Part shown: positions 1-64,000 of the stretch, in pieces | Position numbering within the stretch: the stretch's first letter is position 1 | Layout: each line of letters opens with the position of its first letter | From: Saccoglossus kowalevskii | Taxonomy: Eukaryota > Hemichordata > Enteropneusta > Harrimaniidae | DNA: 64,000 bases | Direction: 5' to 3' | Assembly: GCF_000003605.2 (NCBI RefSeq) | Contig: NW_003133315.1 | Coordinates: 124,001 to 188,000 of the forward strand | Position numbers and translations under genes: made by a program | The notes under the pieces: model-generated | The model's input: only the letters and a program-made list of their open reading frames with translations | What the model was told of the DNA's origin: nothing | The model's database searches: none

Positions 1-557
1 GTCGAACAATTTAATAAAAGCCAGTTGAAAGCAGCCTATAGATGTTTACATGAACTGACTGTAAAATGTTAGAAAACAGCATGCAATGTTCAAGGGAAAA
101 AGCGAAGGAAATGTTGGCGGAGTTGCTTGTATATTAAACCTAAGTCATTGTCATGTCACCCCGCAGTTAAATTTCGAAAACAATAAGTAAATATATCGAG
201 AATGCCTCATAAATAAGCAGATTATCACAACAGCCAACCGAAAATTCGACAACAAACTGCGTACAAAGTTTTGAAAAGCGATTGCAAAGTTGCTTGTTTC
301 AATCGGTATTGTTACCTGAGATATCATATTAACAATTACCATAGTTAAAAGTTCGAAAATGTGTATAAATATTTTGTGAATTGCTGTAAAATTACCGTAG
401 TGTTACTCCAAGTAAGTAGAGGTCATAGGTCAAATATCGAAGGTACTTTGTGCCAGCGATAATGATGTTAAAACATTTAAAAACATGAAATACCCGCCAA
501 TTCGGATTAACATTAAATAATTCATGCAGCTGTGTGTTTAGGTGAACGCCAAATGTT

Positions 558-630
558 TAAAGTAAAGCGTAATCGGGCGTGGTTAGTACTTGCATGGGAG
601 ACTCCCTGAGTAAATGAGCCATTGATTTTT
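558..630 (+). pseudogene. 5S rRNA-like core, copy 1 (class A)
   Basis: Same core as copy 12 but with the class A lead-in ggtgaacgccaaatgttta. Here gcgcgatcggg reads gcgtaatcggg. The downstream spacer keeps the 10-bp block aaaatcgtgg. The private variant ttttaagtaagg (about 733) recurs after copy 38. Confidence 0.75.
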
Positions 631-1505
631 CTTTCATCACACTCACACACATAGTAAAGATATAATGCAACGCTCCTGCATCCTTCCTTACTGTGATGGC
701 AGTTATTTATAGTGGAAAATCGTGGACTTTTTGTAACTATTTTAAGTAAGGAAAAGTTTTCAAATTCCTTCTAATTTTCTAGAACAAGTTGTAGATGCTG
801 ACGGTACGTAGTAGGTTTTAAGATGTTAACACACCGTGTAAAGTTGTTCAAAGTGATTGCAAAGTTGTGCAAAGTTATTGCAAAGTTCGTTGATGTATTG
901 GTATGTATGACCTAAGTTGTTGGCATATAGAAACGCGCAGTGGTAAAGTCGAACAATTTAATAAAAGCCAGTTCAAAGCAGCATATAGATGTTTACATGA
1001 ACTCACTGTAAAATGTTAGAAAACAGCATGCAATGTTCAAGTAAAAAAGCGAAGGAAATTTTGGCGGAGTTGCTTGTATATTAAACCTAAGTCATCGTCA
1101 TGACACCCCCGCAGTTAAATTTCGAAAACAATAAGTAAATGTATCGAGAATGCCTCATAAATAAGCAGATTATCACAACAGCCAACCGAAAATTCGACAA
1201 CAAACTGCTTACAAAGTTGTGAAGAGCGATTGCAAAGTTGCTTGTTTCAATCGGTATTGTTACCTGAGATATCATATTAAGAATTACCATAGTTAAAAGT
1301 TCGAAAATGTGTATAAATATTTCGTGAATTGCTGTTAAATTACCGTAGTGTTACTCCGAGTAAGTAGAGGTCATAGGTCAAATATGGAAGGTACTTTGTG
1401 CCAGCGATAACGATTTTAAAACATTTAAAAACATAAAATACCCGCCAATTTGGCTTAACTTTAAATAATTTATGCAGCTCTATGTTTAGATGACCGCCAA
1501 AAGTT

Positions 1506-1578
1506 GAAAGTAAAGCGCGATTGGGCATGGTTAGTACTTGCATGGGAGACTCCCTGAGTAAATGAACCATTGATTTTT
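1506..1578 (+). pseudogene. 5S rRNA-like core, copy 2 (class B)
   Basis: Class B lead-in with gctctatg. The box A to intermediate element stretch reads gattgggcatgg, a pair of changes shared only with copy 39. The 10-bp block is present downstream, which is unusual for class B. Confidence 0.75.
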
Positions 1579-2453
1579 CTTTCATCACACTCACACACAT
1601 AGTAAAGATATAAGGCAACGCTCCTGCATCCTTCCTTACTGTGATGGCAGTTATTGATAGTGGAAAATCGTGGACTTTTTGTAACTATTTTAATTAAGGA
1701 AAAGTTTTCAAATTCCTTCTAATTTTCTAGAACAAGTTGTAGATGCTGTCGGTACGTAGTAGGTTTTAAGATGTTAACACACCGTGTAAAGTTGTTCAAA
1801 GTGAATGCAAAGTTATGGAAAGTTATTGCAAAGTTCGTTGATGTATTGTTATGTATGACCTAAGTTGTTGGCATATAGAAACGCGCAGTGGTAAAGTCGA
1901 ACAATTTAATAAAAGCCACTTCAAAGCAGCATATAGATGTTTACATGAACTCACTGTAAAATGTTAGAAAACAGCATGCAATGTTCAAGTAAAAAAGCGA
2001 AGGAAATTTTGGCGGAGTTGCTTGTATATTAAACCTAAGTCATCGTCATGACACCCCCGCAGTTAAATTTCGAAAACAATAAGTAAATGTATCGAGAATG
2101 CCTCATAAATAAGCAGATTATCACAACAGCCAACCGAAAATTCGACAACAAACTGCTTACAAAGTTGTGAAAAGCGATTGCAAAGTGGCTTGTTTCAATC
2201 GGTATTGTTACCTGAGATATCATATTAACAATTACCATAGTTAAAAGTTCGAAAATGTGTATAAATATTTCGTGAATTGCTGTTAAATTACCGTAGTGTT
2301 ACTCCGAGTAAGTAGAGGTCATAGGTCAAATATGGAAGGTACTTTGTGCCAGCGATAACGATTTTAAAACATTTAAAAACATAAAATACCCGCCAATTTG
2401 GCTTAACTTTAAATAATTCATGCAGCTGTATGTTTAGATGACCGCCAAAAGTT

Positions 2454-2526
2454 GAAAGTAAAGCGCGATCGGGCGTGGTTAGTACTTGCATAGGAGACTC
2501 CCTGAGTAAATGAGCCATTGATTTTT
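2454..2526 (+). pseudogene. 5S rRNA-like core, copy 3 (class B)
   Basis: Class B. Box C reads cataggagac, breaking the GGGAGA block conserved in 5S. The helix I candidate arms are at 2394-2403 and 2513-2520. The 10-bp block is absent. Confidence 0.75.
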
Positions 2527-3254
2527 CTTTCATCACACTCACACACATAGTAAAGATATAAGGCAACGCTCCTGCATCCTTCCTTACTGTGATGGCAATT
2601 ATTTATAGTGGACTTTTTGTAACTATTTTAATTAAGGAAAAGTTTTCAAATTCCTTCTAATTTTCTAGAACAAGTTGTAGATGCTGTCGGTACGTAGTAG
2701 GTTTTAAGATGTTAACACACCGTGTAAAGTTGTTCAAAGTGATTGCAAAGTTATGGAAAGTTATTGCAAAGTTCGTTGATGTATTGGTATGTATGACCTA
2801 AGTTGTTGGCATATAGAAACGCGCAGTGGTAAAGTCGAACAATTTAATAAAAGCCAGTTCAAAGCAGCATATAGATGTTTACATGAACTCACTGTAAAAT
2901 GTTAGAAAACAGCATGCAATGTTCAAGTAAAAAAGCGAAGGAAATTTTGGCGGAGTTGCTTGTATATTAAACCTAAGTCATCGTCATGACACCCCCGCAG
3001 TTAAATTTCGAAAACAATAAGTAAATGTATCGAGAATGCCTCATAAATAAGCAGATTATCACAACAGCCAACCGAAAATTCGACAACAAACTGCTTACAA
3101 AGTTGTGAAAAGCGATTGCAAAGTGGCTTGTTTCAATCGGTATTGTTACCTGATATATCATATTAACAATTACCATAGTTAAAAGTTCGAAAATGTGTAT
3201 AAATATTTTGTGAATTACTGTTAAATTACCGTAGTGTTACTCCGAGTAAGTAGA

Positions 3255-3555
3255 GGTCATAGTCAAACATGGAAAGTACTTTGTGCCAGCGATAACGATT
3301 TTAAAACATTTAAATCATAAATACCCGCCAATTGGCTTAACTTTAAATAATTCATGCAGCTCTATGTTTAGATGACCGCCAAAAGTTGAAAGTAAAGCGC
3401 GATCGGGCGTGGTTAGTACTTGCATGGGAGAACTCCCTGAGTAAATGAGCCATTGATTTTCTTTCATCACACTCACACACATAGTAAAGATATAAGGCAA
3501 CGCTCTGCATCCTTCCTTACTGTGATGGCAATTATTTATAGTGGACTTGTTGTAA
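3255..3555. other. Indel cluster, probable sequence-quality defect
   Basis: Within copy 4 several bases are missing or added (catagtcaaac, tttaaatcataaatacc, ccaattggc, gagaactcc, gctctgcatcc, actatttttaat). The net effect is the 934-bp spacing. As at 13155 and 41966, changes are mostly one base and local. Confidence 0.5.
3388..3460 (+). pseudogene. 5S rRNA-like core, copy 4 (class B, indel-rich)
   Basis: Class B. Box C has an extra a (gagaactccc) and the terminal run is only TTTT. The surrounding unit (about 3260-3560) carries many one-base losses and gains, so these changes may be sequence errors. Confidence 0.7.
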
Positions 3556-4325
3556 CTATTTTTAATTAAGGAAAAGTTTTCAAATTCCTTCTAATTTTCT
3601 AGAACAAGTTGTAGATGCTGTCGGTACGTAGTAGGTTTTAAGATGTTAACACACCGTGTAAAGTTGTTCAAAGTGATTGCAAAGTTATGCAAAGTTATTG
3701 CAAAGTTCGTTGATGTATTGGTATGTATGACCTAAGTTGTTGGCATATAGAAACGTGCAGTGGTAAAGTCGAACAATTTAATAAAAGCCAGTTCAAAGCA
3801 GCATATAGATGTTTACATGAACTCACTGTAAAATGTTAGAAAACAGCATGCAATGTTCAAGTAAAAAAGCGAAGGAAATTTTGGCGGAGTTGCTTGTATA
3901 TTAAACCTAAGTCATCGTCATGACACCCCCGCAGTTAAATTTCGAAAACAATAAGTAAATGTATCGAGAATGCCTCATAAATAAGCAGATTATCACAACA
4001 GCCAACCGAAAATTCGACAACAAACTGCTTACAAAGTTGTGAAAAGCGATTGCAAAGTTGCTTGTTTCAATCGGTATTGTTATCTGAGATATCATATTAA
4101 CAATTACCATAGTTAAAAGTTCGAAAATGTGTATAAATATTTCGTGAATTGCTGTTAAATTACCGCAGTGTTACTCCAAGTTAGTAGAGGTCATAGGTCA
4201 AATATCGAAGGTACTTTGTGCCAGCGATAATGATGTTAAAACATTTAAAAACATGAAATACCCGCCAATTCGGATTAACTTTAAATAATTCATGCAGCTG
4301 TGTGTTTAGGTGAACGCCAAATGTT

Positions 4326-4398
4326 TAAAGTAAAGCGCGATCGGGCGTGGTTAGTACTTGCATGGGAGACTCCCCGAGTAAATGAGCCATTGATTTTT
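4326..4398 (+). pseudogene. 5S rRNA-like core, copy 5 (class A)
   Basis: Class A with box C ending ccccgag instead of ccctgag, a marker shared with copies 7, 23, 26 and 57. The next unit carries the acaacatgcaatg marker, so 5-6 form one of the recurring A-B dimers. Confidence 0.75.
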
Positions 4399-5272
4399 CT
4401 TTCATCACACTCACACACATAGTAAAGATATAAGGCAACGCTCCTGCATCCTTCCTTACTGTGATGGCAGTTATTTATAGTGGAAAATCGTGGACTTTTT
4501 GTATCTATTTTAATTAAGGAAAAGTTTTCAAATTCCTTCTAATTTTCTAGAACAAGTTGTAGATGCTGACGGAGCGTAGTAGGTTTTAAGATGTTAACAC
4601 ACCGTGTAAAGTTGTTCAAAGTGATTGCAAAGTTATGCAAAGTTATTGCAAAGTTCGTTGATGTATTGGTATGTATGACCTAAGTTGTTGGCATATAGAA
4701 ACGCGCAGTGGTAAAGTCGAACAATTTAATAAAAGCCAGTTCAAAGCAGCATATAGATGTTTACATGAACTCACTGTAAAATGTTAGAAAACAACATGCA
4801 ATGTTCAAGTAAAAAGCGAAGTAAATTTTGGCGGAGTTGCTTGTATATTAAACCTAAGTCATCGTCATGACACCCCCGCAGTTAAATTTCGAAAACAATA
4901 AGTAAATGTATCGAGAATGCCTCATAAATAAGCAGATTATCACAACAGCCAACCGAAAATTCGACAACAAACTGCTTACAAAGTTGTGAAAAGCGATTGC
5001 AAAGTTGCTTGTTTCAATCGGTATTGTTACCTGAGATATCATATTAACAATTACCATAGTTAAAAGTTCGAAAATGTGTATAAATATTTCGTGAATTGTT
5101 GTAAAATTACCGTAGTGTTACTCCGAGTAAGTAGAGGTCATAGGTCAAATATGGAAGGTACTTTGTGCCAGCGATAACGATTTTAAAACATTTAAAAACA
5201 TAAAATACCCGCCAATTTGGCTTAACTTTAAATAATTCATGCAGCTGTATGTTTAGATGACCGCCAAAAGTT

Positions 5273-5345
5273 GAAAGTAAAGCGCGATCGGGCGTGGTTA
5301 GTACTTGCATGGGAGACTCCCTGAGTAAATGAGCCATTGATTTTT
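5273..5345 (+). pseudogene. 5S rRNA-like core, copy 6 (class B)
   Basis: Standard class B core. Its unit leader has acaacatgcaatg and agcgaagtaaatttt, the signature of the B half of the recurring A-B dimer. Confidence 0.78.
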
Positions 5346-6210
5346 CTTTCATCACACTCACACACATAGTAAAGATATAAGGCAACGCTCCTGCATCCTT
5401 CCTTACTGTGATGGCAATTATTTATAGTGGACTTTTTGTAACTATTTTAATTAAGGAAAAGTTTTCAAATTCCTTCTAATTTTCTAGAACAAGTTGTAGA
5501 TGCTGTCGGTACGTAGTAGGATTTAAGATGTTAACACACCGTGTAAAGTTGTTCAAAGTGATTGCAAAGTTATGCAAAGTTATTGCAAAGTTCGTTGATG
5601 TATTGGTATGTATGACCTAAGTTGTTGGCATATAGAAACGCGCAGTGGTAAAGTCGAACAATTTAATAAAAGCCAGTTCAAAGCAGCATATAGATGTTTA
5701 CATGAACTCACTGTAAAATGTTAGAAAACAGCATGCAATGTTCAAGGGAAAAAGCGAAGGAAATTTTGGCGGAGTTGCTTGTATATTAAACCTAAGTCAT
5801 CGTCATGACACCCCCGCAGTTAAATTTCGAAAACAATAAGTAAATGTATCGAGAATGCCTCATAAATAAGCAGATTATCACAACAGCTAACCGAAAATTC
5901 GACAACAAACTGCTTACAAAGTTGTGAAAAGCGATTGCAAAGTTGCTTGTTTCAATCGGTATTGTTATCTGAGATATCATATTAACAATTACCATAGTTA
6001 AAAGTTCGAAAATGTGTATAAATATTTCGTGAATTGCTGTAAAATTACCGCAGTGTTACTCCAAGTAAGTAGAGGTCATAGGTCAAATATCGAAGGTACT
6101 TTGTGCCAGCGATAATGATGTTAAAACATTTAAAAACATGAAATACCCGCCAATTCGAATTAACTTTAAATAATTCATGCAGCTGTGTGTTTAGGTGAAC
6201 GCCAAATGTT

Positions 6211-6283
6211 TAAAGTAAAGCGCGATCGGGCGTGGTTAGTACTTGCATGGGAGACTCCCCGAGTAAATGAGCCATTGATTTTT
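6211..6283 (+). pseudogene. 5S rRNA-like core, copy 7 (class A)
   Basis: Class A with ccccgag. Upstream it has caattcgaattaac, a variant otherwise seen only at copy 57, 47 kb away. Confidence 0.75.
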
Positions 6284-7157
6284 CTTTCATCACACTCACA
6301 CACATAGTAAAGATATAAGGCAACGCTCCTGCATCCTTCCTTACTGTGATGGCAGTTATTTATAGTGGAAAATCGTGGACTTTTTGTATCTATTTTAATT
6401 AAGGAAAAGTTTTCAAATTCCTTCTAATTTTCTAGAACAAGTTGTAGATGCTGACGGTACGTAGTAGGTTTTAAGATGTTAACACACCGTGTAAAGTTGT
6501 TCAAAGTGATTGCAAAGTTATGCAAAGTTATTGCAAAGTTCGTTGATGTATTGGTATGTATGACCTAAGTTGTTGGCATATAGAAACGCGCAGTGGTAAA
6601 GTCGAACAATTTAATAAAAGCCAGTTCAAAGCAGCATATAGATGTTTACATGAACTCACTGTAAAATGTTAGAAAACAACATGCAATGTTCAAGTAAAAA
6701 GCGAAGTAAATTTTGGCGGAGTTGCTTGTATATTAAACCTAAGTCATCGTCATGACACCCCCGCAGTTAAATTTCGAAAACAATAAGTAAATGTATCGAG
6801 AATGCCTCATAAATAAGCAGATTATCACAACAGCCAACCGAAAATTCGACAACAAACTGCTTACAAAGTTGTGAAAAGCGATTGCAAAGTTGCTTGTTTC
6901 AATCGGTATTGTTACCTGAGATATCATATTAACAATTACCATAGTTAAAAGTTCGAAAATGTGTATAAATATTTCGTGAATTGTTGTTAAATTACCGTAG
7001 TGTTACTCCGAGTAAGTAGAGGTCATAGGTCAAATATGGAAGGTACTTTGTGCCAGCGATAACGATTTTAAAACATTTAAAAACATAAAATACCCGCCAA
7101 TTTGGCTTAACTTCAAATAATTCATGTAGCTCTATGTTTAGATGACCGCCAAAAGTT

Positions 7158-7230
7158 GAAAGTAAAGCGCGATCGGGCGTGGGTAGTACTTGCATGGGAG
7201 ACTCCCTGAGAAAATGAGCCATTGATTTTT
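7158..7230 (+). pseudogene. 5S rRNA-like core, copy 8 (class B)
   Basis: Class B with the gctctatg lead-in. The intermediate element reads gtgggtag instead of gtggttag, and the 3' part reads gagaaaatgag. It is the B partner of copy 7. Confidence 0.72.
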
Positions 7231-8095
7231 CTTTCATCACACTCACACACATAGTAAAGATATAAGGCAACGCTCCTGCATCCTTCCTTACTGTGATGGC
7301 AATTATTTATAGTGGACTTTTTGTAACTATTTTAATTAAGGAAAAGTTTTCAAATTCCTTCTAATTTTCTAGAACAAGTTGTAGATGCTGTCGGTACGTA
7401 GTAGGTTTTAAGATGTTAACACATCGTGTAAAGTTGTTCAAAGTGATTGCAAAGTTATGGAAAGTTATTGCAAAGTTCGTTGATGTATTGGTATGTATGA
7501 CCTAAGTTGTTGGCACATAGAAACGCGCAGTGGTAAAGTCGAACAATTTAATAAAAGCCAGTTCAAAGCAGCATATAGATGTTTACATGAACTCACTGTA
7601 AAATGTTAGAAAACAGCATGCAATGTTCAAGGGAAAAAGCGAAGGAAATTTTGGCGGAGTTGCTTGAATATTAAACCTAAGTCATCGTCATGACACCCCC
7701 GCAGTTAAATTTCGAAAACAATAAGTAAATGTATCGAGAATGCCTCATAAATAAGCAGATTATCACAACAGCCAACCGAAAATTCGACAACAAACTGCTT
7801 ACAAAGTTGTGAAAAGCGATTGCAAAGTTGCTTGTTTCAATCGGTATTGTTACCTGAGATATCATATTAACAATTACCATAGTTAAAAGTTCGAAAATGT
7901 GTATAAATATTTCGTGAATTGCTGTTAAATTACCGTAGTGTTACTCCGAGTAAGTAGAGGTCATAGGTCAAATATGGAAGGTACTTTGTGCCAGCGATAA
8001 CGATTTTAAAACATTTAAAAACATAAAATACCCGCCAATTTGGCTTAACTCCAAATAATTCATGTAGCTCTATGTTTAGATGACCGCCAAAAGTT

Positions 8096-8168
8096 GAAAG
8101 TAAAGCGCGATCGGGCGTGGTTAGTACTTGCATGGGAGACTCCCTGAGTAAATGAGCCATTGATTTTT
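8096..8168 (+). pseudogene. 5S rRNA-like core, copy 9 (class B)
   Basis: Standard class B core with the gctctatg lead-in. It starts the long, nearly pure class B run that reaches about 20.4 kb. Confidence 0.78.
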
Positions 8169-9033
8169 CTTTCATCACACTCACACACATAGTAAAGATA
8201 TAAGGCAACGCTCCTGCATGCTTCCTTACTGTGATGGCAATTATTTATAGTGGACTTTTTGTAACTATTTTAATTAAGGAAAAGTTTTCAAATTCCTTCT
8301 AATTTTCTAGAACAAGTTGTAGATGCTGTCGGTACGTAGTAGGTTTTAAGATGTTAACACACCGTGTACAGTTGTTCAAAGTGATTGCAAAGTTATGGAA
8401 AGTTATTGCAAAGTTCGTTGATGTATTGGTATGTATGACCTAAGTTGTTGGCATATAGAAACGCGCAGTGGTAAAGTCGAACAATTTAATAAAAGCCAGT
8501 TCAAAGCAGCATATAGATGTTTACATGAACTCACTGTAAAATGTTAGAAAACAGCATGCAATGTTCAAGTAAAAAAGCGAAGGAAATTTTGGCGGAGTTG
8601 CTTGTATATTAAACCTAAGTCATCGTCATGACACCCCCGCAGTTAAATTTCGAAAACAATAAGTAAATGTATCGAGAATGCCTCATAAATAAGCAGATTA
8701 TCACAACAGCCAACCGAAAATTCGACAACAAACTGCTTACAAAGTTGTGAAAAGCGATTGCAAAGTGGCTTGTTTCAATCGGTATTGTTACCTGAGATAT
8801 CATATTAACAATTACCATAGTTAAAAGTTCGAAAATGTGTATAAATATTTCGTGAATTGCTGTTAAATTACCGTAGTGTTACTCCGAGTAAGTAGAGGTC
8901 ATAGGTCAAATATGGAAGGTACTTTGTGCCAGCGATAACGATTTTAAAACATTTAAAAACATAAAATTCCCGCCAATTTGGCTTAACTTTAAATAATTCA
9001 TGCAGCTGTATGTTTAGATGACCGCCAAAAGTT

Positions 9034-9106
9034 GAAAGTAAAGCGTGATCGGGCGTGGTTAGTACTTGCATGGGAGACTCCTTGAGTAAATGAGCCATTG
9101 ATTTTT
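9034..9106 (+). pseudogene. 5S rRNA-like core, copy 10 (class B)
   Basis: Class B with gcgtgatcggg in box A and ccttgag at the end of box C. This pair of changes, with the spacer variants ataaaattcccgcc and gtattagtatg, recurs in copies 65 and 66 about 52 kb away. Confidence 0.75.
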
Positions 9107-9971
9107 CTTTCATCACACTCACACACATAGTAAAGATATAAGGCAACGCTCCTGCATCCTTCCTTACTGTGATGGCAATTATTTATAGTGGACTTTTTGT
9201 AACTATTTTAATTAAGGAAAAGTTTTCAAATTCCTTCTAATTTTCTAGAACAAGTTGTAGATGCTGTCGGTACGTAGTAGGTTTTAAGATGTTAACACAC
9301 CGTGTAAAGTTGTTCAAAGTGATTGCAAAGTTATGGAAAGTTATTGCAAAGTTCGTTGATGTATTAGTATGTATGACCTAAGTTGTTGGCATATAGAAAC
9401 GCGCAGTGGTAAAGTCGAACAATTTAATAAAAGCCAGTTCAAAGCAGCATATAGATGTTTACATGAACTCACTGTAAAATGTTAGAAAACAGCATGCAAT
9501 GTTCAAGTAAAAAAGCGAAGGAAATTTTGGCGGAGTTGCTTGTATATTAAACCTAAGTCATCGTCATGACACCCCCGCAGTTAAATTTCGAAAACAGTAA
9601 GTAAATGTATCGAGAATGCCTCATAAATAAGCAGATTATCACAACAGCCAACCGAAAATTCGACAACAAACTGCTTACAAAGTTGTGAAAAGCGATTGCA
9701 AAGTGGCTTGTTTCAATCGGTATTGTTACCTGAGATATCATATTAACAATTACCATAGTTAAAAGTTCGAAAATGTGTATAAATATTTCGTGAATTGCTG
9801 TTAAATTACCGTAGTGTTACTCCGAGTAAGTAGAGGTCATAGGTCAAATATGGAAGGTACTTTGTGCCAGCGATAACGATTTTAAAACATTTAAAAACAT
9901 AAAATACCCGCCAATTTGGCTAAACTTTAAATAATTCATTCAGCTGTATGTTTAGATGACCGCCATAATTT

Positions 9972-10044
9972 GAAAGTAAAGCGCGATATGGCGTGGTTAG
10001 TACTTGCATGGGAGACTCCCTGAGTAAATGAGCCATTGATTTTT
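9972..10044 (+). pseudogene. 5S rRNA-like core, copy 11 (class B)
   Basis: Class B. It reads cataatttgaaag before box A and gcgcgatatggcg in place of gcgcgatcgggcg, a three-base change next to the intermediate element. Confidence 0.7.
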
Positions 10045-10610
10045 CTTTCATCACACTCACACACATAGTAAAGATATAAGGCAACGCTCCTGCATCCTTC
10101 CTTACTGTGATGGCAATTATTTATAGTGGACTTTTTGTAACTATTTTAATTAAGGAAAAGTTTTCAAATTCCTTCTAATTTTCTAGAACAAGTTGTAGAT
10201 GCTGTCGGTACGTAGTAGGTTTTAAGATGTTAACACACCGTGTAAAGTTGTTCAAAGTGATTGCAAAGTTATGGAAAGTTATTGCAAAGTTCGTTGATGT
10301 ATTGTTATGTATGACCTAAGTTGTTGGCCTATAGAAACGCGCAGTGGTAAAGTCGAACAATTTAATAAAAGCCAGTTCAAAGCAGCATATAGATGTTTAC
10401 ATGAACTCACTGTAAAATGTTAGAAAACAGCATGCAATGTTCAAGTAAAAAAGCGAAGGAAATTTTGGCGGAGTTGCTTGTATATTAAACCTAAGTCATC
10501 GTCATGACACCCCCGCAGTTAAATTTCGAAAACAATAAGTAAATGTATCGAGAATGCCTCATAAATAAGCAGATTATCACAACAGCCAACCGAAAATTCG
10601 ACAACAAACT

Positions 10611-10648
10611 GCTTACAAAGTTGTGAAAAGCGATTGCAAAGTGGCTTG
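10611..10648 (+). repeat. First TTGCAAAG-type subrepeat cluster in the unit
   Basis: The segment contains ttacaaagttgtgaaaagcg followed by attgcaaagtggcttg, imperfect repeats of an 'NNNcaaagtt' word about 9-12 bp apart. A base alternates here between copies: aaagtggcttg (copies 3, 4, 10-14, 19-22, 40, 41, 55, 65) or aaagttgcttg (most others). That makes it a useful marker for grouping units. No function is visible. Confidence 0.6.
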
Positions 10649-10715
10649 TTTCAATCGGTATTGTTACCTGAGATATCATATTAACAATTACCATAGTTAA
10701 AAGTTCGAAAATGTG

Positions 10716-10723
10716 TATAAATA
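10716..10723 (+). promoter_or_regulatory. TATA-like word in spacer, function unknown
   Basis: TATAAATA occurs in a conserved context in nearly every unit. It lies about 190 bp upstream of the 5S-like box A, too far for the TATA-like elements near -30 seen in some 5S genes. In AT-rich DNA such a word is common by chance. It is noted only because it is maintained throughout the array. Confidence 0.15.
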
Positions 10724-10849
10724 TTTCGTGAATTGCTGTTAAATTACCGTAGTGTTACTCCGAGTAAGTAGAGGTCATAGGTCAAACATGGAAGGTACTT
10801 TGTGCCAGCGATAACGATTTTAAAACATTTAAAATCATAAAATACCCGC

Positions 10850-10976
10850 CAATTTGGCTTAACTTTAAATAATTCATGCAGCTGTATGTTTAGATGACCG
10901 CCATAAGTTGAAAGTAAAGCGCGATCGGGCGTGGTTAGTACTTGCATGGGAGACTCCCTGAGTAAATGAGCCATTG
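10850..10976 (+). ncRNA. Possible full-length 5S-like RNA outline (helix I candidate)
   Basis: The words caatttggct (10850-10859) and agccattg (10969-10976) are complementary: GGCU pairs with AGCC and CAAU with AUUG, leaving a two-base bulge. They bracket 127 nt, close to the ~120 nt of 5S rRNA, and the 3' arm lies directly before the T5. This would sit where helix I of 5S lies. The sequence between the 5' arm and box A has no clear 5S match. Class A units read caattcggat here, which breaks one pair without compensation, so the helix is not supported by covariation. Confidence 0.25.
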
Positions 10977-10982
10977 ATTTTT
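10910..10982 (+). pseudogene. 5S rRNA-like core, copy 12 (reference, class B)
   Basis: Seen: gaaagtaaagcgcgatcggg, then cgtggttagtacttg, catgggagac and tccctgag, ending in TTTTT. Known: human 5S rRNA positions 48-99 read GAAGCTAAGCAGGGTCGGG, CCTGGTTAGTACTTG, GATGGGAGAC and CGCCTGGG (recalled, not searched). About 42 of 53 columns match with one inserted base. The intermediate element matches 5 of 6 and box C about 15 of 18. After the last matching block come about 16 bases and then T5, close to where 5S transcription ends. Upstream of box A, agatgaccgcc is only a vague trace of 5S. Inferred: a diverged 5S gene copy kept as part of a satellite. It could still be a Pol III transcript, but substitutions in box C and loss of the 5' half argue against working 5S rRNA. 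Confidence 0.8.
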
Positions 10983-11180
10983 CTTTCATCACACTCACAC
11001 ACATAGTAAAGATATAAGGCAACGCTCCTGCATCCTTCCTTACTGTGATGGCAATTATTTATAGTGGACTTTTTGTAACTATTTTAATTAAGGAAAAGTT
11101 TTCAAATTCCTTCTAATTTTCTAGAACAAGTTGTAGATGCTGTCGGTACGTAGTAGGTTTTAAGATGTTAACACACCGTG

Positions 11181-11230
11181 TAAAGTTGTTCAAAGTGATT
11201 GCAAAGTTATGGAAAGTTATTGCAAAGTTC
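11181..11230 (+). repeat. Second TTGCAAAG-type subrepeat cluster, variable in number
   Basis: Five imperfect copies of an ~11-bp caaagtt word follow one another: taaagttgtt, caaagtgatt, gcaaagttat, ggaaagttat and tgcaaagttc. The third-to-fourth junction reads atggaaag, atgcaaag, atgtaaag or gtgcaaag in different units. Whole ~11-bp words are missing in several units (near 20580, 33780, 41310, 46980, 48850 and 55430), as expected for slippage or unequal exchange in a short internal repeat. Confidence 0.75.
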
Positions 11231-11847
11231 GTTGATGTATTGGTATGTATGACCTAAGTTGTTGGCATATAGAAACGCGCAGTGGTAAAGTCGAACAATT
11301 TAATAAAAGCCAGTTCAAAGCAGCATATAGATGTTTACATGAACTCACTGTAAAATGTTAGAAAACAGCATGCAATGTTCAAGTAAAAAAGCGAAGGAAA
11401 TTTTGGCGGAGTTGCTTGTATATTAAACCTAAGTCATCGTCATGACACCCCCGCAGTTAAATTTCGAAAACAATAAGTAAATGTATCGAGAATGCCTCAT
11501 AAATAAGCAGATTATCACAACAGCCAACCGAAAATTCGACAACAAACTGCTTACAAAGTTGTGAAAAGCGATTGCAAAGTGGCTTGTTTCAATCGGTATT
11601 GTTACCTGAGATATCATATTAACAATTACCATAGTTAAAAGTTCGAAAATGTGTATAAATATTTCGTGAATTGCTGTTAAATTACCGTAGTGTTACTCCG
11701 AGTAAGTAGAGGTCATAGGTCAAATATGGAAGGTACTTTGTGCCAGCGATAACGATTTTAAAACATTTAAAAACATAAAATACCCGCCAATTTGGCTTAA
11801 CTTTAAATAATTCTTGCAGCTGTATGTTTAGATGACCGCCATAAGTT

Positions 11848-11920
11848 GAAAGTAAAGCGCGATCGGGCGTGGTTAGTACTTGCATGGGAGACTCCCTGAG
11901 TAAATGAGCCATTGATTTTT
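11848..11920 (+). pseudogene. 5S rRNA-like core, copy 13 (class B)
   Basis: Core identical to copy 12 by eye, with the gccataagttg lead-in shared by copies 12, 13, 14, 21 and 22. It differs upstream (attcttgcagc). Confidence 0.78.
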
Positions 11921-12785
11921 CTTTCATCACACTCACACACATAGTAAAGATATAAGGCAACGCTCCTGCATCCTTCCTTACTGTGATGGCAATTATTTAT
12001 AGTGGACTTTTTGTAACTATTTTAATTAAGGAAAAGTTTTCAAATTCCTTCTAATTTTCTAGAACAAGTTGTAGATGCTGTCGGTACGTAGTAGGTTTTA
12101 AGATGTTAACACACCGTGTAAAGTTGTTCAAAGTGATTGCAAAGTTATGGAAAGTTATTGCAAAGTTCGTTGATGTATTGGTATGTATGACCTAAGTTGT
12201 TGGCATATAGAAACGCGCAGTGGTAAAGTCGAACAATTTAATAAAAGCCAGTTCAAAGCAGCATATAGATGTTTACATGAACTCACTGTAAAATGTTAGA
12301 AAACAGCATGCAATGTTCAAGTAAAAAAGCGAAGGAAATTTTGGCGGAGTTGCTTGTATATTAAACCTAAGTCATCGTCATGACACCCCCGCAGTTAAAT
12401 TTCGAAAACAATAAGTAAATGTATCGAGAATGCCTCATAAATAAGCAGATTATCACAACAGCCAACCGAAAATTCGACAACAAACTGCTTACAAAGTTGT
12501 GAAAAGCGATTGCAAAGTGGCTTGTCTCAATCGGTATTGTTACCTGAGATATCATATTAACAATTACCATAGTTAAAAGTTCGAAAATGTGTATAAATAT
12601 TTCGTGAATTACTGTTAAATTACCGTAGTGTTACTCCGAGTAAGTAGAGGTCATAGGTCAAATATGGAAGGTACTTTGTGCCAGCGATAACGATTTTAAA
12701 ACATTTAAAATCATAAAATACCCGCCAATTTGGCTTAACTTTAAATAATTCATGCAGCTGTATGTTTAGATGACCGCCATAAGTT

Positions 12786-12858
12786 GAAAGTAAAGCGCGA
12801 TCGGGCGTGGTTAGTACTTGCATGGGAGACTCCCTGAGTAAATGAGCCATTGATTTTT
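12786..12858 (+). pseudogene. 5S rRNA-like core, copy 14 (class B)
   Basis: Standard core with the gccataagttg lead-in. The spacer before the next copy is short (931 bp) because of an indel cluster near 13160-13290. Confidence 0.78.
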
Positions 12859-13154
12859 CTTTCATCACACTCACACACATAGTAAAGATATAAGGCAACG
12901 CTCCTGCATCCTTCCTTACTGTGATGGCAATTATTTATAGTGGACTTTTTGTAACTATTTTAATTAAGGAAAAGTTTTCAAATTCCTTCTAATTTTCTAG
13001 AACAAGTTGTAGATGCTGTCGGTACGTAGTAGGTTTTAAGATGTTAACACACCGTGTAAAGTTGTTCAAAGTGATTGCAAAGTTATGGAAAGTTATTGCA
13101 AAGTTCGTTGATGTATTGGTATGTATGACCTAAGTTGTTGGCATATAGAAACGC

Positions 13155-13295
13155 GCAGTGGGTAAAGTCGAACAATTTATAAAAGCCAGTTCAAGCAGCA
13201 TATAGATGTTTACATGACTCACTGTAAAATGTAGAAACAGCATGCAATGTTCAGTAAAAAGCGAAGGAAATGTTGGCGGAGTTGCTTGTATATTA
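13155..13295. other. Cluster of one-base losses, probable sequence-quality defect
   Basis: About eight single-base changes, mostly losses in short homopolymers (aatttataaaag, gttcaagcagc, catgactcac, atgtagaaac, gttcagtaaa), fall within 140 bp in copy 15's leader, with clean sequence on both sides. Neighbouring units are intact here, which suggests consensus error. Confidence 0.6.
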
Positions 13296-13716
13296 AACTA
13301 ATTCATCGTCATGACACCCCCGTAGTTAAATTTCGAAAACAATAAGTAAATGTATCGAGAATGCCTCATAAATAAGCAGATTATCACAACAGCCAACCGA
13401 AAATTCAACAACAAACTGCTTACAAAGTTGTGAAAAGCGATTGCAAAGTTGCTTGTTTCAATCGGTATTGTTACCTGAGATATCATATTAACAATTACCA
13501 TAGTTAAAAGTTCGAAAATGTGTATAAATATTTCGTGAATTGCTGTTAAATTACCGTAGTGTTACTCCGAGTAAGTAGAGGTCATAGGTCAAATATGGAA
13601 GGTACTTTGTGCCAGCGATAACGATTTTAAAACATTTAAAAACATAAAATACCCGCCAATTTGGCTTAACTTCAAATAATTCATGTAGCTCTATGTTTAG
13701 ATGACCGCCAAAAGTT

Positions 13717-13789
13717 GAAAGTAAAGCGCGATCGGGCGTGGTTAGTACTTGCATGGGAGACTCCCTGAGTAAATGAGCCATTGATTTTT
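13717..13789 (+). pseudogene. 5S rRNA-like core, copy 15 (class B)
   Basis: Standard class B core, gctctatg lead-in, with catgtagctc upstream as in copies 8, 9 and 16. The unit leader before it is rich in one-base losses, but the core is clean. Confidence 0.78.
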
Positions 13790-14653
13790 CTTTCATCACA
13801 CTCACACACATAGTAAAGATATAAGGCAACGCTCCTGCATCCTTCCTTACTGTGATGGCAATTATTTATAGTGGACTTTTTGTAACTATTTTAATTAAGG
13901 AAAAGTTTTCAAATTCGTTCTAATTTTCTAGAACAAGTTGTAGATGCTGTCGGTACGTAGTAGGTTTTAAGATGTTAACACACCGTGTAAAGTTGTTCAA
14001 AGTGATTGCAAAGTTATGGAAAGTTATTGCAAAGTTCGTTGATGTATTGGTATGTATGACCTAAGTTGTTGGCATATAGAAACGCGCAGTGGTAAAGTCG
14101 AACAATTTAATAAAAGCCAGTTCAAAGCAGCATATAGATGTTTACATGAACTCACTGTAAAATGTTAGAAAACAACATGCAATGTTCAAGTAAAAAGCGA
14201 AGTAAATTTTGGCGGAGTTGCTTGTATATTAAACCTAAGTCATCGTCATGACACCCCCGCAGTTAAATTTCGAAAACAATAAGTAAATGTATCGAGAATG
14301 CCTCATAAATAAGCAGATTATCACAACAGCCAACCGAAAAATCGACAACAAACTGCTTACAAAGTTGTGAAAAGCGATTGCAAAGTTGCTTGTTTCAATC
14401 GGTATTGTTACCTGAGATATCATATTAACAATTACCATAGTTAAAAGTTCGAAAATGTGTATAAATATTTCGTGAATTGCTGTTAAATTACCGTAGTGTT
14501 ACTCCGAGTAAGTAGAGGTCATAGGTCAAATATGGAAGGTACTTTGTGCCAGCGATAACGATTTTAAAACATTTAAAAACATAAAATAGCCGCCAATTTG
14601 GCTTAACTTCAAATAATTCATGTAGCTCTATGTTTAGATGACCGCCAAAAGTT

Positions 14654-14726
14654 GAAAGTAAAGCGCGATCGGGCGTGGTTAGTACTTGCATGGGAGACTC
14701 CCTGAGTAAATGAGCCATTGATTTTT
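14654..14726 (+). pseudogene. 5S rRNA-like core, copy 16 (class B)
   Basis: Standard class B core. The unit leader carries the acaacatgcaatg marker otherwise linked to A-B dimers, here without a class A neighbour. Confidence 0.78.
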
Positions 14727-15590
14727 CTTTCATCACACTCACACACATAGTAAAGATATAAGGCAACGCTCCTGCATCCTTCCTTACTGTGATGGCAATT
14801 ATTTATAGTGGACTTTTTGTAACTATTTTAATTAAGGAAAAGTTTTCAAATTCCTTCTAATTTTCTAGAACAAGTTGTAGATGCTGTCGGTACATAGTAG
14901 GTTTTAAGATGTTAACACACCGTGTAAAGTTGTTCAAAGTGATTGCAAAGTTATGGAAAGTTATTGCAAAGTTCGTTGATGTATTGGTATGTATGACCTA
15001 AGTTGTTGGCATATAGAAACGCGCAGTGGTAAAGTCGAACAATTTAATAAAAGCCAGTTCAAAGCAGCATATAGATGTTTACATGAACTCATTGTAAAAT
15101 GTTAGAAAACAGCATGCAATGTTCAAGTAAAAAAGCGAAGGAAATGTTGGCGGAGTTGCTTGTATATTAAACCTAATTCATCGTCATGACACCCCCGTAG
15201 TTAAATTTCGAAAACAATAAGTAAATGTATCGAGAATGCCTCATAAATAAGCAGATTATCACAACAGCCAACCGAAAATTCGACAACAAACTGCTTACAA
15301 AGTTGTGAAAAGCGATTGCAAAGTTGCTTGTTTCAATCGGTATTGTTACCTGAGATATCATATTAACAATTACCATAGTTAAAAGTTCGAAAATGTGTAT
15401 AAATATTTCGTGAATTGCTGTTAAATTACCGTAGTGTTACTCCGAGTAAGTAGAGGTCATAGGTCAAATATGGAAGGTACTTTGTGCCAGCGATACGATT
15501 TAAAACATTTAAAAACATAAAAATACCCGCCAATTTGGCTTAACTTTAAATAATTCATGCAGCTGTATGTTTAGATGACCGCCAAAAGTT

Positions 15591-15663
15591 GAAAGTAAAG
15601 CGCGATCGGGCGTGGTTAGTACTTGCATGGGAGACTCCCTGAGTAAATGAGCCATTGATTTTT
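15591..15663 (+). pseudogene. 5S rRNA-like core, copy 17 (class B)
   Basis: Standard class B core. Several one-base changes about 70-100 bp upstream (15493-15530) shift the spacing by one base. Confidence 0.78.
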
Positions 15664-16528
15664 CTTTCATCATACTCACACACATAGTAACGATATAAGG
15701 CAACGCTCCTGCATCCTTCCTTACTGTGATGGCAATTATTTATAGTGGACTTTTTGTAACTATTTTAATTAAGGAAAAGTTTTCAAATTCCTTCCAATTT
15801 TCTAGAACAAGTTGTAGATGCTGTCGGTACGTAGTAGGTTTTAAGATGTTAACACACCGTGTAAAGTTGTTCAAAGTGATTGCAAAGTTATGCAAAGTTA
15901 TTGCAAAGTTCGTTGATGTATTGGTATGTATGACCTAAGTTGTTGGTATATAGAAACGCGCAGTGGTAAAGTCGAACAATTAAATAAAAGCCAGTTCAAA
16001 GCAGCCTATAGATGTTTACATGAACTCACTGTAAAATGTTAGAAAACAACATGCAATGTTCAAGTAAAAAAGCGAAGGAAATTTTGGCGGAGTTGCTTGT
16101 ATTTTAAACCTAAGTCATTGTCATGACACCCCCGCAGTTAAATTTCGAAAACAATAAATAAATGTATCGAAAATGCCCCATAAATAAGCAGATTATCACA
16201 ACAGCCAACCGAAAATTCGACAACAAACTGCTTACAAAGTTGTGAAAAGTGATTGCAAAGTTGCTTGTTTCAATCGATATTGTTACCTGAGATATCATAT
16301 TAACAGTTTACCATAGTTAAAAGTTCGAAAATGTGTATAAATATTTCGTGAATTGCTGTAAAATTACCGTAGTATTACTCCAAGTACGTAGAGGTCATAG
16401 GTCAAATATAAAAGGTACTTTGTGCCAGCGATAACGATTTTAAAACATTCAAAAACATGAAATACCCGCCAATTCGACTTAACTTTATATAATTCATGCA
16501 GCTGTGTGTTTAGGTGACCGCCAAATGT

Positions 16529-16601
16529 TAAAGTAAAGCGCGATCGGGCGTGGTTAGTATTTGCATGGGAGACTCTCTGAGTAAATGAGCCATTGATTTT
16601 T
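16529..16601 (+). pseudogene. 5S rRNA-like core, copy 18 (A/B mosaic, diverged)
   Basis: The lead-in taggtgaccgccaaatgtt mixes A and B states. The core reads gttagtatttg and gactctctgag. The terminal T run is nine long, the longest in the window, and begins within the stated end. The whole unit (about 15960-16680) carries more private changes than its neighbours, so it looks like an older or less homogenised copy. Confidence 0.72.
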
Positions 16602-17466
16602 TTTTCATCACACTCACACACATAGTAAAGATATAAGGCAACGCTCCTGCATCCTTCCTTACTGTGATGGCAATTATTTATAGTGGACTTTTTGTAACTA
16701 TTTTAATTAAGGAAAAGTTTTCAAATTCCTTCTAATTTTCTAGAACAAGTTGTAGATGCTGTCGGTACGTAGTAGGTTTTAAGATGTTAACACACCGTGT
16801 AAAGTTGTTCAAAGTGATTGCAAAGTTATGGAAAGTTATTGCAAAGTTCGTTGATGTATTGGTATGTATGACCTAAGTTGTTGGCATATAGAAACGCGCA
16901 GTGGTAAAGTCGAACAATTTAATAAAAGCCAGTTCAGAGCAGCATATAGATGTTTACATGAACTCACTGTAAAATGTTAGAAAACAGCATGCAATGTTCA
17001 AGTAAAAAAGCGAAGGAAATTTTGGCGGAGTTGCTTGTATATTAAACCTAAGTCATCGTCATGACACCGCCGCAGTTAATTTTCGAAAACAATAAGTAAA
17101 TGTATCGAGAATGCCTCATAAATAAGCAGATTATCACAACAGCCAACCGAAAATTCGACAACAAACTGCTTACAAAGTTGTGAAAAGCGATTGCAAAGTG
17201 GCTTGTTTCAATCGGTATTGTTACCTGAGATATCATATTAACAATTACCATAGTTAAAAGTTCGAAAATGTGTATAAATATTTCGTGAATTGCTGTTAAA
17301 TTACCGTAGTGTTACTCCGAGTAAGTAGAGGTCATAGGTCAAATATGGAAGGTACTTTGTGCCAGCGATAACGATTTTAAAACATTTAAAAACATAAAAT
17401 ACCCGCCAATTTGGCTTAACTTCAAATAATTCATGCAGCTGTATGTTTAGATGGCCGCCAAAAGTT

Positions 17467-17539
17467 GAAAGTAAAGCGCGATCGGGCGTGGTTAGTACTT
17501 GCATGGGAGACTCCCTGAGTAAATGAGCCATTGATTTTT
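17467..17539 (+). pseudogene. 5S rRNA-like core, copy 19 (class B)
   Basis: Standard core with gatggccgcc upstream. Just downstream, tcatcacatcacactc shows a 5-bp tandem duplication unique to this unit. The 10-bp block is present, giving the 953-bp spacing to copy 20. Confidence 0.77.
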
Positions 17540-18419
17540 CTTTCATCACATCACACTCACACACATAGTAAAGATATAAGGCAACGCTCCTGCATCCTTC
17601 CTTACTGTGATGGCAGTTATTTATAGTGGAAAATCGTGGACTTTTTGTAACTATTTTAATTAAGGAAAAGTTTTCAAATTCCTTCTAATTTTCTAGAACA
17701 AGTTGTAGATGCTGTCGGTACGTAGTAGGTTTTAAGATGTTAACACACCGTGTAAAGTTGTTCAAAGTGATTGCAAAGTCATGGAAAATTATTGCAAAGT
17801 TCGTTGATATATTGTTATGTATGACCTAAGTTGTTGGCATATAGAAACGCGCAGTGGTAAAGTCGAACAATTTAATAAAAGCCAGTTCAAAACAGCATAT
17901 AGATGTTTACATGAACTCACTGTAAAATGTTAGAAAACAGCATGCAATGTTCAAGTAAAAAAGCGAAGAAAATTTTGGCGGAGTTGCTTGTATATTAAAC
18001 CTAAGTCATCGTCATGACACCCCCGCAGTTAAATTTCGAAAACAATAAGTAAATGTATCGAGAATGCCTCATAAATAAGCAGATTATCACAACAGCCAAC
18101 CGAAAATTCGACAACAAACTGCTTACAAAGTTGTGAAAAGCGATTGCAAAGTGGCTTGTTTCAATCGGTATTGTTACCTGAGATATCATATTAACAATTA
18201 CCATAGTTAAAAGTTCGAAAATGTGTATAAATATTTCGTGAATTGCTGTTAAATTACCGTAGTGTTACTCCGAGTAAGTAGAGGTCATAGGTCAAATATG
18301 GAAGGTACTTTGTGCCAGCGATAACGATTTTAAAACATTTAAAAACATAAAATACCCGCCAATTTGGCTTAACTTTAAATAATTCATGCAGCTGTATGAT
18401 TAGATGACCGCCAAAAGTT

Positions 18420-18492
18420 GAAAGTAAAGCGCGATCGGGCGTGGTTAGTACTTGCATAGGAGTCTCCCTGAGTAAATGAGCCATTGATTTTT
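18420..18492 (+). pseudogene. 5S rRNA-like core, copy 20 (class B)
   Basis: Class B with gtatgattagatg upstream and box C as cataggagtctccc, two changes in the GGGAGAC block. Confidence 0.72.
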
Positions 18493-19355
18493 CTTTCATC
18501 ACACTCACACACATAGTAAAGATATAAGGCAACGCTCCTGCATCCTTCCTTACTGTGATGGCAATTATTTATAGTGGACTTTTTGTAACTATTTTAATTA
18601 AGGAAAAGTTTCAAATTCCTTCTAATTTTCTAGAACAAGTTGTAGATGCTGTCGGTACGTAGTAGGTTTTAAGATGTTAACACACCGTGTAAAGTTGTTC
18701 AAAGTGATTGCAAAGTTATGGAAAGTTATTGCAAAGTTCGTTGATGTATTGGTATGTATGACCTAAGTTGTTGGCATATAGAAACGCGCAGTGGTAAAGT
18801 CGAACAATTTAATAAAAGCCAGTTCAGAGCAGCATATAGATGTTTACATGAACTCACTGTAAAATGTTAGAAAACAGCATGCAATGTTCAAGTAAAAAAG
18901 CGAAGGAAATTTTGGCGGAGTTGCTTCTATATTAAACCTAAGTCATCGTCATGACACCCCGCAGTTAAATTTCGAAAACAATAAGTAAATGTATCGAGAA
19001 TGCCTCATAAATAAGCAGATTATCACAACAGCCAACCGAAAATTCGACAACAAACTGCTTACAAAGTTGTGAAAAGCGATTGCAAAGTGGCTTGTTTCAA
19101 TCGGTATTGTTACCTGAGATATCATATTAACAATTACCATAGTTAAAAGTTCGAAAATGTGTATAAATATTTCGTGAATTGCTGTTAAATTACCGTAGTG
19201 TTACTCCGAGTAAGTAGAGGTCATAGGTCAAATATGGAAGGTACTTTGTGCCAGCGATAACGATTTTAAAACATTTAAAAACATAAAATACCCGCCAATT
19301 TGGCTAAACTTTAAATAATTCATGCAGCTGTATGTTTAGATGACCGCCATAAGTT

Positions 19356-19428
19356 GAAAGTAAAGCGCGATCGGGCGTGGTTAGTACTTGCATGGGAGAC
19401 TCCCTGAGTAAATGAGCCATTGATTTTT
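19356..19428 (+). pseudogene. 5S rRNA-like core, copy 21 (class B)
   Basis: Standard core with the gccataagttg lead-in. With copy 22 it repeats the state of copies 12-14, about 7.5 kb earlier. Confidence 0.78.
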
Positions 19429-20293
19429 CTTTCATCACACTCACACACATAGTAAAGATATAAGGCAACGCTCCTGCATCCTTCCTTACTGTGATGGCAA
19501 TTATTTATAGTGGACTTTTTGTAACTATTTTAATTAAGGAAAAGTTTTCAAATTCCTTCTAATTTTCTAGAACAAGTTGTAGATGCTGTCGGTACGTAGT
19601 AGGTTTTAAGATGTTAACACACCGTGTAAAGTTGTTCAAAGTGATTGCAAAGTTATGGAAAGTTATTGCAAAGTTCGTTGATGTATTGTTATGTATGACC
19701 TAAGTTGTTGGCATATAGAAACGCGCAGTGGTAAAGTCGAACAATTTAATAAAAGCCAGTTCAAAGCAGCATATAGATGTTTACATGAACTCACTGTAAA
19801 ATGTTAGAAAACAGCATGCAATGTTCAAGTAAAAAAGCGAAGGAAATTTTGGCGGAGTTGCTTGTATATTAAACCTAAGTCATCGTCATGACACCCCCGC
19901 AGTTAAATTTCGAAAACAATAAGTAAATGTATCGAGAATGCCTCATAAATAAGCAGATTATCACAACAGCCAACCGAAAATTCGACAACAAACTGCTTAC
20001 AAAGTTGTGAAAAGCGATTGCAAAGTGGCTTGTTTCAATCGGTATTGTTACCTGAGATATCATATTAACAATTACCATAGTTAAAAGTTCGAAAATGTGT
20101 ATAAATATTTCGTGAATTGCTGTTAAATTACCGTAGTGTTACTCCGAGTAAGTAGAGGTCATAGGTCAAATATGGAAGGTACTTTGTGCCAGCGATAACG
20201 ATTTTAAAACATTTAAAAACATAAAATACCCGCCAATTTGGCTTAACTTTAAATAATTCATGCAGCTGTATGTTTAGATGACCGCCATAAGTT

Positions 20294-20366
20294 GAAAGTA
20301 AAGCGCGATCGGGCGTGGTTAGTACTTGCATGGGAGACTCCCTGAGTAAATGAGCCATTGATTTTT
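20294..20366 (+). pseudogene. 5S rRNA-like core, copy 22 (class B)
   Basis: Standard core with the gccataagttg lead-in. The downstream TTGCAAAG cluster has lost one 11-bp word, giving 927-bp spacing. It ends the long class B run. Confidence 0.78.
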
Positions 20367-21220
20367 CTTTCATCACACTCACACACATAGTAAAGATATA
20401 AGGCAACGCTCCTGCATCCTTCCTTACTGTGATGGCAATTATTTATAGTGGACTTTTTGTAACTATTTTAATTAAGGAAAAGTTTTCAAATTCCTTCTAA
20501 TTTTCTAGAACAAGTTGTAGATGCTGTCGGTACGTAGTAGGATTTAAGATGTTAACACACCGTGTAAAGTTGTTCAAAGTGATTGCAAAGTTATTGCAAA
20601 GTTCGTTGATGTATTGGTATGTATGACCTAAGTTGTAGGCATATAGAAACGCGCAGTGGTAAAGTCGAACAATTTAATAAAAGCCAGTTCAAAACAGCAT
20701 ATAGATGTTTACATGAACTGACTGTAAAGTGTTAGAAAAAAGCATGCAATGTTCAAGGGAAAAAGCGAAGGAAATGTTGGCGGAGTTGCTTGTATATTAA
20801 ACCTAAGTCATTGTCATGTCACCCCGCAGTTAAATTTCGAAAACAATAAGTAAATATATCGAGAATGCCTCATAAATAAGCAGATTATCACAACAGCTAA
20901 ACGAAAATTCGACAACAAACTGCTTACAAAGTTGTGAAAAGCGATTGCAAAGTTGCTTGTTTCAATCGGTATTGTTATCTGAGATATCATATTAACAATT
21001 ACCATAGTTAAAAGTTCGAAAATGTGTATAAATATTTCGTGAATTGTTGTTAAATTACCGCAGTGTTACTCCAAGTAAGTAGAGGTCATAGGTCAAATAT
21101 CGAAGGTACTTTGTGCCAGCGATAATGATGTTAAAACATTTAAAAACATGAAATACCCGCCAATTCGGATTAACTTTAAATAATTCATGCAGCTGTGTGT
21201 TTAGGTGAACGCCAAATGTT

Positions 21221-21293
21221 TAAAGTAAAGCGCGATCGGGCGTGGTTAGTACTTGCATGGGAGACTCCCCGAGTAAATGAGCCATTGATTTTT
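21221..21293 (+). pseudogene. 5S rRNA-like core, copy 23 (class A)
   Basis: Class A with ccccgag, followed by a unit with the acaacatgcaatg marker. This is another instance of the A-B dimer seen at copies 5-6. Confidence 0.75.
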
Positions 21294-22167
21294 CTTTCAT
21301 CACACTCACACACATAGTAAAGATATAAGGCAACGCTCCTGCATCCTTCCTTACTGTGATGGCAGTTATTTATAGTGGAAAATCGTGGACTTTTTGTATC
21401 TATTTTAATTAAGGAAAAGTTTTCAAATTCCTTCTAATTTTCTAGAACAAGTTGTAGATGCTGACGGTGCGTAGTAGGTTTTAAGATGTTAACACACCGT
21501 GTAAAGTTGTTCAAAGTGATTGCAAAGTTATGCAAAGTTATTGCAAAGTTCGTTGATGTATTGGTATGTATGACCTAAGTTGTTGGCATATAGAAACGCG
21601 CAGTGGTAAAGTCGAACAATTTAATAAAAGCCAGTTCAAAGCAGCATATAGATGTTTACATGAACTCACTGTAAAATGTTAGAAAACAACATGCAATGTT
21701 CAAGTAAAAAGCGAAGTAAATTTTGGCGGAGTTGCTTGTATATTAAACCTAAGTCATCGTCATGACACCCCCGCAGTTAAATTTCGAAAACAATAAGTAA
21801 ATGTATCGAGAATGCCTCATAAATAAGCAGATTATCACAACAGCCAACCGAAAATTCGACAACAAACTGCTTACAAAGTTGTGAAAAGCGATTGCAAAGT
21901 TGCTTGTTTCAATCGGTATTGTTACCTGAGATATCATATTAACAATTACCATAGTTAAAAGTTCGAAAATGTGTATAAATATTTCGTGAATTGTTGTAAA
22001 ATTACCGTAGTGTTACTCCGAGTAAGTAGAGGTCATAGGTCAAATATGGAAGGTACTTTGTGCCAGCGATAACGATTTTAAAACATTTAAAAACATAAAA
22101 TACCCGCCAATTTGGCTTAACTTTAAATAATTCATGCAGCTGTATGTTTAGATGACCGCCAAAAGTT

Positions 22168-22240
22168 GAAAGTAAAGCGCGATCGGGCGTGGTTAGTACT
22201 TGCATGGGAGACTCCCTGAGTAAATGAGCCATTGATTTTT
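22168..22240 (+). pseudogene. 5S rRNA-like core, copy 24 (class B, A-like spacer)
   Basis: Standard class B core, but the downstream spacer has class A states: gcagttattta, the 10-bp block and ctgacgg. A crossover or conversion breakpoint probably lies just 3' of the core. Confidence 0.77.
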
Positions 22241-23114
22241 CTTTCATCACACTCACACACATAGTAAAGATATAAGGCAACGCTCCTGCATCCTTCCTTA
22301 CTGTGATGGCAGTTATTTATAGTGGAAAATCGTGGACTTTTTGTATCTATTTTAATTAAGGAAAAGTTTTCAAATTCCTTCTAATTTTCTAGAACAAGTT
22401 GTAGATGCTGACGGTACGTAGTAGGTTTTAAGATGTTAACACACCGTGTAAAGTTGTTCAAAGTGATTGCAAAGTTATGCAAAGTTATTGCAAAGTTCGT
22501 TGATGTATTGGTATGTATGACCTAAGTTGTTGGCATATAGAAACGCGCAGTGGTAAAGTCGAACAATTTAATAAAAGCCAGTTCAAAGCAGCATATAGAT
22601 GTTTACATGAACTCACTGTAAAATGTTAGAAAACAACATGCAATGTTCAAGTAAAAAGCGAAGTAAATTTTGGCGGAGTTGCTTGTATATTAAACCTAAG
22701 TCATCGTCATGACACCCCCGCAGTTAAATTTCGAAAACAATAAGTAAATGTATCGAGAATGCCTCATAAATAAGCAGATTATCACAACAGCCAACCGAAA
22801 ATTCGACAACAAACTGCTTACAAAGTTGTGAAAAGCGATTGCAAAGTTGCTTGTTTCAATCGGTATTGTTACCTGAGATATCATATTAACAATTACCATA
22901 GTTAAAAGTTCGAAAATGTGTATAAATATTTCGTGAATTGTTGTAAAATTACCGTAGTGTTACTCCGAGTAAGTAGAGGTCATAGGTCAAATATGGAAGG
23001 TACTTTGTGCCAGCGATAACGATTTTAAAACATTTAAAAACATAAAATACCCGCCAATTTGGCTTAACTTTAAATAATTCATGCAGCTGTATGTTTAGAT
23101 GACCGCCAAAAGTT

Positions 23115-23187
23115 TAAAGTAAAGCGCGATCGGGCGTGGTTAGTACTTGCATGGGAGACTCCCTGAGTAAATGAGCCTTTGATTTTT
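23115..23187 (+). pseudogene. 5S rRNA-like core, copy 25 (B with A-like box A flank)
   Basis: Upstream is class B (gatgaccgccaaaag), but the core begins tttaaagtaaagc as in class A. The 3' part reads gagcctttga. It may be a short conversion tract or a single g-to-t change. Confidence 0.75.
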
Positions 23188-24051
23188 CTTTCATCACACT
23201 CACACACATAGTAAAGATATAAGGCAACGCTCCTGCATCCTTCCTTACTGTGATGGCAATTATTTATAGTGGACTTTTTGTAACTATTTTAATTAAGGAA
23301 AAGTTTTCAAATTCCTTCTAATTTTCTAGAACAAGTTGTAGATGCTGTCGGTACGTAGTAGGATTTAAGATGTTAACACACCGTGTAACGTTGTTCAAAG
23401 TGATTGCAAAGTTATGCAAAGTTATTGCAAAGTTCGTTGATGTATTGGTATGTATGACCTAAGTTGTTGGCATATAGAAACGCGCAGTGGTAAAGTCGAA
23501 CATTTAATAAAAGCCAGTTCAAAGCAGCATATAGATGTTTACATGAACTCACTGTAAAATGTTAGAAAACAGCATGCAATGTTCAAGGGAAAAAGCGAAG
23601 GAAATTTTGGCGGAGTTGCTTGTATATTGAACCTAAGTCATCGTCATGACACCACCGCAGTTAAATTTCGAAAACAATAACTAATTGTATCGAGAATGCC
23701 TCATAAATAAGCAGATTATCACAACAGCTAACCGAAAATTCGACAACAAACTGCTTACAAAGTTGTGAAAAGCGATTGCAAAGTTGCTTGTTTCAATCGG
23801 TATTGTTATCTGAGATATCATATTAACAATTACCATAGTTAAAAGTTCGAAAATGTGTATAAATATTTCGTGAATTGCTGTAAAATTACCGCAGTGTTAC
23901 TCCAAGTAAGGAGAGGTGATAGGTCAAATATCGAAGGTACTTTGTGCCAGCGATAATGATGTTAAAACATTTAAAAACATGAAATACCCGCCAATTCGGA
24001 TTAATTTTAAATAATTCATGCAGCTGTGTGTTTAGGTGAACGCCAAATGTT

Positions 24052-24124
24052 TAAAGTAAAGCGCGATCGGGCGTGGTTAGTACTTGCATGGGAGACTCCC
24101 CGAGTAAATTAGCCATTGATTTTT
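24052..24124 (+). pseudogene. 5S rRNA-like core, copy 26 (class A)
   Basis: Class A with ccccgag and a further change taaattagcc. The unit carries aacaataactaattg, a variant shared with copy 52 far away. Its A-B partner is copy 27. Confidence 0.75.
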
Positions 24125-24998
24125 CTTTCATCACACTCACACACATAGTAAAGATATAAGGCAACGCTCCTGCATCCTTCCTTACTGTGATGGCAGTTAT
24201 TTATAGTGGAAAATCGTGGACTTTTTGTATCTATTTTAATTAAGGAAAAGTTTTCAAATTCCTTCTAATTTTCTAGAACAAGTTGTAGATGCTGACGGTA
24301 CGTAGTAGGTTTTAAGATGTTAACACACCGTGTAAAGTTGTTCAAAGTGATTGCAAAGTTATGCAAAGTTATTGCAAAGTTCGTTGATGTATTGGTATGT
24401 ATGACCTAAGTTGTTGGCATATAGAAACGCGCAGTGGTAAAGTCGAACAATTTAATAAAAGCCAGTTCAAAGCAGCATATAGATGTTTACATGAACTCAC
24501 TGTAAAATGTTAGAAAACAACATGCAATGTTCAAGTAAAAAGCGAAGTAAATTTTGGCGGAGTTGCTTGTATATTAAACCTAAGTCATCGTCATGACACC
24601 CCCGCAGTTAAATTTCGAAAACAATAAGTAAATGTATCGAGAATGCCTCATAAATAAGCAGATTATCACAACAGCCAACCGAAAATTCGACAACAAACTG
24701 CTTACAAAGTTGTGAAAAGCGATTGCAAAGTTGCTTGTTTCAATTGGTATTGTTACCTGAGATATCATATTAACAATTACCATAGTTAAAAGTTCGAAAA
24801 TGTGTATAAATATTTCGTGAATTGTTGTTAAATTACCGTAGTGTTACTCCGAGTAAGTAGAGGTCATAGGTCAAATATGGAAGGTACTTTGTGCCAGCGA
24901 TAACGATTTTAAAACATTTAAAAACATAAAATACCCGCCAATTTGGCTTAACTTTAAATAATTCATGCAGCTGTATGTTTAGATGACCGCCAAAAGTT

Positions 24999-25071
24999 GA
25001 AAGTAAAGCGCGATCGGGCGTGGTTAGTACTTGCATGGGAGACTCCCTGAGTAAATGAGCCATTGATTTTT
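24999..25071 (+). pseudogene. 5S rRNA-like core, copy 27 (class B)
   Basis: Standard class B core. Its leader has the acaacatgcaatg and agtaaattttgg markers of the dimer B half. Confidence 0.78.
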
Positions 25072-25936
25072 CTTTCATCACACTCACACACATAGTAAAG
25101 ATATAAGGCAACGCTCCTGCATCCTTCCTTACTGTGATGGCAATTATTTATAGTGGACTTTTTGTAACTATTTTAATTAAGGAAAAGTTTTCAAATTCCT
25201 TCTAATTTTCTAGAACAAGTTGTAGATGCTGTCGGTACGTAGTAGGTTTTAAGATGTTAACACACCGTGTAAAGTTGTTCAAAGTGATTGCAAAGTTATG
25301 GAAAGTTATTGCAAAGTTCGTTGATGTATTGGTATGTATGACCTAAGTTGTTGGCATATAGAAACACGCAGTGGTAAAGTCGAACAATTTAATAAAAGCC
25401 AGTTCAAAGCAGCATATAGATGTTTACATGAACTCACTGTAAAATGTTAGAAAACAGCATGCAATGTTCAAGTAAAAAAGCGAAGGAAATTTTGGCGGAG
25501 TTGCTTGTATATTAAACCTAAGTCATCGTCATGACACCCCCGCAGTTAAATTTCGAAAACAATAAGTAAATGTATCGAGAATGCCTCATAAATAAGCAGA
25601 TTATCACAACAGCCAACCGAAAATTCGACAACAAACTGCTTACAAAGTTGTGAAAAGCGATTGCAAAGTTGCTTGTTTCAATCGGTATTGTTACCTGAGA
25701 TATTATATTCACAATTACCATAGTTAAAAGTTCGAAAATGTGTATAAATATTTCGTGAATTGCTGTTAAATTACCGTAGTGTTACTCCGAGTAAGTAGAG
25801 GTCATAGGTCAAATATGGAAGGTACTTTGTGCCAGCGATAACGATTTTAAAACATTTAAAAACATAAAATACCCGCCAATTTGGCTTAACTTTAAATAAT
25901 TCATGCAGCTGTATGTTTAGATGACCGCCAAAAGTT

Positions 25937-26009
25937 GAAAGTAAAGCGCGATCGGGCGTGGTTAGTACTTGCATGGGAGACTCCCTGAGTAAATGAGCCA
26001 TTGATTTTT
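25937..26009 (+). pseudogene. 5S rRNA-like core, copy 28 (class B)
   Basis: Standard class B core. About 240 bp upstream the unit reads gatattatattcacaatt, a two-base variant shared only with copy 64. Confidence 0.78.
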
Positions 26010-26873
26010 CTTTCATCACACTCACACACATAGTAAAGATATAAGGCAACGCTCCTGCATCCTTCCTTACTGTGATGGCAATTATTTATAGTGGACTTTT
26101 TGTAACTATTTTAATTAAGGAAAAGTTTTCAAATTCCTTCTAATTTTCTAGAACAAGTTGTAGATGCTGTCGGTACGTAGTAGGTTTTAAGATGTTAACA
26201 CACCGTGTAAAGTTGTTCAAAGTGATTGCAAAGTTATGGAAAGTTATTGCAAAGTTCGTTGATGTATTGGTATGTATGACCTAAGTTGTTGGCATATAGA
26301 AACGCGCAGTGGTAAAGTCGAACAATTTAATAAAAGCCAGTTCAAAGCAGCATATAGATGTTTACATGAACTCACTGTAAAATGTTAGAAAACAGCATGC
26401 AATGTTCAAGTAAAAAAGCGAAGGAAATTTTGGCGGAGTTGCTTGTATATTAAACCTAAGTCATCGTCATGACACCCCCGCAGTTAAATTTCGAAAACAA
26501 TAAGTAAATGTATCGAGAATGCCTCATAAATAAGCAGATTATCACAACAGCCAACCGAAAATTCGACAACAAACTGCTTACAAAGTTGTGAAAAGCGATT
26601 GCAAAGTTGCTTGTTTCAATCGGTATTGTTACCTGAGATATCATATTAACAATTACCATAGTTAAAAGTTCGAAAATGTGTATAAATATTTCGTGAATTG
26701 CTGTTAAATTACCGTAGTGTTACTCCGAGTAAGTAGAGGTCATAGGTCAAATATGGAAGGTACTTTGTGCCAGCGATAACGATTTTAAAACATTTAAAAA
26801 CATAAAATACCCGCCAATTTGGCTTAACTTTAAATAATTCATGCAGCTCTATGTTTAGATGACCGCCAAAAGT

Positions 26874-26946
26874 GAAAGTAAAGCGCGATCGGGCGTGGTT
26901 AGCACTTGCATGGGAGACTCCCTGAGTAAATGAGCCATTGATTTTT
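26874..26946 (+). pseudogene. 5S rRNA-like core, copy 29 (class B)
   Basis: Class B with one base lost just upstream (aaaagtgaaag) and ggttagcacttg in the core. Downstream it switches to the A-like spacer with the 10-bp block and ctgacgg. Confidence 0.75.
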
Positions 26947-27821
26947 CTTTCATCACACTCACACACATAGTAAAGATATAATGCAACGCTCCTGCATCCT
27001 TCCTTACTGTGATGGCAGTTATTTATAGTGGAAAATCGTGGACTTTTTGTAACTATTTTAATTAAGGAAAAGTTTTCAAATTCCTTCTATTTTTCTAGAA
27101 CAAGTTGTAGATGCTGACGGTACGTAGTAGGTTTTAAGATGTTAACACACCGTGTAAAGTTGTTCAAAGTGATTGCAAAGTTATGCAAAGTTATTGCAAA
27201 GTTCGTTGATGTATTGGTATGTATGACCTAAGTTGTTGGCATATAGAAACGCGCAGTGGTAAAGTCGAACAATTTAATAAAAGCCAGTTCAAAGCAGCAT
27301 ATAGATGTTTACATGAACTCACTGTAAAATGTTAGAAAACAGCATGCAATGTTCAAGTAAAAAAGCGAAGGAAATTTTGGCGGAGTTGCTTGTATATTAA
27401 ACCTAAGTCATCGTCATGACACCCCCGCAGTTAAATTTCGAAAACAATAAGTAAATGTATCGAGAATGCCTCATAAATAAGCAGATTATCACAACAGCCA
27501 ACCGAAAATTCGACAACAAACTGCTTACAAAGTTGTGAAAAGCGATTGCAAAGTTGCTTATTTCAATCGGTATTGTTACCTGAGATATCATATTAAGAAT
27601 TACCATAGTTAAAAGTTCGAAAATGTGTATAAATATTTCGTGAATTGCTGTTAAATTACCGTAGTGTTACTCCGAGTAAGTAGAGGTCATAGGTCAAATA
27701 TGGAAGGTACTTTGTGCCAGCGATAACGATTTTAAAACATTTAAAAACATAAAATACCCGCCAATTTGGCTTAACTTTAAATAATTCATGCAGCTCTATG
27801 TTTAGATGACCGCCAAAAGTT

Positions 27822-27894
27822 GAAAGTAAAGCGCGATCGGGCGTGATTAGTACTTGCATGGGAGACTCCCTGAGTAAATGAGCCATTGATTTTT
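27822..27894 (+). pseudogene. 5S rRNA-like core, copy 30 (class B)
   Basis: Class B with gcgtgattag at the intermediate element. The following spacer belongs to the gtcgacacg subtype (gtggaatttttg, ataagctgtcgacacg). Confidence 0.73.
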
Positions 27895-28758
27895 CTTTCA
27901 TCACACTCACACACATAGTAAAGATATAAGGCAACGCTCCTGCATCCTTCCTCACTGTGATGGCAATTATTTATAGTGGAATTTTTGTAACTATTTTAAT
28001 TAAGCAAAAATTTTCAAATTCCTTCTAATTTTCTAGAACAAGTTGTATAAGCTGTCGACACGTAGTAGGTTTTAAGATGTTAACATACCGCGTAAAGTTG
28101 TTCAAAGTGATTGCAAAGTTATGCAAAGTTATTGCAAAGTTCGTTGATGTATTGGTATGTATGACCTAAGTTGTTGGCATATAGAAACGCGCAGTGGTAA
28201 TGTCGAACAATTTAATAAAAGCCAGTTCAAAGCAGCATATAGATGTTTACATGAACTGACTGTAAAATTTTAGAAAACAGCATGCAATGTTCAAGGGAAA
28301 AAGCGAAGGAAATGTTGGCGGAGTTGCTTGTATATTAAACCTAAGTCATTGTCATGTCACCCCGCAGTTAAATTTCGAAAACAATAAGTAAATATATCGA
28401 GAATGCCTCATAAATAAGCAGATTATCACAACAGCCAACCAAAAATTCGACAACAAACTGCTTACAAAGTTGTGAAAAACGATTGCAAAGTTGCTTGTTT
28501 CAATCGGTATTGTTATCTGAGATATCATATTAATAATTACCATAGTTAAAAGTTCGAAAATGTGTATAAATATTTCGTGAATTGCTGTAAAATTACCGTA
28601 GTGTTACTCCATGTAAGTAGAGGTCATAGGTCAAATATCGAAGGTACTTTGTGCCAGCGATAATGATGTTAAAACATTTAAAAACATAAAATACCCGCCA
28701 ATTCGGATTGACTTTAAATAATTCCTGCAGCTGTGTGTTTAGGTGAATGCCAAATGTT

Positions 28759-28831
28759 TAAAGTAAAGCGCGATCGGGCGTGGTTAGTACTTGCATGGGA
28801 GACTCCCTGAGTAAATGAGCCATTGATTTTT
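28759..28831 (+). pseudogene. 5S rRNA-like core, copy 31 (class A)
   Basis: Class A with ggtgaatgcc upstream and gcaacgatcctgc downstream, both shared with copy 47 about 15.1 kb away. The core itself is standard. Confidence 0.76.
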
Positions 28832-29706
28832 CTTTCATCACACTCACACACATAGTAAAGATATAAGGCAACGATCCTGCATCCTTCCTTACTGTGATGG
28901 CAGTTATTTATAGTGGAAAATCGTGGACTTTTTGTAACTATTTTAATTAAGGAAAAGTTTTCAAATTCCGTCTAATTTTCTAGAACAAGTTGTAGATGCT
29001 GACGGTACGTAGTAGGTTTTAAGATGTTAACACACCGTGTAAAGTTGTTCAAAGTGATTGCAAAGTTATGTAAAGTTATTGCAAAGTTCGTTGATGTATT
29101 GGTATGTATGACCTAAGTTGTTGGCATATAGAAACGCGCAGTGGTAAAGTCGAACAATTTAATAAAAGCCAGTTCAAAGCAGCATATAGATGTTTACATG
29201 AACTCACTGTAAAATGTTAGAAAACAGCATGCAATGTTCAAGTAAAAAAGCGAAGGAAATTTTGGCGGAGTTGCTTGTATATTAAACCTAAGTCATCGTC
29301 ATGACACCCCCGCAGTTAAATTTCGAAAACAATAAGTAAATGTATCGAGAATGCCTCATAAATAAGCAGATTATCACAACAGCCAACCGAAAATTCGACA
29401 ACAAACTGCTTACAAAGTTGTGAAAAGCGATTGCAAAGTTGCTTGTTTCAATCGGTATTGTTACCTGAGATATCATATTAAGAATTACCATAGTTAAAAG
29501 TTCGAAAATGTGTATAAATATTTCGTGAATTGCTGTAAAATTACCGTAGTGTTACTCCATGTAAGTAGAGGTCATAGGTCAAATATCGAAGGTATTTTGT
29601 GCCAGCGATAATGATGTTAAAACATTTAAAAACATAAAATACCCGCCAATTCGGATTGACTTTAAATAATTCATGCAGCTGTGTGTTTAGGTGAACGCCA
29701 AATGTT

Positions 29707-29779
29707 TAAAGTAAAGCGCGATCGGGCGTGGTTAGTACTTGCATGGGAGACTCCCTGAGTAAATGAGCCATTGATTTTT
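29707..29779 (+). pseudogene. 5S rRNA-like core, copy 32 (class A)
   Basis: Standard class A core. The spacer lacks the 10-bp block but has ctgacgg and a shortened taggtttaag. Copy 33 is a near twin. Confidence 0.77.
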
Positions 29780-30643
29780 CTTTCATCACACTCACACACA
29801 TAGTAAAGATATAAGGCAACGCTCCTGCATCCTTCCTTACTGTGATGGCAGTTATTTATAGTGGACTTTTTGTAACTATTTTAATTAAGGAAAAGTTTTC
29901 AAATTCCTTCTAATTTTCTAGAACAAGTTGTAGATGCTGACGGTACGTAGTAGGTTTAAGATGTTAACACACCGTGTAAAGTTGTTCAAAGTGATTGCAA
30001 AGTTATGTAAAGTTATTGCAAAGTTCGTTGATGTATTGGTATGTATGACCTAAGTTGTTGGCATATAGAAACGCGCAGTGGTAAAGTCGAACAATTTAAT
30101 AAAAGCCAGTTCAAAGCAGCATATAGATGTTTACATGAAATCACTGTAAAATGTTAGAAAACAGCATGCAATGTTCAAGTAAAAAAGCGAAGGAAATTTT
30201 GGCGGAGTTGCTTGTATATTAAACCTAAGTCATCGTCATGACACCCCCGCAGTTAAATTTCGAAAACAATAAGTAAATGTATCGAGAATGCCTCATAAAT
30301 AAGCAGATTATCACAACAGCCAACCGAAAATTCGACAACAAACTGCTTACAAAGTTGTGAAAAGCGATTGCAAAGTTGCTTGTTTCAATCGGTATTGTTA
30401 CCTGAGATATCATATTAAGAATTACCATAGTTAAAAGTTCGAAAATGTGTATAAATATTTCGTGAATTGCTGTAAAATTACCGTAGTGTTACTCCATGTA
30501 AGTAGAGGTCATAGGTCAAATATCGAAGGTATTTTGTGCCAGCGATAATGATGTTAAAACATTTAAAAACATAAAATACCCGCCAATTCGGATTGACTTT
30601 AAATAATTCATGCAGCTGTGTGTTTAGGTGAACGCCAAATGTT

Positions 30644-30715
30644 TAAAGTAAAGCGCGATCGGGCGTGGTTAGTAATGCATGGGAGACTCCCTGAGTAAAT
30701 GAGCCATTGATTTTT
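30644..30715 (+). pseudogene. 5S rRNA-like core, copy 33 (class A)
   Basis: Twin of copy 32, except that gttagtacttgcatg reads gttagtaatgcatg, with one base lost and one changed between the intermediate element and box C. This would alter box spacing. Confidence 0.73.
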
Positions 30716-31579
30716 CTTTCATCACACTCACACACATAGTAAAGATATAAGGCAACGCTCCTGCATCCTTCCTTACTGTGATGGCAGTTATTTATAGTGG
30801 ACTTTTTGTAACTATTTTAATTAAGGAAAAGTTTTCAAATTCCTTCTAATTTTCTAGAACAAGTTGTAGATGCTGACGGTACGTAGTAGGTTTAAGATGT
30901 TAACACACCGTGTAAAGTTGTTCAAAGTGATTGCAAAGTTATGTAAAGTTATTGCAAAGTTCGTTGATGTATTGGTATGTATGACCTAAGTTGTTGGCAT
31001 ATAGAAACGCGCAGTGGTAAAGTCGAACAATTTAATAAAAGCCAGTTCAAAGCAGCATATAGATGTTTACATGAACTCACTGTAAAATGTTAGAAAACAG
31101 CATGCAATGTTCAAGTAAAAAGCGAAGGAAATTTTGGCGGAGTTGCTTGTATATTAAACCTAAGTCATCGTCATGTCACCCCCCGCAGTTAAATTTCGAA
31201 AACAATAAGTAAATATGTCGAGAATGCCTCATAAATAAGCAGATTATCACAACAGCCAACCGAAAATTCGAAAACAAACTGCTTACAAAGTTGTGAAAAG
31301 CGATTGCAAAGTTGCGTGTTTCAATCGGTATTGTTATCTGAGATATCATATTAACAATTACCATAGTTAAAAGTTCGAAAATGTGTATAAATATTTCGTG
31401 AATTGCTGTAAAATTACCTTAGTGTTACTCCAAGTAAGTAGAGGTCATAGGTCAAATATCGAAGGTACTTTGTGCCAGCGATAATGATGTTAAAACATTT
31501 AAAAACATGAAATACCCGCCAATTCGGATTAACTTTAAATAATTCATGCAGCTGTGTGTTTAGGTGAACGCCAAATGTT

Positions 31580-31652
31580 TAAAGTAAAGCGCGATCGGGC
31601 GTGGTTAGTACTTGCATGGGAGACTCCCTGAGTAAATGAGCCATTGATTTTT
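31580..31652 (+). pseudogene. 5S rRNA-like core, copy 34 (class A)
   Basis: Standard class A core. Downstream reads ctcctgtatcc. The 10-bp block is present. Confidence 0.77.
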
Positions 31653-32524
31653 CTTTCATCACACTCACACACATAGTAAAGATATAAGGCAACGCTCCTG
31701 TATCCTTCCTTACTGTGATGGCAGTTATTTATAGTGGAAAATCGTGGACTTTTTGTAACTATTTTAATTAAGGAAAAGTTTTCAAATTCCTTCTAATTTT
31801 CTAGAACAAGTTGTAGATGCTGACGGTACGTAGTAGGTTTTAAGATGTTAACACACCGTGTAAAGTTGTTCAAAGTGATTGCAAAGTTGTGCAAAGTTAT
31901 TGCAAAGTTCGTTGATGTATTGGTATGTATGACCTAAGTTGTTGGCATATAGAAACGCGCAGTGGTAAAGTCGAACAATTTAATAAAAGCCAGTTCAAAG
32001 CAGCATATAGATGTTTACATGAACTCACTGTAAAATGTTAGAAAACAGCATGCAATGTTCAAGTAAAAAAGCGAAGGAAATTTTGGCGGAGTTGCTTGTA
32101 TATTAAACCTAAGTCATCGTCATGACACCCCCGCAGTTAAATTTCGAAAACAATAAGTAAATGTATCGAGAATGCCTCATAAATAAGCAGATTATCACAA
32201 CAGCCAACCGAAAATTCGACAACAAACTGCTTACAAAGTTGTGAAAGCGATTGCAAAGTTGCTTGTTTCAATCGGTATTGTTACCTGAGATATCATATTA
32301 ACAATTACCATAGTAAAAGTCGAAAATGTGTATAAATATTTCGTGAATTGCTGTAAAATTACCGTAGTGTTACTCCAAGTAAGTAGAGGTCATAGGTCAA
32401 ATATCGAAGGTACTTTGTGCCAGCGATAATGATGTTAAAACATTTAAAAACATGAAATACCCGCCAATTCGGATTAACATTAAATAATTCATGCAGCTGT
32501 GTGTTTAGGTGAACGCCAAATGTT

Positions 32525-32597
32525 TAAAGTAAAGCGCGATCGGGCGTGGTTAGTACTTGCATGGGAGACTCCCTGAGTAAATGAGCCATTGATTTTT
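32525..32597 (+). pseudogene. 5S rRNA-like core, copy 35 (class A)
   Basis: Standard class A core with ttaacattaaat upstream and ataatgcaacg downstream, as in copies 1 and 60. One-base losses at 32245-32325 shift its offset by two bases. Confidence 0.77.
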
Positions 32598-33472
32598 CTT
32601 TCATCACACTCACACACATAGTAAAGATATAATGCAACGCTCCTGCATCCTTCCTTACTGTGATGGCACTTATTTATAGTGGAAAATCGTGGACTTTTTG
32701 TAACTATTTTAATTAAGGAAAAGTTTTCAAATTCCTTCTAATTTTCTAGAACAAGTTGTAGATGCTGACGGTACGTAGTAGGTTTTAAGATGTTAACACA
32801 CCGTGTAAAGTTGTTCAAAGTGATTGCAAAGTTATGGAAAGTTATTGCAAAGTTCGTTGATGTATTGGTATGTATGACCTAAGTTGTTGGCATATAGAAA
32901 CGCGCAGTGGTAAAGTCGAACAATTTAATAAAAGCCAGTTCAAAGCAGCATATAGATGTTTACATGAACTCACTGTAAAATGTTAGAAAACAGCATGCAA
33001 TGTTCAAGTAAAAAAGCGAAGGAAATTTTGGCGGAGTTGCTTGTATATTAAACCTAAGTCATCGTCATGACACCCCCGCAGTTAAATTTCGAAAACAATA
33101 AGTAAATGTATCGAGAATGCCTCATAAATAAGCAGATTATCACAACAGCCAACCGAAAATTCGACAACAAACTGCTTACAAAGTTGTGAAAAGCGATTGC
33201 AAAGTTGCTTGTTTCAATCGGTATTGTTACCTGAGATATCATATTAAGAATTACCATAGTTAAAAGTTCGAAAATGTGTATAAATATTTCGTGAATTGCT
33301 GTTAAATTACCGTAGTGTTACTCCGAGTAAGTAGAGGTCATAGGTCAAATATGGAAGGTACTTTGTGCCAGCGATAACGATTTTAAAACATTTAAAAACA
33401 TAAAATACCCGCCAATTTGGCTTAACTTTAAATAATTCATGCAGCTGTATGTTTAGATGACCGCCAAAAGTT

Positions 33473-33545
33473 GAAAGTAAAGCGCGATCGGGCGTGGTTA
33501 GTACTTGCATGGGAGACTCCCTGAGTAAATGAGCCATTGATTTTT
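33473..33545 (+). pseudogene. 5S rRNA-like core, copy 36 (class B)
   Basis: Standard class B core inside a class A run. Downstream reads tctttaatcac, the 10-bp block is present and one TTGCAAAG word is missing. Confidence 0.77.
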
Positions 33546-34410
33546 CTTTAATCACACTCACACACATAGTAAAGATATAAGGCAACGCTCCTGCATCCTT
33601 CCTTAGTGTGATGGCAGTTATTTATAGTGGAAAATCGTGGACTTTTTGTAACTATTTTAATTAAGGAAAAGTTTTCAAATTCCTTCTAATTTTCTAGAAC
33701 AAGTTGTAGATGCTGACGGTGCGTAGTAGGTTTTAAGATGTTAACACACCGTGTAAAGTTGTTCAAAGTGATTGCAAAGTTATTGCAAAGTTCGTTGATG
33801 TATTGGTATGTATGACCTAAGTTGTTGGCATATAGAAACGCGCAGTGATAAAGTCGAACAATTTAATAAAAGCCAGTTGAAAGCAGCCTATAGATGTTTA
33901 CATGAACTGACTGTAAAATGTTAGAAAACAGCATGCAATGTTCAAGGGAAAAAGCGAAGGAAATGTTGGCGGAGTTGCTTGTATATTAAACCTAAGTCAT
34001 CGTCATGACACCCCCGCAGTTAGATTTCGAAAACAATAAGTAAATATATCGAGAATGCCTCATAAATAAGCAGTTTATCACAACAGCCAACCGAAAATTC
34101 GACAACAAACTGCTTACAAAGTTGTGAAAAGCGATTGCAAAGTTGCTTGTTTCAATCGGTATTGTTATCTGAGATATCATATTAACAATTACCATAGTTA
34201 AAAGTTCGAAAATGTGTATAAATATTTCGTGAATTGCTGTAAAATTACCGTAGTGTTACTCTAAGTAAGTAGAGGTCATAGGTCAAATATCGAAGGTACT
34301 TTGTGCCAGCGATAATGATGTTAAAACATTTAAAAACATGAAATACCCGCCAATTCGGATTAACATTAAATAATTCATGCAGCTGTGTGTTTAGGTGAAC
34401 GCCAAATGTT

Positions 34411-34483
34411 TAAAGTAAAGCGCGATCGGGCGTGGTTAGTACTTGCATGGGAGACTCCCTGAGTAAATGAGCCATTGATTTTT
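34411..34483 (+). pseudogene. 5S rRNA-like core, copy 37 (class A)
   Basis: Standard class A core with ttaacattaaat upstream. The downstream spacer lacks the 10-bp block, as in copies 32, 33 and 48. Confidence 0.77.
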
Positions 34484-35347
34484 CTTTCATCACACTCACA
34501 CACATAGTAAAGATATAAGGCAACGCTCCTGCATCCTTCCTTACTGTGATGGCAGTTATTTATAGTGGACTTTTTGTAACTATTTTAATTAAGGAAAAGT
34601 TTTCAAATTCCTTCTAATTTTCTAGAACAAGTTGTAGATGCTGACGGTACGTAGTAGGTTTAAGATGTTAACACACCGTGTAAAGTTGTTCAAAGTGATT
34701 GCAAAGTTATGTAAAGTTATTGCAAAGTTCGTTGATGTATTGGTATGTATGACCTAAGTTGTTGGCATATAGAAACGCGCAGTGGTAAAGTCGAACAATT
34801 TAATAAAAGCCAGTTCAAAGCAGCATATAGATGTTTACATGAACTCACTGTAAAATGTTAGAAAACAGCATGCAATGTTCAAGTAAAAAAGCGAAGGAAA
34901 TTTTGGCGGAGTTGCTTGTATATTAAACCTAAGTCATCGTCATGACACCCCCGCAGTTAAATTTCGAAAACAATAAGTAAATGTATCGAGAATGCCTCAT
35001 AAATAAGCAGATTATCACAACAGCCAACCGAAAATTCGACAACAAACTGCTTACAAAGTTGTGAAAAGCGATTGCAAAGTTGCTTGTTTCAATCGGTATT
35101 GTTACCTGAGATATCATATTAAGAATTACCATAGTTAAAAGTTCGAAAATGTGTATAAATATTTCGTGAATTGCTGTAAAATTACCGTAGTGTTACTCCA
35201 TGTAAGTAGAGGTCATAGGTCAAATATCGAAGGTATTTTGTGCCAGCGATAATGATGTTAAAACATTTAAAAACATGAAATACCCGCCAATTCGGATTGA
35301 CTTTAAATAATTCATGCAGCTGTGTGTTTAGGTGAACGCCAAATGTT

Positions 35348-35420
35348 TAAAGTAAAGCGCGATCGGGCGTGGTTAGTACTTGCATGGGAGACTCCCTGAG
35401 TAAATGAGCCATTGATTTTT
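35348..35420 (+). pseudogene. 5S rRNA-like core, copy 38 (class A)
   Basis: Standard class A core. The spacer variants ataatgcaacg and ttttaagtaagg (35533) match those after copy 1, supporting a shared origin with the first units of the window. Confidence 0.77.
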
Positions 35421-36295
35421 CTTTCATCACACTCACACACATAGTAAAGATATAATGCAACGCTCCTGCATCCTTCCTTACTGTGATGGCAGTTATTTAT
35501 AGTGGAAAATCGTGGACTTTTTGTAACTATTTTAAGTAAGGAAAAGTTTTCAAATTCCTTCTAATTTTCTAGAACAAGTTGTAGATGCTGACGGTACGTA
35601 GTAGGTTTTAAGATGTTAACACACCGTGTAAAGTTGTTCAAAGTGATTGCAAAGTTATGCAAAGTTATTGCAAAGTTCGTTGATGTATTGGTATGTATGA
35701 CCTAAGTTGTTGGCATATAGAAACGCGCAGTGGTAAAGTCGAACAATTTAATAAAAGTCAGTTCAAAGCAGCATATAGATGTTTACATGAACTCACTGTA
35801 AAATGTTAGAAAACAGCATGCAATGTTCAAGTAAAAATGCGAAGGAAATTTTGGCGGAGTTGCTTGTATATTAAACCTAAGTCATCGTCATGACACCCCC
35901 GCAGTTAAATTTCGAAAACAATAAGTAAATGTATCGAGAATGCCTCATAAATAAGCAGATTATCACAACAGCCAACCGAAAATTCGACAACAAACTGCTT
36001 ACAAAGTTGTGAAGAGCGATTGCAAAGTTGCTTGTTTCAATCGGTATTGTTACCTGAGATATCATATTAAGAATTACCATAGTTAAAAGTTCGAAAATGT
36101 GTATAAATATTTCGTGAATTGCTGTTAAATTACCGTAGTGTTACTCCGAGTAAGTAGAGGTCATAGGTCAAATATGGAAGGTACTTTGTGCCAGCGATAA
36201 CGATTTTAAAACATTTAAAAACATAAAATACCCGCCAATTTGGCTTAACTTTAAATAATTCATGCAGCTCTATGTTTAGATGACCGCCAAAAGTT

Positions 36296-36368
36296 GAAAG
36301 TAAAGCGCGATTGGGCATGGTTAGTACTTGCATGGGAGACTCCCTGAGTAAATGAGCCATTGATTTTT
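36296..36368 (+). pseudogene. 5S rRNA-like core, copy 39 (class B)
   Basis: Class B with gattgggcatgg, shared only with copy 2 at 34.8 kb distance. The spacer after it is the gtcgacacg subtype, unlike that after copy 2, so the shared tract ends here. Confidence 0.75.
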
Positions 36369-37233
36369 CTTTCATCACACTCACACACATAGTAAAGATA
36401 TAAGGCAACGCTCCTGCATCCTTCCTTACTGTGATAGCAATTATTTATGGTGGAATTTTTGTAACTATTTTAATTAAGGACAAATTTTCAAATTCCTTCT
36501 AATTTTCTAGAACAAGTTGTATAAGCTGTCGACACGTAGTAGGTTTTAAGATGTTAACATACCGTGTAAAGTTGTTCAAAGTTATTGCAAAGTTATGCAA
36601 AGTTATTGCAAAGTTCGTTGATGTATTGGTATGTATGACCTAAGTTGTTGGCATATAGAAACGCGCAGTGGTAAAGTCGAACAATTTATTAAAAGCCAGT
36701 TCAAAGCAGCATATAGATGTTTACATGAACTCACTGTAAAATGTTAGAAAACAGCATGCAATGTTCAAGTAAAAAAGCGAAGGAAATTTTGGCGGAGTTG
36801 CTTGTATATTAAACCTAAGTCATCGTCATGACACCCCCGCAGTTAAATTTCGAAAACAATAAGTAAATGTATCGAGAATGCCTCATAAATAAGCAGATTA
36901 TCACAACAGCCAACCGAAAATTCGACAACAAACTGCTTACAAAGTTGTGAAAAGCGATTGCAAAGTGGCTTGTTTCAATCGGTATTGTTACCTGAGATAT
37001 CATATTAACAATTACCATAGTTAAAAGTTCGAAAATGTGTATAAATATTTCGTGAATTGCTGTTAAATTACCGTAGTGTTACTCCGAGTAAGTAGAGGTC
37101 ATAGGTCAAATATGGAAGGTACTTTGTGCCAGCGATAACGATTTTAAAACATTTAAAAACATAAAATACCCGCCAATTTGGCTTAACTTTAAATAATTCA
37201 TGCAGCTGTATGTTTAGATGACCGCCAAAAGTT

Positions 37234-37306
37234 GAAAGTAAAGCGCGATCGGGCGTGGTTAGTACTTGCATGGGAGACTCCCCGAGTAAATGAGCCATTG
37301 ATTTTT
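37234..37306 (+). pseudogene. 5S rRNA-like core, copy 40 (class B)
   Basis: Class B core with ccccgag, a state otherwise seen in class A copies. The downstream spacer reads atattggac where others have atagtggac. Confidence 0.76.
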
Positions 37307-38171
37307 CTTTCATCACACTCACACACATAGTAGAGATATAAGGCAACGCTCCTGCATCCTTCCTTACTGTGATGGCAATTATTTATATTGGACTTTTTGT
37401 AACTATTTTAATTAAGGAAAAGTTTTCAAATTCCTTCTAATTTTCTAGAACAAGTTGTAGATGCTGTCGGTACGTAGTAGGTTTTAAGATGTTAACACAC
37501 CGTGTAAAGTTGTTCAAAGTGATTGCAAAGTTATGGAAAGTTATTGCAAAGTTCGTTGATGTATTGGTATGTATGACCTAAGTTGTTGGCATATAGAAAC
37601 GCGCAGTGGTAAAGTCGAACAATTTAATAAAAGCCAGTTCAAAGCAGCATATAGATGTTTACATGAACTCACTGTAAAATGTTAGAAAACAGCATGCAAT
37701 GTTCAAGTAAAAAAGCGAAAGAAAATTTGGCGGAGTTGCTTGTATATTAAACCTAAGTCATCGTCATGACACCCCCGCAGTTAAATTTCGAAAACAATAA
37801 GTAAATGTATCGAGAATGCCTCATAAATAAGCAGATTATCACAACAGCCAACCGAAAATTCGACAACAAACTGATTACAAAGTTGTGAAAAGCGATTGCA
37901 AAGTGGCTTGTTTCAATCGGTATTGTTACCTGAGATATCATATTAACAATTACCATAGTTAAAAGTTCGAAAATGTGTATAAATATTTCGTGAATTGCTG
38001 TTAAATTACCGTAGTGTTACTCCGAGTAAGTAGAGGTCATAGGTCAAATATGGAAGGTACTTTGTGCCAGCGATAACGATTTTAAAACATTTAAAAACAT
38101 AAAATACCCGCCAATTTGGCTTAACTTTAAATAATTCATGCAGCTGTATGTTTAGATGACCGCCAAAAGTT

Positions 38172-38244
38172 GAAAGTAAAGCGCGATCGGGCGTGGTTAG
38201 TACTTGCATGGGAGACTCCCTGAGTAAATGAGCTATTGATTTTT
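38172..38244 (+). pseudogene. 5S rRNA-like core, copy 41 (class B)
   Basis: Standard core with gagctattga near the 3' end, which would weaken the helix I candidate. The leader gcgaaagaaaatttgg is shared with the next unit. Confidence 0.77.
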
Positions 38245-39110
38245 CTTTCATCACACTCACACACATAGTAAAGATATAAGGCAACGCTCCTGCATCCTTC
38301 CTTACTGTGATGGCAATTATTTATAGTGGACTTTTTGTAACTATTTTAATTAAGGAAAAGTTTTCAAATTCCTTCTAATTTTCTAGAAACAAGTTGTAGA
38401 TGCTGTCGGTACGTAGTAGGTTTTAAGATGTTAACACACCGTGTAAAGTTGTTCAAAGTGATTGCAAAGTTATGGAAAGTTATTGCAAAGTTCGTTGATG
38501 TATTGGTATGTATGACCTAAGTTGTTGGCATATAGAAACGCGCAGTGGTAAAGTCGAACAATTTAATAAAAGCCAGTTCAAAGCAGCATATAGATGTTTA
38601 CATGAACTCACTGTAAAATGTTAGAAAACAGCATGCAATGTTCAAGTAAAAAAGCGAAAGAAAATTTGGCGGAGTTGCTTGTATATTAAACCTAAGTCAT
38701 CGTCATGACACCCCCCGCAGTTAAATTTCGAAAACAATAAGTAAATATATCGAGAATGCTCATAAATAAGCAGATTATCACAACAGCCAACCGACAATTC
38801 GACAACAAACTGCTTACAAAGTTGTGAAAAGCGATTGCAAAGTTGCTTGTTTCAATCGGTATTGTTACCTGAGATATCATATTAAGAATTACCATAGTTA
38901 AAAGTTCGAAAATGTGTATAAATATTTCGTGAATTGCTGTAAAATTACCGTAGTGTTACTCCATGTAAGTAGAGGTCATAGGTCAAATATCGAAGGTACT
39001 TTGTGCCAGCGATAACGATTTTAAAACATTTAAAAACATAAAATACCCGCCAATTTGGCTTAACTTTAAATAATTCATGCCGCTCTATGTTTAGATGACC
39101 GCCAAAAGTT

Positions 39111-39183
39111 GAAAGTAAAGCGCGATCGGGCGTGGTTAGTACTTGCATAGGAGACTCCCTGAGTAAATGAGCCATTGAATTTT
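39111..39183 (+). pseudogene. 5S rRNA-like core, copy 42 (class B)
   Basis: Class B with catgccgctctatg upstream and cataggagac in box C. The terminal run is shortened to TTTT (ttgaattttc), as in copy 51. Confidence 0.73.
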
Positions 39184-40057
39184 CTTTCATCACACTCACA
39201 CACATAGTAAAGATATAAGGCAACGCTCCTGCATCCTTCCTTACTGTGATGGCAGTTATTTATAGTGGAAAATCGTGGACTTTTTGTAACTATTTTAATT
39301 AAGGAAAAGTTTTCAAATTCCTTCTAATTTTCTAGAACAAGTTGTAGATGCTGACGGTACGTAGTAGGTTTTAAGATGTTAACACACCGTGTAAAGTTGT
39401 TCAAAGTGATTGCAAAGTTATGCAAAGTTATTGCAAAGTTCGTTGATGTATTGGTATGTATGACCTAAGTTGTTGGCATATAGAAACGCGCAGTGGTAAA
39501 GTCGAACAATTTAATAAAAGCCAGTTCAAAGCAGCATATAGATGTTTACATGAACTGACTGTAAAATGTTAGAAAACAGCATGCAATATTCAAGGGAAAA
39601 AGCGAAGGAAATGATGGCGGAGTTGCTTGTATATTAAACCTAAGTCATTGTCATATCACACCGCAGTTAAATTTCGAAAACAATAAGTAAATATATCGAG
39701 AATGCCTCATAAATAAGCAGATTATCACTACAGCCAACCGAAAATTCGACAACAAACTGCTTACAAAGTTGTGAAAAGCGATTGCAAAGTTGCTTGTTTC
39801 AATCGGTATTGTTACCTGAGATATCATATTAACAATTACCATAGTTAAAAGTTCGATAATGTGTATAAATATTTCGTGAATTGTTGTTAAATTACCGTAG
39901 TGTTACTCCGAGTAAGTAGAGGTCATAGGTCAAATATGGAAGGTACTTTGTGCCAGCGATAACGATTTTAAAACATTTAAAAACATGAAATACCCGCCAA
40001 TTTGGCTTAACTTTAAATAATTCATGCAGCTGTATGTTTAGATGACTGCCAAAAGTT

Positions 40058-40130
40058 GAAAGTAAAGCGCGATCGGGCGTGGTTAGTACTTCTATGGGAG
40101 ACTCCCTGAGTAAATGAGCCATTGATTTTT
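40058..40130 (+). pseudogene. 5S rRNA-like core, copy 43 (class B)
   Basis: Class B with gatgactgcc upstream and acttctatggg at the start of box C. Neighbour copy 44 has acttccatggg, so the two share a diverged local lineage. Confidence 0.74.
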
Positions 40131-41005
40131 CTTTCATCACACTCACACATATAGTAAAGATATAAGGCAAAGCTCCTGCATCCTTCCTTACTGTGATGGC
40201 AGTTATTTATAGTGGAAAATCGTGGACTTTTTGTAACTATTTTAATTAAGGAAAAGTTTTCAAATTCCTTCTAATTTTCTAGAACAAGTTGTAGATGCTG
40301 ACGGTACGTAGTAGGTTTTAAGATGTTAACACACCGTGTAAAGTTGTTCAAAGTGATTGCAAAGTTATGCAAAGTTATTGCAAAGTTCGTTGATGTATTG
40401 GTATGTTTGACCTAAGTTGTTGGCATATAGAAACGCGCAGTGGTAAAGTCGAACAATTTAATAAAAGCCAGTTCAAAGCAGCATATAGATGTTTACATGA
40501 ACTGACTGTAAAATGTTAGAAAACAGCATGCAATGTTCAAGTAAAAAAGCGAAGGAAATTTTGGCGGAGTTGCTTGTATATTAAACCTAAGTCATCGTCA
40601 TGACACCCCCGCAGTTAAATTTCGAAAACAATAAGTAAATGTATCGAGAATGCCTCATAAATAAGCAGATTATCACTACAGCCAACCGAAAATTCGACAA
40701 CAAACTGCTTACAAAGTTGTGAAAAGCGATTGCAAAGTTGCTTGTTTCAATCGGTATTGTTACCAGATATATCATATTAACAATAACCATAGTTAAAAGT
40801 TCGATAATGTGTATAAATATTTCGTGAATTGTTGTTAAATTACCGTAGTGTTACTCCGAGTAAGTAGAGGTCATAGGTCAAATATGGAAGGTACTTTGTG
40901 CCAGCGATAACGATTTTAAAACATTTAAAAACATGAAATACCCGCCAATTTGGCTTAACTTTAAATAATTCATGCAGCTGTATGTTTAGATGACTGCCAA
41001 AAGTT

Positions 41006-41078
41006 GAAAGTAAAGCGCGATCGGGCGTGGTTAGTACTTCCATGGGAGACTCCCTGAGTAAATGAGCCATTGATTTTT
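41006..41078 (+). pseudogene. 5S rRNA-like core, copy 44 (class B)
   Basis: Class B with gatgactgcc and acttccatggg. Its unit also reads accagatatatc where most have acctgagatatc, a variant shared with copies 55 and 56. Confidence 0.74.
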
Positions 41079-41942
41079 CTTTCATCACACTCACACACAT
41101 AGTAAAGATATAAAGCAAAGCTCTTGCATCCTTCCTTACTGTGATGGCAGTTATTTATAGTGGAAAATCGTGGACTTTTTGTAACTATTTTAATTAAGGA
41201 AAAGTTTTCAAATTCCTTCCAATTTTCTAGAACAAGTTGTAGATGCTGACGGTACGTAGTAGGTTTTAAGATGTTAACACACCGTGTAAAGTTGTTCAAA
41301 GTGATTGCAAAGTTATTGCAAAGTTCGTTGATGTATTGGTATGTATGACCTAAGTTGTTGGCATATAGAAACGCGCAGTGGTAAAGTCGAACAATTTAAT
41401 AAAAGCCAGTTCAAAGCAGCATATAGATGTTTACATGAACTGACTGTAAAATGTTAGAAAACAGCATGCAATGTTCAAGGGAAAAAGCGAAGGAAATGTT
41501 GGCGGAGTTGCTTGTATATTAAACCTAAATTATTGTCATGACACCCCGCAGTTAAATTTCGAAAACAATAAGTAAATATATCGAGAATGCCTCATAAATA
41601 AGCAGATTATCACAACAGCCAACCGAAAATTCGACAACAAACTGCTTACAAAGTTGTGAAAAGCGATTGCAAAGTTGCTTGTTTCAATCGGTATTGTTAC
41701 CTGAGATATCATATTAACAATTACCATAGTTAAAAGTTCGAAAATGTGTATAAATATTTCGTGAATTGCTGTAAAATTACCGTAGTGTTACTCCAAGTAA
41801 GTAGAGGTTATAGGTCAAATATAGAAGGTACTTTGTGCCAGCGATAATGATGTTAAAACATTTAAAAACATGAAATACCCGCCAATTCGGATTAACTTTA
41901 AATAATTCATGCAGCTGTGTGTTTAGGTGAACGCCAAATGTT

Positions 41943-42026
41943 TAAAGTAAAGCGCGATCGGGCGTGGTTTAGTATACTTGCATGGGGAGAACTTCCCTGA
42001 GAGTAATAGAGGCCCATTGATTTTTT
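41943..42026 (+). pseudogene. 5S rRNA-like core, copy 45 (class A, heavily inserted)
   Basis: Class A up to gcgtggtt; after that many extra single bases appear (gtttagtatacttg, catggggagaacttccc, gagagtaatagaggccc). The core is about 11 bp longer than normal. The pattern of doubled bases continues to about 42140 and looks like a poorly polished stretch. Confidence 0.65.
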
Positions 42027-42140
42027 CTTTTCATCCCACATCTCCCACCCCATTGTAAAGGATTATAAAGGCCAAACGGATTCCTTGCATCCTTTCCTTT
42101 ACTGTGATGGCAGTTATTTATAGTGGAAAAATCGTGGACT
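41966..42140. other. Indel burst, probable sequence-quality defect
   Basis: Over about 175 bp the unit gains roughly 28 single bases, mostly as doubled or near-doubled letters (ggtttag, catgggg, ttttttc, cctttccttt), with scattered substitutions. The rest of the unit is normal. The 975-bp spacing is explained by this stretch alone. It looks like unpolished raw-read sequence rather than mutation. Confidence 0.7.
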
Positions 42141-42917
42141 TTTTTGTAACTATTTTAATTAAGGAAAAGTTTTCAAATTCCTTCTAATTTTCTAGAACAA
42201 GTTGTAGATGCTGACGGTACGTAGTAGGTTTTAAGATGTTAACACACCGTGTAAAGTTGTTCAAAGTGATTGCAAAGTTATGTAAAGTTATTGCAAAGTT
42301 CGTTGATGTATTGGTATGTATGACCTAAGTTGTTGGCATATAGAAACGCGCAGTGGTAAAGTCGAACAATTTAATAAAAGCCAGTTCAAAGCAGCATATA
42401 GATGTTTACATGAACTCACTGTAAAATGTTAGAAAACAGCATGCAATGTTCAAGTAAAAAAGCGAAGGAAATTTTGGCGGAGTTGCTTGTATATTAAACC
42501 TAAATTATTGTCATGACACCCCGCAGTTAAATTTCGAAAACAATAAGTAAATATATCGAGAATGCCTCATAAATAAGCAGATTATCACAACAGCCAACCG
42601 AAAATTCGACAACAAACTGCTTACAAAGTTGTGAAAAGCGATTGCAAAGTTGCTTGTTTCAATCGGTATTGTTACCTGAGATATCATATTAACAATTACC
42701 ATAGTTAAAAGTTCGAAAATGTGTATAAATATTTCGTGAATTGCTGTAAAATTACCGTAGTGTTACTCCAAGTAAGTAGAGGTCATAGGTCAAATATAGA
42801 AGGTACTTTGTGCCAGCGATAATGATGTTAAAACATTTAAAAACATGAAATACCCGCCAATTCGGATTAACTTTAAATAATTCATGCAGCTGTGTGTTTA
42901 GGTGAACGCCAAATGTT

Positions 42918-42990
42918 TAAAATAAAGCGCGATCGGGTGTGGTTAGTACTTGCATGGGAGACTCCCTGAGTAAATGAGCCATTGATTTTT
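42918..42990 (+). pseudogene. 5S rRNA-like core, copy 46 (class A)
   Basis: Class A with aaaataaagcgc at box A and cgggtgtgg before the intermediate element. The spacer reads ataatggaaaatcg at the 10-bp block. Confidence 0.74.
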
Positions 42991-43864
42991 CTTTCATCAC
43001 ACTCACACACATAGTAAAGATATAAGGCAACGCTCCTGCATCCTTCCTTACTGTGATGGCAGTTATTTATAATGGAAAATCGTGGACTTTTTGTAACTAT
43101 TTTAATTAAGGAAAAGTTTTCAAATTCCTTCTAATTTTCTAGAACAAGTTGTAGATGCTGACGGTACGTAGTAGGTTTTAAGATGTTAACACACCGTGTA
43201 AAGTTGTTCAAAGTGATTGCAAAGTTATGTAAAGTTATTGCAAAGTTCGTTGATGTATTGGTATGTATGACCTAAGTTGTTGGCATATAGAAACGCACAG
43301 TGGTAAAGTCGAACAATTTAATAAAAGCCAGTTCAAAGCAGCATATAGATGTTTACATGAACTGACTGTAAAATGTTAGAAAACAGCATGCAATGTTCAT
43401 GGGAAAAAGCGAAGGAAATGTTGGCGGAGTTGCTTGTATATTAAACCTAAGTCATTGTCATGTCACCCCGCAGTTAAATTTCGAAAATAATAAGTAAATA
43501 TATCGAGAATGCCTCATAAATAAGCAGATTATCACAACAGCCAACCAAAAATTCGACAACAAACTGCTTACAAAGTTGTGAAAAACGATTGCAAAGTTGC
43601 TTGTTTCAATCGGTATTGTTATCTGAGATATCATATTAACAATTACCATAGTTAAAAGTTCGAAAATGTGTATAAATATTTCGTGAATTGCTGTAAAATT
43701 ACCGTAGTGTTACTCCATGTAAGTAGAGGTCATAGGTCAAATATCGAAGGTACTTTGTGCCAGCGATAATGATGTTAAAACATTTAAAAACATAAAATAC
43801 CCGCCAATTCGGATTGACTTTAAATAATTCATGCAGCTGTGTGTTTAGGTGAATGCCAAATGTT

Positions 43865-43937
43865 TAAAGTAAAGCGCGATTGGGCGTGGTTAGTACTTGC
43901 ATGGGAGACTCCCTGAGTAAATGAGCCATTGATTTTT
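43865..43937 (+). pseudogene. 5S rRNA-like core, copy 47 (class A)
   Basis: Class A with ggtgaatgcc and gcaacgatcctgc, pairing it with copy 31. It adds a private gattgggcg. Confidence 0.75.
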
Positions 43938-44812
43938 CTTTCATCACACTCACACACATAGTAAAGATATAAGGCAACGATCCTGCATCCTTCCTTACTG
44001 TGATGGCAGTTATTTATAGTGGAAAATCGTGGACTTTTTGTAACTATTTTAATTAAGGAAAAGTTTTCAAATTCCTTCTAATTTTCTAGAACAAGTTGTA
44101 GATGCTGACGGTACGTAGTAGGTTTTAAGATGTTAACACACCGTGTAAAGTTGTTCAAAGTGATTGCAAAGTTATGCAAAGTTATTGCAAAGTTCGTTGA
44201 TGTATTGGTATGTATGACCTAAGTTGTTGGCATATAGAAACGCGCAGTGGTAAAGTCGAACAATTTAATAAAAGCCAGTTCAAAGCAGCATATAGATGTT
44301 TACATGAACTCACTGTAAAATGTTAGAAAACAGCATGCAATGTTCAAGTAAAAAAGCGAAGGAAATTTTGGCGGAGTTGCTTGTATATTAAACCTAAGTC
44401 ATCGTCATGACACCCCCGCAGTTAAATTTCGAAAACAATAAGTAAATGTATCGAGAATGCCTCATAAATAAGCAGATTATCACAACAGCCAACCGAAAAT
44501 TCGACAACAAACTGCTTACAAAGTTGTGAAAAGCGATTGCAAAGTTGCTTGTTTCAATCGGTATTGTTACCTGAGATATCATATTAAGAATTACCATAGT
44601 TAAAAGTTCGAAAATGTGTATAAATATTTCGTGAATTGCTGTAAAATTACCGTAGTGTTACTCCATGTAAGTAGAGGTCATAGGTCAAATATCGAAGGTA
44701 CTTTGTGCCAGCGATAATGATGTTAAAACATTTAAAAACATAAAATACCCGCCAATTCGGATTGACTTTAAATAATTCATGCAGCTGTGTGTTTAGGTGA
44801 ACGCCAAATGTT

Positions 44813-44885
44813 TAAAGTAAAGCGCGATCGGGCGTGGTTAGTACTTGCATGGGAGACTCCCTGAGTAAATGAGCCATTGATTTTT
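44813..44885 (+). pseudogene. 5S rRNA-like core, copy 48 (class A)
   Basis: Standard class A core. Without the 10-bp block and with taggtttaag downstream, it matches copy 32 and so continues the 31-32 versus 47-48 correspondence. Confidence 0.77.
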
Positions 44886-45748
44886 CTTTCATCACACTCA
44901 CACACATAGTAAAGATATAAGGCAACGCTCCTGCATCCTTCCTTACTGTGATGGCAGTTATTTATAGTGGACTTTTTGTAACTATTTTAATTAAGGAAAA
45001 GTTTTCAAATTCCTTCTAATTTTCTAGAACAAGTTGTAGATGGTGACGGTACGTAGTAGGTTTAAGATGTTAACACACCGTGTAAAGTTGTTCAAAGTGA
45101 TTGCAAAGTTATGTAAAGTTATTGCAAAGTTCGTTGATGTATTGGTATGTATGACCTAAGTTGTTGGCATATAGAAACGCGCAGTGGTAAAGTCGAGCAA
45201 TTTAATAAAAGCCAGTTCAAAGCAGCATATAGATGTTTACATGAACTGACTGTAAAATGTTAGAAAACAGCATGCAATGTTCAAGGGAAAAAGCGAAGGA
45301 AATGTTGGCGGAGTTGCTTGTATATTAAACCTAAGTCATTGTCATGTCACCCGGCAGTTAAATTTCGAAAACAATAAGTAAATATATCGAGAATGCCTCA
45401 TAAATAAGCAGATTATCACAACAGCCAACCGAAAATTCGACAACAAACTGCTTACAAAGTTGTGAAAAGCGATTGCAAAGTTGCTTGTTTCAATCGGTAT
45501 TGTTACCTGAGATATCATATTAACAATTACCATAGTTAAAAGTTCGAAAATGTGTATAAATATTTCGTGAATTGCTGTTAAATTACCGTAGTGTTACTCC
45601 GAGTAAGTAGAGGTCATAAGTCAAATATGGAAGGTACTTTGTGCCAGCGATAACGATTTTAAAACATTTAAAAACATAAAATACCCGCCAATTTGGCTTA
45701 ACTTTAAATAATTCATGCAGCTGTATGTTTAGATGACTGCCAAAAGTT

Positions 45749-45821
45749 GAAAGTAAAGCGCGATCGGGCGTGGTTAGTACTTGCATGGGAGACTCCCTGA
45801 GTAAATGAGCCATTGATTTTT
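45749..45821 (+). pseudogene. 5S rRNA-like core, copy 49 (class B)
   Basis: Standard core with gatgactgcc upstream. The spacer after it is the gtcgacacg subtype. Confidence 0.77.
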
Positions 45822-46685
45822 CTTTCATCACACTCACACACATAGTAAAGATATAAGGCAACGCTCCTGCATCCTTCCTTACTGTGATGGCAATTATTTA
45901 TAGTGGAATTTTTGTAACTATTTTAATTAAGGAAAAATTTTCAAATTCCTTCTAATTTTCTAGAACAAGTTGTATAAGCTGTCGACACGTAGTAGGTTTT
46001 AAGATGTTAACATACCGTGTAATGTTGTTCAAAGTGATTGCAAAGTTATGCAAAGTTATTGCAAAGTTCGTTGATGTATTGGTATGTATGACCTAAGTTG
46101 TTGGCATATAGAAACGCGCAGTGGTAAAGTCGAACAATTTAATAAAAGCCAGTTCAAAGCAGCATATAGATGTTTACATGAACTGACTGTAAAATGTTAG
46201 AAAACAGCATGCAATGTTCAAGGGAAAAAGCGAAGGAAATGTTGGCGGAGTTGCTTGTATATTAAACCTAAGTCATTGTCATGTCACCCGGCAGTTAAAT
46301 TTCGAAAACAATAAGTAAATATATCGAGAATGCCTCATAAATAAGCAGATTATCACAACAGCCAACCGAAAATTCGACAACAAACTGCTTACAAAGTTGT
46401 GAAAAGCGATTGCAAAGTTGCTTGTTTCAATCGGTATTGTTACCTGAGATATCATATTAACAATTACCATAGTTAAAAGTTCGAAAATGTGTATAAATAT
46501 TTCGTGAATTGCTGTAAAATTACCGTAGTGTTACTCCATGTAAGTAGAGGTCATAGGTCAAATATCGAAGGTACTTTGTGCCAGCGATAATGATGTTAAA
46601 ACATTTAAAAACATGAAATACCCGCCAATTCGGATTGACTTTAAATAATTCATGCAGCTGTGTGTTTAGGTGAACGCCAAATGTT

Positions 46686-46758
46686 TAAAGTAAAGCGCGA
46701 TCGGGCGTGGTTAGTACTTGCATGGGAGACTCCCTGAGTAAATGAGCCATTGATTTTT
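46686..46758 (+). pseudogene. 5S rRNA-like core, copy 50 (class A)
   Basis: Class A core followed by the gtcgacacg spacer subtype normally found with class B. The downstream TTGCAAAG cluster has lost one ~11-bp word (927-bp spacing). Confidence 0.76.
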
Positions 46759-47612
46759 CTTTCATCACACTCACACACATAGTAAAGATATAAGGCAACG
46801 CTCCTGCATCCTTCCTTACTGTGATGGCAATTATTTATAGTGGAATTTTTGTAACTATTTTAATTAAGGAAAAATTTTCAAATTCCTTCTAATTTTCTAG
46901 AACAAGTTGTATAAGCTGTCGACACGTAGTAGGTTTTAAGATGTTAACATACCGTGTAATGTTGTTCAAAGTGATTGCAAAGTTATGCAAAGTTCGTTGA
47001 TGTATTGGTATGTATGACCTAAGTTGTTGGCATATAGAAACGCGCAGTGGTAAAGTCGAACAATTTAATAAAAGCCAGTTCAAAGCAGCATATAGATGTT
47101 TACATGAACTGACTGTAAAATGTTAGAAAACAGCATGCAATGTTCAAGTAAAAAAGCGAAGGAAATTTTGGCGGAGTTGCTTGTATATTAAACCTAAGTC
47201 ATCGTCATGACACCCCCGCAGTTAAATTTCGAAAACAATAAGTAAATGTATCGAGAATGCCTCATAAATAAGCAGATTATCACAACAGCCAACCGAAAAT
47301 TCGACAACAAACTGCTTACAAAGTTGTGAAAAGCGATTGCAAAGTTGCTTGTTTCAATCGGTATTGTTATCTGAGATATCATATTAAGAATTACCATAGT
47401 TAAAAGTTCGAAAATGTGTATAAATATTTCGTGAATTGCTGTTAAATTACCGTAGTGTTACTCCGAGTAAGTAGAGGTCATAGGTCAAATATGGAAGGTA
47501 CTTTGTGCCATCGATAACGATTTTAAAACATTTAAAAACATAAAATACCCGCCAATTTGGCTTAACTTTAAATAATTCATGCAGCTCTATGTTTAGATGA
47601 CCGCCAAAAGTT

Positions 47613-47685
47613 GAAAGTAAAGCGCGATCGGGCGTGGTTAGTACTTGCATGGGAGACTCCCTGAGTAAATGAGCCATTGAATTTT
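47613..47685 (+). pseudogene. 5S rRNA-like core, copy 51 (class B)
   Basis: Class B, gctctatg lead-in, terminal run shortened to TTTT (ttgaattttc). The spacer continues with gcaacgatcatgc and then A-like states with the 10-bp block. Confidence 0.75.
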
Positions 47686-48560
47686 CTTTCATCACACTCA
47701 CACACATAGTAAAGATATAATGCAACGATCATGCATCCTTCCTTACTGTGATGGCAGTTATTTATAGTGGAAAATCGTGGACTTTTTGTAACTATTTTAA
47801 TTAAGGAAAAGTTTTCAAATTCCTTCTAATTTTCTAGAACAAGTTGTAGATGCTGACGGTACGTAGTAGGTTTTAAGATGTTAACACACCGTGTAAAGTT
47901 GTTCAAAGTGATTGCAAAGTTATGCAAAGTTATTGCAAAGTTCGTTGATGTATTGGTATGTATGACCTAAGTTGTTGGCATATAGAAACGCGCAGTGGTA
48001 AAGTCGAACAATTTAATAAAAGCCAGTTCAAAGCAGCATATAGATGTTTACATGAACTCACTGTAAAGTGTTAGAAAACAGCATGCAATGTTCAAGTAAA
48101 AAAGCGAAGGAAATTTTGGCGGAGTTGCTTGTATATTAAACCTAAGTCATCGTCATGACACCCCCGCAGTTAAATTTCGAAAACAATAACTAATTGTATC
48201 GAGAATGCCTCATAAATAAGCAGATTATCACAACAGCCAACCGAAAATTCGACAACAAACTGCTTACAAAGTTGTGAAAAGCGATTGCAAAGTTGCTTGT
48301 TTCAATCGGTATTGTTACCTGAGATATCATATTAAGAATTACCATAGTTAAAAGTTCGAAAATGTGTATAAATATTTCGTGAATTGCTGTTAAATTACCG
48401 TAGTGTTACTCCGAGTAAGTAGAGGTCATAGGTCAAATATGGAAGGTACTTTGTGCCAGCGATAACGATTTTAAAACATTTAAAAACATGAAATACCCGC
48501 CAATTCAGCTTAACTTTAAATAATTCATGCAGCTGGATGTCTAGATGACCAGCAAAAGTT

Positions 48561-48633
48561 GAAAGTAAAGCGCGATCGGGCGTGGTTAGTACTTGCATGG
48601 GAGACTCCCTGAGTAAATGAGCCATTGATTTTT
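48561..48633 (+). pseudogene. 5S rRNA-like core, copy 52 (diverged B)
   Basis: The lead-in ctggatgtctagatgaccag is unusual. The core is standard. It opens the most diverged block of the window (about 48.1-52.8 kb). Confidence 0.75.
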
Positions 48634-49489
48634 CTTTCATCACACTCACACACATAATAAAGATATAAGGCAACGCTCCTGCATCCTTCCTTACTGTGAT
48701 GGCAATTATTTATAGTGGAATTTTTGTAACCATTTTAATTAAGGAAAAATTTTCAAATTCCTTCTAATTTTCTAGAACAAGTTGTAGAAGCTGTCGGTAC
48801 GTAGTAGGTTTTAAGATGTTAACACACCGTGTAAAGTTGTACAAAGTGATTGCAAAGTTATTGCAAAGTTCGTTGATGTATTGGTATGTATGACCTACGT
48901 TGTTGGGATATAGAAACGCGCAGTGGTAAAGTCGAACAATTTAATAAAAGCCAGTTCAAAGCAGCATATAGATGTTTACATGAACTGACTTTAAAATGTT
49001 AGAAAACAGCATGCAATGTTCAAGTAAAAAAGCGAAGGAAATTTTGGCGGAGTTGCTTGTATATTAAACCTAAGTCATTGTCATGACACCCCCGCAGTTA
49101 AATTTCGAAAACAATAAGTAAATGTGTCGAGAACGCCTCATAAATAAGCAGATTATCACAACAGCCAACCGAAAATTCGACAACAAACTGCTTACAAAGT
49201 TGTGAAAAGCGATTGCAAAGTTGCTTGTTTCAATCGGTATTGTTACCTGAGATATCATATTAACAATTACCATAGTTAAAATTTCGATAATGTGTATAAA
49301 TATTTCGTGAATTGCTATAAAATTACCCCGTAGTGTTACTCCGAGTAAGTAGAGGTCATAGGTCAAATATAGAAGGTTCTTTGTGCCAGCGATAATGATT
49401 TTAAAACATTTAAAAAAATGAAATCACGCCAATTCGGCTTAACTTTAAATAATTCATGCAGCTGTATGTCTAGATGACCGGCAAATGTT

Positions 49490-49561
49490 GAAAGTAAAGC
49501 GCGATCGGGCGTGGTTAGTACTTGTATGGGAGACTTCTGAGTAAATGAGCCATTGATTTTT
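49490..49561 (+). pseudogene. 5S rRNA-like core, copy 53 (diverged A/B)
   Basis: The lead-in gtctagatgaccggc plus aaatgttgaaag mixes classes. Box C reads cttgtatgggagacttctgag, one base short. Several one-base changes lie upstream (49325-49440). Confidence 0.7.
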
Positions 49562-50425
49562 CTTTCATCACACTCACACACATAATAAAGATATAAGGCA
49601 ACGCTCTGCATCATTCCTTACTGTGATGGCAATTATTTATAGTGGAATTTTTGTAACCATTTTAATTAAGGAAAAAATTTCAAATTCCTTCTAATTTTCT
49701 AGAACAAGTTGTAGAAGCTGTCGACACGTAGTAGGTTTTAAGGTGTTAACACACCGTGTAAAGTTGTTCAAAGTGATTGCAAAGTTATGCAAAGTTATTG
49801 CAAAGTTCGTTGATGTATTGGTATGTATGACCTACGTTGTTGGCATATAGAAACGCGCAGTGGTAAAGTCGAACAATTTAATAAAAGCCAGTTCAAAGCA
49901 GCATATAGATGTTTACATGAACTGACTGTAAAATGTTAGAAAACAGAATGCAATGTTCAAGTAAAAAAGCGAAGGAAATTTTGGCGGAGTTGCTTGTATA
50001 TTAAACCTAAGTCATTGTCATGACACCCCCGCAGTTAAATTTCGAAAACAATAAGTAAATGTGTCGAGAACGCCTCATAAATAAGCAGATTATCACAACA
50101 GCCAACCGAAAATTCGACAACAAACTGCTTACAAAGTTGTGAAAAGCGATTGCAAAGTTGCTTGTTTCAATCGGTATTGTTACCTGAGATATCATATTAA
50201 CAATTACCATAGTTAAAAGTTCGAAAATGTGTATAAATATTTCGCGAATTGCTGTAAAATTACCGTAGTGTTTCTCCAAGTAAGTAGAGGTCATAGGTCA
50301 AATATAGAAGGTACTTTGTGCCAGCGATAATGATTTTAAAACACTTAAAAACATGAAATACCCGCCAATTCGGCTTAACTTTAAATAATCCATGCAGCTG
50401 TGTGTTTAGGTGAACGCCAAATATT

Positions 50426-50498
50426 TAAAGTAAAGCGCAATCGGGCGTGGTTCGTACTTGCATGGGGGACTCCCTGAGTAAATGAGCCATTGATTTTT
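50426..50498 (+). pseudogene. 5S rRNA-like core, copy 54 (diverged A)
   Basis: Class A-like with aaatatttaaag, gcgcaatcggg, ggttcgtacttg and catgggggac: at least four changes within the promoter-like elements, the most altered core apart from copies 45 and 53. Confidence 0.7.
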
Positions 50499-51363
50499 CT
50501 TTCATCACACTCATACACATGGTAAAGATGTAAGGCAACGCTCCTGCATCCTTCCTTACTGTGATGGCAATTATTTATAGTGGACTTTTTGTAACTATTT
50601 TAATTAAGGAAATGTTTTCAAATTCCTTCTAATTTTCTAGAACAAGTTGTAGATGCTGTCGGTACGTAGTAGGTTTTAAAATGTTAACACACCGTGTAAA
50701 GTTGTTCAAAGTGATTGCAAAGTTATGCAAAGTTATTGCAAAGTTCGTTGATGTATTGGTATGTATGACCTAAGTTGTTGGCATATAGAAACGCGCAGTG
50801 GTAAAGTCGAACAATTTAATAAAAGCCAGTTCAAAGCAGCATATAGATGTTTACATGAACTGACTGTAAAATGTTAGAAAACAGCATGCAATGTTCAAGG
50901 AAAAAAGCGAAGGAAATGTTGGCGAAGTTGCTTGTATATTAAACCTAAGTCATTGTCATGACACCCCCGCAGTTAAATTTCGAAAACAATAAGTAAATAT
51001 ATCGAGAATGTCTCATAAATAAGCAGATTATCACAACAGCCAACCGAAAATTCGACAACAAACTGCTTACAAAGTTGTGAAAAGCGATTGCAAAGTGGCT
51101 TGTTTCAATCGGGATTGTTACCAGATATATCATATTAACAAGTACCATAGTTAAAAGTTCGAACATGTGAATAAATATTTCGTGAATTGCTGTTAAATTA
51201 CCGTAGTGTTACTCCGAGTAAGTAGAGGTCATAGGTCAAATATGGAAGGTACTTTGTGCCAGCGATAACGATTTTAAAACATTTAAAAACATGAAATACC
51301 CGCCAATTCGGCTTAACTTTAAATAATTCATGCAGCTGTATGTTTAGGTGACCGCCAAATGTT

Positions 51364-51436
51364 GAAAGTAAAGCGCGATCGGGCGTGGTTAGTACTTACA
51401 TGGGAGACTCCCTGAGTAAATGAGCCATTGATTTTT
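51364..51436 (+). pseudogene. 5S rRNA-like core, copy 55 (A/B hybrid)
   Basis: Lead-in tgtatgtttaggtgaccgcc then aaatgttgaaag, intermediate between A and B. Box C reads acttacatggg. Copy 56 is its near twin. Confidence 0.73.
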
Positions 51437-52301
51437 CTTTCATCACACTCACACACATAGTGAAGATATAAGGCAACGCTCCTGCATCCTTCCTTACTGT
51501 GATGGCAATTATTTATAGTGGACTTTTTGTAACTATTTTAATTAAGGAAATGTTTTCAAATTCCTTCTAATTTTCTAGAACAAGTTGTAGATGCTGTCGG
51601 TACGTAGTAGGGTTTAAGATGTTAACACACAGTGTAAAGTTGTTCAAAGTGATTGCAAAGTTATGCAAAGTTATTGCAAAGTTCGTTGATGTATTGGTAT
51701 GTATGACCTAAGTTGTTGGCATATAGAAACGCGCAGTGGTAATGTCGAACAATTTAATAAAAGCCAGTTCAAAGCAGCATATAGATGTTTACATGAACTG
51801 ACTGTAAAATGTTAGAAAACAGCATGCAATGTTCAAGGGAAAAAGCGAAGGAAATGTTGGCGAAGTTGCTTGTATATTAAACCTAAGTCATTGTCATGAC
51901 ACCCCCGCAGTTAAATTTCGAAAACAATAAGTAAATGTATCGAGAATGCCTCATAAATAAGCAGATTATCACAACAGCCAACCGAAAATTCGACAACAAA
52001 CTGCTTACAAAGTTGTGAAAAGCGATTGCAAAGTGGCATGTTTCAATCGGGATTGTTACCAGATATATCATATTAACAAGTACCATAGTTAAAAGTTCGA
52101 ACATGTGAATACATATTTCGTGAATTGCTGTTAAATTACCGTAGTGTTACTCCGAGTAAGTAGAGGTCATAGGTCAAATATGGAAGGTACTTTGTGCCAG
52201 CGATAACGATTTTAAAACATTTAAAAACATGAAATACCCGCCAATTCGGCTTAACTTTAAATAATTCATGCAGCTGTATGTTTAGGTGACCGCCAAATGT
52301 T

Positions 52302-52374
52302 GAAAGTAAAGCGCGATCGAGCGTGGTTAGTACTTACATGGGAGACTCCCTGAGTAAATGAGCCATTGATTTTT
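52302..52374 (+). pseudogene. 5S rRNA-like core, copy 56 (A/B hybrid)
   Basis: Twin of copy 55 with the additional change gatcgagcg. Both units also share gggattgttaccagatat and gaacatgtgaata upstream. Confidence 0.73.
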
Positions 52375-53238
52375 CTTTCATCACACTCACACACATAGTA
52401 AAGATATAAGGCAACGCTCCTGCATCCTTCCTTACTGTGATGGCAATTATTTATAGTGGACTTTTTGTAACTATTTTAATTAAGGAAATGTTTTCAAATT
52501 CCTTCTAATTTTCTAGAACAAGTTGTAGATGCTGTCGGTACGTAGTAGGTTTTAAGATGTTAACACACAGGGTAACGTTGTTCAAAGTGATTGCAAAGTT
52601 ATGCAAAGTTATTGCAAAGTTCGTTGATGTATTGGTATGTATGACCTAAGTTGTTGGCATATAGAAACGCGCAGTGGTAAAGTCGAACAATTTAATAAAA
52701 GCCAGTTCAAAGCAGCATATAGATGTTTACATGAACTGACTGTAAAATGTTAGAAAACAGCATGCAATGTTCAAGGGAAAAAGCGAAGGAAATTTTGGCG
52801 GAGTTGCTTGTATATTAAACCTAAGTCATTGTCACGACACCCCCGCAGTTAAATTTCGAAAACAATAAGTAAATGTATCGAGAATGCCTCATAAATAAGC
52901 AGATTATCACTACAGCCAACCGAAAATTCGACAACAAACTGCTTACAAAGTTGTGAAAAGCGATTGCAAAGTTGCTGTTTCAATCGGTATTGTTATCTGA
53001 GATATCATATTAACAATTACCATAGTTAAAAGTTCGAAAATGTGTATAAATATTTCGTGAATTGCTGTAAAATTACCGCAGTGTTACTCCAAGTAAGTAG
53101 AGGTCATAGGTCAAATATCGAAGGTACTTTGTGCCAGCGATAATGATGTTAAAACATTTAAAAACATGAAATACCCGCCAATTCGAATTAACTTTAAATA
53201 ATTCATGCAGCTGTGTGTTTAGGTGAACGCCAAATGTT

Positions 53239-53311
53239 TAAAGTAAAGCGCGATCGGGCGTGGTTAGTACTTGCATGGGAGACTCCCCGAGTAAATGAGC
53301 CATTGATTTTT
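53239..53311 (+). pseudogene. 5S rRNA-like core, copy 57 (class A)
   Basis: Class A with ccccgag and caattcgaattaac upstream, matching copy 7. With copy 58 it forms another A-B dimer by the leader markers. Confidence 0.76.
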
Positions 53312-54185
53312 CTTTCATCACACTCACACACATAGTAAAGATATAAGGCAACGCTCCTGCATCCTTCCTTACTGTGATGGCAGTTATTTATAGTGGAAAA
53401 TCGTGGACTTTTTGTATCTATTTTAATTAAGGAAAAGTTTTCAAATTCCTTCTAATTTTCTAGAACAAGTTGTAGATGCTGACGGTACGTAGTAGGTTTT
53501 AAGATGTTAACACACCGTGTAAAGTTGTTCAAAGTGATTGCAAAGTTATGCAAAGTTATTGCAAAGTTCGTTGATGTATTGGTATGTATGACCTAAGTTG
53601 TTGGCATATAGAAACGTGCAGTGGTAAAGTCGAACAATTTAATAAAAGCCAGTTCAAAGCAGCATATAGATGTTTACATGAACTCACTGTAAAATGTTAG
53701 AAAACAACATGCAATGTTCAAGTAAAAAGCGAAGTAAATTTTGGCGGAGTTGCTTGTATATTAAACCTAAGTCATCGTCATGACACCCCCGCAGTTAAAT
53801 TTCGAAAACAATAAGTAAATGTATCGAGAATGCCTCATAAATAAGCAGATTATCACAACAGCCAACCGAAAATTCGACAACAAACTGCTTACAAAGTTGT
53901 GAAAAGCGATTGCAAAGTTGCTTGTTTCAATCGGTATTGTTACCTGAGATATCATATTAACAATTACCATAGTTAAAAGTTCGAAAATGTGTATAAATAT
54001 TTCGTGAATTGTTGTTAAATTACCGTAGTGTTACTCCGAGTAAGTAGAGGTCATAGGTCAAATATGGAAGGTACTTTGTGCCAGCGATAACGATTTTAAA
54101 ACATTTAAAAACATAAAATACCCGCCAATTCGGATTAACATTAAATAATTCATGCAGCTGTGTGTTTAGGTGAACGCCAAAAGTT

Positions 54186-54258
54186 GAAAGTAAAGCACGA
54201 TCGGGCGTGGTTAGTACTTGCATGGGAGACTCCCTGAGTAAACGAGTCGTTGATTTTT
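54186..54258 (+). pseudogene. 5S rRNA-like core, copy 58 (A/B mosaic)
   Basis: The lead-in is class A (cggattaacattaaat, ggtgaacgcc), then switches to class B at aaaagttgaaag. The core has gcacgatcggg and the 3' part gtaaacgagtcgttg, a cluster of three changes that spoils the helix I candidate. Confidence 0.72.
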
Positions 54259-55122
54259 CTTTCATCACACTCACACACATAGTAAAGATATAAGGCAAAG
54301 CTCCTGCATCCTTCCTTACTGTGATGGCAGTTATTTATAGTGGACTTTTTGTAACTATTTTAATTAAGGAAAAGTTTTCAAATTCCTTCTAATTTTCTAG
54401 AACAAGTTGTAGATGCTGTCGGTACGTAGTAGGTTTTAAGATGTTAACACACCGTGTAAAGTTGTTCAAAGTGATTGCAAAGTTATGCAAAGTTATTGCA
54501 AAGTTCGTTGATGTATTGGTATGTATGACCTAAGTTGTTGGCATATAGAAACGCGCAGTGGTAAAGTCGAACAATTTAATAAAAGCCAGTTCAAAGCAGC
54601 ATATAGATGTTTACATGAACTCACTGTAAAATGTTAGAAAACAACATGCAATGCTCAAGTAAAAAGCGAAGTAAATTTTGGCGGAGTTGCTTGTATATTA
54701 AACCTAAGTCATCGTCATGACACCCCCGCAGTTAAATTTCGAAAACAATAAGTAAATGTATCGAGAATGCCTCATAAATAAGCAGATTATCACAACAGCC
54801 AACCGAAAATTCGACAACAAACTGCTTACAAAGTTGTGAAAAGCGATTGCAAAGTTGCTTGTTTCAATCGGTATTGTTACCTGAGATATCATATTAACAA
54901 TTACCATAGTTAAAAGTTCGAAAATGTGTATAAATATTTCGTGAATTGTTGTAAAATTACCGTAGTGTTACTCCGAGTAAGTAGAGGTCATAGGTCAAAT
55001 ATGGAAGGTACTTTGTGCCAGCGATAACGATTTTAAAACATTTAAAAACATAAAATACCCGCCAATTTGGCTTAACTTTAAATAATTCATGCAGCTCTAT
55101 GTTTAGATGACCGCCAAAAGTT

Positions 55123-55195
55123 GAAAGTAAAGCGCGATCGGGCGTGGTTAGTACTTGCATGGGAGACTCCCTGAGTAAATGAGCCATTGATTTTT
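55123..55195 (+). pseudogene. 5S rRNA-like core, copy 59 (class B)
   Basis: Standard class B core with gctctatg. The downstream spacer is A-like with the 10-bp block and lacks one TTGCAAAG word. Confidence 0.78.
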
Positions 55196-56060
55196 CTTTC
55201 ATCACACTCACACACATAGTAAAGATATAAGGCAACGCTCCTGCATCCTTCCTTACTGTGATGGCAGTTATTTATAGTGGAAAATCGTGGACTTTTTGTA
55301 ACTATTTTAATTATGGAAAAGTTTTCAAAATCCTTTCTAATTTTCTAGAACAATTTGTAGATGCTGACGGTACGTAGTAGGTTTTAAGATGTTAACACAC
55401 CGTGTAAAGTTGTTCAAAGTGATTGCAAAGTTATTGCAAAGTTCGTTGATGTATTGGTATGTATGACCTAAGTTGTAGGCATATAGAAACGCGCAGTGGT
55501 AAAGTCGAACAATTTAATAAAAGCCAGTTCAAAACAGCATATAGATGTTTACATGAACTGACTGTAAAATGTTAGAAAACAGCATGCAATGTTGAAGGGA
55601 AAAAGCGAAGGAAATGTTGGCGGAGTTGCTTGTATATTAAACCTAAGTCATTGTCATGTCACCCCGCAGTTAAATTTCGAAAACAATAAGTAAATATATC
55701 GAGAATGCCTCATAAATAAGCAGATTATCACAACAGCCAACCGAAAATTCGACAACAAACTGCGTACAAAATTTTGAAAAGCGTTTGCAAAGTTGCTTGT
55801 TTCAATCGGTATTGTTACCTGAGATATCATATTAACAATTACCATAGTTAAAAGTTCGAAAATGTGTATAAATATTTCGTGAATTGCTGTAAAATTACCG
55901 TAGTGTTACTCCAAGTAAGTAGAGGTCATAGGTCAAATATCGAAGGTACTTTGTGCCAGCGATAATGATGTTAAAACATTTAAAAACATGAAATACCCGC
56001 CAATTCGGATTAACATTAAATAATTCATGCAGCTGTGTGTTTAGGTGAACGCCAAATGTT

Positions 56061-56133
56061 TAAAGTAAAGCGCGATCGGGCGTGGTTAGTACTTGCATGG
56101 GAGACTCCCTGAGTAAATGAGCCATTGATTTTT
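56061..56133 (+). pseudogene. 5S rRNA-like core, copy 60 (class A)
   Basis: Standard class A core with ttaacattaaat and ataatgcaacg. Its unit leader (caaactgcgtacaaaattttg) resembles the one that opens the window. Confidence 0.77.
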
Positions 56134-57008
56134 CTTTCATCACACTCACACACATAGTAAAGATATAATGCAACGCTCCTGCATCCTTCCTTACTGTGAT
56201 GGCAGTTATTTATAGTGGAAAATCGTGGACTTTTTGTAACTATTTTAATTAAGGAAAAGTTTTCAAATTCCTTCTAATTTTCTAGAACAAGTTGTAGATG
56301 CTGACGGTACGTAGTAGGTTTTAAGATGTTAACACACCGTGTAAAGTTGTTCAAAGTGATTGCAAAGTTATGCAAAGTTATTGCAAAGTTCGTTGATGTA
56401 TTGGTATGTATGACCTAAGTTGTTGGCATATAGAAACGCGCAGTGGTAAAGTCGAACAATTTAATAAAAGCCAGTTCAAAGCAGCATATAGATGTTTACA
56501 TGAACTCACTGTAAAATGTTAGAAAACAGCATGCAATGTTCAAGTAAAAAAGCGAAGGAAATTTTGGCGGAGTTGCTTGTATATTAAACCTAAGTCATCG
56601 TCATGACACCCCCGCAGTTAAATTTCGAAAGCAATAAGTAAATGTATCGAGAATGCCTCATAAATAAGCAGATTATCACAACAGCCAACCGAAAATTCGA
56701 CAACAAACTGCTTACAAAGTTGTGAAAAGCGATTGCAAAGTTGCTTGTTTCAATCGGTATTGTTACCTGAGATATCATATTAAGAATTACCATAGTTAAA
56801 AGTTCGAAAATGTGTATAAATATTTTGTGAATTGCTGTTAAATTACCGTAGTGTTACTCCGAGTAAGTAGAGGTCATAGGTCAAATATGGAAGGTACTTT
56901 GTGCCAGCGATAACGATTTTAAAACATTTAAAAACATAAAATACCCGCCAATTTGGCTTAACTTTAAATAATTCATGCAGCTGTATGTTTAGATGACTGC
57001 CAAAAGTT

Positions 57009-57081
57009 GAAAGTAAAGCGCAATCGGGCGTGGTTAGTACTTGCATGGGAGACTCCCTGAGTAAATGAGCCATTGATTTTT
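57009..57081 (+). pseudogene. 5S rRNA-like core, copy 61 (class B)
   Basis: Class B with gatgactgcc and gcgcaatcggg. It begins the nearly pure class B run that reaches the window end. Confidence 0.76.
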
Positions 57082-57946
57082 CTTTCATCACACTCACACA
57101 CATAGTAAAGATATAAGGCAACGCTCCTGCATCCTTCCTTACTGTGATGGCAATTATTTATAGTGGACTTTTTGTAACTATTTTAATTAAGGAAAAGTTT
57201 TCAAATTCCTTCTAATTTTCTAGAACAAGTTGTAGATGCTGTCGGTACGTAGTAGGTTTTAAGATGTTAACACACCGTGTAAAGTTGTTCAAAGTGATTG
57301 CAAAGTTATGGAAAGTTATTGCAAAGTTCGTTGATGTATTGGTATGTATGACCTAAGTTGTTGGCATATAGAAACGCGCAGTGGTAAAGTCGAACAATTT
57401 AATAAAAGCCAGTTCAAAGCAGCATATAGATGTTTACATGAACTCACTGTAAAATGTTAGAAAACAGCATGCAATGTTCAAGTAAAAAAGCGAAGGAAAT
57501 TTTGGCGGAGTTGCTTGTATATTAAACCTAAGTCATCGTCATGACACCCCCGCAGTTAAATTTCGAAAACAATAAGTAAATGTATCGAGAATGCCTCATA
57601 AATAAGCAGATTATCACAACAGCCAACCGAAAATTCGACACCAAACTGCTTACAAAGTTGTGAAAAGCGATTGCAAAGTTGCTTGTTTCAATCGGTATTG
57701 TTACCTGAGATATCATATTAACAATTACCATAGTTAAAAGTTCGAAAATGTGTATAAATATTTCGTGAATTGCTGTTAAATTACCGTAGTGTTACTCCGA
57801 GTAAGTAGAGGTCATAGGTCAAATATGGAAGGTACTTTGTGCCAGCGATAACGATTTTAAAACATTTAAAAACATAAAATACCCGCCAATTTGGCTTAAC
57901 TTTAAATAATTCATGCAGCTCTATGTTTAGATGACCGCCAAAAGTT

Positions 57947-58019
57947 GAAAGTAAAGCGCGATCGGGCGTGGTTAGTACTTGCATGGGAGACTCCCTGAGT
58001 AAATGAGCCATTGATTTTT
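57947..58019 (+). pseudogene. 5S rRNA-like core, copy 62 (class B)
   Basis: Standard core, gctctatg lead-in. The spacer reads gtggacttcttg, shared with copy 68. Confidence 0.78.
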
Positions 58020-58884
58020 CTTTCATCACACTCACACACATAGTAAAGATATAAGGCAACGCTCCTGCATCCTTCCTTACTGTGATGGCAATTATTTATA
58101 GTGGACTTCTTGTAACTATTTTAATTAAGGAAAAGTTTTCAAATTCCTTCTAATTTTCTAGAACAAGTTGTAGATGCTGTCGGTACGTAGTAGGTTTTAA
58201 GATGTTAACACACCGTGTAAAGTTGTTCAAAGTGATTGCAAAGTTATGGAAAGTTATTGCAAAGTTCGTTGATGTATTGGTATGTATGACCTAAGTTGTT
58301 GGCATATAGAAACGCGCAGTGGTAAAGTCGAACAATTTAATAAAAGCCAGTTCAGAGCAGCATATAGATGTTTACATGAACTCACTGTAAAATGTTGGAA
58401 AACAGCATGCAATGTTCAAGTAAAAAAGCGAAGGAAATTTTGGCGGAGTTGCTTGTATATTAAACCTAAGTCATCGTCATGACACCCCCGCAGTTAAATT
58501 TCGAAAACAATAAGTAAATGTATCGAGAATGCCTCATAAATAAGCAGATTATCACAACAGCCAACCGAAAATTCGACAACAAACTGCTTACAAAGTTGTG
58601 AAAACCGATTGCAAAGTTGCTTGTTTCAATCGGTATTGTTACCTGAGATATCATATTAACAATTACCATAGTTAAAAGTTCGAAAATGTGTATAAATATT
58701 TCGTGAATTGCTGTTAAATTACCGTAGTGTTACTCCGAGTAAGTAGAGGTCATAGGTCAAATATGGAAGATACTTTGTGCCAGCGATAACGATTTTAAAA
58801 CATTTAAAAACATAAAATACCCGCCAATTTGGCTTAACTTTAAATAATTCATGCAGCTGTATGTTTAGATGACCGCCAAAAGTT

Positions 58885-58957
58885 GAAATTAAAGCGCGAT
58901 CGGGCGTGGTTAGTACTTGCATGGGAGACTCCCTGAGTAAATGAGCCATTGATTTTT
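58885..58957 (+). pseudogene. 5S rRNA-like core, copy 63 (class B)
   Basis: Class B with gaaattaaagcgc at box A. The leader of this unit has tgttggaaaac in place of tgttagaaaac. Confidence 0.75.
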
Positions 58958-59822
58958 CTTTCATCACACTCACACACATAGTAAAGATATAAGGCAACGC
59001 TCCTGCATCCTTCCTTACTGTGATGGCAATTATTTATAGTGGACTTTTTGTAACTATTTTAATTATGGAAAAGTTTTCAAATTCCTTCTAATTTTCTAGA
59101 ACAAGTTGTAGATGCTGTCGGTACGTAGTAGGTTTTAAGATGTTAACACACCGTGTAAAGTTGTTCAAAGTGATTGCAAAGTTATGGAAAGTTATTGCAA
59201 AGTTCGTTGATGTATTGGTATGTATGACCTAAGTTGTTGGCATATAGAAACGCGCAGTGGTAAAGTCGAACAATTTAATAAAAGCCAGTTCAAAGCAGCA
59301 TATAGATGTTTACATGAACTCACTGTAAAATGTTAGAAAACAGCATGCAATGTTCAAGTAAAAAAGCGAAGGAAATTTTGGCGGAGTTGCTCGTATATTA
59401 AACCTAAGTCATCGTCATGACACCCCCGCAGTTAAATTTTGAAAACAATAAGTAAATGTATCGAGAATGCCTCATAAATAAGCAGATTATCACAACAGCC
59501 AACCGAAAATTCGACAACAAACTGCTTACAAAGTTGTGAAAAGCGATTGCAAAGTTGCTTGTTTCAATCGGTATTGTTACCTGAGATATTATATTCACAA
59601 TTACCATAGTTAAAAGTTCGAAAATGTGTATAAATATTTCGTGAATTGCTGTTAAATTACCGTAGTGTTACTCCGAGTAAGTAGAGGTCATAGGTCAAAT
59701 ATGGAAGGTACTTTGTGCCAGCGATAACGATTTTAAAACATTTAAAAACATAAAATACCCGCCAATTTGGCTTAACTTTAAATAATTCATGCAGCTGTAT
59801 GTTTAGATGACCGCCAAAAGTT

Positions 59823-59895
59823 GAAAGTAAAGCGCGATCGGGCGTGGTTAGTACTTGCATGGGAGACTCCCTGAGTAAATGAGCCATTGATTTTT
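59823..59895 (+). pseudogene. 5S rRNA-like core, copy 64 (class B)
   Basis: Standard core. The unit shares gatattatattcacaatt with copy 28. Four one-base losses follow at about 59930-60015. Confidence 0.78.
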
Positions 59896-60756
59896 CTTTC
59901 ATCACACTCACACACATAGTAAAGATATAAGCAACGCTCCTGCATCCTTCCTTACTGTGATGGCAATTATTTATAGTGGACTTTTGTAACTATTTTAATA
60001 AGGAAAAGTTTTCAATTCCTTCTAATTTTCTAGAACAAGTTGTAGATGCTGTCGGTACGTAGTAGGTTTTAAGATGTTAACACACCGTGTAAAGTTGTTC
60101 AAAGTGATTGCAAAGTTATGGAAAGTTATTGCAAAGTTCGTTGATGTATTGGTATGTATGACCTAAGTTGTTGGCATATAGAAACGCGCAGTGGTAAAGT
60201 CGAACAATTTAATAAAAGCCAGTTCAAAGCAGCATATAGATGTTTACATGAACTCACTGTAAAATGTTAGAAAACAGCATGCAATGTTCAAGTAAAAAAG
60301 CGAAGGAAATTTTGGCGGAGTTGCTTGTATATTAAACCTAAGTCATCGTCATGACACCCCCGCAGTTAAATTTCGAAAGCAATAAGTAAATGTATCGAGA
60401 ATGCCTCATAAATAAGCAGATTATCACAACAGCCAACCGAAAATTCGACAACAAACTGCTTACAAAGTTGTGAAAAGCGATTGCAAAGTGGCTTGTTTCA
60501 ATCGGTATTGTTACCTGAGATATCATATTAACAATTACCATGGTTAAAAGTTCGAAAATGTGTATAAATATTTCGTGAATTTCTGTTAAATTACCGTAGT
60601 GTTACTCCGAGTAAGTAGAGGTCATAGGTCAAATATGGAAGGTACTTTGTGCCAGCGATAACGATTTTAAAACATTTAAAAACATAAAATTCCCGCCAAT
60701 TTGGCTTAACTTTAAATAATTCATGCAGCTGTATGTTTAGATGACCGCCAAAAGTT

Positions 60757-60829
60757 GAAAGTAAAGCGTGATCGGGCGTGGTTAGTACTTGCATGGGAGA
60801 CTCCTTGAGTAAATGAGCCATTGATTTTT
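60757..60829 (+). pseudogene. 5S rRNA-like core, copy 65 (class B)
   Basis: Class B with gcgtgatcggg and ccttgag, as in copies 10 and 66. It belongs to a freshly amplified run (65-67). Confidence 0.77.
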
Positions 60830-61694
60830 CTTTCATCACACTCACACACATAGTAAAGATATAAGGCAACGCTCCTGCATCCTTCCTTACTGTGATGGCA
60901 ATTATTTATAGTGGACTTTTTGTAACTATTTTAATTAAGGAAAAGTTTTCAAATTCCTTCTAATTTTCTAGAACAAGTTGTAGATGCTGTCGGTACGTAG
61001 TAGGTTTTAAGATGTTAACACACCGTGTAAAGTTGTTCAAAGTGATTGCAAAGTTATGGAAAGTTATTGCAAAGTTCGTTGATGTATTAGTATGTATGAC
61101 CTAAGTTGTTGGCATATAGAAACGCGCAGTGGTAAAGTCGAACAATTTAATAAAAGCCAGTTCAAAGCAGCATATAGATGTTTACATGAACTCACTGTAA
61201 AATGTTAGAAAACAGCATGCAATGTTCAAGTAAAAAAGCGAAGGACATTTTGGCGGAGTTGCTTGTATATTAAACCTAAGTCATCGTCATGACACCCCCG
61301 CAGTTAAATTTCGAAAACAGTAAGTAAATGTATCGAGAATGCCTCATAAATAAGCAGATTATCACAACAGCCAACCGAAAATTCGACAAGAAACTGCTTA
61401 CAAAGTTGTGAAAAGCGATTGCAAAGTGGCCTGTTTCAATCGGTAATGTTACCTGAGATATCATATTAACAATTACCATAGTTAAAAGTTCGAAAATGTG
61501 TATAAATATTTCGTGAATTGCTGTTAAATTACCGTAGTGTTACTCCGAGTAAGTAGAGGTCATAGGTCAAATATGGAAGGTACTTTGTGCCAGCGATAAC
61601 GATTTTAAAACATTTAAAAACATAAAATTCCCGCCAATTTGGCTTAACTTTAAATAATTCATGCAGCTGTATGTTTAGATGACCGCCAAAAGTT

Positions 61695-61767
61695 GAAAGT
61701 AAAGCGTGATCGGGCGTGGTTAGTACTTGCATGGGAGACTCCTTGAGTAAATGAGCCATTGATTTTT
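61695..61767 (+). pseudogene. 5S rRNA-like core, copy 66 (class B)
   Basis: Core identical to copy 65 by eye. The unit shares gacaagaaactg, gtggcctgtttc and cggtaatgtt with copy 67 only. Confidence 0.77.
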
Positions 61768-62632
61768 CTTTCATCACACTCACACACATAGTAAAGATAT
61801 AAGGCAACGCTCCTGCATCCTTCCTTACTGTGATGGCAATTATTTATAGTGGACTTTTTGTAACTATTTTAATTAAGGAAAAGTTTTCAAATTCCTTCTA
61901 ATTTTCTAGAACAAGTTGTAGATGCTGTCGGTACGTAGTAGGTTTTAAGATGTTAACACACCGTGTAAAGTTGTTCAAAGTGATTGCAAAGTTATGGAAA
62001 GTTATTGCAAAGTTCGTTGATGTATTAGTATGTATGACCTAAGTTGTTGGCATATAGAAACGCGCAGTGGTAAAGTCGAACAATTTAATAAAAGCCAGTT
62101 CAAAGCAGCATATAGATGTTTACATGAACTCACTGTAAAATGTTAGAAAACAGCATGCAATGTTCAAGTAAAAAAGCGAAGGAAATTTTGGCGGAGTTGC
62201 TTGTATATTAAACCTAAGTCATCGTCATGTCACCCCCGCAGTTAAATTTCGAAAACAGTAAGTAAATGTATCGAGAATGCCTCATAAATAAGCAGATTAT
62301 CACAACAGCCAACCGAAAATTCGACAAGAAACTGCTTACAAAGTTGTGAAAAGCGATTGCAAAGTGGCCTGTTTCAATCGGTAATGTTACCTGAGATATC
62401 ATATTAACAATTACCATAGTTAAAAGTTCGAAAATGTGTATAAATATTTCGTGAATTGCTGTTAAATTACCGTAGTGTTACTCAGAGTAATTAGAGGTCA
62501 TAGGTCAAATATGGAAGGTACTTTGTGCCAGCGATAACGATTTTAAAACATTTAAAAACATAAAATACCCGCCAATTTGGCTTAACTTTAAATAATTCAT
62601 GCAGCTGTATGTTTAGATGACCGCCAAAAGTT

Positions 62633-62705
62633 GAAAGTAAAGCGTGATCGGGCGTGGTTAGTACTTGCATGGGAGACTCCCTGAGTAAATGAGCCATTGA
62701 TTTTT
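62633..62705 (+). pseudogene. 5S rRNA-like core, copy 67 (class B)
   Basis: It has gcgtgatcggg as in 65-66 but the ordinary ccctgag. Upstream it reads ctcagagtaattagagg where others have ctccgagtaagtagagg. Confidence 0.77.
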
Positions 62706-63570
62706 CTTTCATCACACTCACACACATAGTAAAGATATAAGGCAACGCTCCTGCATCCTTCCTTACTGTGATGGCAATTATTTATAGTGGACTTTTTGTA
62801 ACTATTTTAATTAAGGAAAAGTTTTCAAATTCCTTCTAATTTTCTAGAACAAGTTGTAGATGCTGTCGGTACGTAGTAGGTTTTAAGATGTTAACACACC
62901 GTGTAAAGTTGTTCAAAGTGATTGCAAAGTTATGGAAAGTTATTGCAAAGTTCGTTGATGTATTGGTATGTATGACCTAAGTTGTTGGCATATAGAAACG
63001 CGCAGTGGTAAAGTCGAACAATTTAATAAAAGCCAGTTCAGAGCAGCATATAGATGTTTACATGAACTCACTGTAAAATGTTAGAAAACAGCATGCAATG
63101 TTCAAGTAAAAAAGCGAAGGAAATTTTGGCGGAGTTGCTTGTATATTAAACCTAAGTCATCGTCATGACACCCCCGCAGTTAAATTTCGAAAACAATAAG
63201 TAAATGTATCGAGAATGCCTCATAAATAAGCAGATTATCACAACAGCCAACCGAAAATTCGACAACAAACTGCTTACAAAGTTGTGAAAAGCGATTGCAA
63301 AGTTGCTAGTTTCAATCGGTATTGTTACCTGAGATATCATATTAACAATTACCATAGTTAAAAGTTCGAAAATGTGTATAAATATTTCGTGAATTGCTGT
63401 TAAATTACCGTAGTGTTACTCCGAGTAAGTAGAGGTCATAGGTCAAATATGGAAGGTACTTTGTGCCAGCGATAACGATTTTAAAACATTTAAAAACATA
63501 AAATACCCGCCAATTTGGCTTATCTTTAAATAATTCATGCAGCTCTATGTTTAGATGACCGCCAAAAGTT

Positions 63571-63643
63571 GAAAGTAAAGCGCGATCGGGCGTGGTTAGT
63601 ACTTGCATGGGAGACTCCCTGAGTAAATGAGCCATTGATTTTT
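63571..63643 (+). pseudogene. 5S rRNA-like core, copy 68 (class B)
   Basis: Standard core, gctctatg lead-in and gtggacttcttg spacer, matching copy 62. A partial next unit follows from 63951 to the window end. Confidence 0.78.
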
Positions 63644-63950
63644 CTTTCATCACACTCACACACATAGTAAAGATATAAGGCAACGCTCCTGCATCCTTCC
63701 TTACTGTGATGGCAATTATTTATAGTGGACTTCTTGTAACTATTTTAATTAAGGAAAAGTTTTCAAATTCCTTCTAATTTTCTAGAACAAGTTGTAGATG
63801 CTGTCGGTACGTAGTAGGTTTTAAGATGTTAACACACCGTGTACAGTTGTTCAAAGTGATTGCAAAGTTATGGAAAGTTATTGCAAAGTTCGTTGATGTA
63901 TTGGTATGTATGACCTAAGTTGTTGGCATATAGAAACGCGCAGTGGTAAA

Positions 63951-64000
63951 GTCGAACAATTTAATAAAAGCCAGTTCAAAGCAGCATATAGATGTTTACA
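63951..64000 (+). repeat. Partial unit 69 at window edge
   Basis: The window ends 50 bp into the next unit, which starts with the usual gtcgaacaattt. This shows that the array continues beyond the window. Confidence 0.95.

What the first reader, a model, noticed from the sequence alone, without database searches (positions are those of the whole stretch)
1..64000. At least 68 tandem units each carrying a 5S-rRNA-like Pol III promoter and T-run
Every unit holds a core that matches 5S rRNA over box A, the intermediate element and box C (about 42 of 53 columns to human 5S recalled from memory) and then a T4-T9 run in the terminator position. No canonical 5S gene occurs in the window. This fits a satellite derived from 5S rDNA, a known but uncommon route (PcP190 in frogs, 5SHindIII in Hoplias). 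If Pol III or TFIIIA still binds, the array could make large amounts of a short, non-ribosomal RNA or act as a TFIIIA/TFIIIC binding block.
Basis: partly seen in the sequence, partly recalled or inferred. Interest (0 to 1): 0.85.

Follow-up and report, generated by a model that had tools for sequence, protein, structure and literature searches.

The report
Satellite carrying a 5S RNA promoter
The whole window is a long run of a 938-base repeat that grew out of the animal's own 5S ribosomal RNA gene; most of the gene has decayed beyond recognition, but the core of its inner switch and its stop signal are kept, here and in related repeats elsewhere in the genome, as if the repeats still need, or once needed, to be read into RNA.

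Summary
Observation confirmed. The window is one head-to-tail array (67 complete units, mean 940 bp; 68 cores, one mangled). Every complete unit carries a 5S-like core on one strand, followed by a T4-T9 run. Origin from the host's own 5S gene is near certain.

The array belongs to a superfamily (about 730-950 bp units, thousands of copies). Arrays found with a bait outside the core still keep the intermediate element and first part of box C among the best-preserved stretches, while overall identity to the window unit falls to 0.55-0.83. A T4+ run stays in place in 166 of 168 units although its surroundings are poorly conserved. Within single arrays the core is not less variable than the rest.

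Best reading: a 5S-derived satellite superfamily that kept a Pol III promoter core and terminator and lost the ribosomal RNA. Transcription is inferred, not shown. A second, 216-bp satellite of nearly full-length 5S pseudogenes also occurs.

The parts
1..64000 (+). One uninterrupted satellite array, consensus unit 938 bp (67 complete units plus partial ends); the contig holds the same array in the three 10-kb stretches looked at outside the window
   Evidence: window = contig C2499:124001-188000 of 209201; the stretches L059, L060 and L064 hold 11 cores each at 935-949 spacing
560..602 (+). 5S promoter core (host 5S 49-91: box A remnant, intermediate element, first part of box C) in the first unit; 68 such cores in the window, positions
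   Evidence: Consensus: 41 of 44 alignment columns identical to host 5S (41 of 42 aligned bases, one 1-nt gap on each side), 30-nt identical run
626..630 (+). T-run at the position of the 5S terminator in the first unit (T4-T9 in all 67 complete units)
   Evidence: likeness to the host 5S 3' end plus flank
63573..63615 (+). 5S promoter core of the last unit in the window
   Evidence: core at 63588
41945..42000 (+). The one mangled core, with several small insertions; looks like uncorrected read error or a degenerate copy
   Evidence: 16 insertion places in this unit, at most 2 in any other
819..909 (+). Right part of an ancient ~176-bp monomer (M0) after the 5S block, first unit
   Evidence: Self-alignment, (M0-M2 z 7.8)
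910..1084 (+). Ancient monomer M1 (~175 bp), first unit
   Evidence: M1-M2 z 7.5 against shuffles
1085..1260 (+). Ancient monomer M2 (~176 bp); contains the motif used as a bait that does not touch the 5S core
1261..1343 (+). Left part of a third ancient monomer (M3) before the next 5S block
   Evidence: Local self-alignment score 39 against shuffle maximum 30.5; as a whole 176-bp monomer M3 is not significant (z 0.8 and 1.6)

Best explanation
The array is a satellite descended from the host's own 5S rRNA gene. A 5S gene, probably with its terminator, became part of a tandem repeat that also contains about three old copies of a ~176-bp monomer. Since then the gene body (5S 1-48, and most of 92-119) has become almost unrecognisable, but the internal promoter core (intermediate element and first part of box C, with a remnant of box A) and a T-run at the terminator place were kept while the superfamily spread and diverged into many arrays. 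The most likely reason is that units are, or were during amplification, recognised by TFIIIA/TFIIIC and transcribed by Pol III into a short, about 120-nt, non-ribosomal RNA. Either transcription itself helped units to be amplified (transcription-linked recombination or circle formation), or promoter-factor binding is useful to the array. Shown here: origin, superfamily, preferential retention of core and T-run between arrays. Inferred: factor binding, transcription, and how these favour the repeat.
For: Host 5S match. T-run at the host terminator place. Arrays C108, C113 and C322 were found with a bait outside the core and do not appear in the list of exact core 22-mers, which runs by contig up to C389; yet all 9 of 9 cores sampled there are recognisable at 2-7 mismatches of 30, the 7 through an indel. 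One unit of each has overall identity to the window unit of 0.63, 0.83 and 0.80 (gaps as mismatches) against 0.83, 0.93 and 0.93 in the core. With C115 (found by both baits; 0.55 against 0.97), the core averages 0.92 against 0.70, and every 30-nt window scoring higher overlaps the bait. Among 879 22-mers of the unit kept clear of the bait, the best core windows (starts 0-5 of the core) are found at <=4 mismatches in all sampled units of the four arrays; 0.12% of non-core windows do as well. Core windows further right fall to 0.63-0.92. Genome counts at <=2 mismatches: 3469 for a core 22-mer that misses intact true 5S, against 968 and 467 for two arbitrary 22-mers of the same unit, reversed controls 0. 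T4+ at +45..+80 in 166 of 168 superfamily units, against 11-27% of other 35-nt windows, although the stretch right after the core has the lowest identity between array consensuses of the positions printed.
Against: Within arrays the core is not depleted of variation: of 11 array samples one small one (L059, 9 units, no variation) is low; in the other ten the core ranks between 0.27 and 0.78 of all windows. In the window it has 14 singleton variants against 9.1 and 11 shared ones against 6.0 in sliding windows, that is, more than average. Box A, part of a working 5S promoter, is kept at only 9-13 of 15, and the last part of box C differs from 5S in all 12 superfamily rows. The core is not the only kept stretch: the bait motif and one window 262 nt downstream of the core do as well. 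The presumed RNA has no special fold (z 0.98, 0.41, -0.51). The T-run in the window alone is weak evidence: 13% of 16-nt stretches contain a T4 start, and the arrays are related, so their T-runs are not independent. Arrays C324, C389, C124, C203 and C6 were found through the core and are biased. No expression or binding data could be used.
Confidence: 0.6

Rival explanations
1. Fossil only: a 5S-derived fragment sits in the satellite as a passenger, homogenised with the rest of the unit, without promoter function. Its retention between arrays is chance or inherited regional differences in change.
For: Core diversity within arrays is average or above; box A degraded; no special RNA fold; another, non-5S window is kept as well as the core.
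Against: Retention of the core in arrays found without it, while the flanks diverge; 3469 against 968 and 467 copies; T4+ kept in 166 of 168 units in a poorly conserved stretch.
Confidence: 0.27
2. The core is kept by repeated gene conversion from the true 5S genes, not by function.
For: The core matches the host 5S almost exactly, including C82. [quoted passage not shown]
Against: Of 12 superfamily rows, 10 read GTAAAG where host 5S reads GTTAAG (the two C6 copies keep GTTAAG), and none keeps the host CGGC after GGGAGAC; several arrays hold private core changes. Conversion tracts would have to stop within the same ~30 nt every time.
Confidence: 0.08
3. The unit derives from a mobile element with a 5S promoter (SINE3, or an Ajax/Cassandra-like TRIM) that became tandem, not straight from a 5S gene.
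For: Ajax LTRs keep only box A, IE and box C, and SINE3 families compared there are diverged upstream (PMC10886601, section 3.7). Tandem Cassandra arrays exist (PMC7215508, abstract). Isolated or few-copy superfamily units lie in contigs C6, C203, C7, C58 and C257.
Against: A T-run sits at the 5S gene's own terminator place, and the C6 copies still resemble the 5S 3' end through it; a SINE needs readthrough there. No LTR-like second copy was found inside the unit. The ends of the C7, C58 and C257 copies could not be fetched.
Confidence: 0.12

Closest known systems
PcP190 satellite DNA of hyloid frogs (PMC11675491, abstract and passages)
   Same: Tandem repeat with a 5S-derived region that evolves more slowly than the rest; several sequence types; transcripts of the satellite reported there.
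   Different: PcP190 is ~190 bp with a 120-bp conserved region similar to the transcribed 5S region (69.4% similarity to 5S given there). Here the unit is 938 bp (728 to about 948 in relatives) and only ~43 bp of 5S is recognisable, but at 41 of 44 columns. The 216-bp satellite in the same genome (contigs C111, C242) is the closer PcP190 analogue.
5SHindIII-DNA of Hoplias malabaricus
   Same: Said to be a satellite derived from 5S rDNA.
   Different: Sequence not compared here.
Ajax TRIM and lepidopteran SINE3 (PMC10886601: abstract, sections 3.7 and 4, figure legends and tables)
   Same: Ajax keeps only box A, IE and box C of 5S; SINE3 families show the promoter region more conserved than the upstream part; read there as a kept Pol III promoter.
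   Different: Those are retroelements; this is tandem, has a T-run at the 5S terminator place and no LTR pair detected.
Tandem arrays of Cassandra in plants (PMC7215508, abstract only)
   Same: Tandem units each with a 5S promoter and terminator, resembling 5S rDNA arrays.
   Different: Plant LTR element with tandem arrays of at least 12 copies; the array here has 68 cores in the window.
SINE-derived satellites of squamates (PMC10702118, abstract and outline only)
   Same: Satellites made from parts of short interspersed elements.
   Different: SINE parts, not a 5S gene.

Membership tests
5S rRNA family (Rfam RF00001) | Covariance-model match over sequence and structure | tested here: not met
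   0 hits of any family at gathering and E<=10 over the window; on a 181-bp piece four sub-threshold matches to other families, none to RF00001. Positive control: 47 scored hits of RF00001 to true 5S genes of the same genome, 105-113 bits
5S rDNA-derived satellite (PcP190 / 5SHindIII kind) | Long tandem array | tested here: met
5S rDNA-derived satellite (PcP190 / 5SHindIII kind) | Homology to the host's own 5S gene | tested here: met
   41 of 44 columns, score 69 vs shuffle maximum 26
5S rDNA-derived satellite (PcP190 / 5SHindIII kind) | Similarity over most of the 5S gene | tested here: not met
   5S 1-48 not significant, 92-119 weak or not significant. The 216-bp satellite does look nearly full length in its consensus, without a separate test
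SINE3 | No Pol III terminator inside; LINE-like tail; dispersed copies with target-site duplications | tested here: inconclusive
Ajax / Cassandra TRIM | Two LTRs, primer-binding site, polypurine tract, target-site duplication | tested here: inconclusive
   No LTR-like direct repeat in the unit, only the ~176-bp monomers; PBS and PPT not tested; a tandem array would show one LTR per unit anyway
Active Pol III type 1 gene | Box A, IE, box C and T-run terminator present | tested here: inconclusive
   Window consensus: box A 13/15, IE 6/6, box C 14/18; T4+ in 67 of 67 units; box positions recalled from Xenopus 5S
Active Pol III type 1 gene | Transcript or polymerase occupancy | not testable with these tools
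   No RNA or ChIP data at hand

The most novel reading that the evidence does not exclude
A genome-wide satellite superfamily (thousands of units, arrays of different unit length) in which the core of a Pol III type 1 promoter is among the best-preserved stretches, with a terminator renewed in place. The promoter core would work as the shared box of the superfamily, as the CENP-B box does for alpha satellites: Pol III or TFIIIA/TFIIIC engagement is what lets a repeat be amplified and maintained, and the RNA body is free to change.
Probability: 0.35. Interest if true: 0.85.

Novelty: new variant of a known kind. Interest (0 to 1): 0.62.

Why it matters
5S-derived satellites are known, but in the nearest case (PcP190) the 5S-like region is shared over ~120 bp and it is open whether function or exchange with real 5S genes keeps it. 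Here the gene body has decayed and mainly the promoter core and the terminator position remain, in arrays that otherwise agree at 55-85%. That separates promoter function from ribosomal RNA function and makes a direct question testable: does Pol III recruitment drive satellite amplification or maintenance? It also shows that Rfam's 5S model can miss such a sequence while plain similarity to the host 5S finds it.

Tried and rejected
Rejected: functional 5S genes in the window. Chance similarity. A unit that still shares its spacer with today's 5S arrays: no spacer similarity to the one 1139-bp-type and one 1579-bp-type locus compared. Structured RNA. Core under constraint within arrays: not seen. 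Similarity of 5S 1-48: not significant; an upstream TTAAAAAC-N11-GCC likeness to host type-1 5S was seen by eye, and the upstream test that includes it left 1.9% of other places and 7.8% of shuffles as good, so it is not used. CpG decay as a cause of core variation: transitions per site only slightly higher at CpG (0.35 against 0.29). Exact-pattern scans of viral and prokaryote contigs for the core: 0 hits. Insertion of the 5S block into a ~176-bp satellite is suggested (left and right monomer parts nearly complete each other) but is not proven: M3 as a whole monomer is not significant, and arrays of monomers alone were not searched for separately.

Limits of the main argument: arrays C324, C389 and C124 and the C203 and C6 copies were found with the core pattern itself, so their core conservation is biased; the argument rests on C108, C113, C322 and, partly, C115 (found by both baits). 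Only three cores each were sampled for C108, C113 and C322, and one search uses one unit of each. The two arbitrary 22-mers were picked by me, not drawn at random.
Full report
What is in the window. The 64,000 bases are one tandem array. With an anchor outside the 5S-like part, 67 complete units of 927-975 bp (mean 940.5, consensus 938) were cut; mean pairwise identity is 97%. The 5S-like core occurs 68 times, all on the + strand: 67 by ungapped match and one at about 41960 with several small insertions. The T-run after box C is T5 in 62, T4 in 3 and T9 in 2 of the 67 units.

Is it 5S? Rfam finds nothing: 0 hits at gathering and at E<=10 for the window; on a 181-bp piece there are four sub-threshold matches to other families and none to RF00001. 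The decisive test was the host's own 5S. The window lies in an unnamed 572-Mb genome (contig C2499, 209 kb). RF00001 finds its true 5S genes in tandem arrays with units mostly near 1139 bp (C3485) and 1579 bp (C2212, C3801): 47 scored matches at 105-113 bits out of 18,217 first-look candidates. The unit aligns with host 5S 49-91 at 41 of 44 columns (41 of 42 aligned bases, one 1-nt gap on each side), with 30 consecutive identical bases, including a C at 5S 82 where the typed human, fly and sea-urchin sequences have G. Score 69 against 500 shuffles with maximum 26. The spacers of one locus of each host 5S type show no convincing similarity to the unit; beyond the core the best matches have E 0.097-0.56.

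How much of the gene is left. 5S 1-48 is not recognisable. 5S 92-119 alone is weak; for the window it is not significant (p 0.2-0.4). Together with 15 nt of 3' flank it is better: for the type-2 host gene no place outside the excluded neighbourhood scores as well (type 1: 1.75% of places); in a resampled null p is 0.017 (type 2) and 0.045 (type 1) for the window unit, 0.005-0.013 for C324 and C115, 0.005 and 0.070 for C124, 0.050 and 0.155 for C389. Two isolated, diverged copies in contig C6 keep more of the gene: box A reads AAGTTAAGCT as in the host, and the 3' end through the T-run can still be aligned (p 0.002-0.010). So the T-run most likely is the old 5S terminator.

The rest of the unit. 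About 500 bp are old copies of a ~176-bp monomer: part of M0, M1, M2, part of M3 (M1-M2 z 7.5, M0-M2 z 7.8, M0-M1 z 2.9; M3 as a whole monomer z 0.8 and 1.6, but its left part aligns locally with score 39 against shuffle maximum 30.5). The left part of M3 and the right part of M0 nearly complete each other, so the ~410-bp 5S block may have been inserted into a monomer; three copies with ends that happen to fit would look the same, and this is left open.

A superfamily, not one array. An exact pattern for the core (GGTTAGTACTTGSATGGGWGAC) occurs 3603 times in the genome, reversed control 0; this includes true 5S genes and the 216-bp satellite. Stretches from several contigs show relatives with units near 941-944 bp (C324, C389, C124; 84-87% identical to each other and to the window unit, the two C389 samples 97% to each other), a 728-bp relative (C115) at ~68% in the monomers, and few-copy relics in C203 and C6. 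A separate 216-bp satellite (C111, C242) is an array of nearly full-length 5S pseudogenes, with 3309 spacer matches at <=2 mismatches, reversed control 0.

Is the promoter core kept on purpose? Because the first search used the core, a second bait was taken from the monomer (TGCTTACAAAGTTGTGAAAAGC, 4398 matches at <=2 mismatches, reversed control 0). It gave arrays C108 (~880 bp), C113 (~942 bp) and C322 (904-930 bp), none of which appears in the exact-core list, which runs up to C389. All 9 cores sampled there are still obvious: 2-5 mismatches of 30, one 7 through an indel. With one unit of each, identity to the window unit (gaps as mismatches) is 0.63, 0.83 and 0.80 overall against 0.83, 0.93 and 0.93 in the core; for C115 it is 0.55 against 0.97. 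Averaged over the four, the core stands at 0.92 against 0.70, and all windows above it overlap the bait. In a search with all 22-mers of the unit, 879 kept clear of the bait, the first core windows are found at <=4 mismatches in every sampled unit of the four arrays and those further right in 0.63-0.92 of them; 0.12% of non-core windows equal the best core windows. Genome-wide at <=2 mismatches, a core 22-mer designed to miss intact true 5S has 3469 copies, two arbitrary 22-mers of the same unit 968 and 467, reversed controls 0. The T-run: 166 of 168 superfamily units with a recognisable core (<=8 mismatches; worse units are not counted) have T4 or more at +45..+80, against 11-27% of other 35-nt windows; the longest run varies from 3 to 10 between units. 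The 216-bp satellite has it in 38 of 44 (control 16.5%). The stretch after the core has the lowest identity between array consensuses of the positions printed. Core and terminator are thus kept while what lies around them changes.

Results against. Inside single arrays the core is about as variable as the rest (10 of 11 samples; one small sample of 9 units has no variation), and in the window more so (14 singletons against 9.1, 11 shared variants against 6.0). Box A is only 9-13 of 15 and the last part of box C differs from 5S in all 12 superfamily rows. The core is not the only kept motif: the monomer bait, and one window 262 nt downstream of the core, do as well. The presumed RNA and its neighbours fold no better than shuffles (z 0.98, 0.41, -0.51). 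T-runs of related arrays are not independent. Arrays C324, C389 and C124 carry search bias.

Mechanism. The pattern (promoter core and terminator kept, product lost, no constraint on single units) fits retention at the level of which repeats get amplified: units that recruit TFIIIA/TFIIIC/Pol III are copied or kept preferentially, or the arrays are useful as factor-binding blocks. Box A decay suggests that TFIIIA binding to IE and box C matters more than full promoter strength; this is inference. Conversion from true 5S genes is less likely because differences shared by most arrays flank the identical run on both sides: GTAAAG for GTTAAG in 10 of 12 rows, and no row with the host CGGC after GGGAGAC. 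A SINE3 or TRIM origin (PMC10886601) is less likely because of the terminator and the missing LTR pair, but the ends of three isolated copies could not be read.

Known or new. PcP190 in frogs (abstract and passages seen) is the nearest published case; other papers on satellites derived from 5S are in the listing (20 of 39 listed, not read apart from PMC11675491). Searches for 5S rRNA with ascidian and satellite DNA (0 papers), SINE3 with 5S rRNA and satellite (2 papers listed), satellite with 5S pseudogene and Pol III terms (20 of 171 listed), satellite DNA with 5S rRNA, box C and internal control region (2 papers listed, not read), and Pol III promoter, TFIIIC and satellite terms (15 of 21 listed) showed no title or abstract start that describes a superfamily keeping only promoter core and terminator. 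Those papers were mostly not read, and the library is partial. I rate it a new variant of a known kind.

Noticed in passing
L058 (contig C242:1-9999), L022-L041 (contig C111): A second 5S-derived satellite: 216-bp units with a nearly full-length but degenerate 5S (box A 14/15, IE 6/6, box C 18/18 in the consensus), ~89% identity between units in the C242 sample, 3309 spacer matches in the genome.
   Followed up: partly
window, just upstream of the core in each unit (first unit about 500-560): Two linked haplotypes (GTATGTTTAGATGACCGCCAAAAGTTGAAAG and GTGTGTTTAGGTGAACGCCAAATGTTTAAAG) make this stretch far more variable than the unit as a whole (pi 0.086 over 60 bp against 0.028), ending at the core.
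   Followed up: partly
window 1206-1227 and related arrays: The monomer motif TGCTTACAAAGTTGTGAAAAGC is as well kept as the 5S core across the sampled arrays (4398 copies at <=2 mismatches); partly bait bias, but it may be a second functional motif.
   Followed up: partly
window 41689-42663: One unit of 975 bp with 16 insertion places, in the part looked at mostly doubled bases, looks like uncorrected long-read sequence.
   Followed up: no
L001, L003, L061, L062 (true 5S arrays): The host has two 5S rDNA types with different spacers (units near 1139 and 1579 bp); the second shows weak internal periodicity of 44 and 88 bp (match fraction 0.34-0.35), and by eye both spacers contain AGAGGGCGCACCA. 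The spacers were not aligned to each other.
   Followed up: no
contigs C7:303294, C58:26465, C257:888228, C6:467446, C203:452808: Isolated or few-copy superfamily units outside long arrays as far as the lists show; the first three could not be fetched.
   Followed up: partly
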